DNA of 53,253 nt from Paludibacteraceae bacterium. GTDB taxonomy: Bacteria; Bacteroidota; Bacteroidia; Bacteroidales; Paludibacteraceae. Shown piece by piece: positions 1 through 53,253 of this stretch (positions within the stretch are counted from its first letter, which is position 1; every line of letters starts with the position of its first letter). The stretch is taken from positions 1 to 53,253 of the forward strand of contig JAFSJN010000008.1 of the NCBI GenBank assembly GCA_017439235.1, given 5' to 3'. A program made the position numbers and the translations under genes. The notes under the pieces were generated by a model that saw nothing but the letters and a program-made list of their open reading frames with translations, was not told where the DNA came from and ran no database searches.

Positions 1-427
1 AAACACGGCGAAATAGATGCAACTGCATCTGTGCGCTAATCCATCCGTCTTGTCCGTAAATACCTTTCCGCCAATCCGTTTGTCTTACCTCTATGGCCTG
101 CCGACAAGCGACACACCTTTTCGCCTCTCCGAAAACGATCTCGAAAACGTTTATACACAGTATAGAAAGTAAAAATGTTTTCTTATTTGTTTTCTTACCT
201 TGTTTTCTTCTAAGGCGACGTAGTGATGTTTACATCATAGTAGATAAGCGTCCAACTATACGTCCGGGAGTTCACTCACGAGCGAATAGGCGGATGATTA
301 GATACAGGTCGTTCGTTACGACCCGTCGCTGCGTTTTCGGTTAACTAAAAGAATAGGTCTGTTCTCTGTCAGCGCAGCGGTCATTATATGTTTTACAACA
401 TATTCTGCACTTTTTCTCCCCAAAAAC
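1..427. other. Intergenic stretch without a convincing gene
   Basis: I see no supported gene here. Two short opposing open frames (93-344 plus, 316-549 minus) have low-complexity, basic translations, no start context and no family resemblance. Two small inverted repeats are visible: TGATGT/ACATCA at 224-237 with a 2-base loop, and GGTCGT/ACGACC at 307-323. Either could be a protein-binding palindrome or the remnant of a terminator for a gene left of the window. The stretch ends at the promoter for the next two genes. Confidence 0.5.
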
Positions 428-458
428 TTGCATATACCAAATATTTTTTGTAACTTTG
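428..458 (+). promoter_or_regulatory. Bacteroidetes-type promoter for the small protein/GNAT pair
   Basis: A TTG at 428-430 is followed after exactly 20 bases by TAACTTTG at 451-458, matching the Bacteroidetes -33/-7 consensus. The predicted transcript starts near 465 and leaves about 30 bases of leader before the ATG at 497. The -33 box continues as TTGCATATACC, similar to other promoters in this window. Confidence 0.8.
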
Positions 459-496
459 CGGCCTCAAAGGAAAAGAGTATAAAAATTGGAGGGATT

Positions 497-661
497 ATGA
501 TACAATATCCGTACATACCGCCCGTAACCGGTAAAGATGCTGAACGCATCGCAGAACAAGCGGATTACAACTACAAGTACCGCCGTGGCGTCAATGCTCT
601 TTCGCAGGAAGAGCGCACCGCTATTCGCCGTCAATTCCAACAAGCTGGGCTGTTCTTATGA
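497..661 (+). CDS. Small protein (54 aa) coupled to GNAT acetyltransferase
   Basis: I do not recognise a named family. The ATG at 497 is chosen because the longer frame opening at 428 begins inside the promoter and so lies upstream of the transcript start. A purine-rich GGAGGG at 488-493 sits just before this ATG, which is uncommon in this window. The protein starts MIQYPYIPPV and has a charged segment around residues 12-50 (SQEERTAIRRQFQQAGL) that looks helical. Its stop overlaps the next start as ATGA (658-661), so the two are probably translationally coupled. A small upstream gene tied to a GNAT gene resembles the layout of GNAT toxin-antitoxin pairs. However, no ribbon-helix-helix (DUF1778) pattern is visible, so an antitoxin role is only a guess. 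Confidence 0.65.
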   Translation: MIQYPYIPPVTGKDAERIAEQADYNYKYRRGVNALSQEERTAIRRQFQQAGLFL

Positions 662-1266
662 TGGACGAGCAAATAACGCTGAGAAATAGTTGTCGCTTTG
701 TGCACCTGACGGAGTGTCCGCCGTCGGAGGCTTGTGTGTACCATTGCTCGAAGGAAGAGAAAATAGATACGTTCTTTCATGAGGATTATGCTGATTACGA
801 GAAACAGCTGCTTGGGAAGACGTATGGATATTATCTCAATGAAAGCCCTGATGCGTTAGTCGCGGCGTTTACGATAGCGAACTCGGCATTAGTGTTAGAT
901 TTTTTGCAGAGCTCTCGTAAGAATAAGATAAACCAGCGTATACCAAGGGTGAAACATCGTCGGCAATATCCGGCTTTGTTAATAGCACAATTGGTCGTAT
1001 TTGACGATTTTGTGCAATGTCATTTAGGCGATGAATTATTGAAGCATATTAAGGAGTTCGCTCTTATTTTGAATGAATCTACTGCTTGTAGATACCTTAT
1101 TGTTGAGGCTGTTAATCATCCAAAGGTTGTCTCCTTTTACGAACGAAATGGATTCGTTTTGTTGTATTCTACTGAACAGGATGAGAAAGAGAAAACCAAG
1201 CGGTCGCTTAAGGAAGATGGCCATCTGTCTACCCGCTTGATGATTTACGATTTGTTACTTAATTAA
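658..1266 (+). CDS. GNAT-family N-acetyltransferase (202 aa)
   Basis: This is predicted to be a cytoplasmic GNAT-fold acetyltransferase that would move an acetyl group from acetyl-CoA to an unknown acceptor. Recognisable landmarks are the N-terminal FFHEDYADYEKQLLGKTYGY segment and the beta-strand around AAFTIANSAL. The C-terminal FYERNGF motif (about residues 160-166) usually carries the catalytic Tyr. The ending, LSTRLMIYDLL, is typical of Bacteroidetes members of this subfamily. The acetyl-CoA pyrophosphate loop is odd: where the family has [RQ]xxGx[GA], the sequence reads QCHLGDELL, with the first Gly replaced by His. It might therefore be weak or inactive. Its start overlaps the stop of the preceding small protein. 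The second half is visibly richer in A+T than the first. Either ATG of the initial ATGATG could be used. Confidence 0.8.
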   Translation: MMDEQITLRNSCRFVHLTECPPSEACVYHCSKEEKIDTFFHEDYADYEKQLLGKTYGYYLNESPDALVAAFTIANSALVLDFLQSSRKNKINQRIPRVKHRRQYPALLIAQLVVFDDFVQCHLGDELLKHIKEFALILNESTACRYLIVEAVNHPKVVSFYERNGFVLLYSTEQDEKEKTKRSLKEDGHLSTRLMIYDLLLN

Positions 1267-1299
1267 CGAACATATTAACCCTTAAAAAACACAAATATC

Positions 1300-4200
1300 A
1301 TGAGAAGATTTACACTTTCCGTTCTTTTCGCCCTCTTCGCTGGGGGGGGTGTTTGGGCTGCTGAGTTGAACATCTACGCCTCTGGTTTGCGCTTACATGG
1401 TGCTTCACCTGTTACAGGCGAGAATCAGGTTCACATTGATTATTTCTTAAACGCTCCTGCTACAGACTTGAAGTTTGTTGTTCTGGATGCTACTACCGGT
1501 GCTGAAAAGACATCGGTAACTATCCCCGCTGGCGATGCCAATGCCAATTACACCAAAGGCTTGCACGAGGATGTAGTCGTTGACCTTAGCTCCTTCTTCG
1601 GCGCCGGCGACACCTATAAGTGGGCAATTAGGGCAACAGGAACGACTGTAAATAATTATTCCAAACGGACTGACGATTCGGAAAAATATCAGTTTTTTGG
1701 AGGACGCGGTATAGCAGTGGATAACTCTTTTGAGAGTGATTATTTTGGTACAGTATATGTGACCAATTATGGTGGTGTTTCCAAGATGAATGCCAAGCGT
1801 ACGACTCAAACTGGTGTATATGCATTTGGTCCTGGACTTAATCAAATAAACTCATCTGCATATATTGGTGGTGTGACTTGGGGTGGCAATAGTGGTGTTC
1901 AGTGGGCTATTGGACGTCCAGGCGTTGGACCGGATGGAACGGTATATGTCACAGGCGGCTCTGCAACTAGTTCCGGTGTGTGGATGATAAACCCGGCTAG
2001 TCCAACAGGGAATTTTTTACCGGTTTTTGGTGGTTCAATAGCAAATTCGGGAACCGCAACAAATGGGACAACAGTCATTCATAATTGTGTGATGGATTGT
2101 TATGTAGAAGGCAGTGGGGCAGACCGGAAACTTTATATTTTTGACAATATTTATAATACAAGTGGAACAACTAATAGTGGAAATATTTTCCGCTATGATA
2201 TAGGAAATCTTTCTTCCGTGTGGACTTCTGCTCCAAGTGCAACTATTTACAATGATGCCACTAATGGGAATAAAATTCAAGGAGGTGATTGCTCGATAGC
2301 TCCTGACGGAAATGGTGGTTGGTGGATTAGTCAGTATAAAGCAGGAAATGGATCTGCATCTGTTCCTTGTCTAATTCACGTTACCAATGGCGTTATAGAT
2401 TACAATTCCGGAACTACGATAACCTCGTCTTATCAGGGAGGCATGGCCGTTAGTGTAGATGGTAAGAGGTTGGCTTTAGGAACGACAAGAAACACTTCTC
2501 AAAACAACATTGCAGTATATGATGTTGAGTATAATTCAAACAATGTCCCAACACTTACATTAAGAGTTACAATTCCATGGACAGGTGGACAACGTAATGC
2601 CAAAGGAATGGCCTTTGATATCGCCAACAATTTATATGCAGTAGACAATAATGCGGAGATGTTTGTAGCATTTGCTACTCATGGTTCCACCGAATTCACT
2701 ACACCTGCAGCATCGTCTCGCACGATTGTTCTGGGGTCGTACATTCCTGAAGTACACGTTACCGGCGTAACATTGGACGAGACGAGCAAGACAGTAACGG
2801 TGGGTGAGTCGTTCACCTTGACAGCAACGGTTGCTCCGAATGATGCTTCCGATAAATCTATCTCTTGGTCGACATCTAACTCGAGTGTGGCTACTGTAGC
2901 TGACGGCGTGGTTACTACCAAGGCTGTAGGTACTGCTACTATTACCGTTACTACTACCGATGGTAACAAGACTGCTACTTGCGACGTAACCGTTGACCCG
3001 AAGGCTCCCCTTGCCGGTAACTACAACATCGGCGGCGACGCTCCAGACTTTGCTTCGCTCTACGAGGCGTTCAAGTACGCAGAGGATTGGGGCATCTCGG
3101 CAGACGTTACATTCTACATCTGCGCAGATTTGAACGAGAACCACAACGTAGGTATTACCAACAATACAGCTTATACTATTGCTGTCCGTCCTGATGCAGC
3201 TACTAAGCGTACTATTCAGTATGGCTCACAGGCTGACAACGCCGGTCCTTCCGGTCACGTCGTGATTGGCGCAACCAACGCAATAGACTTTAATACAACT
3301 ATCGCTACACGTAATATCCTGATTGATGGTTCGTACAATAACGAAGGTCAATATCTGGAGTTCAGAGCTGGAACACAAGGTGGTCGTACCATCGTAATAT
3401 ATGGCGATGTTGCCAATACGGTTATTAAGAACTGCCGCATCATCAATCCTCGTACTTCCAGTACCAACTATGCTGTTGAGATTCGTACGGAGAAATCTAC
3501 GGATCATTATCCTAATGGGGTAGGTTTTGAGAATTGTTATATCCAAGCTACCGGATCGGCTAATACTCAGGCTGTACAATTCAACGGTAGCCAAAGTTCC
3601 ACTTCAGCCGGCGATCCTGCTAACTGCTACTTCCGCGGATGCGAAATTACCGCTAAACTGCGTTGCGTATTCTTCAATGAAGTTAATGGCGCAACCTTCG
3701 AGAACAATACCTTCCGCATGCCTGCCGCTTCTGCCGGCTACCTGGCTCACGGTATTATGGGTAATGCTCAAACTGGAACTATCGTTGTTCGCGGCAATAA
3801 GTTCATCGAGATGGCTACCACCAACGCTGCTGCCGGTGCATACGGTATTCAAGCTATTACCGCTTCCGGCGGTGCAACGAAATGGATTATTGAGAACAAC
3901 TATTTCGCCGGCCTGAATGCTACCGCTTCGGGAACAATCTCCGATAAGGACTTTGCGCTTACTTATGTTCGTTGCGGTGACCTGTGCGAACTGCGTCACA
4001 ATACGTTCTATATGCCGTCACTGACTAAGAAGCCCGGTACGGCTTTGATGAGCGCTACTCCTATTACTTGTGTATACCTTGCAGGCACGGCAGAACATGT
4101 CGTTAAGAACAATATCTTCGTTAGCGCTGAGACCGAGGCAAATATCTCCCTTATCCGCGGCTCGCTGAATGCAAATGTATTGAACAACGTGTACTATCAT

Positions 4201-7200
4201 AATGGCGGCAACGCTGCTATCGTAGCCGGCGCAGCTACTAAGACCACTTGGGACGAGTTTACTGCCGGTGGCGCTAATGCCGGTTCCGTTTGGAATAATC
4301 CCGCTTTTGTTAACGCGGCTGAAGGCGACCTCCGTCTGACTATCAGTGACGAAACGCTCAAGATGGCTCGTCTGACTGAAGTGCTCACCGATATCGAAGG
4401 TACCAGCCGTCCCGATCCTACCTTTGCTGGTGCACATGAGTTGATTCCGGTAGATGTAACTTCTGTAACCATCAACGCTACGGACATGGTACTTGCTCCG
4501 GGTGCAGTTAAGACGTTGACTGCTGAGGTATTACCTGATAATACAACCTATACCAACCTCACGTGGGCTTCGGATAATGCTGCTGTAACGATTAATCCTG
4601 CTACCGGTCAACTGACCGCCGTATCTGCCGGTACAGCACACATTACCGCTACTATTGGTGGCGTTACTTCCGATGCTATTACCGTAGAGGTTAGCAACCC
4701 TGTAGCTCATATCCTGCCGTACAACCTCAATCGTACACTCAACGGTGACCAGAATAGCTACACCTTTACCTTCAAATCCAATATCGCCGCTACATCCGGT
4801 AAGATTCTATTCTACCAGGGCGGTGTATACCAAGGTGAGGTTGCTATTACCAATCCTATTGTAGCCGGTGAGAATAGCGTATATGTAGCTAAAACCTCGC
4901 TGCCGCAGATTGACGGCGTGATGACTTGGGCCGTACAACTGACCGCTGCTGAGAATAAGGTAATCGCAGAAATGACCGACGAGTCGGCCGGTATCTATAA
5001 CTTCTATCTGCCGCAAGGCTTAGCTATTGATAATAGCCCAGAGTCGTCATGGTTCGGTAATATCTATATCACGCAACCGGTTAATGGCGATACCGATGGT
5101 CATACCGAACGTACTAAAGCACAGCAAGCCGGTCTGTTCGTTTATGACCCGCTGCTCAACGAGCTGAATCCGACTAACCAAGGTTATTCGATGGGCGTTA
5201 CCCTGCCGGCAGCTAATCGTCACGGCTTCAAACGCGTGAACGTAGATGCTCAGGGTAATGTATACGTTAACTCCGGCAGCGCAATCTACAAAGCTTCGCC
5301 TGCTGACTTCACTACTTCTACTACTCTGGCTGAGAGTAAGTTCACGGCTATCAACTCGTTCTGCATGGACGGAGATATCTTCTACGTGATGGATAACGGT
5401 ACAGCCTTGAAGAAACTGCAAGGTGGTACAACTACGGAGATTATGTCGGATGCTTCACGTCTGGTAAGTAGTGCTGCTACCGATAATACCGTTCTGCAAG
5501 ATGGTCACGGCGGATGGTGGATTGCTCAAGGTCGTGCTGAGGCGGATATCTATTACTCGCTGCTGCACGTCAATGCTTCGTCGCATGCTATAGATTTCAG
5601 TATCTATAACAATAATAATGCTAATCTCTTGAGCGATTGCAATCCTAAGAGTATGCGTGGTGCTATCGCTCTCAACTCCGATAAGACTATCTTGGCGCTT
5701 GGTTCCAACAAGTCGGTAATCTTCTTCGACATCGTTTATGACGGAGACGGTACACCTACTGTTACGCGTAAGAATTGGACCTTGCCGACCTTAGGTTATA
5801 ATATCGATGGTGTGGCCTTCGACTATGCAGATAACTTATATGTAGTTAGTGCATCGGTTGAACGCCTCTATATGTTCACCCTGCCGAAGGCTGACAATAC
5901 AACGCTCGTTCCTGCTAAGTCTACTCTTACCGTTGATGCTCAAGAGCACATTGCTGTAACCTCTATTACCCTCTCGCAGACCTCCGCTTCGCTGGAGATT
6001 GGTGAGGGGCTCGACCTTGTAGCTACCTGCCTGCCCGAAACGGCTACCGACAAGACCGTCGAATGGAGTAGCGACAATACTTCTGTAGCTGAAGTTAATC
6101 CTACTACCGGTCACGTAACTGCCGTAGGCGTAGGTACAGCCCATATTAAAGCTACTTCTACCGCTGACGCTGTAGAATCCGAGAGTTGCGAGATTACCGT
6201 TTATACGCTCGACTTCAACGTAACTTGGGAAACCAACGGTGCTACGTATACTACAACACTTCTCTCGTCGAATGCTGACCTCTGGAGCCAATTTATGACA
6301 GGTTACAATACCTATTATGTGGCTAAAGGTAAATCGGCTCGTGCTATACAACCGATGACCGCTGTAGCTACCTTTGCTTATTGGGGCGTTATCGACCTGC
6401 TGACCGATCCTATATCGCCTTGGAAGTGGTTGGGTGATTACATGCTCGAGACCGCCGATGCACAAAGCGTAGCGTTGACTACCGAGACCGAATGGACCAC
6501 AGCGCTGCAAGACTTCTTCAGCTGCACAGCTGTAATCGTTGACTTTGCTACTGCCGGTCAGGTTGCACAATGGCTGCCCTTGTGGAAAGATGCTAATAAC
6601 TACCTGCCCGCTACCATGCGTGCTGAAGATGCTATGCCGACGATTCGTCGTGGCGCTTACACCTTCATGGGCTGGTACGACAATAGCGAATGCACCGGTA
6701 CTCCTGTTGCATCCGTAACTGCCGACATTACACTCTACGCCCTCTGGTATGCTCCGCTGACGCTCGATGAGACAGCTGCTAACGCAGATAATATTGCCGC
6801 TAACAACGGTCGCACTATCAATGTTACCTTCAACCGCCGCTTCACCGTAGCAGACGGCTGGTACACCTTGGTATTGCCGTTCGACCTGACAGCTGCTCAG
6901 ATGGCTGAAGCCTTTGGCGCTGATTATCGTCTGTGCGAATTGGAGACCTCGTACCTCAAGTCCGAAACAATGATGTACCTGCGCTTCCGCGATGTAGACG
7001 ACCTCGAAGCCGGTAAGCCTTACCTGTTCAAGACAGGTGTGGATATCACCGACGATATCGTCTTCAATGCCGTTACAATCAATAACGCTACGCCGCAAGT
7101 CGTAACCGATAAGGTAACGATGATCGGTCTGTACGACCAGACTGTAGTCGGTGCTTCTGACTTGAACTACTACCTCGGCTACGAAGACTACCTCTACGAG

Positions 7201-7431
7201 TACCTGACCGATAAGACCACTAAGGCCTTCCGTTGCTACTTCCACTTCGCTTCGCCCACGCTCATCCAGGGACGTAATGCACGCGTCATCTTCCGTGACG
7301 ACGTAACTACCGACCTCGAGGACGAGACATTTGAAACTGCTCCTGCGGTACAAAAGATTATCCGCAACGGACAACTCATCATCATCCGCGACGGAGTAGA
7401 GTACAACGCTCAAGGACAAGTAGTTAAATGA
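1300..7431 (+). CDS. Giant modular secreted surface protein (2043 aa; Big2, beta-propeller, beta-helix)
   Basis: The protein has a signal peptide at 1-21 ending in VWA-AEL. By eye the domain order is: a beta-sandwich plus propeller (about 22-480); a Big2 Ig-like domain (486-565); a right-handed beta-helix/pectin-lyase-like region with repeated 'KNC', 'ENNTF' and 'NNIF' turns (570-1010); a second Big2 (1045-1130); a second sandwich-propeller (1140-1540) with the signature DGHGGWWIAQ; a third Big2 (1548-1640); an InlB-like repeat with a long insert ending in FMGWYDN...LYALW (1645-1825); a beta-rich C-terminal domain; and a 25-residue tail shared with seven other proteins here. No catalytic residues are evident. 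An adhesin or surface glycan-binding role is inferred. The N-terminal propeller (about 1640-2700) is more A+T-rich than the rest. A run of eight G lies in the signal-peptide codons. It may be cotranscribed from the promoter at 428; no separate promoter was found. The leader contains ATTAACCC at 1274-1281. Confidence 0.9.
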   Translation: MRRFTLSVLFALFAGGGVWAAELNIYASGLRLHGASPVTGENQVHIDYFLNAPATDLKFVVLDATTGAEKTSVTIPAGDANANYTKGLHEDVVVDLSSFFGAGDTYKWAIRATGTTVNNYSKRTDDSEKYQFFGGRGIAVDNSFESDYFGTVYVTNYGGVSKMNAKRTTQTGVYAFGPGLNQINSSAYIGGVTWGGNSGVQWAIGRPGVGPDGTVYVTGGSATSSGVWMINPASPTGNFLPVFGGSIANSGTATNGTTVIHNCVMDCYVEGSGADRKLYIFDNIYNTSGTTNSGNIFRYDIGNLSSVWTSAPSATIYNDATNGNKIQGGDCSIAPDGNGGWWISQYKAGNGSASVPCLIHVTNGVIDYNSGTTITSSYQGGMAVSVDGKRLALGTTRNTSQNNIAVYDVEYNSNNVPTLTLRVTIPWTGGQRNAKGMAFDIANNLYAVDNNAEMFVAFATHGSTEFTTPAASSRTIVLGSYIPEVHVTGVTLDETSKTVTVGESFTLTATVAPNDASDKSISWSTSNSSVATVADGVVTTKAVGTATITVTTTDGNKTATCDVTVDPKAPLAGNYNIGGDAPDFASLYEAFKYAEDWGISADVTFYICADLNENHNVGITNNTAYTIAVRPDAATKRTIQYGSQADNAGPSGHVVIGATNAIDFNTTIATRNILIDGSYNNEGQYLEFRAGTQGGRTIVIYGDVANTVIKNCRIINPRTSSTNYAVEIRTEKSTDHYPNGVGFENCYIQATGSANTQAVQFNGSQSSTSAGDPANCYFRGCEITAKLRCVFFNEVNGATFENNTFRMPAASAGYLAHGIMGNAQTGTIVVRGNKFIEMATTNAAAGAYGIQAITASGGATKWIIENNYFAGLNATASGTISDKDFALTYVRCGDLCELRHNTFYMPSLTKKPGTALMSATPITCVYLAGTAEHVVKNNIFVSAETEANISLIRGSLNANVLNNVYYHNGGNAAIVAGAATKTTWDEFTAGGANAGSVWNNPAFVNAAEGDLRLTISDETLKMARLTEVLTDIEGTSRPDPTFAGAHELIPVDVTSVTINATDMVLAPGAVKTLTAEVLPDNTTYTNLTWASDNAAVTINPATGQLTAVSAGTAHITATIGGVTSDAITVEVSNPVAHILPYNLNRTLNGDQNSYTFTFKSNIAATSGKILFYQGGVYQGEVAITNPIVAGENSVYVAKTSLPQIDGVMTWAVQLTAAENKVIAEMTDESAGIYNFYLPQGLAIDNSPESSWFGNIYITQPVNGDTDGHTERTKAQQAGLFVYDPLLNELNPTNQGYSMGVTLPAANRHGFKRVNVDAQGNVYVNSGSAIYKASPADFTTSTTLAESKFTAINSFCMDGDIFYVMDNGTALKKLQGGTTTEIMSDASRLVSSAATDNTVLQDGHGGWWIAQGRAEADIYYSLLHVNASSHAIDFSIYNNNNANLLSDCNPKSMRGAIALNSDKTILALGSNKSVIFFDIVYDGDGTPTVTRKNWTLPTLGYNIDGVAFDYADNLYVVSASVERLYMFTLPKADNTTLVPAKSTLTVDAQEHIAVTSITLSQTSASLEIGEGLDLVATCLPETATDKTVEWSSDNTSVAEVNPTTGHVTAVGVGTAHIKATSTADAVESESCEITVYTLDFNVTWETNGATYTTTLLSSNADLWSQFMTGYNTYYVAKGKSARAIQPMTAVATFAYWGVIDLLTDPISPWKWLGDYMLETADAQSVALTTETEWTTALQDFFSCTAVIVDFATAGQVAQWLPLWKDANNYLPATMRAEDAMPTIRRGAYTFMGWYDNSECTGTPVASVTADITLYALWYAPLTLDETAANADNIAANNGRTINVTFNRRFTVADGWYTLVLPFDLTAAQMAEAFGADYRLCELETSYLKSETMMYLRFRDVDDLEAGKPYLFKTGVDITDDIVFNAVTINNATPQVVTDKVTMIGLYDQTVVGASDLNYYLGYEDYLYEYLTDKTTKAFRCYFHFASPTLIQGRNARVIFRDDVTTDLEDETFETAPAVQKIIRNGQLIIIRDGVEYNAQGQVVK
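1342..1349 (+). repeat. G8 homopolymer inside signal-peptide codons
   Basis: Eight consecutive G residues encode the Ala-Gly-Gly-Gly-Val stretch of the signal peptide. A gain or loss of one base by slippage would abolish the 2043-residue product after about 15 codons, so the tract could act as a phase-variation switch. Confidence 0.8.
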
Positions 7432-7435
7432 TATA

Positions 7436-7495
7436 TTAAAAATTACGACTTAGGAATTAAAAATTTGAAATTTGAAATTTGATATTTGCAATAAT
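7436..7495 (+). repeat. AT-rich short-repeat leader before small ORF
   Basis: This is low-complexity sequence between the giant gene's stop and the ATG at 7496. It holds AATTAAAAATTTG followed by about three tandem copies of AAATTTG. The same AATTAAAAATT word recurs upstream of the other small ORF at the far right of the window. It could be a leader, a promoter-like element, or recombination-prone filler. Confidence 0.6.
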
Positions 7496-7624
7496 ATGAA
7501 ATCTTACAACAATCCAAAAACGTCCATCATGGACATCGGAGCAGAACGCCTGATGATCGGACAAAACATCAGTTCGAACACCATCCCGGGCTACCACCCG
7601 GGCGAGGGCGGCGACCCGACATAA
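7496..7624 (+). CDS. Small Bacteroidales-type peptide (42 aa)
   Basis: An ATG-to-TAA frame of 42 codons begins MKSYNNPKTSIMDIGAERLM, continues with IGQNISSNTIPGYH, and ends in a Gly/Pro/acidic stretch, PGEGGDPT. The pattern resembles short peptides I recall from Bacteroides and Prevotella genomes: MKxYxxP at the start, a middle 'LM', and a Gly-rich tail. Those are usually unannotated and of unknown function. It has no signal peptide or membrane segment. It sits alone between the giant gene and a hairpin terminator at 7675, so it may be the last gene of that transcript or have its own promoter. Codon use fits a coding sequence (C/G-rich third positions, unlike the flanking AT-rich DNA). Confidence 0.6.
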   Translation: MKSYNNPKTSIMDIGAERLMIGQNISSNTIPGYHPGEGGDPT

Positions 7625-7674
7625 ATCTGCTCTTCGCTATTAAAAAGTGCGGTTTCGGCCGCTTAGGTAACATG

Positions 7675-7698
7675 AAAGTGCTCTTTTTGGGGCACTTT
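7675..7698 (+). terminator. Hairpin terminator after small ORF
   Basis: A stem of AAAGTGC (7675-7681) and GCACTTT (7692-7698) with a 10-base loop is followed by T, G and TGTGTTT. A shorter GC-rich hairpin (GCGG/CCGC) lies just upstream at about 7649-7663. The U-tract is imperfect, so termination strength is uncertain. Confidence 0.65.
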
Positions 7699-7730
7699 TG
7701 TGTGTTTAATGCATAAAAACTTTGTTTTTA

Positions 7731-7762
7731 TTTGCACATATCAGAAAAAAGCAGTAACTTTG
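7731..7762 (+). promoter_or_regulatory. Promoter of mutAB
   Basis: TTTG at 7731-7734, a 20-base spacer, and TAACTTTG at 7755-7762. The predicted leader before the mutA ATG (7838) is only about 70 bases. That leaves no room for a cobalamin riboswitch, and none is visible. Confidence 0.85.
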
Positions 7763-7837
7763 TACGCTCAAAGAATGCGCGTAGCGCAAACCTACGAAAT
7801 TTAAAACAAATCACACTATACAAAACAATTTTAAATC

Positions 7838-9769
7838 ATGGCAGAAGAAAAATTGAATCTGTTAGCTGATTTTCCCGCCATCTCGACGAAAGAATGGAAG
7901 GACAAAATCATTACGGATTTGAAAGGCGCCGACTTCGATAAGAAGCTCGTATGGCGCACTCCGGAAGGCTTTAATGTACAGCCTTTCTACCGCCAGGAAG
8001 ACCTGCGCGGACTTAAAACTACCGTCTCCGCTCCCGGACAGTTCCCCTACGTCCGCGGCACGAAGACCACTAACGAATGGGCTATACGCCAAAACATTTG
8101 CGCCTGCAATAACGTGCGCAAAGCTAACGCTAAAGCCCTCGAAGTACTCAACAAAGGTATTACCTCACTCGGTTTTTGTCTCAATGCCGAAAAGTTGAAC
8201 TACCGCTACATCAAAAACCTGCTCAAGGACATCGATGCACGCGCTATTAACATCAACTTCTCTATCTGCGCCTGCAAAGCCGCTAAACTGGCTGACATCC
8301 TCGTCCGCTACTATGGCCGCTGCGGTTATGACTTCAAATCGGTTTACGGCACGATCAATGTCGACCCCATTAAGAACATGCTTCTTAAGGGCAAGGACCT
8401 CACCCGCGAACAGGTAACCGAAAAACTGGTAGCAGCTGTCAATGCCTGCAAGACGCTGGTGAACTACCGCGTCGTTGGCGTCAATAGCGTCATCCTCAAC
8501 AACTCGGGCGCATATTGCGCACAAGAGCTGGCATACGCCTTAGCTTGGGGTGCCGACTATATGACTATGCTTACAGATGCCGGCATACCCAACTACCTCG
8601 CCGCTCGCGAGATACGCTTCAATATGGGTATCGGAGGCAACTATTTCATGGAGATAGCTAAGTTCCGCGCAGCACGTCTGCTATGGGCTAAGATTGTAGC
8701 AGCCTATAAAGAGAACATCTTTACCGCCGCCCTTAAGGATGCCGCTAAGATGAACGTCTGCGCCGAGACTTCGCGCTTTAATATGACCATCTTCGACGCT
8801 TACGTCAACCTCCTCCGAAGCCAGACCGAGACGATGTCTGCCGCCCTCGCCGGTGTAGACGAGATAACGGTAACCCCGTTTGACGTTACCTACGAGAAAC
8901 CGACTGACTTCGCTGAACGTATTGCACGTAACCAACAGCTGCTGCTCAAGGAAGAAGCTCACTTCGATAAAGTCGTTGACCCCGCTGCCGGTTCCTACTA
9001 TATCGAGAACCTCACCAATAGCATCGCTGCCGAGGCTTGGAAACAATTCCTCGCTATCCAGGAGCAAGGCGGATTCTTTGAGATGGTCAAAGCCGGTAAG
9101 GTACAGGAAGCTGTAGCCGCTAACCTTAAAGCTCGTCTCGCTGATGTAGCCAAACGCAAAGAGGTGCTGCTCGGCTCTAACCAATTCCCCAACTTCACCG
9201 AGAAAGCGGCGAAGAAGATTAAGGAGAATGCCGGTGCCTGCAGCTCTATCTGCGATTGCAAGGATAAGAAAGCCGCTAATCCCTCTTGCGGTTGTGGCGA
9301 TAAATGCGAAGCAACAATACCGACTCTTCCTATCGCTCGTGCTGCAGAAGAATTTGAGACGCTGCGTCTGGAGACCGAAGCTGCTAAGCATCAGCCTGTA
9401 GCCTTCATGCTCACTATCGGTAACCTCGCTATGCGTATCGCCCGTGCTCAGTTCAGCTGTAACTTCCTCGCTTGCGCAGGATACAAGGTCATCGACAACA
9501 ACGGCTTCAAATCCGTACACGACGGTATCAAAGCTGCCCGCAAGGCGAAAGCCGACATTATCGTTCTCTGCTCATCGGATGACGAATATGCCGTATTTGC
9601 CCCGCAGGCTTGGCTCGAACTGGAAGGCGCTCGTGAAATGTTTATCGTAGCCGGTGCTCCCGCTTGCATGGAGGACCTCCAGAAGCTCGGTATCACCAAC
9701 TTCATCCACGTACGCTGCAACGTCCTCGAGACCCTCAAATCGTTTAATTCCCAACTCCTTAATAAATAA
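7838..9769 (+). CDS. mutA: Methylmalonyl-CoA mutase, small (beta) subunit
   Basis: This is the non-catalytic partner of MutB. Together they isomerise succinyl-CoA and (R)-methylmalonyl-CoA in the cytoplasm, the B12-dependent step of propionate formation from succinate in Bacteroidales. The 643-residue length fits the family. The N-terminal two thirds follow the mutase TIM barrel. The C-terminal domain (about 515-643) has the B12-binding fold but lacks the DxHxxG cobalamin-ligand motif, as expected for this subunit. The linker between the domains is odd: six Cys at 468, 472, 474, 484, 486 and 490 with the symmetric spacing C-x3-C-x-C-x9-C-x-C-x3-C. More Cys pairs (NICACNN, SICACKA) occur in the barrel. 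It lies 5 bases upstream of mutB and shares its promoter. Confidence 0.93.
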
Positions 9770-9774
9770 TTGTT

Positions 9775-11913
<2,139 letters not shown>

Positions 11914-11936
11914 AATACAGAAAAAGTACAGAAATA

Positions 11937-11968
11937 TTTGCGTATGTCGCAAAATTTCTGTACTTTTG
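11937..11968 (+). promoter_or_regulatory. Promoter of the tRNA-Pro transcript
   Basis: TTTG at 11937-11940, 20 bases, then TACTTTTG at 11961-11968. It begins 24 bases after the mutB stop. The -33 box extends as TTGCGTATGTC, nearly identical to the promoter at 15535. Confidence 0.8.
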
Positions 11969-11974
11969 CACCCG

Positions 11975-12106
11975 CTTTTGGAAATGGCGATCCGTTATGC
12001 CATCAGAATTGCTCACGAAAGAACCTGTTCTTGAGTGAAGAGGAGGAAACGCGAGCCGCCCAATTTCGATGGAATCGAAAGTCTTTAGGCGAGCCGTTTC
12101 CGACGA
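11975..12106 (+). other. Structured leader RNA upstream of tRNA-Pro
   Basis: About 130 bases separate the predicted transcript start from the tRNA. They can fold into three hairpins: ATGGC/GCCAT (11984-12003); AAGAAC/GTTCTT (12019-12032); and a nested element with an outer stem GGAAACG/CGTTTCC (12045-12051 with 12095-12101), a middle GCC/GGC (12058-12060 with 12088-12090) and a perfect inner hairpin TTTCGAT-GGA-ATCGAAA (12064-12080). No credible protein is encoded. It could be a processing leader or a small RNA cotranscribed with the tRNA. Confidence 0.45.
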
Positions 12107-12180
12107 CGGGAAGTAGTTCAGCCCGGTAGAATATCTGGTTTGGGACCAGGGGGTCGCAGGTTCGAATCCTGTCTTCCCGA
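12107..12180 (+). tRNA. tRNA-Pro (anticodon UGG)
   Basis: A full cloverleaf is visible by eye: acceptor CGGGAAG/CTTCCCG with discriminator A; D arm GTTC/GAAT; anticodon stem TCTGG/CCAGG with loop TTTGGGA, giving anticodon TGG; and T arm GCAGG-TTCGAAT-CCTGT. It is 74 bases long, and the CCA end is not encoded. Confidence 0.96.
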
Positions 12181-12181
12181 C

Positions 12182-12217
12182 ATACTAAAGGCGAGGCTTA
12201 GGCCCCGCCTTTAGTAT
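12182..12217. terminator. Bidirectional hairpin terminator between tRNA-Pro and gcvT
   Basis: A perfect 12-base stem, ATACTAAAGGCG/CGCCTTTAGTAT, begins two bases after the tRNA and ends 22 bases beyond the stop of the convergent gcvT. It probably ends transcripts from both sides, although the flanking sequence is alternating AT rather than a U-run. Confidence 0.8.
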
Positions 12218-12239
12218 ATTATATATATAAGGTGTATGC

Positions 12240-13310
12240 TTATACTTGAGTAGCCGGACAGAGTTTCTCGCGAATCTTCACGTAGATAGTCTCGCCCTTC
12301 TTGGCAAAAGCGGTCTGTACGTATCCCATGCCGATACCGACCTTGGTGGTAGGCAACATAATGCCGGACGTTACATTACCTATCGTATTGCCCTCGGCAT
12401 CGCAAATCTCGTATCCGTTACGCGGGATGGCGCGCTCCTGCATCTCAAAATGCACCAGACGACGTTTCACACCTTCGGCCTTCTGCTGCAGCAAGTACTG
12501 CTTGTCGATAAAGTCCTTGGCATCGAATTTGGTAATCCATCCTAATCCTGCCTCTAAGGGCGAGGTCGTATCATCTATATCGTGTCCGTATAGGCAATAC
12601 CACTTCTCCAAACGCAGCGAGTCGCGTGCGCCTAAGCCGATAGGTGCCAAACCGTACTCTTTACCTACCTCAAACAAGGCGTTCCATATCTGCATCGCGT
12701 CTTCGCGATTGAAATACAACTCAAAGCCACCGGCACCCGTGTAGCCCGTATTGCTGAGTAGCACACCCTGTACGCCCGCAAAAGACCATTCACGGAATGA
12801 ATAGTAGGGGATAGCACTCAGGTCGGCATCCGTCAACTTCTGCAGCATCTCGGTAGCCTTAGGTCCCTGAACGGCTAACTGACCATAGCGGTCGCTGGCG
12901 TTCTCCAGACTCACGCCAAACGTGTTCTGCTCGTTCACCCACGCCCAGTCTTTGTCGATATTGCCGGCATTGACAACTAACAGGTACTTGGTAGTAGAGT
13001 ATTTATAGATAATCAGGTCGTCTACTATACCGCCCTTGCCGTTCGGGAAGCAGGTATATTGCGCCTTGCCGGCATCCAGCTTGCTGACGTCGTTGGTAGT
13101 GATGTACTGCAGGAAATCCAAGGCACGCTCACCCTTAACCCAAAACTCGCCCATGTGCGATACATCAAACACACCTACGCCCTGGCGTACAATCATGTGC
13201 TCTTGTGTAATACCCGTGGGGTACTGAATAGGCATATTAAATCCGGCGAAATCCGCCATCTTGGCTCCGAGTGCTATGTGCACGTCGGTAAATGGAGTGG
13301 TTTTTAACAT
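12240..13310 (-). CDS. gcvT: Glycine cleavage system T protein (aminomethyltransferase)
   Basis: GcvT takes the aminomethyl group bound to lipoyl-GcvH and, with tetrahydrofolate, releases ammonia and forms 5,10-methylene-tetrahydrofolate. The 356-residue length is typical. Family landmarks are [11 protein letters not shown] near the N-terminus, FDVSHMGEF, the [10 protein letters not shown] block with the conserved Asp (97/98), [11 protein letters not shown], and [11 protein letters not shown] in the second half. It is the last gene of a three-gene minus-strand operon, 10 bases after pepT. The other glycine cleavage genes (gcvH, gcvP) are not in the window. Confidence 0.96.
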
Positions 13311-13320
13311 GATACTGTAT

Positions 13321-14529
13321 TTATTTTACTCGTTTAACAATCTCTAATATTACCTCGCAGGCTTTCTCCATGCTAGGAATAGGCAGGTATTCAAAGCGGC
13401 TGTGGAAATTCTCGCCTCCGGCAAAGATATTGGGGCAGGGGAGACCCACAAACGACAGACGCGCTCCGTCCGTACCGCCGCGGATAGGCTGTACCTTAGG
13501 CGTTACACCTGCGGCTTTCATAGCCTCCTTAGCCAAGTCGATGATAAACATCTTAGGCTCCACCATTTCCCGCATGTTGTAGTATTGGTCTTTGGTAGTC
13601 ACCTCTACCGTGCCTGCACCATACTCCTCGTTGAGTTGTTCGGCTAAGGTCACCGCTAACTGTTTGCGTGCCTCAAAATGGTCACGGTCGTGGTCGCGAA
13701 TGATATAGCTCAGGTTAGCTTCCTCTACGCTACCGCTCATACTGATAAGGTGGAAGAAGCCTTCATAACCGCGTGTAGTAGCCGGCGTCTCGTCCGGCGG
13801 CAGCATAGCATTGAACTGCATGGCGATAAGCTGCGCATTCTTCATCTTATTGTATCCGTAACCCGGATGCACATTGATGCCGTTTACCTTTACCTTCAGC
13901 GCAGCGGCATTGAAGTTCTCAAACTCCAACTCACCTATCGCTCCGCCGTCCATCGTATAACCAAACTCGGCTCCGAAGGCCGCTACGTCAAAGTGGTCGG
14001 GACCTTCACCTATCTCCTCGTCCGGCGTAAAGCCTACGCGGATAGTGCCGTGCTTAATCTCAGGATGCTGGATGAGGTACTCCATAGCGGTCACTATCTC
14101 CGCTACGCCTGCCTTATCGTCGGCGCCGAGCAGCGTAGTGCCGTCGGTTACGATGATATCCTGGCCTATATAGTTGCGAATCTCGGGATACGCCTCCGGC
14201 GAGAGGATGATACCCTCGCTCAGGGTTATCTCGCCGCCGTCGTATTGCTTAACGATGCGAGGCTTGATATCCTTACCGCTGGCGTCGGGCGCCGTATCCA
14301 TATGGGCGATAAAACCGATAACGGGCTTGCCGTCGGTATTGGCGGGTAGGGTGGCGGTGACATAGCCGTTGTCGTCCAATAGCACGTCACTCATGCCGAT
14401 AGCCGTCAGTTCGTCCCTCAGGTAACGGGCTAAATCCAATTGACGCGCCGTAGAAGGCGTAGTATGCGTCGTCTCGTCCGACGTGGTCCAGAAACTGACA
14501 TACTTGAGAAAGCGTTCTGTAATAGTCAT
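13321..14529 (-). CDS. pepT: Peptidase T (tripeptide aminopeptidase, M20B)
   Basis: This is a cytoplasmic zinc aminopeptidase that removes the N-terminal residue from tripeptides. The 402-residue length matches PepT. Metal and catalytic motifs are in place: AHMDTAPD (His76, Asp78), GADDKAG (Asp137/138) and TPDEEIGEG (Glu171/172), with [10 protein letters not shown] and [14 protein letters not shown] near the C-terminus. It is probably cotranscribed with the dehydrogenase upstream (14-base gap) and gcvT downstream (10-base gap). A pepT-gcvT pairing also occurs in Bacteroides as I recall. Confidence 0.96.
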
Positions 14530-14543
14530 ATCAATAGTGTTTT

Positions 14544-15455
14544 TTAGATTACAATATTCATCTTATCTGTCTCGCCTGCCGCAAAGTATAGGATATTGTC
14601 GCTCACGTTCTCCTCCATAGCTATGCGTCCCTCCCAGGTTCCGGTACCTACGTGCGGCGAGAGCACTACATTATCCATCGTTTTCAACTCGGGCGTTATC
14701 TGCGGCTCATGCTCATAGACATCCATCGCCGCTCCGGCTATTACACCTTGCTGCAAGGCCTGCACTAAGGCTGCTTCGTCTACATGTGCCCCGCGAGCCG
14801 TATTGATGAGGTACGATGAAGGCTTCATCTTACTCAGTTCGGCGCTGCCGATAATATGATGTACGTCGGCGGTGTAGGGTAGGTTAAGGCTCACATAGTC
14901 CGACATAGTTAACAGTTCGTCCATCGTTACGTAGCGCGCACCGTATTGCTGCTCTATAGCCTCCGCTAAGTGGTGACGGTTATGGTACACGATGTGCATG
15001 CCGGCTGCTACAGCACGGCGCGCCAAGGCTTGGCCGATACGTCCCATGCCGATAATTCCTAATGTCTTGTCATAGAGCGTATGCCCTAAGTTATTCATCA
15101 CCCCAAAAGGCTCACAAGTCCCTTCACGCAAGCGGCGATCCAACTCCGCCGTGCGGCGGGCTACAGCATGCATGAGACTAAACGCCAACTCCGCCGTAGG
15201 CTCGATAACCGGCTGCGGCGTATTGGTAACGCGGATACCGCGTGCGCGGCAAGCGTCTAAGTCGATATTGTTGAATCCTACTCCGAAATTAGCTACCAAC
15301 TTCAACTGAGGCATAGCGGAAATCATCTCCGCAGTAACGCGGAAATCAAAAGTGCTGACCAGCACATCCGCCTCACTCATTGGCACACCTAACTGATGGT
15401 CGGCCAAGCGGGCAAAACCATCCTTGGGCAACTCGGTAGTAAATGCAATCTTCAT
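14544..15455 (-). CDS. D-2-hydroxyacid dehydrogenase
   Basis: This is an NAD(P)-dependent oxidoreductase of the D-isomer-specific 2-hydroxyacid dehydrogenase family, which reduces 2-oxoacids such as glyoxylate, hydroxypyruvate or pyruvate. The Rossmann motif GMGRIG lies at 136-141. The catalytic Arg is in NTARG (Arg221), the Glu in DVYEHEP (248-250), and the His in SPHVG (His268). The 303-residue length is slightly short for the family. The [14 protein letters not shown] segment resembles glyoxylate/hydroxypyruvate reductases, but the exact substrate cannot be read from sequence. It is the first gene of the minus-strand operon with pepT and gcvT. Confidence 0.9.
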
Positions 15456-15486
15456 ATTTGGAGCGGGTATTTTAACTTTTAGGGTG

Positions 15487-15518
15487 CAAATTTACACTTT
15501 TTTTTTGATATATACAAA
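15487..15518 (-). promoter_or_regulatory. Promoter of the dehydrogenase-pepT-gcvT operon
   Basis: Read on the minus strand: TTTG (15518-15515), 20 bases, TAAATTTG (15494-15487). It lies about 32 bases upstream of the ATG at 15455. The -33 box extends as TTTGTATATATC, the same as the promoter at 47670. Confidence 0.8.
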
Positions 15519-15534
15519 AAAAAGTAACATAAAA

Positions 15535-15566
15535 CTTGCGTATGTCCTAAAAATGTTGTACCTTTG
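15535..15566 (+). promoter_or_regulatory. Promoter of the beta-CASP MBL gene
   Basis: CTTG at 15535-15538, 20 bases, TACCTTTG at 15559-15566, then about 29 bases to the ATG. It is divergent from the operon promoter at 15487-15518, with only 16 bases between the two -33 boxes. Confidence 0.8.
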
Positions 15567-15595
15567 CCTATCCAAATCCTTAACCACGGTATACC

Positions 15596-17002
15596 ATGAC
15601 GATTCAATTTCTCGGTGCTGCGCGCGAGGTAACCGGCAGCAAACATTTGATTACTACGGAGTCGGGCAAACGTATCATGCTGGATTGCGGCATGTATCAG
15701 GGTAAAGGCATGGAGACGGATGCCGCTAACCGCGATTTAGGTTGCGATGCCGCCTCTGTGGATTTTGTGGTACTTACCCACGCTCATATCGATCATAGCG
15801 GTTTGATTCCCTATCTGTGGAAAAACGGTTTCCGCGGTGAGGTCTTCTGCACCTCGGCTACGCGAGACCTGTGCGACCTTATGCTGCGCGATACTGCCTA
15901 TATACAGGCGCAGGATGTGAGGTGGTATAATAAGAAGATGGACCGTCTGCATAAACCGAAGATTCAGCCGCTATACGACGAGAATCATGTAGCTAACGCC
16001 ATGCGGCATTTTGTGCCCGTGCCGTACAACTACCGCTTCCGCATAGCCGACGATATATTCCTTACTTTCACCAATTCCGGCCATATGTTAGGCTCGGCGG
16101 TAGCCAGTCTTGAGATACAGGAGCAGGGCGAATGGAAACGCATAGCCTATACTGGCGATATTGGACGGCTGCAGAGCCATATATTGTGCTCGCCGCAACC
16201 CTTCCCGCAATGCGACTACCTTATATGCGAATCTACCTACGGTAACCGTCTGCACGAGGACCGCTTAGTCAGCGAGCAACAGCTGTTAGGCATTGTCAAT
16301 GAGACCTGCGTCTATAAGCATGGTAAGTTGCTGATTCCCAGCTTCTCCGTAGGACGCACGCAGGAGATAGTATATGTGCTTAACAATATGTACAACGACG
16401 GTTCGCTGCCGCGTATTCCCGTATATGTCGATTCGCCCCTCAGCTTCAATGCTACACAGGTGTTTAGGCGCTATACGGATGAGTTGAACGAAGCTGTGCA
16501 GGACACCATGCGGTACGACGATGACCCCTTTGGATTCAATACCCTGCATTATATTACCGATATTAACGAATCGAAGCGTTTGAACCATTCAGACGAGCCC
16601 TGTATTATTATCTCTGCCAGCGGCATGTTGGAGGCCGGACGTATTAAGCACCACGTAGCCAATCATATATCCGATCCGGCATGTACCATCCTTATCGTAG
16701 GTTATTGTACGCCGGAGTCCTTAGGTGCTCGCATCCAAGACCCCTCACGGCAATGGATTTCCATCTTCGGCTTTGACCATAAGATTAAAGCGCATATTAC
16801 TAAGATTGAGGGCTTTAGTGGTCATGGCGATTGGCACGAGATGATTGATTATCTTACGCGCAGCGTGGATGTCAAACAGGTCAAACGCACCTTCATCGTC
16901 CACGGCGAAGCGGCGGCGCAAGATGAATACCGCGACCATCTGTATATGGCCGGGTTCAGAAACATAGATGCACCAACGCGTGGAACGTCGGTGTATTTGT
17001 AA
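15596..17002 (+). CDS. MBL-fold beta-CASP RNase-like protein
   Basis: This is a metallo-beta-lactamase-fold protein of the beta-CASP group, homologues of which process RNA (exo- or endonuclease) in the cytoplasm. The zinc motif HAHIDH is at His62-Ala-His64-Ile-Asp66-His67, with DCGMYQG just before it. Further motifs are SGHMLGSA, YTGDIG, and CESTYGNRLH (beta-CASP entry). The beta-CASP blocks IPSFSVGRTQE and ISASGMLEAGRIKHH follow, then the C-terminal GFSGHGDWHE and FIVHGE (RMMBL). The 468-residue length is normal. It is convergent with the SpoIID gene, only 14 bases away, with no clear terminator. The actual RNA target is unknown. Confidence 0.92.
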   Translation: MTIQFLGAAREVTGSKHLITTESGKRIMLDCGMYQGKGMETDAANRDLGCDAASVDFVVLTHAHIDHSGLIPYLWKNGFRGEVFCTSATRDLCDLMLRDTAYIQAQDVRWYNKKMDRLHKPKIQPLYDENHVANAMRHFVPVPYNYRFRIADDIFLTFTNSGHMLGSAVASLEIQEQGEWKRIAYTGDIGRLQSHILCSPQPFPQCDYLICESTYGNRLHEDRLVSEQQLLGIVNETCVYKHGKLLIPSFSVGRTQEIVYVLNNMYNDGSLPRIPVYVDSPLSFNATQVFRRYTDELNEAVQDTMRYDDDPFGFNTLHYITDINESKRLNHSDEPCIIISASGMLEAGRIKHHVANHISDPACTILIVGYCTPESLGARIQDPSRQWISIFGFDHKIKAHITKIEGFSGHGDWHEMIDYLTRSVDVKQVKRTFIVHGEAAAQDEYRDHLYMAGFRNIDAPTRGTSVYL

Positions 17003-17016
17003 AGGTTTTCCAACAC

Positions 17017-18066
17017 TTATAAAGTTGTGATGGTAGAGTGGGGGTAGTAATGCGCCAATATCTGTTCTGCCGTATAGCCCTTGTCGGCCATAACGGCAGC
17101 GCCTATCTGGCATAAACCTACGCCGTGTCCCCAACCATGTCCGCGCAGCGTGAAGCCGTCTTTCGTCTTCTCCACATCGAACCATGAGGAATATAAGCAC
17201 GTGCGGCTCAACCAGCGGCGTATCTTCAATTCCTTACCGATGCGTTCCGTGCGCAGCGAACCTACTATATCCATCTCAAAGATTCGGCCGCTTTTGCCGC
17301 GACGCAGTGGTCTAAGGTCTATGATTGTTCCGAAGTCGATGCCTGATTTCTCCCTTAAGATGTCGTGCAACTCGGCTGCCGTATAGCTTACCGTCCAGTC
17401 GTGGAAGTCGGAGGTCTCCTGATCGTAATCGTTTAATACAGAGCGCAGAATGCGTTCGTCATGCGTATCGCACCACGGGCATTCGACCGACTCCAAATAT
17501 GGATAATGGATATCCTCCCAGCAGGTCTCAAACTCCTCCGTACGACCTCCGCAACACTTGTAGAAACGGGTGTCGCAGATACTTCCGTCGTAGGTGAGTA
17601 CCTGCCCGCGGGTAGCACGGACGGCCTCTATGGCACGCTCATTCATGCGGCGCAGACCTTCGTAACGTTGACAATGGTCGTCGGCGCAGACATCAAAACC
17701 GATATGTCCGTTCGATTCAAAGGCCGCGTTGCGCATCTTGGAGGCCGAAGCACGATTGGCTTCTATCGCCCTCATCGCCCATCCGCGTGAGATAATAGCG
17801 TGCGCCTTGAGCAACTCCATAGGACTGTCGGCCGACATCTCCGACGAGATAACCGACTCCAGATATTGCTCTAAATCAATGATATTGACGGCTGTCTCGG
17901 TATCGTCGGCATTGTGCAGTATCTCCAAGCGGCCGGCGAACTCCTGGTCCTCTAAACGGTCCCAATGGAAGCCTATACCGATACGAACATTGCGCAGCAG
18001 GAACGTGTGTTCCCGCTGCTCAAAGTCGATATGTGGGGCGGTTAATATGCCTACACGGATAGTCAT
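17017..18066 (-). CDS. SpoIID/LytB-domain protein (peptidoglycan-active)
   Basis: The 349-residue protein belongs to the SpoIID/LytB family. In Bacillus these act as lytic transglycosylases on denuded glycan strands or as amidase enhancers. Visible blocks are INIIDLEQYLESVISSEM (about 100), LLKAHAIISRGWAM (126-140) and the C-terminal signature GHGWGHGVGLCQIGA (about 309-323). There is no signal peptide at the chosen ATG, which is unusual for an enzyme acting on a wall polymer. Several Cys clusters (CADDHC, CCGG...CW, CPWC) suggest zinc or disulfides. It is the last gene of the minus-strand unit, two bases after the glycosyltransferase. It might act on imported muropeptides or be exported by a route I cannot see. 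Confidence 0.85.
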   Translation of the reverse strand: MTIRVGILTAPHIDFEQREHTFLLRNVRIGIGFHWDRLEDQEFAGRLEILHNADDTETAVNIIDLEQYLESVISSEMSADSPMELLKAHAIISRGWAMRAIEANRASASKMRNAAFESNGHIGFDVCADDHCQRYEGLRRMNERAIEAVRATRGQVLTYDGSICDTRFYKCCGGRTEEFETCWEDIHYPYLESVECPWCDTHDERILRSVLNDYDQETSDFHDWTVSYTAAELHDILREKSGIDFGTIIDLRPLRRGKSGRIFEMDIVGSLRTERIGKELKIRRWLSRTCLYSSWFDVEKTKDGFTLRGHGWGHGVGLCQIGAAVMADKGYTAEQILAHYYPHSTITTL

Positions 18067-18068
18067 AC

Positions 18069-19418
18069 TTACGCCTTTTTATTCATCGCTATGCGCGCTT
18101 GTAATTCCCATGTGCGTATGCGATCCTTATACAAATTATTGCGGTTCATGGCTTCTACATCGCAGTTGGCATCGCTGTTCTCATCCCAGCGGCGGCAGTT
18201 GTATACCACGTTGTAGATACGGCCAATCTGATACTCACGGCTGACGCGCAGTCCGACAGCGTAGTCCTCACCGTATTTGGTAGTGGGGAAATTAATCTGA
18301 CGCAGTAGGGGAGTATAGAATCCGCGAGGTGCTCCCAATCCATTGATACGCAGGGCGTTGTTGCGTCCGTTGTCGGGCGTCCACTCCTTATGATCAATTA
18401 CTCCGGGAGGCAAGGGATTACCGTTGAAGTCAGTCAGCTGATAGGTACCTACTACCATGGCGCAGTTTTGCGTATGGAAGGCATCAATAAACTGCTGAAC
18501 GGTGGTCTCGTCATAGTACATATCGTCCGAGTCCAACTGGATAGCGAAACGACCGCATTTGGGGTGGTGGAAAGCCATATTCCAGTTGCCGCCGATAGCG
18601 TGCCAAGTCTTGTCTTGAGCAATGTATACGAGGTTGTCATGTCCCTCGGCTACAATGTCTTTGATGACCTCTGCCGAACCGTCGGTAGAGTTGTCGTCCA
18701 CTACGATGACATTGTATTTATAAGGAGCATTGACTTTTTGCGACAGGGCGCTGCGGATAGCGGTTCCGATAGTCTTTACGCGATTCTTGCAGGGGATAAC
18801 AACGGATGCTTCGTATTCAAAATCGCCTGCCTTGAGGTCCACGGATTTGAATTGCGGAGCCAGGTAACCGCCGATATCTTTCAGGTGACGGGTAACACAC
18901 TGCTCCATCTCAATTTGTACACCGCGATTCTTGGGATCTACGTAGTCGAAGAGTTTCTCGCCCGATTTGCGGGTATCCAGTTCTACATCGTAGTAGAGGA
19001 ACTCGTTGATATGCATCAGTTCGCCCAAACGGCTGACTTTGAGGCGCAAATCGTAGAATCCTGCATATTCATATTCTACGTCCATTTCGGCAACAGCCTT
19101 ACGCAAAGCGTCTGTACGGAACATCATAACAGAACCGAAGTCGAAATCGTCACGCAGGGCGCCCAACTGATAGTCAATGACCGGAGCCTGCGTGGCAGAC
19201 CATGTACCGTCTTCATGAACCATCTTATTGAAATGGTCGGCATAACCCATGACGGCACCGCTGTCGTCCATGAGTGCAGTCATGCGCTCTTCGGAGAAGA
19301 GAACCCATTCGATGTCGGGTTTGAGACTGATAAGCGTGTACTTGCCTTCGGCTTGTTCGGCAATGGCCCGGATGTCGGCTGTGCGGCAAACGCGACCGGG
19401 AAGAGTGAAGAATTTCAT
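18069..19418 (-). CDS. Family 2 glycosyltransferase with degenerate N-terminal GT-like half
   Basis: The C-terminal half (about 203-449) is a GT-A fold family 2 glycosyltransferase: SVVIPCKNR (205-213), VVDDNSTDGS (239-248), the DxD metal site LDSDDMY (Asp296/Asp298) and GEDYAVGLRVSR. The first 200 residues look like a second, decayed GT half, with GKYTLISLKPDIEW, GALRDDFDFGSVMMFR and YDLRLKVSRLGELMHI but no clear DxD. There is no signal peptide or membrane segment. Its place between murQ and the SpoIID gene suggests a role with amino-sugar or wall-glycan material. Donor and acceptor cannot be read from sequence. Confidence 0.85.
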   Translation of the reverse strand: MKFFTLPGRVCRTADIRAIAEQAEGKYTLISLKPDIEWVLFSEERMTALMDDSGAVMGYADHFNKMVHEDGTWSATQAPVIDYQLGALRDDFDFGSVMMFRTDALRKAVAEMDVEYEYAGFYDLRLKVSRLGELMHINEFLYYDVELDTRKSGEKLFDYVDPKNRGVQIEMEQCVTRHLKDIGGYLAPQFKSVDLKAGDFEYEASVVIPCKNRVKTIGTAIRSALSQKVNAPYKYNVIVVDDNSTDGSAEVIKDIVAEGHDNLVYIAQDKTWHAIGGNWNMAFHHPKCGRFAIQLDSDDMYYDETTVQQFIDAFHTQNCAMVVGTYQLTDFNGNPLPPGVIDHKEWTPDNGRNNALRINGLGAPRGFYTPLLRQINFPTTKYGEDYAVGLRVSREYQIGRIYNVVYNCRRWDENSDANCDVEAMNRNNLYKDRIRTWELQARIAMNKKA

Positions 19419-19445
19419 ATCTTAGAAATAGGTGTTAAGTGATTA

Positions 19446-20264
19446 TTACTGTGCATTTTGACGATAGCCATCCATCGCGCGTTTGACAGAGCCGTATTGC
19501 AGCAACAACTCGCGTGCTTTGTCATACTCCAATCCTAACTCCTCTACCAACATACGTGTGCCGCGGTCAACAAGTTTCTTGTTGGACAACTGCATGTTGA
19601 CCATCTTATTGCCCTTGACACGACCCATCTTAATCATGGTAGTGGTAGTAATCATGTTGCAGATAAGCTTCTGCGCCGTACCGGATTTGAGGCGTGTCGA
19701 GCCGGTTACAAATTCCGGTCCTACTAACGCTTCGATAGCAATCTCGGCAGCTTGCGCTACGGGCGAATCCGGGTTGCAGGATATAGAGGCTGTCAGGCAT
19801 CCGAATTCACGGGCATGTTGCAAGGCACCGATAACATAAGGCGTTGTACCTGAGGCGGCTATGCCGATAACGGTATCCAGGGTAGTGACGTTATGCTCTT
19901 TCAATTCCGCCCACGAACGCTCCGGGTCATCTTCAGCTTTCTCTACCGGGTTACGCAGGGCGGTGTCACCACCGGCAATCAGACCGATAACATAGGTGTT
20001 GGGCATGCCGAAAGTAGGGGGTATCTCGCTGGCGTCTAATACACCCAGACGGCCACTTGTTCCGGCACCCATATAGAATATACGTCCGCCTTGTTTCATG
20101 CGGGGGACGATACCTTCTACCAGACGTTCAATCTGGGGAATAGCATCGCGTACGGCGAGGGCCACTTTTTGGTCTTCTTCGTTCATCTCGCGCAAGAGTT
20201 CGCCTACCGATTTGCGGTCCAAATCATCGTGCAGCGAGGGTTGTTCAGTAATCTTAGTAAACAC
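19446..20264 (-). CDS. murQ: N-acetylmuramic acid 6-phosphate etherase
   Basis: MurQ cleaves the D-lactyl ether of MurNAc-6-phosphate, giving GlcNAc-6-phosphate and D-lactate, in cytoplasmic wall-sugar recycling. The SIS-fold signatures are GRIFYMGAGTSGRLGVLDASE (start about 61), with catalytic Glu80 in DASEIPPTFG, then NPVEKAEDD, IGIAASGTTPY and TGSTRLKSGTAQK. The 272 residues are near the family norm. The start codon appears to be GTG: the frame opening VFTKITEQPSL aligns with the usual N-terminus, and no ATG lies nearby. It follows the kinase by 24 bases in the same unit. Confidence 0.96.
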   Translation of the reverse strand: MFTKITEQPSLHDDLDRKSVGELLREMNEEDQKVALAVRDAIPQIERLVEGIVPRMKQGGRIFYMGAGTSGRLGVLDASEIPPTFGMPNTYVIGLIAGGDTALRNPVEKAEDDPERSWAELKEHNVTTLDTVIGIAASGTTPYVIGALQHAREFGCLTASISCNPDSPVAQAAEIAIEALVGPEFVTGSTRLKSGTAQKLICNMITTTTMIKMGRVKGNKMVNMQLSNKKLVDRGTRMLVEELGLEYDKARELLLQYGSVKRAMDGYRQNAQ

Positions 20265-20288
20265 GGTATCAGTAATTTAAGAGGTCAA

Positions 20289-21176
20289 TTATTCAGCAGC
20301 ATCAGCCTGATGATAAGCTTTCAACCCGTCAATAGGATCGATGAGGATGCGGGCTAATGCGAATCCCATATCGTCCAGTACTTCGGTTAGCACTTCGCGG
20401 TAGTAGTAAGCAATCGAACCTACAAAGCCTACCGGCATATTTTTCGTCTCCTCGCGCTCAACGCCATCCTCACTCTCGTAGTATTGGCAGAGGTTGCGGG
20501 TAACGAACTGCTCGAAGTGGTCGTACACCAAATTATGGATGCGTGGATTGGAGATATTCTCGGCGCAGAACTTGCTCAATCCTGCCAAATAGCGGTTGGG
20601 GAAGGGTTGGCGATAAACGTGCTCGATAATGTCCGCTTGAGTAAGCTGGTATTGGTTCATAAACTGCTGCTTAAGTTCTTCGCCCAACTGGTTCTTGAAC
20701 AGGTCTGCTACCAGGCGTTTGCCCAGTACGGCGCCACTACCTTCATCACCCAAGATGAAGCCTAATGCAGGCACATTCTTCACGATTTGTTCACCATCGT
20801 ACAGACAGCTGTTGGAGCCGGTACCTAAGATGCAGGCAACACCGCGTTCGTGACCTAACAAACCGCGTGCTGCTCCTACCATATCGGAGTACACTTCTAC
20901 CTGTGCATCGCGAAACAAGGCTTGCAGAGCAGCTTTCAAGAACGGCGTCTTCTCCGGCGTACATCCGGCACCATAGAAGAAGATGCGGGTAATCTTGCCC
21001 ACCCACATCAGGCGTGCTATTTGGGGCAGGAGCTGATTGTTAACACTATTACGGATAGCATCGCTGGTCTGATAGAACGGATTGATGCCGTCGGTAAAGA
21101 AATCGGACGTTTGTCCGCTGGCGGTCAGTAATGACCAATGGGTTTTCGTAGAGCCTGAATCGGCAATAAGAATCAT
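20289..21176 (-). CDS. BadF/BadG-type amino-sugar kinase (GlcNAc/MurNAc kinase)
   Basis: The 295-residue protein is an ASKHA-fold kinase of the BadF/BadG/BcrA group, which includes GlcNAc kinase and the MurNAc/GlcNAc kinase MurK. It would phosphorylate imported amino sugar at C6, giving the substrate of the adjacent MurQ. Motifs are ADSGSTKTHWSLL (phosphate 1), FYGAGCTPEK, the ACILGTGSNSCLYDG (phosphate 2) and GFILGDEGSGAVLGK blocks, and VGFVGSIAYYY (adenosine). The start at MILIADSG (21176) is chosen because the longer frame to 21461 would run back through both divergent promoters and the start of the opposite gene. It is the first gene of the minus-strand unit. Confidence 0.92.
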   Translation of the reverse strand: MILIADSGSTKTHWSLLTASGQTSDFFTDGINPFYQTSDAIRNSVNNQLLPQIARLMWVGKITRIFFYGAGCTPEKTPFLKAALQALFRDAQVEVYSDMVGAARGLLGHERGVACILGTGSNSCLYDGEQIVKNVPALGFILGDEGSGAVLGKRLVADLFKNQLGEELKQQFMNQYQLTQADIIEHVYRQPFPNRYLAGLSKFCAENISNPRIHNLVYDHFEQFVTRNLCQYYESEDGVEREETKNMPVGFVGSIAYYYREVLTEVLDDMGFALARILIDPIDGLKAYHQADAAE

Positions 21177-21228
21177 GGTTATAGATGTTTTATGGGTTAA
21201 CGAATACTTAAGTTTACTTACGCGAGTG

Positions 21229-21259
21229 CAAAAATACACTTTTTTTTTGAATTGTGCAA
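21229..21259 (-). promoter_or_regulatory. Promoter of the kinase-murQ-GT-SpoIID unit
   Basis: Minus strand: TTG (21259-21257), 20 bases, TATTTTTG (21236-21229), about 52 bases before the ATG at 21176. Long T and A runs (21240-21285) lie between it and the divergent promoter. Confidence 0.75.
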
Positions 21260-21295
21260 GCGTTTTGTTTTTTTTATAAAAAAAAGTTGAAAATA

Positions 21296-21327
21296 TTTGC
21301 GCGTATGAAAAAATCTTTGTAACTTTG
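21296..21327 (+). promoter_or_regulatory. Promoter of the deaminase-like/SusCD unit
   Basis: TTTG at 21296-21299, 20 bases, TAACTTTG at 21320-21327. The leader before the ATG at 21349 is about 15 bases. The in-frame TTG at 21325 is part of the -7 box and so cannot be the translation start. Confidence 0.85.
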
Positions 21328-21348
21328 CATGCTGAAAAATTTGTACCT

Positions 21349-23343
21349 ATGAAAAATAACCTCAGTTCTGAAATTTCCTTGAGCCATGTTGCTCGTGGTT
21401 TGTATCGTCCCGACGATGTCTTTGAATTGAGTCGCGTTACCCGCCTGGAGAAGGCCCGCACGACTATCTATGAGTCTGCCCGCGAGGGCTCGCAAGCGGT
21501 GGCTAACCGTATAGCAGAGTTGATTCGTGAGCGGCAGAAGAGTTTTCAAAAGTTAGTTATCTCTTTGGCTCCCGGCCGTTCCACGCGTGATATATGCGCG
21601 GAGTTGGTGCGCAAGTATAAGGAGGAAGGGTTGAGCTTTAAGAACGTTGTGTTCTTCGACTTGTACGAATACTATCCGCTGACGGATACTACGCTGGGCA
21701 ACCATGCGCAGTTGCGCAGTCAGTTGCTGGACTTGGTTGACATCCTGCCGGAGAATATTCATAGTATCCCCGGTAATTTGAAGAAAGAGAAGTTGATGCA
21801 GTTCTGCCAAGAGTACGAGCGCAGTATAGAAGCTGCCGGCGGTATCGATTTCCAGTTGTTGGGCATCGGCCGAAGCGGTAATATAGGCTTCAACGAACCC
21901 GGCTCGCAGATTACCTCCGGAACGCGTCTGGTATTGCTGGACAATAACTCCAAAGAGGATGCTAAGATTATGTTCGGCTCGTTAGAGCAAGTGCCCGTAA
22001 GCGCTATCACGATGGGCGTAGATACTATCATGCACGCTCGTGAGATAGTATTGGTAGCTTGGGGTGACCATAAGGCCGGCATCATCCGCGAGGCGGTAGA
22101 GAAGCAATACGACACGGCTTGCCCCGCATCGGCATTACAGTTGCACAAGAATGCCCAGTTTATGATTGACCTGGGTGCTGCCAATGCGCTGACCCGTATC
22201 TCGACGCCGTGGGTGGTAACATCCTGCGAATGGGACGACCAACTGGTGCGCCGCGCCGTAGTATGGATGTGCCAGAAGACAGGTAAGCCTATCTTGAAGC
22301 TGACCAATAAGGATTATAACGATTGCGGATTGAGCGAGTTGATCACTCATTTTGAGTCGGCTTACAATTGCAATATTAAGGTCTTCAACGACCTGCAGCA
22401 TACTATCACCGGTTGGCCCGGTGGTAAACCCAATGCTGATGATACCAATCGTCCCGAGCGCGCTAAACCGTATCCCAAGGACGTACTTATCTTCTCGCCG
22501 CACCCGGATGATGACGTTATCTCGATGGGCGGCACGTTTGCACGACTGATTAAGCAGGGGCACAACGTACATATAGCTTACGAGACCAGCGGTTGTATCG
22601 CCGTCTGCGACGATGAGGTAGTTCGCTTTATGGACTTTATTAAGGGCTACCAACAGATGCACATGCCCGCCGAAAAGACTATTCCGCAGAAGTGGGACGA
22701 ATATATGCATTTCTTCCAGAAGGAAAAAGTGGGTGATCAAGACACGCGTGAAATATTAGACCTCAAGGCCCTCATCCGTCGTGGTGAGGCTACGGCTGCC
22801 TGTCGTCATATGGGCTTGCCTACCAGCCATATCCATTTCCTTAACCTGCCGTTCTACGAGACCGGTACGATTAAGAAAGGTCCGCTGACCCAAGCCGATT
22901 GCGATATTGTGAAAGCGCTGCTGCAGGAAGTTAAACCGCAGGAGATGTTCGTAGCCGGCGATTTGGCTGACCCGCACGGAACGCACCGCGTATGTCTGGA
23001 TGCCGTATTGGCAGCCCTGGACGAATTGAAAGATACGCCGGCGTGGGACGAGTGGTTGAAGGATTGCCGTATATGGATGTACCGCGGCGCCTGGATGGAG
23101 TGGGAGGTCGACTTGATTGAGATGGCTGTTCCTATGTCGCCCGAAGAGTTGCGTTTCAAACGGAATACCATCCTCAAGCACCAGAGCCAAATGGAGTCGG
23201 CGCCGTTCATGGGTAACGACGAGCGATTGTTCTGGCAGCGTGCCGAGGACCGCAACCATGCTACTGCAGAGCTGTATGCACAACTGGGCTTAGCCAACTA
23301 CGAAGCTATTGAGGCTTTTGTGCAATATAAGATGCAGAAATAA
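21349..23343 (+). CDS. NagB-like (glucosamine-6-phosphate deaminase family) fused to LmbE/PIG-L deacetylase
   Basis: The protein has 664 residues. The N-terminal part (about 20-300) follows NagB throughout: SLAPGRST, FFDLYEYYPL, GIGRSGNIGFNEPGS, ITMGVDTIMHA and SALQLH. Against E. coli NagB (NMDEYVGL, GNDGHIAFNEP), Asp72 aligns to Tyr106, Asp141 to Ser176 and His143 to Asn178; only Glu148 (Glu183) remains, so classical deaminase activity is doubtful. The C-terminal part (about 378-610) is a PIG-L/LmbE zinc deacetylase with SPHPDDD (His385, Asp387, Asp388) and HGTH (His543, His546), which could remove the acetyl group from a GlcNAc derivative. No membrane or signal sequence is seen. The gene heads the plus-strand unit, 36 bases before susC, and diverges from the kinase. 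Together they suggest a MurNAc-6P to GlcNAc-6P to GlcN-6P route. Confidence 0.88.
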   Translation: MKNNLSSEISLSHVARGLYRPDDVFELSRVTRLEKARTTIYESAREGSQAVANRIAELIRERQKSFQKLVISLAPGRSTRDICAELVRKYKEEGLSFKNVVFFDLYEYYPLTDTTLGNHAQLRSQLLDLVDILPENIHSIPGNLKKEKLMQFCQEYERSIEAAGGIDFQLLGIGRSGNIGFNEPGSQITSGTRLVLLDNNSKEDAKIMFGSLEQVPVSAITMGVDTIMHAREIVLVAWGDHKAGIIREAVEKQYDTACPASALQLHKNAQFMIDLGAANALTRISTPWVVTSCEWDDQLVRRAVVWMCQKTGKPILKLTNKDYNDCGLSELITHFESAYNCNIKVFNDLQHTITGWPGGKPNADDTNRPERAKPYPKDVLIFSPHPDDDVISMGGTFARLIKQGHNVHIAYETSGCIAVCDDEVVRFMDFIKGYQQMHMPAEKTIPQKWDEYMHFFQKEKVGDQDTREILDLKALIRRGEATAACRHMGLPTSHIHFLNLPFYETGTIKKGPLTQADCDIVKALLQEVKPQEMFVAGDLADPHGTHRVCLDAVLAALDELKDTPAWDEWLKDCRIWMYRGAWMEWEVDLIEMAVPMSPEELRFKRNTILKHQSQMESAPFMGNDERLFWQRAEDRNHATAELYAQLGLANYEAIEAFVQYKMQK

Positions 23344-23371
23344 CACCTTAGATATTATACACCTTAAATAT
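23343..23371 (+). repeat. Direct repeat upstream of susC
   Basis: Two copies of ACACCTTA[GA]ATAT start at 23343 and 23359, 16 bases apart, in the 36-base gap between the deaminase-like gene and susC. No promoter is seen here, so it may be a translational or RNA-level element. Confidence 0.5.
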
Positions 23372-23379
23372 AACACAAT

Positions 23380-26300
23380 ATGAAGAAAGTGCTACTCTTA
23401 TTGGTTGCAGGAATGCTCTCCGGTGTCATGCTGGCTGACATAACTGTGACAGGTGTAGTGACTCAGGCTGAAGACGGCGAGACCGTTATCGGTGCCAGTA
23501 TCCAGGAAAAGGGTACTACCAACGGTACGATAACCGATTTTGACGGAGCCTATGTCATTACCGTGAAAGACAAAGCGACACTGGTAGTCAGTTATGTGGG
23601 CATGAAGACACAGGAAGTGAAAGTTACCGGCCCCAAGCATGACGTTGTCATGCAATCTGAGGCGGAGCTGATCGAAGAGGTTGTGGTGACTGCCATGGGT
23701 ATTAAACAAGAAAAGAAACGACTGAACTTCGCCGTGCAGAACGTCGGTGCAGAAGATTTGACAGAAGGTCAATCGGCTAACCTGCTCAACTCGCTACAAG
23801 GTAAGGTCGCCGGCGTCAACGTTACTACGGGCGGCGGCTCGCCTAACTCGGGCAGTCAGTTGATTCTGCGTGGTATTACATCTATCAGTTCTTCGCAATC
23901 GAACGAACCTTTGGTTGTTATAGATGGTATGCCAATGGTTGGTGGCGTTGGAGATATTAACCCCAACGATATTGAGTCGGTTACGGTGCTGAAGGGCGTT
24001 GCCGCTTCTGCATTGTATGGATCTGAAGGTTCCAATGGTGTACTGATGATTACTACCAAGTCGGCTAAGCAAGGTAAGGTTCAGGCTACCGTCAATGCTA
24101 CGTGGCAGTTCGATACGCCGGCTAACCTGCAGAAGGTACAAGGTCTGTTTATGCCGGGTGCCGGTGGATTTTATAAGGAGCAGACCCTCAACGGTTGGGG
24201 ACCAACAGTAGGAAGTTTGGATACGTATAACAATGTGCGTAACTACTTCAAGGACTACGGCTTCTACCACAAATACGATATCTCGATGACCGGCGGTACG
24301 GAGAAATTCCAAGCCATGGGTAGTGTATCGTATTCCAAGGCAGACGGTATTGTGGTGAACGACTACAGACGTAAAATTACAGCATTGCTCAAGGGCTCTT
24401 ATTCACCTAATAAGTATGTGACATTCAGCCTGATGGGTAATGTTATATGGAACCAATACCGTAGTGCGGGAAGTATTTCCTCTATCTATTCATGGCCGAT
24501 TACGGACGACATTACCAATTATAAAACAGAGAGTGGTGAGATCCGCTATTTGTATTTTGCAGACGAGAAAGCCAATTCGCCTATCTCACCTCTGTATAGC
24601 CGCTATTGCGATTGGGGCGTGAATAAGAATACGCGTACTCTGGTGCAAGGATCATTGGAGATTCATCCTGTAAAAGGCTTGAATATCTCTGCCAGAGTAG
24701 GTATGGACCAAAATAACTATTTCTATGACGGTTATTCGGTACCTCGCTTCTCAAATATTACTATAGTTGATGAGCCCAATATTACCAATCCGTACCTCAC
24801 TCAAGAGCAATTGGAAAAGATTAATCAGAGTTTGTTAGGTTCGTATAGCTATTCGCAATCTGAACGACGTCTATTGACTGCCACGTTTATGGCTACCTAT
24901 CGTTTGGATCTCCCAAAGGGATTCGGTATGGACTTTATGATAGGTAGTGAAATTAAGCAGAATGAAAGCGTTTCTTCCAGTATCAGTGGTGATCAATTTA
25001 TTATCCCCGGTATCTATAGTATCCAAAACTTAAATCGCGATAGAAGTACACAAACCTTTAATGCCACCCAAAGTCATACATTAAGTCGTATCGTCAGTGG
25101 TGTATTTGGTGAAGTTCGTGCAGACTATAAGGGTTTGGCAAGCTTGAGCGTAACTTCTCGTTGGGATTGGTCTTCTACTCTCGACTGGTCAAAAATGCCG
25201 TATGTATACCCATCTGTTACTGCCGGTTTGACTTTCTCGGAGATAATTCCGGGTTGGAATGAGACCAAGAATAACTGGTTCTCATATGGTAAGTTGCGTG
25301 GCAACTTTGCGCAGGTTGGTAAATGTCCTCCTCCGTATTTGTTTGACCGCCACTTTATTCAGTTCCAGACCTTGCCGGATGGTGGTTATAGTGCTAATCC
25401 TGCTCATTCGGTCGGCTTTAAACTTGTTCCCGAAATGAATACTTCATGGGAAATCGGAGCAGACTTGAAGTTCTTGAATAATCGCTTGCGTTTAGATGTG
25501 GCTTATTATAGCCAAATAGTAAAGAATCAGATCGTTACGGTTCGTGTAAGCCACACTACAGGTCATGTGTTGCAGACGCGTAACGAGGGTAGTGTAAAGA
25601 ACCAAGGTATGGAGATTACCCTGGAAGGAGATATTATTAAGCTTAATGGCTGGTTATGGACAGCCGGATTGAATATGTCCTTCAACCGCGGTCGTGTAAC
25701 CGGTCTGCCGGATGGTATGATGGAGATTCAAGGTACTCAGTACGGCGATATCTTCCCGACGGCTTACTTGCATGGTTCGACAACGGCTATTTCCGGTAAG
25801 GACTATCAGCGTAACGAAAATGGCGATATCATCTGTGATGCCAACGGTTATCCGCAAATCAACCCCAATAAGTCGGTGCTGATTGGTAACCGTGAACCTA
25901 AACTGCTTATGGGTTTGTATACCTCGGTTAAATGGAACGGATTGGCATTATCGATGCAGTTCGATGGCCGTATAGGTGGCGACGTAGTGAATGTAACCGG
26001 TCGTGGCTTATGGTCGAACGGTATGCATATGATGACAGAGAACTATCGTGGACGTCAGGTGGTTTGGAAAGGTGTGGTAGCTGCCGGAACGGATGCTAAT
26101 GGCAAGACGATTTATGAGCAGAATACCAAGCCTATCGTAATGGATGCCAATACAATAATCAACAACTATTATAATGTAAGTTCCAACTTCTTGGAGGACG
26201 GTTCGTATATGCGCTTGCAGTATGTGACCTTGTCCTACGAGTTTGCTAAGTTGCTCAAGAACGTGAAGGGTATTGAGAATATCAAACTCTCCTTCACGGG

Positions 26301-26451
26301 TACAAACCTCTTCCTGATAACCCGTTATACGGGTTCAGATCCTCAAATTAATGCCAATACATCCGGTGCAGGTACCGGTTCGGCAGGTATTGATAATTAC
26401 GCTATTCCGCGCACTCGCGGCTATGCGTTGTCATTACAAGTTAACTTCTAA
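23380..26451 (+). CDS. SusC/RagA-family TonB-dependent outer-membrane transporter
   Basis: A 1023-residue outer-membrane barrel that imports ligand captured with its SusD partner, driven by TonB. After the signal peptide (about 1-19) comes a carboxypeptidase-regulatory-like domain (22-100). The TonB-box-like EEVVVTAMG, the plug (NLLNSLQGKVAGVNV...GSQLILRGITS, VLKGVAASALYGSEGSNGVLMITTK) and a long beta-barrel follow, ending in LSLQVNF with the terminal Phe usual for such barrels. Part of the barrel (about 24440-25250) is more A+T-rich, as expected for fast-evolving loops. It lies 12 bases before susD. There is no N-terminal signalling (FecR-contacting) domain. The context suggests muropeptides or amino-sugar glycans as ligand. 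Confidence 0.95.
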   Translation: MKKVLLLLVAGMLSGVMLADITVTGVVTQAEDGETVIGASIQEKGTTNGTITDFDGAYVITVKDKATLVVSYVGMKTQEVKVTGPKHDVVMQSEAELIEEVVVTAMGIKQEKKRLNFAVQNVGAEDLTEGQSANLLNSLQGKVAGVNVTTGGGSPNSGSQLILRGITSISSSQSNEPLVVIDGMPMVGGVGDINPNDIESVTVLKGVAASALYGSEGSNGVLMITTKSAKQGKVQATVNATWQFDTPANLQKVQGLFMPGAGGFYKEQTLNGWGPTVGSLDTYNNVRNYFKDYGFYHKYDISMTGGTEKFQAMGSVSYSKADGIVVNDYRRKITALLKGSYSPNKYVTFSLMGNVIWNQYRSAGSISSIYSWPITDDITNYKTESGEIRYLYFADEKANSPISPLYSRYCDWGVNKNTRTLVQGSLEIHPVKGLNISARVGMDQNNYFYDGYSVPRFSNITIVDEPNITNPYLTQEQLEKINQSLLGSYSYSQSERRLLTATFMATYRLDLPKGFGMDFMIGSEIKQNESVSSSISGDQFIIPGIYSIQNLNRDRSTQTFNATQSHTLSRIVSGVFGEVRADYKGLASLSVTSRWDWSSTLDWSKMPYVYPSVTAGLTFSEIIPGWNETKNNWFSYGKLRGNFAQVGKCPPPYLFDRHFIQFQTLPDGGYSANPAHSVGFKLVPEMNTSWEIGADLKFLNNRLRLDVAYYSQIVKNQIVTVRVSHTTGHVLQTRNEGSVKNQGMEITLEGDIIKLNGWLWTAGLNMSFNRGRVTGLPDGMMEIQGTQYGDIFPTAYLHGSTTAISGKDYQRNENGDIICDANGYPQINPNKSVLIGNREPKLLMGLYTSVKWNGLALSMQFDGRIGGDVVNVTGRGLWSNGMHMMTENYRGRQVVWKGVVAAGTDANGKTIYEQNTKPIVMDANTIINNYYNVSSNFLEDGSYMRLQYVTLSYEFAKLLKNVKGIENIKLSFTGTNLFLITRYTGSDPQINANTSGAGTGSAGIDNYAIPRTRGYALSLQVNF

Positions 26452-26463
26452 TCTTCTACGCAT

Positions 26464-28317
26464 ATGAAAAAGACAATATTCATACTGACTCTTGCTGCCG
26501 CAGCGGTGGTAATGACAGGCTGTAAGGATTTTTTGGAAGTAAATACATCCAGAGATGAACCGGTATCGGTTATTTGTGAAGAAGTATTGCCCGCATTGGA
26601 GTTTTACACAACCCAGCAGGTTTACGATTGCGCCGAATATGGTGTATACTTGTGCCAATGCTTGACTACCGGCGGCAAGGCTACTACCTCCTCGTATGCC
26701 TATAAATGCGGATGGGGTGGTTTCCTGGAGATGAACCGTCACCCGCAGTGGCGTCGTCACTATTATGATGTAGGTGTTAATGCCCAATATATGATTGCTG
26801 ATGCCGAGAAACTCGGGAAACGCAATTATATTATGATTGCTCGTACGCTGCAGCTCAATTCGCTGATGCTGACGACGGATATATTCGGTGAAATGCCTCG
26901 TTCTAAGGCTTATGCAGAGAATAATCCATCCTACGATAGTCAACGCTCTATATATGACTATTTGGAGCAGGAGTTCCAAGCTGTAATGGCTTTGTACGAT
27001 GATCCGGAGTGGATAGATTGCCCGACGAACGGTGTTATCAATTCACGTCGCGACCGTATGTACAATGGCGATATGCGCAAATGGAGAGCGTTTACCAAGG
27101 CTCTGTATTGCCGCTTCCTGGTGCGTCAGATTCCTAATATGAATAATACGCAAGAGGTGCGCGACAAGATTATTGCCCTGGTGGACGAAGTATTGAACGA
27201 TCCCGATTGGGCAGAGCCGCTGTATAAGTTTGACGGCGGTAGCGCGGAAGCCAACTGCCAATGGGGCCCCTCGATGCCGAAGATGAACTTAGGTTGGGCG
27301 CAAGCTCGTGACAACCTCTTGAACTCGGCAATCCCTTCGCGTTTCTTTGGATCGATATTGGGTTTCTATCCCTTAGGTACCAAGACCGTCAACTCGCTGT
27401 CGCGTAAGTCGGGTACGATATTTGCCCTTGACCCGCGTGCTACACGTATGATGCATTATCGCGAGGATGGCAGCAAGACCAAAGCCCTGCGCAGTCTGCA
27501 AAACAATATCGGTATGGACGTATCAATGAAGGTAACCTATTATCCCGATTTGTATTGCAATACGCTGAAGGACAGCGTGCTGAACAACTATCGCTCGAAT
27601 CCTTATACACGTGACGACGGCTATATAGCTTATATTACAGAAGAAGAGTTGCTCTTCATCAAAGCCGAAGCACAGTACTGGAACGGCAACAAGGCTGAAG
27701 CATACAATACTACCAAACAGGCTGTAGAACGCAGTATGGCTCGCTATAGCGTTCGCGGCAATATGGGTGACCCGAGCAAGGTAGACGAGGATTTCCTTAT
27801 CGACCTCTTCTACCAATTGCGCTTGCCGGCCGACAACTTCACCATTGCTAATTTGATGCAGCAAAAATATGTAGCCATGTATCTGCAACCGGAACAATGG
27901 TGCGATATACGCCGCTACAACTATTCCAGCCCGACCAACGGTATCATGTACGACAACGTCTATGTCTATCATGTGGACAAGGTGTACGACCTCAATAAGG
28001 ACGGTATGGTCAAACTGGATAACTTCAACCTGACCTTCGATTTAACCAGACCTTATAATATATATGAGGCACACTGGATGACTCCGAAGGATATGGGTAC
28101 GAACTTTAAGTTTACCGCCAACGCTTGGATTAACCGTATCTCTCCCGATCCTGAGACGGAGGAGAAGTACAACCGTGCCGAATTGGAGAAATTGGGTGCG
28201 TATAAGAATCCCGATTGGCTGCGCATGCGTATGATTTGGCAATGCGATGTAAACAGCAACGGAGCCATTACCTCCAAAGGCGAGGGGGAATGGATGAGCG
28301 TTAATCAAAACTTTTAA
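26464..28317 (+). CDS. SusD/RagB-family surface lipoprotein
   Basis: A 617-residue lipoprotein that forms the lid of the SusC channel and binds its ligand at the cell surface. Its signal peptide ends in the lipobox VMTGC (Cys21). The TPR-like SusD architecture is shown by LQLNSLMLTTDIFGEMP, EEELLFIKAEAQYWNGNKAEAYN and LQPEQWCDIRRYNY near the C-terminus. It most resembles the SusD-like_2 branch. It is cotranscribed with susC and the next two lipoprotein genes. It lacks the short C-terminal tail found on the other secreted proteins. Confidence 0.94.
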   Translation: MKKTIFILTLAAAAVVMTGCKDFLEVNTSRDEPVSVICEEVLPALEFYTTQQVYDCAEYGVYLCQCLTTGGKATTSSYAYKCGWGGFLEMNRHPQWRRHYYDVGVNAQYMIADAEKLGKRNYIMIARTLQLNSLMLTTDIFGEMPRSKAYAENNPSYDSQRSIYDYLEQEFQAVMALYDDPEWIDCPTNGVINSRRDRMYNGDMRKWRAFTKALYCRFLVRQIPNMNNTQEVRDKIIALVDEVLNDPDWAEPLYKFDGGSAEANCQWGPSMPKMNLGWAQARDNLLNSAIPSRFFGSILGFYPLGTKTVNSLSRKSGTIFALDPRATRMMHYREDGSKTKALRSLQNNIGMDVSMKVTYYPDLYCNTLKDSVLNNYRSNPYTRDDGYIAYITEEELLFIKAEAQYWNGNKAEAYNTTKQAVERSMARYSVRGNMGDPSKVDEDFLIDLFYQLRLPADNFTIANLMQQKYVAMYLQPEQWCDIRRYNYSSPTNGIMYDNVYVYHVDKVYDLNKDGMVKLDNFNLTFDLTRPYNIYEAHWMTPKDMGTNFKFTANAWINRISPDPETEEKYNRAELEKLGAYKNPDWLRMRMIWQCDVNSNGAITSKGEGEWMSVNQNF

Positions 28318-28335
28318 CCGCTAAAACGAAAAGAT

Positions 28336-29202
28336 ATGAAGATGAAACATTTTCCGATCATAGCGATTACGCTTCTCGTGCTGGGCTTTTTGACGGCCTG
28401 CGAGAAGCACGATACCTTGGGCGATAGAGTGTTTGCCGGTAAGATGGTGCCCCACGTATATTGGGAATTGCCTTCTACTACAGTGAATGCCGGTGATACG
28501 GCGGTATTCTCGGCGCAGTATTATACTACAGGTAGTCGTCCTATCGACCATTTGGAAGTATGGTACAATACCGTAGAGGTAGAAGATAAACAGGCTGCAG
28601 CTCCGTGGGTAACGGGAGCAGTTAAATCGTTCTCTATCGTTAGCAGCGCTACCGTCATCCGTCGTCCGGAGCAGAGTAGTGGAGTAATGTACGACCACAA
28701 CGAGGCTTGGTGGAACGAGAAGGAGCGCGCCTACCAGTTTACGGCTTCGTTCCCCACATCGTCGACCTTGAGTCTGACCAAATGGAGCAATACCGAATGG
28801 GACAGCACATTGGTTATCCGTTACTTCGGCGAGACGTTTATGCAGGAATTCAAAGACAGTTTGGAGACCCTTTTAAAGAAAGATGTAGACAAATCGTACG
28901 GCGACTATAGAGCGCTGTTCCTGGCTAAGGGCGGTAGCGACCGTGAATGGATTGCTAACTATACCGATTCTACGTGGAACGACAACTCGCAGACCTACGA
29001 CAAGCACTTCAAGAATCACACCCTGCCGGATGATATTGATGCTCTGTACAAGAGTTGCGGTTTTGGCGACTTGATTAATAAGAGCGGCGAATATAGCATC
29101 TCCTATAGCAAGCAGTATTTCCTGAATGCTCACTTGCGTTGCTACGATGACCAAGGCAACTATGGTATGACTACTCCGCTGAAAGAAATAACCCTGAACT
29201 AA
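28336..29202 (+). CDS. Surface lipoprotein of unknown family in SusE position (288 aa)
   Basis: Signal peptide with lipobox FLTAC (Cys22 counted from the ATG at 28336), then an apparently beta-rich protein. I do not recognise the family. Residues about 35-130 look like one Ig-like strand-rich domain (WELPSTTVNAGDTAVFSAQYY). The middle (about 165-235) is more charged and helical. Its position right after susD is where SusE/SusF-type glycan-binding lipoproteins usually sit, so a ligand-binding role is inferred from context. It lacks the shared C-terminal tail. Confidence 0.8.
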   Translation: MKMKHFPIIAITLLVLGFLTACEKHDTLGDRVFAGKMVPHVYWELPSTTVNAGDTAVFSAQYYTTGSRPIDHLEVWYNTVEVEDKQAAAPWVTGAVKSFSIVSSATVIRRPEQSSGVMYDHNEAWWNEKERAYQFTASFPTSSTLSLTKWSNTEWDSTLVIRYFGETFMQEFKDSLETLLKKDVDKSYGDYRALFLAKGGSDREWIANYTDSTWNDNSQTYDKHFKNHTLPDDIDALYKSCGFGDLINKSGEYSISYSKQYFLNAHLRCYDDQGNYGMTTPLKEITLN

Positions 29203-29211
29203 TCTGAGCTT

Positions 29212-30873
29212 ATGAAACGTTTCTATATTGTGTTGGCAGCCATTACGACGATAGCTTTAAGCGGCTGCAAAGATCATACCGTTAAGGAGCAAACGCTTCC
29301 TACGGGCGCAATAGACTTCACCTATGAGGTCATCAATGATTCGGTCTACAACCTCGACTTCTATGCCGGCTGTACCGTTCATTTCTATCCTACGGTTACG
29401 TTGAAAACGCCGTGTACGTGGGAGATTAGCGACGGTCGTACCTTCGAGGGCGATGAATTGATATGCGATTTCCCGGTAGCTGGTAACTTTACCGTTACCG
29501 CTCGCGCCAACAACGGCGTGAAACGCAATCCCATCATGATTGCCGATATCCGTCCTATTGTGCGCTTGATACAAGAGGACAGTATCTGTACCGTAGATGC
29601 TTCGTATATCAGTTTTGATGTAGAACTGCCCAACCCCCAGAAATTGGAAGCTGTCTATAAATGGTCCTTCCCCGGCGTGAAGAATGAGCAGGGTGAGACC
29701 TTGACTACCTACGAGGGAGAGAATCCCGGTCGCGTTCAGTTTACTAAGGCCGGTTCGCAACCTGTCAAACTACAAGTGGTATTGGGCGGCAGAGATTTGG
29801 ACCCGGTAACGCGTAATGTACAAGTGGCCTTGGACGAGCAAGCTCCGACACTTTACTATGCCGTTAAGGAGGGTAATATTATGGCTCGCAAACTGACATC
29901 TTCGACTAAGGCGCAACCCTACAACATGGGTATAAGCTCCGGCCAGCATGCCTTCAACCTTATCTACGCTGCTGATGCACTCTACATCTTGGATGCCGGT
30001 AAACAGTTCAACTATGTGAACGATGAGAACGGTGTGATGGGTGACGGTAAGATTCAGGTAATGGCTAAGGACGCTTCGTCTATCGGCGTAGTAATGAGTA
30101 ATGTTGGCGGTCCGGCTTTCCAAGACCCGTTCTATGCGTATGCAGACGGCGATATGTTGTACTACTCCGATCGTAACACCGGTATATTCCGTATTCCGTT
30201 GTCATCGCGTAACCTGGTATACAACTCTTCCGATTTTTCCTATTGGGTTCAGAATGCAACCTTAGGTTATTATAGCCGCGGCTTGGCCTATGGCGCAATT
30301 ACTGGCGGTATTGTTAAAATCGGCGATGTGTGGTATTGGTCTAAGACCTTCAACGGACAAGGTATCTGGCGTTTCCGCGAATCGGATATCCTGCCTAATG
30401 CTTCGGCCTATAGCGATCCGTCGGTTAAGAAACCGGAAGACGGTGAGTTCATGACCGCTTTCTATCCTAAGGCTATGGCGTACGATAAGGTGAACCAAAA
30501 ACTCTATGTCTCGCTTTACGACATGGCTGCCGGTGTTTATGCACTACCTCAGAGCCTGTTGGACGATAAAGAGACGCTGCAAAAGATACAGTCGGCCGGC
30601 GATTTGGCCAACTATAAACTGCCCGGAACCTTTGAGCCTATTGTAGAGGCCGGTAAGGGCGAGGGTAGTAGCGGTGAGTTTATGGGTATATGCCAGATTG
30701 CCGTAGATGATGCTACGGGAGACGTCTATTTCGGCTATCGCAGTTCCGATCCGGCCGAGACAGGACTCTATCGCTATAATGCCGCTACCAATCAGGTTAG
30801 CCTGATTAACGATACTAAAGGCGTTCAAATATACGGCGTAGCTATCAATCAGACTCCGTCCTATTTGTTCTAA
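29212..30873 (+). CDS. PKD-like surface lipoprotein with beta-propeller region (553 aa)
   Basis: The lipobox is LSGC (Cys20). Residues about 30-220 form two PKD/Ig-like domains: CTWEISDGRTFEGDELICDFPVAG, and YKWSFPGVKNEQGE ending in QVALDEQAP. The rest (about 225-553) has repeated blade-like segments (ALYILDAGKQF, DMLYYSDRNTGIFRIPLSS, KLYVSLYDMAAGVYALP, GDVYFGYRSSDP) typical of a beta-propeller. This fits the 'PKD-like family' lipoproteins found in SusCD loci. It probably binds the locus substrate at the cell surface. It is 9 bases after the preceding gene and 17 before the glycosidase. It has no C-terminal tail. Confidence 0.82.
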   Translation: MKRFYIVLAAITTIALSGCKDHTVKEQTLPTGAIDFTYEVINDSVYNLDFYAGCTVHFYPTVTLKTPCTWEISDGRTFEGDELICDFPVAGNFTVTARANNGVKRNPIMIADIRPIVRLIQEDSICTVDASYISFDVELPNPQKLEAVYKWSFPGVKNEQGETLTTYEGENPGRVQFTKAGSQPVKLQVVLGGRDLDPVTRNVQVALDEQAPTLYYAVKEGNIMARKLTSSTKAQPYNMGISSGQHAFNLIYAADALYILDAGKQFNYVNDENGVMGDGKIQVMAKDASSIGVVMSNVGGPAFQDPFYAYADGDMLYYSDRNTGIFRIPLSSRNLVYNSSDFSYWVQNATLGYYSRGLAYGAITGGIVKIGDVWYWSKTFNGQGIWRFRESDILPNASAYSDPSVKKPEDGEFMTAFYPKAMAYDKVNQKLYVSLYDMAAGVYALPQSLLDDKETLQKIQSAGDLANYKLPGTFEPIVEAGKGEGSSGEFMGICQIAVDDATGDVYFGYRSSDPAETGLYRYNAATNQVSLINDTKGVQIYGVAINQTPSYLF

Positions 30874-30890
30874 TTTCGGCGCAAAAACGA

Positions 30891-33389
30891 ATGATTAGAC
30901 GTTGGTTCATATTGCTTATCGTGGCAATCGTTCTGTTGCCTGCTTCAGCGCAAAGCCCGAAGCGCGATTTTCGTGCGGCGTGGCTGTCCACCGTGTGGGC
31001 TATCGACTGGCCTGCCCATCGCGACAATACCGATGAGGCCACTAAGAGCCAGAAACGTGCTTTGCGCGATATATTGGACAACTACGAGAAATGTCGTATC
31101 AATGCCTGCTTCTTCCAGGTACGCGGTATGTCTGATGCGATGTATCGCTCTAAGTATGAACCTTGGAGTCAATATCTGACCGGACGCCGCGGCAAAGAAC
31201 CGCAGTACGACCCGCTGGCATACCTCTTAGAGGAGGCTCATGCGCGTGGTATAGAAGTGCACGCTTGGCTGAATCCCTATCGTTATGCTACCTCGTCGGA
31301 GAATTACGGAACGCTGCCGTCGGATTATTCTACCGTTCATCCCGATTGGCTGATAGATTGCGGCGGAACAACGATTCTCAATCCCGGCGAGCCTACGGTA
31401 CGCAAACGTATAGCTGATGTGGTGGCGGATATAGTGGAGAATTACGACGTAGACGGTATCGTCTTCGATGATTATTTCTACCAGTCGGGTATGAAGGACG
31501 AATACGACGACCGCCTCTATGCGCTCTATAATCCGGACTCGTTATCGCGCGGCGATTGGCGACGCAGACAAGTCAACCTGATGGTGGCAGATGTATACCA
31601 AACCATTAAGACGCGTAAACCATGGTGCCGCTTTGGTATCGGTCCTGCCGGTGTGGCAGCGTCCAGTAAGGCTGTGGCAGACAAATATGGCATAACACCT
31701 TGTCCCGCCGGTAGCGATTGGCAATACAACGGTATCTATTCCGAGCCGGTACAATGGTTTGTTGACGGGTCGATAGATTATATGTCGCCGCAGGTATATT
31801 GGACCATAGGGTCGAGTAGTGACTATGCAAAGATAGCTCCTTGGTGGTATGTGGTAGCCAATAAATTCGGACGTCATTGCTATATCAGTCAATCGCTTAC
31901 CTCGTTGTCACCCACTCGTTCTGCTCCGGCACGCTCTACCTTCTATGCTGGCGAGATAGTGGATCAGATACTTATCGACCATGCTTCTACTAAGGAGAAT
32001 GCTCCGGGTAGCGTATTCTGGTCTACCAATAAGATTGCTATAACCGGATTTATCAAATACGTGACCGCCGGGGCTTATACCCAACCGGCTATCGTTCCCG
32101 CGATGACGTGGTTTGTGCCCGATAAGGAGCAAGGATTAGTCACCCATCTGCAACGCGAAGGACAAGTCTTAAGTTGGCAATATTCCGTATCCGGACAACG
32201 TTTCGGTATCTATGCTTTCCCTAAAGCTTTGCGTCACGACCGCCGTGCATTGACTACCTCGCTGTACTATCAAGGTATGACGTACAATACAAGTTATACC
32301 TTGGCAGATTCTATCGGCGCAGATTATGCCGTGGCAATAACCGTTATTGACCGTTACGGCAATGAATATGCCCCCATGTTCTTGGGCGAAGAGACAGAGG
32401 CTACCGTTACCCCGCTATTGCTCCTGCCTTTAGATCGTTCGGAGATATTGTTGCCTAACTACCTGACCTGGCAGGCTGTAGAAGATGCGATGAGTTACCA
32501 AGTGCAAGTAGCTTATGATGCAGACTTTACGCATACTATCTGTTTCGCTTATACCGACTCGTCGGCGTTGTTAACCCAGCCGTGGCAGGCCATCAATGGT
32601 GACTCTATATATTATTGGCGCGTACGTGCGTGTGCGCCTAACCGCTTGAGCAACTGGTCTGAGGTACGCTCGTTTACAGGACGTCTGTTCTCGGTAACCT
32701 ATCCGGAGGACGGCGCTTCGGGAGTTCCCGTTACGCCTACGATGACCTGGGACGATGCCGGACAGGGCGTCACCTATACTATTGAGGTAGCTAAAGCCAA
32801 TTCCTTTACGGACAAGGATATCATCTATTCGTTGACCACCACGGCTACGGAGGCTACCTTGGAACCGGATATATTGACCTATGGCGCCAATTACTACGTT
32901 CGCGTGAAGGCACAAGGCGGTGTATTGAATACCACGAGTTCACCCAACCTGTTTACTACCGAAGAGGTGGTAATGAAACCGCCCGTTATCCTACGTCCAT
33001 CGTCCGGTGCAACCGTAACGACCGACTCGGTAACGGTAGAATGGGATCACACACCCAATAACGGATTCCGTTTGGAGTGGGCACAGTCAGCCTCGTTCCC
33101 AAACCGCAGCAAGAAAGTACACACGGTGGGAATAGGTATTTATAGCCTGACGATAGGCGGATTGACAGAAGGTACGTGGTATTTACGCGTAGCTACCAAG
33201 CGCGTGGATGAGACCTGGACCGATTATTCAGATGTGTCAATGTTCAACTATATACCTCATACGGGATTGATACCGGTGGAGAGTATCCCCTCCGAAAGCC
33301 GCAAGGTCATTATTGACGGGCGGATGTATATCCGCAAAGACGGCGTATTGTATTCCGTATTGGGAAATAAAGTAGCAGAGATAAAATAA
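30891..33389 (+). CDS. GHL10 (DigH/YngK-like) glycoside hydrolase with FnIII-like domains
   Basis: The 832-residue secreted enzyme has a signal peptide ending ASA-QSP. The catalytic barrel (about 25-340) is the 'glycosyl hydrolase-like 10' type: RAAWLSTVWAIDWP, QVRGMSDAMY, HAWLNPYR (126-131), and GIVFDDYFY with Asp193/Asp194. These are followed by WRRRQVNLMV and IDYMSPQVYWTIG. E. coli DigH of this family cuts denuded peptidoglycan glycan strands. Behind it are two or three FnIII-like domains (about 500-790) and the short C-terminal tail (SRKVIIDGRMYIRKDG and on). Its place behind SusCD and before an amidase fits wall-glycan degradation. Confidence 0.9.
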   Translation: MIRRWFILLIVAIVLLPASAQSPKRDFRAAWLSTVWAIDWPAHRDNTDEATKSQKRALRDILDNYEKCRINACFFQVRGMSDAMYRSKYEPWSQYLTGRRGKEPQYDPLAYLLEEAHARGIEVHAWLNPYRYATSSENYGTLPSDYSTVHPDWLIDCGGTTILNPGEPTVRKRIADVVADIVENYDVDGIVFDDYFYQSGMKDEYDDRLYALYNPDSLSRGDWRRRQVNLMVADVYQTIKTRKPWCRFGIGPAGVAASSKAVADKYGITPCPAGSDWQYNGIYSEPVQWFVDGSIDYMSPQVYWTIGSSSDYAKIAPWWYVVANKFGRHCYISQSLTSLSPTRSAPARSTFYAGEIVDQILIDHASTKENAPGSVFWSTNKIAITGFIKYVTAGAYTQPAIVPAMTWFVPDKEQGLVTHLQREGQVLSWQYSVSGQRFGIYAFPKALRHDRRALTTSLYYQGMTYNTSYTLADSIGADYAVAITVIDRYGNEYAPMFLGEETEATVTPLLLLPLDRSEILLPNYLTWQAVEDAMSYQVQVAYDADFTHTICFAYTDSSALLTQPWQAINGDSIYYWRVRACAPNRLSNWSEVRSFTGRLFSVTYPEDGASGVPVTPTMTWDDAGQGVTYTIEVAKANSFTDKDIIYSLTTTATEATLEPDILTYGANYYVRVKAQGGVLNTTSSPNLFTTEEVVMKPPVILRPSSGATVTTDSVTVEWDHTPNNGFRLEWAQSASFPNRSKKVHTVGIGIYSLTIGGLTEGTWYLRVATKRVDETWTDYSDVSMFNYIPHTGLIPVESIPSESRKVIIDGRMYIRKDGVLYSVLGNKVAEIK

Positions 33390-33397
33390 AACCATAA

Positions 33398-33417
33398 ATT
33401 AACCCTCATTATTAACC
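33398..33417 (+). repeat. ATTAACC leader repeat
   Basis: ATTAACCC at 33398-33405 and ATTAACC at 33411-33417, 13 bases apart, lie in the short leader of the next gene. The same word appears in the leaders at 1274 and 41356-41393. Confidence 0.5.
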
Positions 33418-33431
33418 AAAATCACACGAGT

Positions 33432-35894
33432 ATGAAAAAAATCTTTACCGTGATGGCAGCCGTGATGTTGGCTGCAACAATGTCCGCTTCTGTGAACTAT
33501 GAGCTCAACGGAGGTTGGAACAACGACTATGGATGGCAGACGAAACAAGACATGTATGCCACCATGAACCAGTTGTGGAATACCTACAAGAACGTTTCTC
33601 CGGAATCGCCTTGGTATACCTGGCTGGCTATTGATTCGTGTAAGACTACTGACTTGTCGGACGGTCTGACAGCAGCGTGCTATTCTCCTAATCCTATGGA
33701 GGCAGACTTCTTTGCTGAGCCCAATACGGCTAAGGCTTTCAGCTGGCTGGTAGATTACATGATTTATGTCTGCAAACTGCAGGAACAGCAATCTGACTTA
33801 TTGGGAGCTGGTAATGCCGCTTATCTGCGTTACAACCTGATGGCCTTCTTCCGCAATATGCAACGTACCGGTTGGCCCAAGACGGCTAACTACGAGGCCT
33901 ATGGTAATGTAGAATATTTCCAACCCTATTGGAAACACGGCTTCGCTAACCCCACTGATCCTACCGAAGAATGGATTCTGCAAAATCCCTATAAGGAGGA
34001 AGAAATTGGTGGCATTACCGTTAAGTACACCTTCGATGGATGGTACGACAATCCTACCTTCAGCGGCAACAAAGTGCTCAAGATTGATGCCAACACTACT
34101 GGTACTCTCTATGCTAAATGGGTTGAGTATGTTCCTACTGTAGAGGAAGTTTTGGCTTTGCCCGAGAATACTGTAACTAAGATGTGCGCTACTGTAACCT
34201 TCTTCAAGGACAACGTGGCTTATCTGCAAGACGCTACCGGTGGTGTACGCGTTGAGTTCCCCGCAGGAACGGCTCTGGCTATGAACAAAGTGTTCACCCT
34301 CAAGGGTACCTTTAAGACTGTCAACTATGCTCCGACGGTAGTTGTTTCTGATGTTGAGAAGACCGAGAACGGCAAGGCTATCGTTCCCGTTGAAATGGAC
34401 TATGTAAAAGACCTTGTTGCTAAGGTGGGTATGCTGGTTAAGTTGGCCGGTAAACGTGTGGCTTCTTACGATGCTGCCGGTGACCCGAGCTTCCGTGACG
34501 ACTATAACACAATTGCTGCTTACGATCTGCCTATTGATCAGACCGTCTTTACTATTCGTCGTAAGGCTGATGTGATTGGTGTTGTTGAGAAATGTGGTGC
34601 CGATAGCGCTGCTATCCGTCTGCGTGCTTTCGTTACTAACGTAACTCCCTCTGCTCCTGCAGGTCAGGATCCTTATGAGTATCCGCTGATGGAGATTGAC
34701 GGTAGCCAATATACTCTGACCAACGATTGGTTGTTCTCCAACGTAATGGATAACTTCAACTCCAACAAACCGAACGATATCGCTTCCGGAAGCCGTTCCG
34801 TTGTGCTCCACAATGGTTATCTGTACTTCCCCAACCGCGATGCCAACCAACCGACCTACGTTAACTTCAAGAAGGTGAACGTGGCTGACGGTGATATGTT
34901 TGATGCTATTCCTGCTGCTGACTACTTGTTCAAAGTGGGCGGCGAGGCTACTAACGAATATGTATTCGGTCCTGCTAACGACCTCAAGAAGGATAATGCC
35001 GGACATGTTATTACCTGCAACCTGATTACCTCTGCTAAGGGCGAATGGCAAGTATGGGTTCTCGATCCGGACAAGGGTACAGGTACACTGCTCATCGACG
35101 AGACTCACCTCAATGATGACTATGCCGATAACACCACGTTGCGTATCGATGCTATGGGCGTTTATGGCGATGTTACCCGTGATGCTATTATCATGGTAGC
35201 AGCCAGCTCTACTTCTGACGTTTACTATTGGGAAATCAAGGACGGCGCTTGGGACGGCAACCACGAGTGGATTAAGTGCGAAGGTGGCTTCAACTGGGGT
35301 ACTGCTCCACAAATCTTCCCCATCAGCGAGGATATGTTCTATGTAGATGGTTTCTCGACCTATCCCATTCTTTACAACTTCGATGGTGAGGTTCTGGACT
35401 TCTTCGATACCAGTGATGAGATTTGCAAAGGCTTGTTAACCAACCGCAACGGTCAAACTCGTGCTATGGGTCACAACGGCTTGGCAGAGTTCGAATTGGC
35501 TGGCCAATACTTCTTGATTTGCGCCGGTGGTAATACGGTCAACAATCCTGCTTCGACCTTCGTGCTCTACAAGTGCAAAGACGAGAACCGTCTTTTCATC
35601 GAGATGACCCAGATGTGGGAGTTCCCGTATGCAGGTATGGGTTCTGTAAGTAACGATGTTCGTACCGCTACTCCGTACGTTCAGATTGAGGACGAGAATA
35701 CGGCTAAGCTCTGCGTTTATACCAACAACAACGGCTACGGCGTATATACCTTCAAGGTAAATGCAAGTACCGGAATCAATGAGGTGGTAGAAGGCGCTAA
35801 GGAGAACGGTATCAATAAGTTCATGATGGATGGTCAATTGTATATCATCCGTGATGGCGTTCGCTACAATGCTATGGGTGCTGTAGTAGAATAA
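33432..35894 (+). CDS. Secreted InlB-repeat/OB-like/propeller protein (820 aa)
   Basis: The signal peptide ends SAS-VNY. Residues 18-235 are an InlB-type repeat whose first strand (YELNGGWNN) is separated from its closing part (FDGWYDNPTFSGN...LYAKW) by a helical insert with WLVDYMI and the motif QRTGWPKTANY. Residues about 236-325 resemble an OB-fold (VTFFKDNVAYLQDATGGVRVEF). A similar region lies in the giant protein at 41410. Residues about 400-790 have propeller-like segments. The tail (INKFMMDGQLYIIRDG and on) is the shared C-terminal tag. No catalytic motif is seen, so a substrate-binding or structural surface role is inferred. Codon use is strongly biased, suggesting high expression. 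Confidence 0.85.
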   Translation: MKKIFTVMAAVMLAATMSASVNYELNGGWNNDYGWQTKQDMYATMNQLWNTYKNVSPESPWYTWLAIDSCKTTDLSDGLTAACYSPNPMEADFFAEPNTAKAFSWLVDYMIYVCKLQEQQSDLLGAGNAAYLRYNLMAFFRNMQRTGWPKTANYEAYGNVEYFQPYWKHGFANPTDPTEEWILQNPYKEEEIGGITVKYTFDGWYDNPTFSGNKVLKIDANTTGTLYAKWVEYVPTVEEVLALPENTVTKMCATVTFFKDNVAYLQDATGGVRVEFPAGTALAMNKVFTLKGTFKTVNYAPTVVVSDVEKTENGKAIVPVEMDYVKDLVAKVGMLVKLAGKRVASYDAAGDPSFRDDYNTIAAYDLPIDQTVFTIRRKADVIGVVEKCGADSAAIRLRAFVTNVTPSAPAGQDPYEYPLMEIDGSQYTLTNDWLFSNVMDNFNSNKPNDIASGSRSVVLHNGYLYFPNRDANQPTYVNFKKVNVADGDMFDAIPAADYLFKVGGEATNEYVFGPANDLKKDNAGHVITCNLITSAKGEWQVWVLDPDKGTGTLLIDETHLNDDYADNTTLRIDAMGVYGDVTRDAIIMVAASSTSDVYYWEIKDGAWDGNHEWIKCEGGFNWGTAPQIFPISEDMFYVDGFSTYPILYNFDGEVLDFFDTSDEICKGLLTNRNGQTRAMGHNGLAEFELAGQYFLICAGGNTVNNPASTFVLYKCKDENRLFIEMTQMWEFPYAGMGSVSNDVRTATPYVQIEDENTAKLCVYTNNNGYGVYTFKVNASTGINEVVEGAKENGINKFMMDGQLYIIRDGVRYNAMGAVVE

Positions 35895-35904
35895 CCTGAT
35901 TTTC

Positions 35905-35937
35905 ATACCCTGACCCGCCTCGCGCGGGTTGGGGTAT
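35905..35937 (+). terminator. GC-rich hairpin without U-tract (possible attenuator)
   Basis: A stem formed by ATACCC...GACCCGC and GCGGGTT-GGGGTAT follows the stop by 11 bases. The T-run expected of an intrinsic terminator is missing (ATTCCCCTATT). It may reduce, protect or partly stop the transcript inside the operon. Confidence 0.5.
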
Positions 35938-35969
35938 TCCCCTATTACCCCTTTAATAACAACCTACTT

Positions 35970-38339
35970 ATGAGCCACACTCTGAAATATAGCCTCTTGC
36001 TGATGCTTCTTCCGCTTTGCGGAATAGTGGGTGCTGAGAATATCATGCTGGGCACCGTTGAGCATACTATTGATACGCTCGAAACATTCCGTTGCGGACC
36101 GGGTAGCACCTATATCCAGGTGCAGATGCGCCGCGTGAGTGATGGCCAGGGACGTCTGGATGCTTTCTTGATGCTGGTGGATAGAAATAATCCCTATATC
36201 TCGTTCGAGGAAGTGCTCGGTGGCGACCGTGTAGTAGGTACTGAGGCTGTCAGCAAGATGGCCGAACGCAAGAATAAGGAGTCGGACACGCGTATCTTCT
36301 TTGGAGGAACCAATGGCGACTTCTTTGCTACGACGGGAGACATTGGTCGCCCGACCGGCATGACCATTGTCAACAACGAATTTGCCTATATACCCGATAA
36401 CCATGGCGGACGTCGGGTAGGGGCTATCAATGAGGAGATGCAGGGCGCTATTGCTACAACCGCTGCCTTCTCCGGAAAAGTGATAGTAGGCGATACTACA
36501 CTTTCCCTTAAACGCATCAATTATACGCGAGGCGAGAATCAACTTGTCCTCTATAACTACCATAACGGCACCTCTACCGGCACCAACGAATACGGTAACG
36601 AAGTGCTGCTTGAATTGTGCGAAGGTAATTCTTGGCACACCAATTGTTCCGTTCGTGCTATTGCGCGCGCCATTGAAAAGGGCGTGGGCAATATGTCCTA
36701 TGCCCGCGGACAAGTGGTATTATCTGCTCACGGAACCAATGCGGATGCTATTAACGCGCGCCTGAAAGTGGGCGATACCATAACTATCAACTTGACTTTT
36801 AAACTCGATGGAGTTAAACAAAATATATCCCAAAGTATCGGCGGCGACAACTATGCACTTATCGTCGATAGCGGTCGCGTTGTAGAATCGGATTTCTGGA
36901 ACGAGTCGCATCCGCGTACGGCTTTTGGACAAACGATAACGGGCGATACGCTTATCTTCTGCGTTGTCGACGGTCGCGCCAAATCGGTCGGTTGTACCAC
37001 GCAAGCACTCGGAGCTATCATGCAGCGTCATGGCGCTTGGAAGGCTGTCAACTGGGATGGAGGCGGTTCCAGTCACCTGTGGCTGCGCAACGTAGGATTG
37101 ATGAACGCCGGTTGCGAGAGTGCCGAACGTGCTGTCGGTAACGGCATGTTTGTCGTAGCTACCGTGCCGGATGTGGATAATACGATTGCGGAAATACAAG
37201 CTTATTCGCCTGTCTTGCGCCTGCCCCGCTATGGTATGCATAAGCCTAAGATATTGGGATACAATAAATACGGCCTCTTGCTCAATACGGATGTTACCGG
37301 CGTTACACTCAGCTGTGATCCCGAGGTGGGCTATATCAATGCAGAAGGCGCATTCGTCTGTCTGGGCGATGGCGAACTAAAGTTGCACTATGGCGAAATC
37401 GTCGGCTCGGTACAAATACGCGTGGCCGATAAAGCTGAAATAGCGATGCGTCACGATACCGTCGTTATCTACGATTGTTCGGACTATGCCGTAGAGGTAA
37501 TGGCTACCGTGGGCAAGAACAGCGTCTTGATTCAGCCTTCCGCATTGTCGTGGCAAGTGGCAGACCCGGCGATTGCTACTATTAGTGAGACGGGGCGGCT
37601 CAATGGTCTCAAAGACGGTGAGACGGAGATTTACGGCACCTTAGGCGAGGTAACAGACACCCTCGTAGCGCGCGTGCTGATACCGTCTACCAAGCCGTTG
37701 TTATACGACAATTTTATCGAAGACTTTAGCAATCGTTGGATACTCAAACCCTCATCTACGGCTTGGAATACGGAAATGAAGGATATCAACGGAACGGCTA
37801 CTCTATGCCTTAACTTTACCGGAGGACGTCAGGCTAATGTGCGTTTGACTGCCGGTAGTGAATTATTCAGCGCCCCCACACATCTGGAATTACGCTTTAC
37901 GCCGCAGGGCAATTTGATTCAAAAGGTAACTCTCGGCTTGCGTGCTCATAACGGTGTCTCTACCGTCAATGTCTCTACCGAGGACTTTCTCGCCGGGCAG
38001 ATGAATATATTTGCCGTTGACTTGGATAGCCTCTTCAATGCGGACGCTGCTGCCAACGAACGAGAGGTAATACCGGGCAATATAGGTATCTATCCGGTGA
38101 CTCTGGAGTTTATTACCTTAGCTTTCAATACCTCTGCTCCCAAGCAGGAATATGCTATACCCTTCGACGGTCTATGGCTCCGTTACCGAGGCGATACAAC
38201 GCCTTTGGATGAAGTGCGCGAAGATACTTTTGGAGCAGAGGGAACGCATCCTAAATTGTTTATTAACGGCCGCATGTATATTCGTCGCGGCGCAACCTTA
38301 TATACTGTAACCGGACAACCTGTCCCTAATACACATTAA
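35970..38339 (+). CDS. NAGPA-domain phosphodiester glycosidase, secreted (789 aa)
   Basis: The signal peptide ends VGA-ENI. The middle (about 100-405) carries the phosphodiester-glycosidase (NAGPA) signatures: HPRTAFGQ (His314), CVVDGR, NWDGGGSS (Asp363) and ERAVGNGMF. This family removes GlcNAc (or related sugars) from phosphodiester linkages. Residues about 490-575 form a Big2-like domain (WQVADPAIATISETGRL). A beta-sandwich follows, then the shared tail (HPKLFINGRMYIRRG and on). Within an amino-sugar locus it could trim GlcNAc-phosphate decorations from wall glycopolymers or other glycans. The gene stops 2 bases before the amidase gene. Confidence 0.9.
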   Translation: MSHTLKYSLLLMLLPLCGIVGAENIMLGTVEHTIDTLETFRCGPGSTYIQVQMRRVSDGQGRLDAFLMLVDRNNPYISFEEVLGGDRVVGTEAVSKMAERKNKESDTRIFFGGTNGDFFATTGDIGRPTGMTIVNNEFAYIPDNHGGRRVGAINEEMQGAIATTAAFSGKVIVGDTTLSLKRINYTRGENQLVLYNYHNGTSTGTNEYGNEVLLELCEGNSWHTNCSVRAIARAIEKGVGNMSYARGQVVLSAHGTNADAINARLKVGDTITINLTFKLDGVKQNISQSIGGDNYALIVDSGRVVESDFWNESHPRTAFGQTITGDTLIFCVVDGRAKSVGCTTQALGAIMQRHGAWKAVNWDGGGSSHLWLRNVGLMNAGCESAERAVGNGMFVVATVPDVDNTIAEIQAYSPVLRLPRYGMHKPKILGYNKYGLLLNTDVTGVTLSCDPEVGYINAEGAFVCLGDGELKLHYGEIVGSVQIRVADKAEIAMRHDTVVIYDCSDYAVEVMATVGKNSVLIQPSALSWQVADPAIATISETGRLNGLKDGETEIYGTLGEVTDTLVARVLIPSTKPLLYDNFIEDFSNRWILKPSSTAWNTEMKDINGTATLCLNFTGGRQANVRLTAGSELFSAPTHLELRFTPQGNLIQKVTLGLRAHNGVSTVNVSTEDFLAGQMNIFAVDLDSLFNADAAANEREVIPGNIGIYPVTLEFITLAFNTSAPKQEYAIPFDGLWLRYRGDTTPLDEVREDTFGAEGTHPKLFINGRMYIRRGATLYTVTGQPVPNTH

Positions 38340-38341
38340 CC

Positions 38342-41300
38342 ATGAAACGACTATTTTTATTTACTCTTTCCGCCTTGTGCCTGACTGCGTTGATGCAGGC
38401 CGGACAGATTCGCGTCCTTAGCGACCGCTATGTGGCTGACGGTTGGCATGCACGCATGATGGGACCCTCTACCGTGATGTATTCGACGGTCGAGAATGCA
38501 GATTACTTGCCTTCTGAGGCCGAGTCTGCTACCTACGCTTGCGAGGATGAAGAACTGCGACTCTGTCTGTATCAAGATGGCCACAAACGCATCCTTGCGC
38601 CGGCCGGAACCGAAGTCAACTATGTATGGGTAAGTCTTTCTCCCGATGGTAAGCGCATCCTGTACAACACCAAGTTCGGTACCGCTATTTGCGACCTGCA
38701 GGGACGCGAGTTGGTCAATTTCGGACGTCTGGACGCTCCTGTATGGTACGGCAATGACTATGTAGTCGGTATGCGCGACGAGGATGACAGTCACAACTAT
38801 ACTTCTTCCTGTATCGTCATAGCGGCTGCGGACGGCTCTATGCAGCAGGACTTGACTGCCCCTGCGGAGTTTGGTATGTATCCGTCGGTACTGCCCGAGT
38901 ATGGCCAGATAGCGTATAATACTTTGGATGGTCAGATTCGTCTGCTGCAACTCAATCTCAGTGAGCAGCCCGTGGATATGAATATTGCTCCGAAGGCCAT
39001 CTTAGCGCAGGAACGGCAGATTCAGCGTGCGCCGTCTTATGCTGCCGCTAAGGCTGCCATAGGCAATATGAAGCCCGCGGATGTTCGCATTTATATCAAT
39101 CCCGGTCACGGCGGACACGACTCGGATGACCGTAATATCACTATCTATCCCTTCAAACAAGGCGACCCCAACGGCTTCTGGGAGTCGAACTCCAACCTCG
39201 ATAAGGGTCTCAAACTCAATGAATGGCTGAAGGCCTTGGGCTTTCAGACTAAGATGTCGCGTGTTACAAATACCACGGCTGACGACCGCGCGCTGTCTGC
39301 TATTGTAGCCGAGGCCAATGCGTATCGCTCCAACTTCATGCTCTCTATCCACTCCAATGCCGGTGGAACATCCAATATGGTGCTCATGCTCTATGCCGGT
39401 AAGGATGAGAACGATACACATTCTTATATTGACGTCAAGGATCCAACTACGGAGAAGCACTCCCGCGATATCTCTACTATGATAGGTAACTACCTGTACG
39501 AGAATAAGATTACTACCTGGGCTACGGCTCCGCGTATCGTAGGTGATAAGACCTTTGGTCGTACGGCAATGGGGTGGAGCAACGGCTACGGCGTATTGCG
39601 TAACCTGACGGTCCCTGGTGTTATCTCTGAGGGCTGTATGCACGACTATATTCCGGAGACCTACCGCTTGATGAATATGGACTATAAGTATAAAGAGTCC
39701 TGGTATTTCATGCGCGTGTTCTGCGAATACTTCTGCGGCATCAAGCAAACCACCGGTGTTATCGCCGGTCAGGTCCGTGACCAATTCAATAAGCAGGAGT
39801 TCCCGGTCTTCAACAAGATTAAGAACTCCCGCGACCAATACTTGGCTTTGGACCGCGCTACTGTTCGTCTGCTGCGCAACAACGTGGAAATCGGTTCGTA
39901 TGTTACCGATACTTTGTACAATGGTGTCTTCTTCTTCTGGAATCTCGAGCCCGGCCAGTATACCCTGCGCGCTGATGTCGACCATTATTATGTAATGGAT
40001 ACCGTTGTTGAGGTCGTGGCTAACGAGATGACCTATCAGGATATGTTCTTGCAGAAGAAACGCGAGAATCGTCCTGAGGTGCTTAGTTACAGCCCGCATG
40101 TAGCTTCTATCACGGATAGCGTCAATGTGGCGGAGCCTATTATTCTCAACTTCAACTACGATATGTGGGAGGAGCCGACTCGCGCTGCCTTCTCTATCGT
40201 GCCCGCAGTAGAAGGTACGCTCACCTTCACCAATTCGCAGCGCACCTTGACTTTTACGCCAAAGACCGTCTATGAGCCGGGTACGGAATATACGGTAACT
40301 TTGGCTAAGACGGCTGCTCACCCGGATACCCACTATCCCAATACTCTGGCTGAGGACTTCGTCTTCCGTTTCCGCACCAAGAATCGTCCTAACCTTTCGG
40401 TCAAGCTGACTTATCCGGCTGACGGCGAGACGGGTATTGCCCTCAAGCCCAGTATCTACATGCTCTTTGATGAGAAACTGAGTTCTGCTTCTACCTATAA
40501 ACTCTTTACCGTCAAGGATGACGGCACCTTCTCCTTCACGCCCGCGTCACGTACGTTTAAGAAGAATAGTGTCGAGTCGCCTTACGGTTCGGCTTCCTTT
40601 GACGTCTCTACCGAACTGCAACCCAATACCCGCTATACGGTAGTTATCGATGCAACGGTTAAGGATACCGACAACATCATGCTCATGAAACCGTATACGT
40701 TCTCCTTTACTACCGGTGACGCTACCGTAGAGAAAGAGGGCGAGGTCATCAATAGCATGGATGCTGTCGCTTTCGAGATTGATGCGGATAAAACCAACGG
40801 CTTGGAGGACAAGACGCTCTCTACCGGTGGTACGTCTATCCGTACCGAAGGTCAGACCTGCAACTCTATCAGTTATAAGTTCTCTAAGAACGAGCCGGAC
40901 GCTATCTGCTTCCTCAAACCTCTGGATTTGACGCAAATCTTCCGTTCTGTGGACAAGTTTATCATCGATGTCTATGGCGACTTCTCAATGAATGAGCTCT
41001 ATGCCGAGTTCTCTACCGAAGGAGATATCCATCGTTATAAAGTCTGCACTCTTGACTTTATCGGATGGCGTTACTGCGTTATCGACCTGCAGGAGACCGA
41101 CTTGCCGACCGGCGTCGAGTTCAACTTCACGGGCTTGGTACTCATGAAAACGCAGCAACAGCCTATCTTGTGCAACTCGGGCAAGTTCTATCTGGACCGT
41201 CTGGCACGTGTGCAAGGCGAATGGACTGCGCTGCCTGTTGTGGAGGCCAATGCGGATGCTACTGGTAAACATATCGTGGATGGTCACTTGTTGATTACTA

Positions 41301-41347
41301 CTCCTAATAAGAACACATATGACGCTAAAGGCGCTATGTTGAAATAA
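38342..41347 (+). CDS. Secreted N-acetylmuramoyl-L-alanine amidase (Amidase_3) with SbsA-type Ig domains
   Basis: The signal peptide ends MQA-GQI. Residues about 25-215 look like a TolB/WD40-type partial propeller (LSPDGKRILYNTKF). The amidase domain (about 248-465) shows the zinc ligands His256 (NPGHGGHD), Glu281 (WESNSN) and His337 (SIHSNAGG) and the catalytic Glu430 (SEGCMHDY). A carboxypeptidase-like Ig domain (LEPGQYTLRADV) and two SbsA/Big_5-type Ig domains (about 575-800) follow, then a C-terminal sandwich and the shared tail, here the most divergent copy (KHIVDGHLLITTPNK). It would release stem peptides from MurNAc, yielding sugars for the kinase-MurQ route. Confidence 0.93.
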   Translation: MKRLFLFTLSALCLTALMQAGQIRVLSDRYVADGWHARMMGPSTVMYSTVENADYLPSEAESATYACEDEELRLCLYQDGHKRILAPAGTEVNYVWVSLSPDGKRILYNTKFGTAICDLQGRELVNFGRLDAPVWYGNDYVVGMRDEDDSHNYTSSCIVIAAADGSMQQDLTAPAEFGMYPSVLPEYGQIAYNTLDGQIRLLQLNLSEQPVDMNIAPKAILAQERQIQRAPSYAAAKAAIGNMKPADVRIYINPGHGGHDSDDRNITIYPFKQGDPNGFWESNSNLDKGLKLNEWLKALGFQTKMSRVTNTTADDRALSAIVAEANAYRSNFMLSIHSNAGGTSNMVLMLYAGKDENDTHSYIDVKDPTTEKHSRDISTMIGNYLYENKITTWATAPRIVGDKTFGRTAMGWSNGYGVLRNLTVPGVISEGCMHDYIPETYRLMNMDYKYKESWYFMRVFCEYFCGIKQTTGVIAGQVRDQFNKQEFPVFNKIKNSRDQYLALDRATVRLLRNNVEIGSYVTDTLYNGVFFFWNLEPGQYTLRADVDHYYVMDTVVEVVANEMTYQDMFLQKKRENRPEVLSYSPHVASITDSVNVAEPIILNFNYDMWEEPTRAAFSIVPAVEGTLTFTNSQRTLTFTPKTVYEPGTEYTVTLAKTAAHPDTHYPNTLAEDFVFRFRTKNRPNLSVKLTYPADGETGIALKPSIYMLFDEKLSSASTYKLFTVKDDGTFSFTPASRTFKKNSVESPYGSASFDVSTELQPNTRYTVVIDATVKDTDNIMLMKPYTFSFTTGDATVEKEGEVINSMDAVAFEIDADKTNGLEDKTLSTGGTSIRTEGQTCNSISYKFSKNEPDAICFLKPLDLTQIFRSVDKFIIDVYGDFSMNELYAEFSTEGDIHRYKVCTLDFIGWRYCVIDLQETDLPTGVEFNFTGLVLMKTQQQPILCNSGKFYLDRLARVQGEWTALPVVEANADATGKHIVDGHLLITTPNKNTYDAKGAMLK

Positions 41348-41355
41348 ACATATTT

Positions 41356-41393
41356 ATTAACCCAATTTTTTAATTAACCTTATTTATTAACCC
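41356..41393 (+). repeat. Triple ATTAACC leader repeat
   Basis: ATTAACCC at 41356-41363, ATTAACC at 41373-41379 and ATTAACCC at 41386-41393 lie in the 62-base leader of the giant gene. The outer two are embedded in identical 13-base copies of TATTTATTAACCC. Confidence 0.6.
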
Positions 41394-41409
41394 CAAAAAC
41401 AAAATCATT

Positions 41410-44400
41410 ATGAAGAAATTCTCATTTCTTTTCGCAGTTCTCTTTGCTGCAATGACAATGTTTGCCGGCTCGTACACCATCGAGTTTAAGGATGGTGGAA
41501 ATAGTTCGGATTCGAATACTGGTCTTACCAGTACGAACATCTCGGACTATGTGGCTAGCGGTGCAGAAAACCTTTCTGCTATTGCTGCTTCCGGCAAGGT
41601 GTACAATGCTGCTACCGGCTATGGACTGAAGTTCGGTAACTCGTCCAACTCCGGTTCGGTGACATTGACATTAGCCAAGGCTATTAAGCCGACCTCTATT
41701 GTCATGTCTGCCTCTCAGTATGGCAATACGGAAGGATCCGGTATGCTCCAGGATTCGACTGTTGACATGACCGGTGGTGGCGGTAAAGGTAAATTTGTGG
41801 ATTACACAATGACCTATGACGGCAACACTGAGGTAACCACTATTACGGTGGGTACTAAAGCAAAGCGTGGCTATGTCAAGTCCGTAACAGTTAACTTCGA
41901 GGGCGAAGGACCTGCTCCTATTGTAGCTCCCTATTGCGCTACCGAGGTTGGTCATCTCTTCTTGGAGACCCCCGACGTGAACTCGTACGTTCTCTTGTCG
42001 ATTGGTGCGCTGGATGGAAAGACCATCGTTCGCATTGACCAAGATGCGGCTAAGAACACCGCTATGTTTGACTTTCTCTTGGTCAACTATGCAGGTGGCT
42101 CTGCTACTACCGGTGCTGACGTTGCGGAAGGTGGTGATAACAAAATCGCTGTTGCTTTCGACACGCCGACTGCTGTTAACGACTCTATCACTTTGGAGAT
42201 CCTGTGGTCGACTGTTAACTGGGATGACCGTTGGATGGTTCAGAACGTTAAAGTGCCCGCTAAAGCTGCTTGCGCTTCGGCTGTAGTTCCTTTGGAAGTA
42301 ATTAACTGCGCTCAAGCTAACGGCCTGGCTAAAGACGCAAAGGCTGAACTGAACACGGTGACTGTTGCTTATGTAAATGGTGCTTATGTCTATGTTCAGG
42401 ATGCTTCCGGAATGGCATTGGTTTATCGTACTGGTCTCGGTTTGAAGGCTGGTGACGTCGTTTCCGGTATGGAAGTGAAGGGTGCTCCCTACAACAACCT
42501 GCCCGAAGTAATTCCGACCAACACTCCTTCTGATTGGACCATCGTTGAAGGTGCTGCGCCTGAGTTCGCTACAGCAACTGCTGCTCCTGTAGCTGCTGAC
42601 GTAAACAAAGTCATGGTTTGGGAAAATGTCGCTATCGAAGGTGCATTCGAAGGTACAAAAACAACCATTAAAGGCGCCTTTGGTGAGGATTCGATTGCGT
42701 TCTACAACCAATTCCAACTCTCGCAGACTTTTGAAGCCGGTAAGGCTTACAATATTGTAGGTGCTGTTGCTATTTACAAAGAGAATGTACAAGTTTACTT
42801 CATCTCTGCTGAAGAGTATGTTATTCCCGCTGCACAACGTATCTTGGCTTATGGCCTGAACGTAGCTCCTGCTACCGGCAAGTATATCTTCGAGTTCTAT
42901 GCTAACATGGCAGCTGCTGAGGCTAATCTCGTATTCTACAAGGCCGGCGTTCTTGCCGGTCGTGTAAGCGCCGGTAACGTTGTTGCCGGTAAGAACACCG
43001 TTGAGGTGGCTGTAGAAGACCTGCCCGGTGCTGAAGGCGACGAGATGACTTGGGCTGTTGAAGTTAAAGCTGCTCCTGTTGTTGAGTTGACCGAGTTCAC
43101 GGACGCTACAAGAGGTATCTACGATTTCTATCTCCCGCAGGGTATTGCAGTAAACAACTGCACCGAGTCTGCATTCTTCGGCAATATGTACCTCACCGAG
43201 ATTGATGGTGCTTCTGATGGTGGTACCGATCGTACCAAGACTCAAAAGGGTGGTATTTTCGGTTACGACCTATTGCTAAACGAACTCAATCCTACCAACC
43301 AAGGTTGGCTGCCTGAGGGCATGACTGCCGGTACGAATCGTCAAGATATGAAACGTATCACGGTAGATAATAAGGATGGTATGATTTATTTCAATAGTCG
43401 TACTGCTATCTACAAGATCAATCCTGCTGATATGACTACTTGGACCAATATCTTGGCTGGTGCCGAAGGTATTACTCAAGTCAATGCTTGCTATGCAGAG
43501 AATGGAGTAGTTTACTTCATGGATAATGCCAATACTACTAACGGTGGTGGTACACTCAAGAAGATGGCTGCTGACGGTACGATTTCTACTATTGTACAAT
43601 CCGCTTTGTGGGGCGTTCAAGATAATGGTATCTGTGGTGATGGTCGTGGTGGCCTTTGGGTTGCTCAACACCGTTGGAATGCTGATGCTTATTCTATCCT
43701 GACCCACGTAACGGCTGCCGGCGTTATTGACTACGTAGTTGACAAGAACGCAAGCGCTGAAGTTAAAGCTCTCTTCCCGCAAAACAACAATGCTTCGTAT
43801 CGCGGACAAGTAGCTTATAACGCTAAAGAGAACCTCCTCGCCTTCGGTGGCAACAAGGTGGCTACTGTCTTCAAAGTTACTTACGACGCTGAAACGGGTG
43901 CTCCCGCTCTCGAGCGTTGGATCCAGACCGGTGCTATCGGTGGCAACATCGACGGTTTGTCGTTCGACTATGCTGGTAACTTGTATGTATTGAGCGCTTC
44001 TGTTGAGCGTATGTATGCTTATGGCGTACCCGTAGAGGCTAACGAAGTTATCGTTCCCGCTCAGGTAGCTCAAGTAGTTACCAAGGCTGCTCCCGCACCC
44101 GCTGCATTCAATGTTAAGTGGGACCTCGACGGTGGTCAATTGGTATTTGCTGACAAGGCTGACATGTTCGCTCAATTCATGCTCGACAATGGTGTTACCG
44201 ATGCTATGACTCTGGCTGAGTACAAGGCTCTCGATGAGCCTCTGGCTGCTCCCAGCGGTATCTGCGTGAAACTGTTGACCTGCAAGGCTATGGTGGATAT
44301 GCCCGAGAAGTGGGGTTGGCTCAAGACTTATATCCAAGAGTTCTCCGCTACTCAAGAGGGTGCTTCTGCTTTGGATGACAACTGCACCAGTGCTGCTTGG

Positions 44401-47400
44401 CGTTATGCTGCTGCTGCCTTCTTCACGGAAGGACAACGCACCGGCTGGCCCAAGTCGGCTAACTTCGCTGAGGCTGGTCAGGTTGCAGCTTACTCGCCTG
44501 CTATGAACGCTGCCGGTTACTACTATGAGTTGCCCGCAACGATGACTGCTGAGTCGGCTATGCCTATCGTGGTTAAGGCTGACCATGAGTTCCTTGGCTG
44601 GTTCAATGGCGCTGAAAAGGTTGAGAAAGTCATGGCTGACTGCTCGCTGAAAGCTAACTGGAACCGCTTGGTTTACAAGGTAGAGTTTGTTGCTCCGTTC
44701 GCATTCCCGAACCCGATGTATGCTGCCGATAAGGACGCTATGTACAAGAACCTCAACGAGGATTACAACACCTTCTACAACCAGACCTCTGACTGGGGTG
44801 TTCTCTCTACCTTCACGGCTGTTACCGATGGTATGCCTACTAAGGGCGCTCAATTCGACCTCACTTTCTTCGCCAACGAGGATATGAAGGCTAAATGGGG
44901 CTGGTTGCTTGACTACTGCGATACCATTACCGCTCGTCAATCTACTACCGAGGCTCCTCTGACCATGCCGAGCACCAACGCTTCGTTCATGCGTTATAGC
45001 GTTAACGCCTTCTTCATGAATACCCAACGCACCGGTTGGCCCAAGTCGGCTGACTTTGCGCTCTGCGGTATCGATACCGAAGAATGGAAATCATTCTGGG
45101 GCTATTCGTACACTCTGCCGGAGGTTATCACCGAAGAGTACACGCTGCCCAAGATGTATCGTAAGAACTACGAATACGGCGGCTGGTTCACCGATGCTGA
45201 ATACACCAACGCTATCACGAAGGTTGGCCCGAAGGACAACTTGACCGTATATGCTAAGATGACTCCGACGGCTACAGCTCTGTTGAGCATCACTCTCAAT
45301 AAGCAAGACACCGTTGACCTCGTAATGCCTGCTACCGATCAACTCGTAGTAACCTACAATCCTGAGAATGCTGCTAATAAGAACGTTACTTGGTACACCG
45401 AGAACGAGGCTATCGCAACCGTTGTTGACGGTCTCGTAACTCCCGTTATGCCGGGCATCGTTAAGATTACCGTTATCTCTGAGGAGAGCGCTCTCGAGGC
45501 TTCTGTAGTTTATCGCATTACCGCTGCTGCCGGTGCTGTTACCGGCGTTACCCTGAACGAGGCTTCAATGACTCTCGAGTTGGGCGCTGTGGCTAAGCTG
45601 ATTGCTACCGTTGCTCCGGAAGATGCTACTAACAAGGCTGTTACATGGGAAAGCAGCAGCAAGGCTGTTTCTGTTGACCAAGAAGGTAATATCAAGGCTG
45701 ACACCGTTGGTGTTGCTACTATTACCGTTACTACCGTAGATGGCGGCTATACCGCTACCTGCAAGGTAACCGTACCCGAACCGTTCTACAAGGCTATCAA
45801 TGTAGAGAAAGTTTGGGAGCTCGCTATCCCGACTACCTTGGCTGATATCGGCGACTGCCGTAACGGTATGGGCTGGAATGGTAAGTTCTATGTAACCGAC
45901 AAGAAAGCTCAGAAAGTTCGCGTATTCACCAAAGACGGTGAGGATGCTAACGCCGCTATCGAATTCAATGCTGCTGCCGATTCGCTCAAGATTGGTACAG
46001 GTATCGCTATTGATGATGCCGGTAATATCGCTGTTGGAACCAACTTCCCGAATAGCGTAACCGGTCTCTATATCATCAAGAATGGTACTACCACTCCTGT
46101 TTATATCGACCTCACGGGTGCTAACGCTCTGCCGCAGAACGGACGTTGCGACCAGATTACTGCCTTTGGTGACTTCTTCTCCGAGGCCGGTGGTATGGTA
46201 GCTTACTATACCAGTGGTGCTACGCAAATCCAGTATGCTAAGATTGCTAACGGTGCTTTGGTAGAGGTTAAGGCTATCAACGCTGCTGTTACTAAGGGTG
46301 CTTCGCCCTCGCAAGTTTATGCTCTCAATGCCGATATGACCTTCGTTTCGCACGCTCGTGGTTCGGCTATGCAGAAATACAATGGTACAGAGGTTGTTAC
46401 TCTCAGCCTCAAGAACGTGGTGAATAATGACCTCGGTGCTGCCTTCTTCCAAGTTGCCGGTCAAAACCTGGCTGCTTATAAGGTTGGTACTGTTCACAGC
46501 TCTGAGTTCTCGATTCGTAACCTCGACGCTGAGCAATTCTTGGTAGACAAGGACGGTAACTCCGTATTCTACTTCGTAGACAATAAGGCTGCCTCCAACA
46601 ACTCGTACGCTAACTTCTCTAAGGTAGAGAAGATCAACGACTACGCTTCGTATCTGTACGTATTCACATCGGGTAAGGGTGCTGCTATGTACAAGGTTTA
46701 CAAAGACGTAGCTGTTACCGGCGTTGCTCTTGATAAGACCGAGGCTACTCTCAATGCTCTTGAGACCCTGCAACTGACTGCTACCGTTGCTCCGGCTGAG
46801 GCTACTGTAAAAGACGTAACGTGGGGTTCTTCTGATGAGAACGTAGCTACCGTTGACGAGAATGGTTTGGTTACCGCTGTTGCTGCCGGTAATGCTACTA
46901 TCACGGTTACTACCGTTGAAGGTGGCTACACCGCTACTTGCGCACTGACCGTTAGTGCTGTTACTTACTATCGCTTGACCGATGCTAAGCAACTCGTAGA
47001 TGGCGCTAAGATGATCATCGTTGGTGGTGACTCCGTAACGATGGGTGACAAGCAGAACAATAACTTCAAGGCTAATGCTCCTGTAGTGGTAGCCAACAAC
47101 GCTATTGCTTCCTTGCCCACCAACGCTACTGTTATCACACTTGGTAAGGTGGCTAAGGGTTACACGATGTACACTTCTTACGGTTACCTCGTAGCTGGTA
47201 CTTCCAACTCCAACTACCTCAAGACCGTGGAGACCATCCCGACAGATAACGATTTGGCTTACTGGACCATCACGGTTAATCCTGCAGCTACCGTTATCGT
47301 CAATGTTGATACCAACTCGAAACGTAATACCATCCGTTACAATACTGGCAGCGCAATCATCTCTGCTTATGCAACGGGTCAGGAGGATGTTCAAATCTTC

Positions 47401-47541
47401 ATTGACAACAATGGTTCTACTACCGGTTGGGAGAATATCAACGACGAGAACATCAGCGTAACGAAGTTCATCCGCAACAACCAACTCTACATCCTCCGCG
47501 ATGGCGTTCTCTACAACGCTCAGGGTGCTGTAGTACGTTAA
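41410..47541 (+). CDS. Second giant modular secreted surface protein (2043 aa)
   Basis: The signal peptide ends MFA-GSY. By eye the order is: an N-terminal beta-sandwich (20-165); sandwich and OB-like region (170-475); a sandwich-propeller (about 476-890) with LPQGIAVNN...FFGNMYLT and DGRGGLWVAQ; two InlB-type repeats with inserts containing QRTGWPKSANF and QRTGWPKSADF (893-1280); two Big2-type domains (1285-1455); a propeller-like region (1460-1760); another Big2 (1767-1850); a C-terminal sandwich; and the shared tail (VTKFIRNNQLYILRDG and on). It has exactly the same length as the protein at 1300, with which it shares modules in a different order. Strong codon bias (GCT, GGT, GTT) suggests abundant expression. 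It has no catalytic motif; a surface-layer, adhesin or glycan-binding role is inferred. Confidence 0.9.
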   Translation: MKKFSFLFAVLFAAMTMFAGSYTIEFKDGGNSSDSNTGLTSTNISDYVASGAENLSAIAASGKVYNAATGYGLKFGNSSNSGSVTLTLAKAIKPTSIVMSASQYGNTEGSGMLQDSTVDMTGGGGKGKFVDYTMTYDGNTEVTTITVGTKAKRGYVKSVTVNFEGEGPAPIVAPYCATEVGHLFLETPDVNSYVLLSIGALDGKTIVRIDQDAAKNTAMFDFLLVNYAGGSATTGADVAEGGDNKIAVAFDTPTAVNDSITLEILWSTVNWDDRWMVQNVKVPAKAACASAVVPLEVINCAQANGLAKDAKAELNTVTVAYVNGAYVYVQDASGMALVYRTGLGLKAGDVVSGMEVKGAPYNNLPEVIPTNTPSDWTIVEGAAPEFATATAAPVAADVNKVMVWENVAIEGAFEGTKTTIKGAFGEDSIAFYNQFQLSQTFEAGKAYNIVGAVAIYKENVQVYFISAEEYVIPAAQRILAYGLNVAPATGKYIFEFYANMAAAEANLVFYKAGVLAGRVSAGNVVAGKNTVEVAVEDLPGAEGDEMTWAVEVKAAPVVELTEFTDATRGIYDFYLPQGIAVNNCTESAFFGNMYLTEIDGASDGGTDRTKTQKGGIFGYDLLLNELNPTNQGWLPEGMTAGTNRQDMKRITVDNKDGMIYFNSRTAIYKINPADMTTWTNILAGAEGITQVNACYAENGVVYFMDNANTTNGGGTLKKMAADGTISTIVQSALWGVQDNGICGDGRGGLWVAQHRWNADAYSILTHVTAAGVIDYVVDKNASAEVKALFPQNNNASYRGQVAYNAKENLLAFGGNKVATVFKVTYDAETGAPALERWIQTGAIGGNIDGLSFDYAGNLYVLSASVERMYAYGVPVEANEVIVPAQVAQVVTKAAPAPAAFNVKWDLDGGQLVFADKADMFAQFMLDNGVTDAMTLAEYKALDEPLAAPSGICVKLLTCKAMVDMPEKWGWLKTYIQEFSATQEGASALDDNCTSAAWRYAAAAFFTEGQRTGWPKSANFAEAGQVAAYSPAMNAAGYYYELPATMTAESAMPIVVKADHEFLGWFNGAEKVEKVMADCSLKANWNRLVYKVEFVAPFAFPNPMYAADKDAMYKNLNEDYNTFYNQTSDWGVLSTFTAVTDGMPTKGAQFDLTFFANEDMKAKWGWLLDYCDTITARQSTTEAPLTMPSTNASFMRYSVNAFFMNTQRTGWPKSADFALCGIDTEEWKSFWGYSYTLPEVITEEYTLPKMYRKNYEYGGWFTDAEYTNAITKVGPKDNLTVYAKMTPTATALLSITLNKQDTVDLVMPATDQLVVTYNPENAANKNVTWYTENEAIATVVDGLVTPVMPGIVKITVISEESALEASVVYRITAAAGAVTGVTLNEASMTLELGAVAKLIATVAPEDATNKAVTWESSSKAVSVDQEGNIKADTVGVATITVTTVDGGYTATCKVTVPEPFYKAINVEKVWELAIPTTLADIGDCRNGMGWNGKFYVTDKKAQKVRVFTKDGEDANAAIEFNAAADSLKIGTGIAIDDAGNIAVGTNFPNSVTGLYIIKNGTTTPVYIDLTGANALPQNGRCDQITAFGDFFSEAGGMVAYYTSGATQIQYAKIANGALVEVKAINAAVTKGASPSQVYALNADMTFVSHARGSAMQKYNGTEVVTLSLKNVVNNDLGAAFFQVAGQNLAAYKVGTVHSSEFSIRNLDAEQFLVDKDGNSVFYFVDNKAASNNSYANFSKVEKINDYASYLYVFTSGKGAAMYKVYKDVAVTGVALDKTEATLNALETLQLTATVAPAEATVKDVTWGSSDENVATVDENGLVTAVAAGNATITVTTVEGGYTATCALTVSAVTYYRLTDAKQLVDGAKMIIVGGDSVTMGDKQNNNFKANAPVVVANNAIASLPTNATVITLGKVAKGYTMYTSYGYLVAGTSNSNYLKTVETIPTDNDLAYWTITVNPAATVIVNVDTNSKRNTIRYNTGSAIISAYATGQEDVQIFIDNNGSTTGWENINDENISVTKFIRNNQLYILRDGVLYNAQGAVVR

Positions 47542-47586
47542 GTTGCTGAACAAATAGTTTGGTTCCATACCGAACAAATCCCAATT

Positions 47587-47621
47587 TGTGGGCCTTCCTT
47601 GCGGGAGGCCCGCATTTTTTT
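47587..47621 (+). terminator. Strong intrinsic terminator after the giant gene
   Basis: Stem GGGCCT/AGGCCC (47590-47595 with 47606-47611), extended by three outer pairs, followed by seven T. This is the clearest Rho-independent terminator in the window and ends the long plus-strand unit. Confidence 0.9.
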
Positions 47622-47669
47622 GTGAGGAAGGGATATTTTAACAAAAAATGCTTGCAAATCCTCTTTTTG

Positions 47670-47701
47670 TTTGTATATATCAAATATTTTTTGTACATTT
47701 G
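47670..47701 (+). promoter_or_regulatory. Promoter of the amylase-pectinesterase unit
   Basis: TTTG at 47670-47673, 20 bases, TACATTTG at 47694-47701. The -33 box extends as TTTGTATATATC. The leader before the ATG at 47733 contains the palindrome ATTATTAATAAT. Confidence 0.82.
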
Positions 47702-47732
47702 CACCCAAATTTGATTATTAATAATTATTACC

Positions 47733-50198
47733 ATGAAGAAATTTCTCTCAATGGCCGTGTTGGTAATGCTGGCTGTAGTGTGCGCAACAGCGCAAGTAAC
47801 TCCTTCTCCTTCGCCCATTCCTAAGGGATATACCGGCGAGGTCGTCCTGACATTTGATCCTACTAAAGGTAACGGTGGTATGGTTTCCGCTACCGAATGC
47901 TATTCGCATATAGGATTGATTACTGCCGACTCGAAGGACATACACGACTGGAAGTATATTAAACTCGAAAACGGGTGGGGTACGAAGAACGAGCCCAAGT
48001 GGACCATGGTCGAGAATAAATGGCAATTGACCATTCCCAATCTCTACGAATGGTTCGGCTGTCCTTCTTCTACTGATATTACAGCTTTAGTCATGGTCTT
48101 CCACGATGGTAATGGCAGCGCCTCCAAACAAGGTAAAAGGGTTAACAATGGTGACATCCTCGTTTATATCGGACAAGACGTTCCTGATGACATCTGGGAT
48201 GGCTTCACTCCGGAGCCGGCGCAGTCGCAGGCTCGCCCCAGTGGCGTTGATATGGGTATCTATTATGGCGCAGATGGTACGTCTGTCACCCTCTGTACTT
48301 TTGCTGCGGCTTGCAAGACGGCCAACGATCCTTCGGAATTGGTACCCGCCCAGCACGTCTTCCTCTTGGGCGATATGACCAACTGGATGCTCAGCAACGA
48401 TTACCAACTCAAGCGTGATGGCAACTATTTCTGGATTACCCTCAACGGATTGACTCCCGGTCAGGAATACCGTTTCCAATACGTAGTAGTTCGCGCAGAT
48501 GGCGTCAAAGTGCAGATTAGCGATCTCTTCTCCGAGAAACTGATTCATTCCGATGACGCTTACGAACCTCGTACCCTGGATCCCGATTTGATTGGTTATC
48601 CTCTCTCGGGCGCGGATGGTGACTATGTAACGGTTATCCAGCCCGGCAAACCGAAATTTGAGTGGTCTCAAGAAACACTCAACTTCCAACGCCCCGATAA
48701 GAACAACCTTGTCATCTACGAGGCTTGGGTACGTGACCATACGCATGCCAGAAGTTGGCAGGGTATGCTCGAACGCCTGGATTACTACCAAAACCTCGGT
48801 ATCAACTGTCTCGAACTGATGCCTATTACCGAGTTTGACGGCAACGAGAACTGGGGCTACTCGCCTAACCACTATTTTGCGGTAGATAAAGCCTATGGTA
48901 ACCCTGAAAAATTGAAGGTCTTGATTGACGAATGCCACAAGCGCGGTATCGCCGTGGTTTTGGATATGGTCTTCAACCATGCTACAGGTCTCAATCCTAT
49001 GAATAAACTCTATCCCTACGGAAAAGACCTCAAATTCAATCCTTGGTTCAACGTCAATGCTCCTCACCCCGATAATGTCTATGAGGATTGGAACCATGAC
49101 TTTGCTCCTGCTCACAATATGTTTATCCGCGCCCTCAAATATTGGATTGAGGAATACAAGGTCGATGGCTATCGTATGGACCTCAGCCATGGCTTGTGCG
49201 GTAAGAAATACAACGCTTACGACAACCTCAAAGACTACTATACCAAAGCTATTCAGCCTTATGGCGCATACTTTATTTTGGAGCATTGGGGTGATAGCGC
49301 CCATGTGGAATGCCCGAAACTGGTGAACGACGGTATGCTTTGCTGGGCTAATACCTGTGAACCTTTCCAACAAATGGCTATGGGCTGGATGAAGGATAAT
49401 GACAATCTGAACCCTGCCAATAATGATGGCTATGTATCCTATTGCGAGTCGCACGACGAGGAGCGCTGCTTCTTTAAGGCAAAACAATGGGGTGACGGCG
49501 TTATGAAATCCGACGAAGCCGTACGCGTAGCACGTATACCGGCTGTGGTGGGCTTCCAATGCTTGCTCAATGGCCCGCAGATGTTCTATCATTTTGCTGA
49601 ACTTGGCTTCGACAACAGTAAGTTCCAAAACAAAGAAGGTATTTGGGGCTCTGATGGTGTCAAAGCCTATGGCGCTTCTGTAGCTACACCTTCTGTATCG
49701 TACGAAGTCAAGATGAAGGAGAAACTTCGCCCCGAAGAGCAAGGGTGGTTCGCTATCGACGGTATTCGTATGAAGGCTTATAAGAAACTCGGACAGGCTA
49801 TTCAACTGCGTACGCGCATCATGCCGGAAGTATTTGCCGGCAATCCAACCAAATCTTCGCTCGGTAGCGGTCTCTATCTGCGTACTATCCAATGGGGCAA
49901 CGATGTCTTCGTAGCAGCTAACTTCAGCGCCTCTTCGGCAAAGGCGGCAACCCTGCCTTCCGGAACATGGTACGACTATTATACCGGCGCAACGGTATCC
50001 GGTTCGGCTAATGTGCTGCCCGGCGAACTGAAAATCTTCACCAGTACGAAGGTTGACTTGCCCGACTTTGTGGCCAATATTGCTGACCTGTCTACGTTCG
50101 AGGGCGATAAGAAGTGCTACAAACTGCTGCTCGACGGTCGCATCATCATCGTGCGTGATGGCCAAATGTTTGACTTAACCGGACGGAATATTAAATAA
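47733..50198 (+). CDS. Secreted GH13 alpha-amylase-family enzyme (821 aa)
   Basis: The signal peptide ends ATA-QVT. Residues about 30-150 and 170-270 are beta-sandwich modules; the second resembles an E-set/CBM48 (HVFLLGDMTNWM...GNYFWITLNGL). The GH13 barrel (about 330-720) has all four regions: DMVFNH (411-416); YRMDLSH with nucleophile Asp483; ILEHW with acid/base Glu517; and ESHDEE with His574/Asp575. A C-terminal beta-domain and the shared tail (CYKLLLDGRIIIVRDG and on) complete it. It should cut alpha-1,4 (or branch) glucans outside the cell; E-set plus GH13 order resembles branching or debranching types. It has its own promoter and is 11 bases before the pectinesterase. Confidence 0.92.
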   Translation: MKKFLSMAVLVMLAVVCATAQVTPSPSPIPKGYTGEVVLTFDPTKGNGGMVSATECYSHIGLITADSKDIHDWKYIKLENGWGTKNEPKWTMVENKWQLTIPNLYEWFGCPSSTDITALVMVFHDGNGSASKQGKRVNNGDILVYIGQDVPDDIWDGFTPEPAQSQARPSGVDMGIYYGADGTSVTLCTFAAACKTANDPSELVPAQHVFLLGDMTNWMLSNDYQLKRDGNYFWITLNGLTPGQEYRFQYVVVRADGVKVQISDLFSEKLIHSDDAYEPRTLDPDLIGYPLSGADGDYVTVIQPGKPKFEWSQETLNFQRPDKNNLVIYEAWVRDHTHARSWQGMLERLDYYQNLGINCLELMPITEFDGNENWGYSPNHYFAVDKAYGNPEKLKVLIDECHKRGIAVVLDMVFNHATGLNPMNKLYPYGKDLKFNPWFNVNAPHPDNVYEDWNHDFAPAHNMFIRALKYWIEEYKVDGYRMDLSHGLCGKKYNAYDNLKDYYTKAIQPYGAYFILEHWGDSAHVECPKLVNDGMLCWANTCEPFQQMAMGWMKDNDNLNPANNDGYVSYCESHDEERCFFKAKQWGDGVMKSDEAVRVARIPAVVGFQCLLNGPQMFYHFAELGFDNSKFQNKEGIWGSDGVKAYGASVATPSVSYEVKMKEKLRPEEQGWFAIDGIRMKAYKKLGQAIQLRTRIMPEVFAGNPTKSSLGSGLYLRTIQWGNDVFVAANFSASSAKAATLPSGTWYDYYTGATVSGSANVLPGELKIFTSTKVDLPDFVANIADLSTFEGDKKCYKLLLDGRIIIVRDGQMFDLTGRNIK

Positions 50199-50209
50199 AT
50201 CATACTACT

Positions 50210-53041
50210 ATGAAACATCTTCATCTTTTGCTTGCGCTCTGTTTATCTTCTGTAGGCGCTTGGGCTGGTAATGACTTATTGTGGGACTATACGGAAAAAG
50301 CACCGTCAAGTAATCCCGATAACGGCTTGTATTATGAATCCAAGGTAGACGATGGTGTTAAACACACCAGCGGAACCAACAACCTGAATGGTATTAAATT
50401 GAATAGCTCCGGCTATGCTTATTTCCGCAAAGAAGCCGTAGCAGGTAAATTACGCCTCGGCTATGGAGACCGTAAGACGGCTAAAGACGCTTGCGTGAAT
50501 GTGTATACATGGCCGGGAACGCTGGCCGATAAACCGGCTACTACAGCGGGCATGACACTAATCGGTTCGACACAAAAGATTAAGGAATATGGTATTAAAA
50601 CCATCGATTTGACGGCTGAGCAGCAAAATATCTACATCACACGTGGTACAGATGTGGAATCGGTGCTGCAATATATTAATTTCAAAGAAGATGTAGTACG
50701 CTCCTTTGTGGATTTCAAAATCGAATTCCGTGACAATCCGTATTCTGTTCCGCAGCCCGAGAGTGGAGTACTGCCCGAGGGCGTAAGCGTTAATTGTCCT
50801 ACGTACAATGGCCCTCAGCATGGCGTACAAGGCGGAACAATCACCGTTCCGGTAGATGGAACCGTTAAGTTCACCATTGGAGCTTGCCAACATAGCCAAA
50901 CGGACATCACGGTTAAAAAGGACGGTGAGTACTATGCCACCATCAGCAATAAGGCTTTATGTGGCGAACAAAAGCCCAACTACAATCAATTCGTACCGTA
51001 TTACTATTTGGGCGAAGCCGGAATACTTACCTTCGAGTTCGGCAGCCAGACCTACGTACCGTATTTTTTTGCAGAAGCAGCAGATATTACGCCGTGTCAG
51101 GTTATCTTCAAAGACCAAAATGGTAACGAACTCAATCGTATTGATACCTACGAAGGAGCTACATTAGGTATTCTACCCGAGGTCAGTGTCCTGCCGGAAT
51201 TCTGTGACCAGTGTTTCTTCCGTGGATGGTTCTATACGAGTAACAAGAAAGCGAAGATTGGCGATATCATCAGCGGTAACACGACCATCCAAGCTAAGGT
51301 GACTCCGCTGGAAACCGCTACTGTAGGTAGTGTGCAGACCTATAACTTTGCTGACCAGACCTTCTATCCCGAGGATCACGAGACGGTAGAGGTGCACGGC
51401 GGTGAATTCCACGATGCTACCCACGGCTGGTATTTTACCGGTAATGAGTCGATGTTTGATAATCTGGGTGACATAAAAGGTATTATCAATGTGAGTGTGG
51501 CAGGCAAGGCTATTGTCGTTATTACTGCTTGTACATATTCGGAGAACGGAACTATCGAAATGGCGTCTAACGAAGAATGGCCGGGAGTTAGTTTCACGGT
51601 GGAGAAAGATGTTACGACGGACGGTAAGGAGTTTGTGGTAGAATGGCCGTACGATAGAGCGACTCGCTTAACAATCCTTCTTCATAACAAGCAATACATC
51701 CACAAAGTGGTCGTATATAATGTACAGGACTTCCCGCAGAAGGACGAAAAAACCGGTTATTATATCGTTCCCGCTAATGACGTAGCAGCTTTCCTTATGA
51801 CGCTGGCTCAAGCCAATGCGGAAGGAAATGCAAAGATCTTCCTGCCCAATGGTTATTATGATATGGGCGAGACCGTACTAACTGAGATTAATGCGAATAA
51901 TATTTCTATTATAGGACAATCAATGGAGAAGACGATTATCCGCAACGCTCCCAGTTATCTCATCGAGCAAATCAATACGACTGCTACCCTGAAGATTACC
52001 AAAGATGTACAAAATACCTACTTCCAAGACTTGACGCTGCAAAACGACTTGGATTATTATCACAATGATGATGGCCGAGCCGTATGTCTTTGGGATCAGG
52101 GTAAGAAGACTATCTGCAAGAATGTTCGAATGATTTCTCACCAGGATACCTATTACAGCAACCTGATAGGTGGTACTAAGTATTTTGAGAATTGTGAGAT
52201 TCACGGTACGGTGGATTATATCTGCGGCGATGGTAATGTGTACTTCAAAAATACTGATTTGATTTGCGAACAACGTTACAAAGGTGGTAATGGCGGTGCC
52301 GATTATATTACAGCCAGCAATGCCGACAAATCAGACAAGGGTTACGTGTTCGAATCATGCCGCGTACGCTATGCCGAGGGCATTCAAGGTACTAAGCCTG
52401 TTATCAGTTTCGGCCGAAGCTGGAATAACGCTCCTAAGACAGTATTCCTCAATACCGTATTGGATGATAGTAATGGTACCATCGTGATGACTAAGGAGTC
52501 CGAAAAACCGAAAGAGCGAGTTGCACGTTGGACAATAGGCGCAATGAATGCTCTTCCTGAGTGCTTCGGCGAGTATAACTCTGTCGATAATAATGGCAAT
52601 GTGGTATCTCCTGCCAGCAATATCGTAACCTTTATCTTGGGCGAGGAGACGAAAGAGATGAATACAATCCTGAGCGCTGAACAAGCTGCAAAATATACGA
52701 TGGAATATACTCTCGGCAACTGGGCTGCTACGGCTGCCAACGATGCTAAGCAGGTATTGGCCTTGCCGGTGGCTGATGATGCTATATACTTGGTAGAGTT
52801 TCCTGACGGCAACTGCGCCATTATGACTGGCGAGGAACTGAATCGTAAAGATTTGCTGCCTGAGACTACGTTCCGTAGAGCAAATGCTCGTGGTGGCTTT
52901 GGACCTAAGAATGGTGAAAGTACTGCTATTGAGTCGGTATTAACGATAACGGAAGGCGTCTGTAATAAGCAGATAATTGATGGCCGCATCGTCATCTTTC
53001 GAAACGGCCAATCATACACCATAACAGGCCAGAACTTGTAA
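50210..53041 (+). CDS. Secreted CE8 pectinesterase with N-terminal beta domains (943 aa)
   Basis: The signal peptide ends AWA-GND. The first half (about 20-510) holds beta-sandwich regions, including an InlB-like piece (FFRGWFYTSNKKAK). The C-terminal right-handed beta-helix (about 515-800) is a CE8 pectin methylesterase: SIIGQSMEKTII, GRAVCLWDQG, SHQDTYY with Gln645 and acid/base Asp646, GTVDYICGDGNVYF with nucleophile Asp669, and GRSW with Arg736. It would demethylate homogalacturonan at the surface or outside the cell. The shared tail (CNKQIIDGRIVIFRNG and on) ends the protein. It is the last gene of a two-gene unit with the amylase-family enzyme. No pectate lyase is seen in the window. 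Confidence 0.93.
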   Translation: MKHLHLLLALCLSSVGAWAGNDLLWDYTEKAPSSNPDNGLYYESKVDDGVKHTSGTNNLNGIKLNSSGYAYFRKEAVAGKLRLGYGDRKTAKDACVNVYTWPGTLADKPATTAGMTLIGSTQKIKEYGIKTIDLTAEQQNIYITRGTDVESVLQYINFKEDVVRSFVDFKIEFRDNPYSVPQPESGVLPEGVSVNCPTYNGPQHGVQGGTITVPVDGTVKFTIGACQHSQTDITVKKDGEYYATISNKALCGEQKPNYNQFVPYYYLGEAGILTFEFGSQTYVPYFFAEAADITPCQVIFKDQNGNELNRIDTYEGATLGILPEVSVLPEFCDQCFFRGWFYTSNKKAKIGDIISGNTTIQAKVTPLETATVGSVQTYNFADQTFYPEDHETVEVHGGEFHDATHGWYFTGNESMFDNLGDIKGIINVSVAGKAIVVITACTYSENGTIEMASNEEWPGVSFTVEKDVTTDGKEFVVEWPYDRATRLTILLHNKQYIHKVVVYNVQDFPQKDEKTGYYIVPANDVAAFLMTLAQANAEGNAKIFLPNGYYDMGETVLTEINANNISIIGQSMEKTIIRNAPSYLIEQINTTATLKITKDVQNTYFQDLTLQNDLDYYHNDDGRAVCLWDQGKKTICKNVRMISHQDTYYSNLIGGTKYFENCEIHGTVDYICGDGNVYFKNTDLICEQRYKGGNGGADYITASNADKSDKGYVFESCRVRYAEGIQGTKPVISFGRSWNNAPKTVFLNTVLDDSNGTIVMTKESEKPKERVARWTIGAMNALPECFGEYNSVDNNGNVVSPASNIVTFILGEETKEMNTILSAEQAAKYTMEYTLGNWAATAANDAKQVLALPVADDAIYLVEFPDGNCAIMTGEELNRKDLLPETTFRRANARGGFGPKNGESTAIESVLTITEGVCNKQIIDGRIVIFRNGQSYTITGQNL

Positions 53042-53064
53042 TTGTTACTGCTCTTTTGGATACA

Positions 53065-53089
53065 GAAAGCCGGCGGAGAGCCGGCTTTC
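53065..53089. terminator. Bidirectional terminator hairpin
   Basis: A perfect 10-base stem, GAAAGCCGGC/GCCGGCTTTC, with loop GGAGA lies 24 bases after the pectinesterase stop and 4 bases beyond the stop of the convergent small ORF, so it can serve both strands. Confidence 0.88.
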
Positions 53090-53093
53090 GTTG

Positions 53094-53195
53094 TTATTCG
53101 AGGTGCTTGTCGGCGTGTTTCTTACCGATGCTCAGTATCAGCTCTATCAGACCCAATACGAACCGCAATATCGCACTCTTACTATTCGCATTCAT
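53094..53195 (-). CDS. Small amphipathic/hydrophobic protein (33 aa)
   Basis: An ATG-to-TAA frame of 33 codons reads MNANSKSAILRFVLGLIELI then LSIGKKHADKHLE. A hydrophobic helix (residues 9-23) is followed by a basic end, giving a possible membrane-associated peptide. It resembles in style the tiny 'smalltalk'-type proteins of Bacteroidales, but I cannot confirm membership. Its stop is 4 bases from a shared terminator, and its upstream DNA is an AT-rich repeat like the one before the small ORF at 7496. Confidence 0.5.
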   Translation of the reverse strand: MNANSKSAILRFVLGLIELILSIGKKHADKHLE

Positions 53196-53197
53196 AG

Positions 53198-53247
53198 GAA
53201 ATTAATTCTTAATTTTTAATTTTTAATTCTTAATTTTTAATTTCCAA
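53198..53247 (-). repeat. AT-rich tandem repeat upstream of small ORF
   Basis: On the minus strand this reads as several near-copies of AATTAAAAATT and AATTAAGAATT in tandem, ending just before the ATG at 53195. It is close in sequence to the stretch at 7436-7495. Confidence 0.65.
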
Positions 53248-53253
53248 GTTGCT

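Follow-up and report, generated by a model that had tools for sequence, protein, structure and literature searches.

A C-terminal tail of about 25 residues takes the place of the type A CTD on orthologues in Paludibacteraceae and may act as a miniature type IX secretion signal

The closest described relatives of the sequence analysed here are the C-terminal domains (CTDs) that serve as sorting signals for the type IX secretion system (T9SS). In the available portions of the papers cited, type A CTDs are 67–88 residues long (PMC11285876), type B CTDs are 150–235 residues long and use PorP/SprF carriers (PMC12618676), and a type C CTD (ChiA-like, cl41395) is named (PMC10202324). The same portions report that loss of the last CTD residues blocks secretion in P. 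gingivalis (PMC10202324, PMC11285876), and that the last 22 residues of HBP35, comprising motifs D and E, are sufficient for secretion of GFP (PMC10202324). In P. gingivalis RgpB, replacement of the loop between β3 and β4 (Lβ3β4), or exchange of its glycine for arginine, blocks secretion, exchange of this glycine for proline has no significant effect, and the CTD of T. forsythia mirolase has methionine at the equivalent position (PMC11285876). According to the part of a 2024 Nature Microbiology paper that was available, the conserved type A motifs set the fold and make no contact with the translocon save for one lysine (PMC10994853).

The window, by which we mean the whole stretch of 53,253 nucleotides of Paludibacteraceae DNA that was analysed, holds eight genes, all on the forward strand, that encode a common C-terminal tail. 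It ends the products of two genes with Big_2 domains, at 7354..7428 (gene 1300-7431, Big_2/List_Bact_rpt) and 47464..47538 (gene 41410-47541), and those of genes for a GHL10 glycosidase-like protein (33303..33386, gene 30891-33389), a protein that no Pfam family fits convincingly (35817..35891, gene 33432-35894), an NAGPA-family protein (38253..38336, gene 35970-38339), an Amidase_3 protein (41267..41344, gene 38342-41347), an α-amylase-family protein (50121..50195, gene 47733-50198) and a pectinesterase-family protein (52967..53038, gene 50210-53041). A sequence-only reading of this DNA had already described a common tail on these eight genes, and its ends coincide with ours (7428, 33386, 35891, 38336, 41344, 47538, 50195 and 53038). 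From the invariant lysine to the C-terminus the eight tails are 24–28 residues long, and K, I and G are without variation in their alignment. Divergence in that alignment is greatest for the amidase copy, as the earlier reading had it; the extra residues that it noted on the NAGPA copy are present (four), and the GHL10 copy also has four. The carriers, which it described as otherwise unrelated, have recognisable, mostly different Pfam families in seven of the eight cases (Big_2 twice) and none in the eighth. SusC, SusD and both lipoproteins lack the tail, as it stated: they are among the 16 other open reading frames in the window, the best of which scores −0.3 bits against the tail profile. 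Two adjacent genes at 7838-11913, presumably encoding methylmalonyl-CoA mutase subunits, sit between tailed genes.

The tail is matched credibly by no Pfam or NCBIfam model. When the last 119 residues of each of the eight window proteins were scanned against both collections at a maximum E-value of 10, a setting at which the HMMER filters still remove most matches above about 0.1, no T9SS or DUF6383 model was among the matches for any of them; this covers TIGR04183 and PF18962 (type A), TIGR04131 (type B) and DUF6383, with which comparison had been proposed at the outset, and also PF13585 (type B). Three carriers gave a few sub-cut-off matches to unrelated models, and the only match near its cut-off (23.8 bits, cut-off 24.4) was to a GH31 C-terminal domain in the amylase-family protein, situated upstream of its tail. 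A place for the tail inside a solved structure was considered and dropped, the tail profile giving three chance-level PDB matches (best E 0.57). A piece of a catalytic or binding domain was likewise rejected, because the Pfam families of the carriers mostly differ and orthologues swap the tail as a unit.

Like a type A CTD, the tail closes multi-domain, Sec-exported enzymes and adhesins at their extreme C-terminus, is encoded in a genome that has SprA, PorV and PorU, follows a T-x-[IL] linker, and contains a vYdxxGxxv motif with a conserved glycine and often a terminal lysine or arginine. Unlike a type A CTD, it has about 25 residues, lacks the G-x-Y strand and is unmatched by TIGR04183, and its invariant lysine ahead of the first strand is not in the consensus of 72 CTDs from the same genus. 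Type B CTDs are also C-terminal sorting signals of the same machine, but the scan described above gave no match of their models to the tail. PEP-CTERM and LPXTG-type sorting tails, which consist of a hydrophobic segment and a basic end, are comparable as short C-terminal tags on unrelated exported proteins, but the tail has no transmembrane stretch. The last 22 residues of HBP35 are, in the available text, a CTD fragment acting as a T9SS signal, but they are an experimental construct and come from the opposite end of the CTD (PMC10202324). A search of titles and abstract openings, with subscription journals largely outside its range, returned no natural CTD this small and no T9SS signals in Paludibacteraceae; a natural T9SS signal of this size would be new within the literature searched.

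Although described on eight window genes, the tail belongs to a genome-wide set. A profile built from the eight window tails alone (A1) and run against the whole genome from which the window derives (1.49 Mb, 77% complete) gave 53 matches at E ≤ 10 and 48 at E ≤ 0.001. Leaving aside two weak matches (E 0.26 and 0.54), 51 proteins were read; in all 51 the tail lies 0–6 residues ahead of the stop codon, and there were no internal copies. The consensus is approximately K-x-[IL]-x-[ND]-G-[QR]-[LI]-x-I-x-R-[DN]-G-x-x-Y-[ND]-x-x-G-x-x-V. The originally described extent of about 25 C-terminal residues fits the tail itself, but the tag as a whole reaches further upstream: a T[ADGNSTV][ILVM][DEQNR] linker is found 25–45 residues from the end in 32 of the 51 proteins, against 1–4 of 51 in each of four bins further upstream. 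Two of the proteins (C7:94-168 and C8:94-168; L042 and L043) have an identical tail sequence at two contig ends and differing N-termini, a repeat at contig ends, and codons were counted on the 50 tails that remain when one of this pair is omitted. The first lysine and the last glycine of the consensus are present in 50/50 tails. Their codons are mixed (lysine AAG 24, AAA 26; glycine GGA 20, GGC 14, GGT 13, GGG 3), as are those of the tyrosine (TAC 23, TAT 22), an exception being the asparagine preceding the first glycine, which is AAC in 26/26. Mixed synonymous codons at most invariant positions, this asparagine site excepted, speak for selection at the protein level and against recent DNA copying as the source of the tails, an explanation that was dropped. 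Altogether, the pattern is consistent with a long-standing feature maintained by selection. Fresh truncation of a CTD by stop codons was also rejected: 45 of the 51 genes have at least 120 downstream bases, and of the resulting 135 frames, 98 could be scored, with 0/98 above the 1% shuffle level for the second half of a CTD.

The tail replaces type A T9SS CTDs on orthologous proteins. The window contains a probable operon (23380..41347, forward strand) for SusC-like and SusD-like proteins, two lipoproteins, the GHL10 protein, the protein without a family, the NAGPA protein and the amidase, and the same gene order, plus one extra NAGPA copy, is found in a congener (G344, contig C16, 106685-127890). 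Identities between the two are 64% for SusC, 61% for SusD, 45% and 54% for the lipoproteins, 54% for GHL10, 38% for the protein without a family, 47% for NAGPA (40% for its second copy) and 55% for the amidase. The secreted proteins of this operon end in type A CTDs in G344 and in short tails in the window. Four of the five G344 ends (the protein without a family, both NAGPA copies and the amidase) score above the TIGR04183 cut-off; the fifth, that of GHL10, reaches 20.5 bits against a cut-off of 23 and matches the 72-CTD profile, of which it is itself a member. The 72 CTD reading frames behind this profile were taken from the top of a list of 90 places in G344 and a second CTD-rich congener (G354) and are not a random sample; none of them is more than 11 residues away from the stop. 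Homologues among these 72 proteins were found for 32 of the 51 tailed proteins at E ≤ 1e-5 and for 23 of the 51 at E ≤ 1e-20, one of them a second GHL10 protein, 59% identical across some 630 residues.

The exchange was followed through 80 named loci, each containing a GHL10 relative, among which Paludibacteraceae is the label of 13 records and Paludibacter that of 5 more; the four closest of these named records include three Paludibacteraceae MAGs, recovered from the gut of roe deer, cattle and buffalo. Three or more of the four cargo genes are present in 33 of the loci, and their ends were classed at an HMM score of 15, a rule of our own. By this rule 17 loci have CTDs throughout and five have short tails throughout; three combine short tails with one end that we read as a variant short tail, two mix short and mid-length ends (L165 and L166, one L166 end being classed by eye), two combine CTDs with one unclassified end, and four have ends with dockerin-like repeats. 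A further locus with two of the genes only (L186) has one CTD end and one short end. In a midpoint-rooted tree of 56 GHL10 rows, from which the ends were left out, the short state is nested among CTD rows and requires three changes, at least two of which are forced by starred branches, and the tail recurs on a second GHL10 clade. From the survey and the tree, the end module changes as a unit, independently of the enzyme, with the long form apparently the ancestral one.

The distribution of the two kinds of end was compared across genomes. TIGR04183 was found in all 120 genomes of the family and the tail in 34 of them at E ≤ 0.001, spread over 13 of 33 genera: all eight members of the window's genus have 9 to at least 68 copies, and 26 of the 112 other genomes have 1 to 9. 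The best 68 tails and 44 CTDs per genome were scored, so that high values are to be read as at least that number, and on this basis the tail/CTD counts in the eight genus members are 49/7, 68/11, 64/5, 60/3, 49/7, 37/14, 10/37 and 9/41. The two are inversely related (Spearman −0.73, p 0.04, for eight related genomes and with high counts again standing for at least that number). A later search gave 46 and 44 CTDs at E ≤ 0.01 in G344 and G354. In a family-balanced sample of 247 genomes of the order, the tail is present in seven and SprA in 233, including all seven with the tail; because tails occur in only 7 of the 247, their absence from the 14 SprA-negative genomes is no test. Four genomes of this sample from other families (G068, G108, G111 and G201) have one isolated tail match each, at E 2e-9 to 5e-6, and a scan of 56 genomes of a further family (f106), for which there was no internal positive control, gave the tail in none. 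The tail is abundant in one genus, probably of Paludibacteraceae.

In part of this genus the tail has displaced the CTD on most recognisable cargo, and PorU and some other proteins keep a longer CTD. The window's own genome has 12 TIGR04183 places at E ≤ 10, of which eight are at E ≤ 0.001 and five above the cut-off, and none of the 12 overlaps any of the 53 tail places. The best of them is the C-terminus of PorU, which also accounts for the difference between the eight CTDs of this direct search and the seven of the family count at the same E-value. Retention of long CTDs on T9SS parts alone was considered and rejected, since among nine other proteins of this genome scanned with TIGR04183, which have no T9SS-machinery model, seven match at E ≤ 0.01 and three are above the cut-off. 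The same genome encodes a protein with an M6-family metalloprotease domain (L253, 297-3083; TIGR03296, 193 bits) and a weak TIGR04183-like end that, at 16.6 bits, is below the cut-off.

A search for porU, porV and sov homologues had been proposed as a check, and this genome encodes all three of SprA, PorV and PorU, with matches of 2641, 398 and 998 bits. Export signals were scored on the 33 of the 51 tailed proteins whose 5' end is closed within the sequence that was read, the remaining 18 being without such an end: a script assigned signal peptides to 24, seven more were recognised by eye and two are ambiguous. The sole lipobox that the script flagged among tailed proteins sits behind an internal methionine and is not credible. 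Three observations named beforehand as speaking against a sorting tag, namely a tail belonging to a known catalytic or binding domain, tails occurring equally on lipoproteins or cytoplasmic proteins and a genome without a T9SS, were not made.

Taken with the strict C-terminal position, the Sec signal peptides and the presence of SprA, PorV and PorU, the swap with type A CTDs on orthologues supports a sorting tag, and we put the probability that the tail is a miniature, CTD-derived T9SS sorting signal at roughly 0.75, a reading drawn from sequence comparison. Tailed proteins, to judge from their signal peptides, would be exported by Sec. In the periplasm the C-terminal 25 or so residues, behind a linker often containing T-x-[IL]-[DE], would form a β-hairpin displaying the vYdxxGxxv loop that corresponds to the β3-β4 motif of type A CTDs. 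SprA and PorV would take this hairpin instead of the full seven-stranded CTD, and PorU would then release or attach the cargo. Such a signal would have originated as a type A CTD minus its C-terminal half. On balance we also favour the broader proposal that nearly all T9SS addresses of this genus have been rewritten, the Ig-like domain (about 75 residues) giving way to a hairpin (about 25) with the Lβ3β4 loop only, and that this hairpin is read without the C-terminal strands.

The sorting tag proposed by the sequence-only reading is therefore kept, but its suggestion that this might be the end of a T9SS-like CTD is probably wrong. Against a first-half profile of the 72 CTDs, 39 of the 51 tails exceed the 95% shuffle level; part of this score is owed to the shared linker. 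Profile-profile comparison with hhalign aligned YNAQGQVV of the tail with vYdldGrlv of the CTD at a probability of 40%, a weak likeness, and an alignment (A3) of an orthologous GHL10 pair sets the tail in line with the first CTD half. One weak tail match with a longer turn (C21:39845) gets its best score from the first-half profile and looks like an intermediate. Lysine or arginine is the terminal residue in 26 of 51 tails and 35 of 72 CTDs. The motif of Lβ3β4 is recognisable in the tail together with its conserved glycine, so that the invariant glycine of the tail appears to be the Lβ3β4 glycine of the CTD. By sequence the tail has the glycine loop needed for RgpB secretion in P. gingivalis, yet lacks the last strand reported as essential, and this conflict is the main reason for both interest and doubt.

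Alternatively, the tail may be a T9SS signal that goes back to the last two CTD strands (motifs D and E, G-x-Y-I...K) by descent or by mimicry: with HBP35 these motifs are enough for secretion of GFP in the available text (PMC10202324), NGQLYIIRDG of the tail can be fitted by eye onto the G-x-Y-I strand, and the mid-length ends at L165 and L166 retain a QIYIQDGKK-like element. A second-half CTD profile, moreover, places seven of the 51 tails above the 95% shuffle level where two to three are expected by chance. Set against the 39 tails that pass with the first-half profile, the hhalign result and the A3 alignment, this origin seems unlikely, and G.Y[ILVMF], the pattern of the G-x-Y strand, is found in just 2 of 51 tails.

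A second alternative is that the tail directs cargo to another carrier or anchor and has ceased to be a type A-like T9SS signal. The missing type A C-terminal motif would fit this, as would type B CTDs, which have their own carriers in the available text of PMC12618676. A candidate carrier is a second PorV-like protein (110-176 bits), present beside PorV in 14/14 family genomes (L270-L284). This protein, however, is also found in the CTD-rich genomes (G344, G354 and other genera) and so does not track the tail, its match in the window's own, incomplete genome is weak (17.6 bits), and tail and CTD interchange on orthologous proteins of the operon; we regard a switch of carrier as distinctly improbable. 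A new PorV copy that follows the tail was rejected, both proteins being present in all 14 genomes whichever signal dominates. In one of these genomes (G272) the second PorV-like protein is in two pieces, with a TAA stop inside one. PorV itself scores 359-398 bits in six tail-rich members and 393-420 bits in nine others, and a 15-sequence alignment read by eye shows no clear insertion limited to the six. A functionless relic, which the resemblance to a truncated CTD and the block to secretion on CTD-end truncation in P. gingivalis (available text of PMC11285876) might suggest, is scarcely credible given lysine and glycine in 50/50 copies despite mixed synonymous codons, 37 to at least 68 copies per genome in six genus members and recurrence of the tail on a second GHL10 clade.

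If the tail is a miniature CTD-derived signal, the T9SS would need a small loop in its cargo and not a folded domain, the minimal signal would be about one third of the size assumed, and the translocon would read it without the C-terminal strands held to be indispensable. This would bear on the question of how SprA and PorV recognise many dissimilar CTDs, and it would offer a secretion tag for gut Bacteroidota much smaller than present ones. Annotation with TIGR04183 would also miss most T9SS cargo here (eight places at E ≤ 0.001 and 12 at E ≤ 10 in the window's own genome, against 49 tails). Because the proteins of this operon occur with long, mid-length and short ends, they form a natural series for locating the part that bears the signal. 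The mid-length form, YDLLGRP...QIYIQDGKK, ends the GHL10 protein and the amidase at L165 (9986-12526 and 17487-20525) and L166 (9989-12529 and 17520-20555), which are the nearest named relatives of the window operon and carry the short tail on the NAGPA protein and the protein without a family. At other loci (for example L215, L218, L220, L236, L238, L240, L241, L242 and L244) the GHL10 protein has no T9SS domain and ends in two dockerin-like repeats (DVNGDGEVNIADVNAVIDMIL). These repeats also end the neighbouring NAGPA protein, the protein without a family or both, and so form another end module shared between neighbours; most of the relatives concerned bear the label Muribaculaceae, Prevotellaceae or Bacteroidales.
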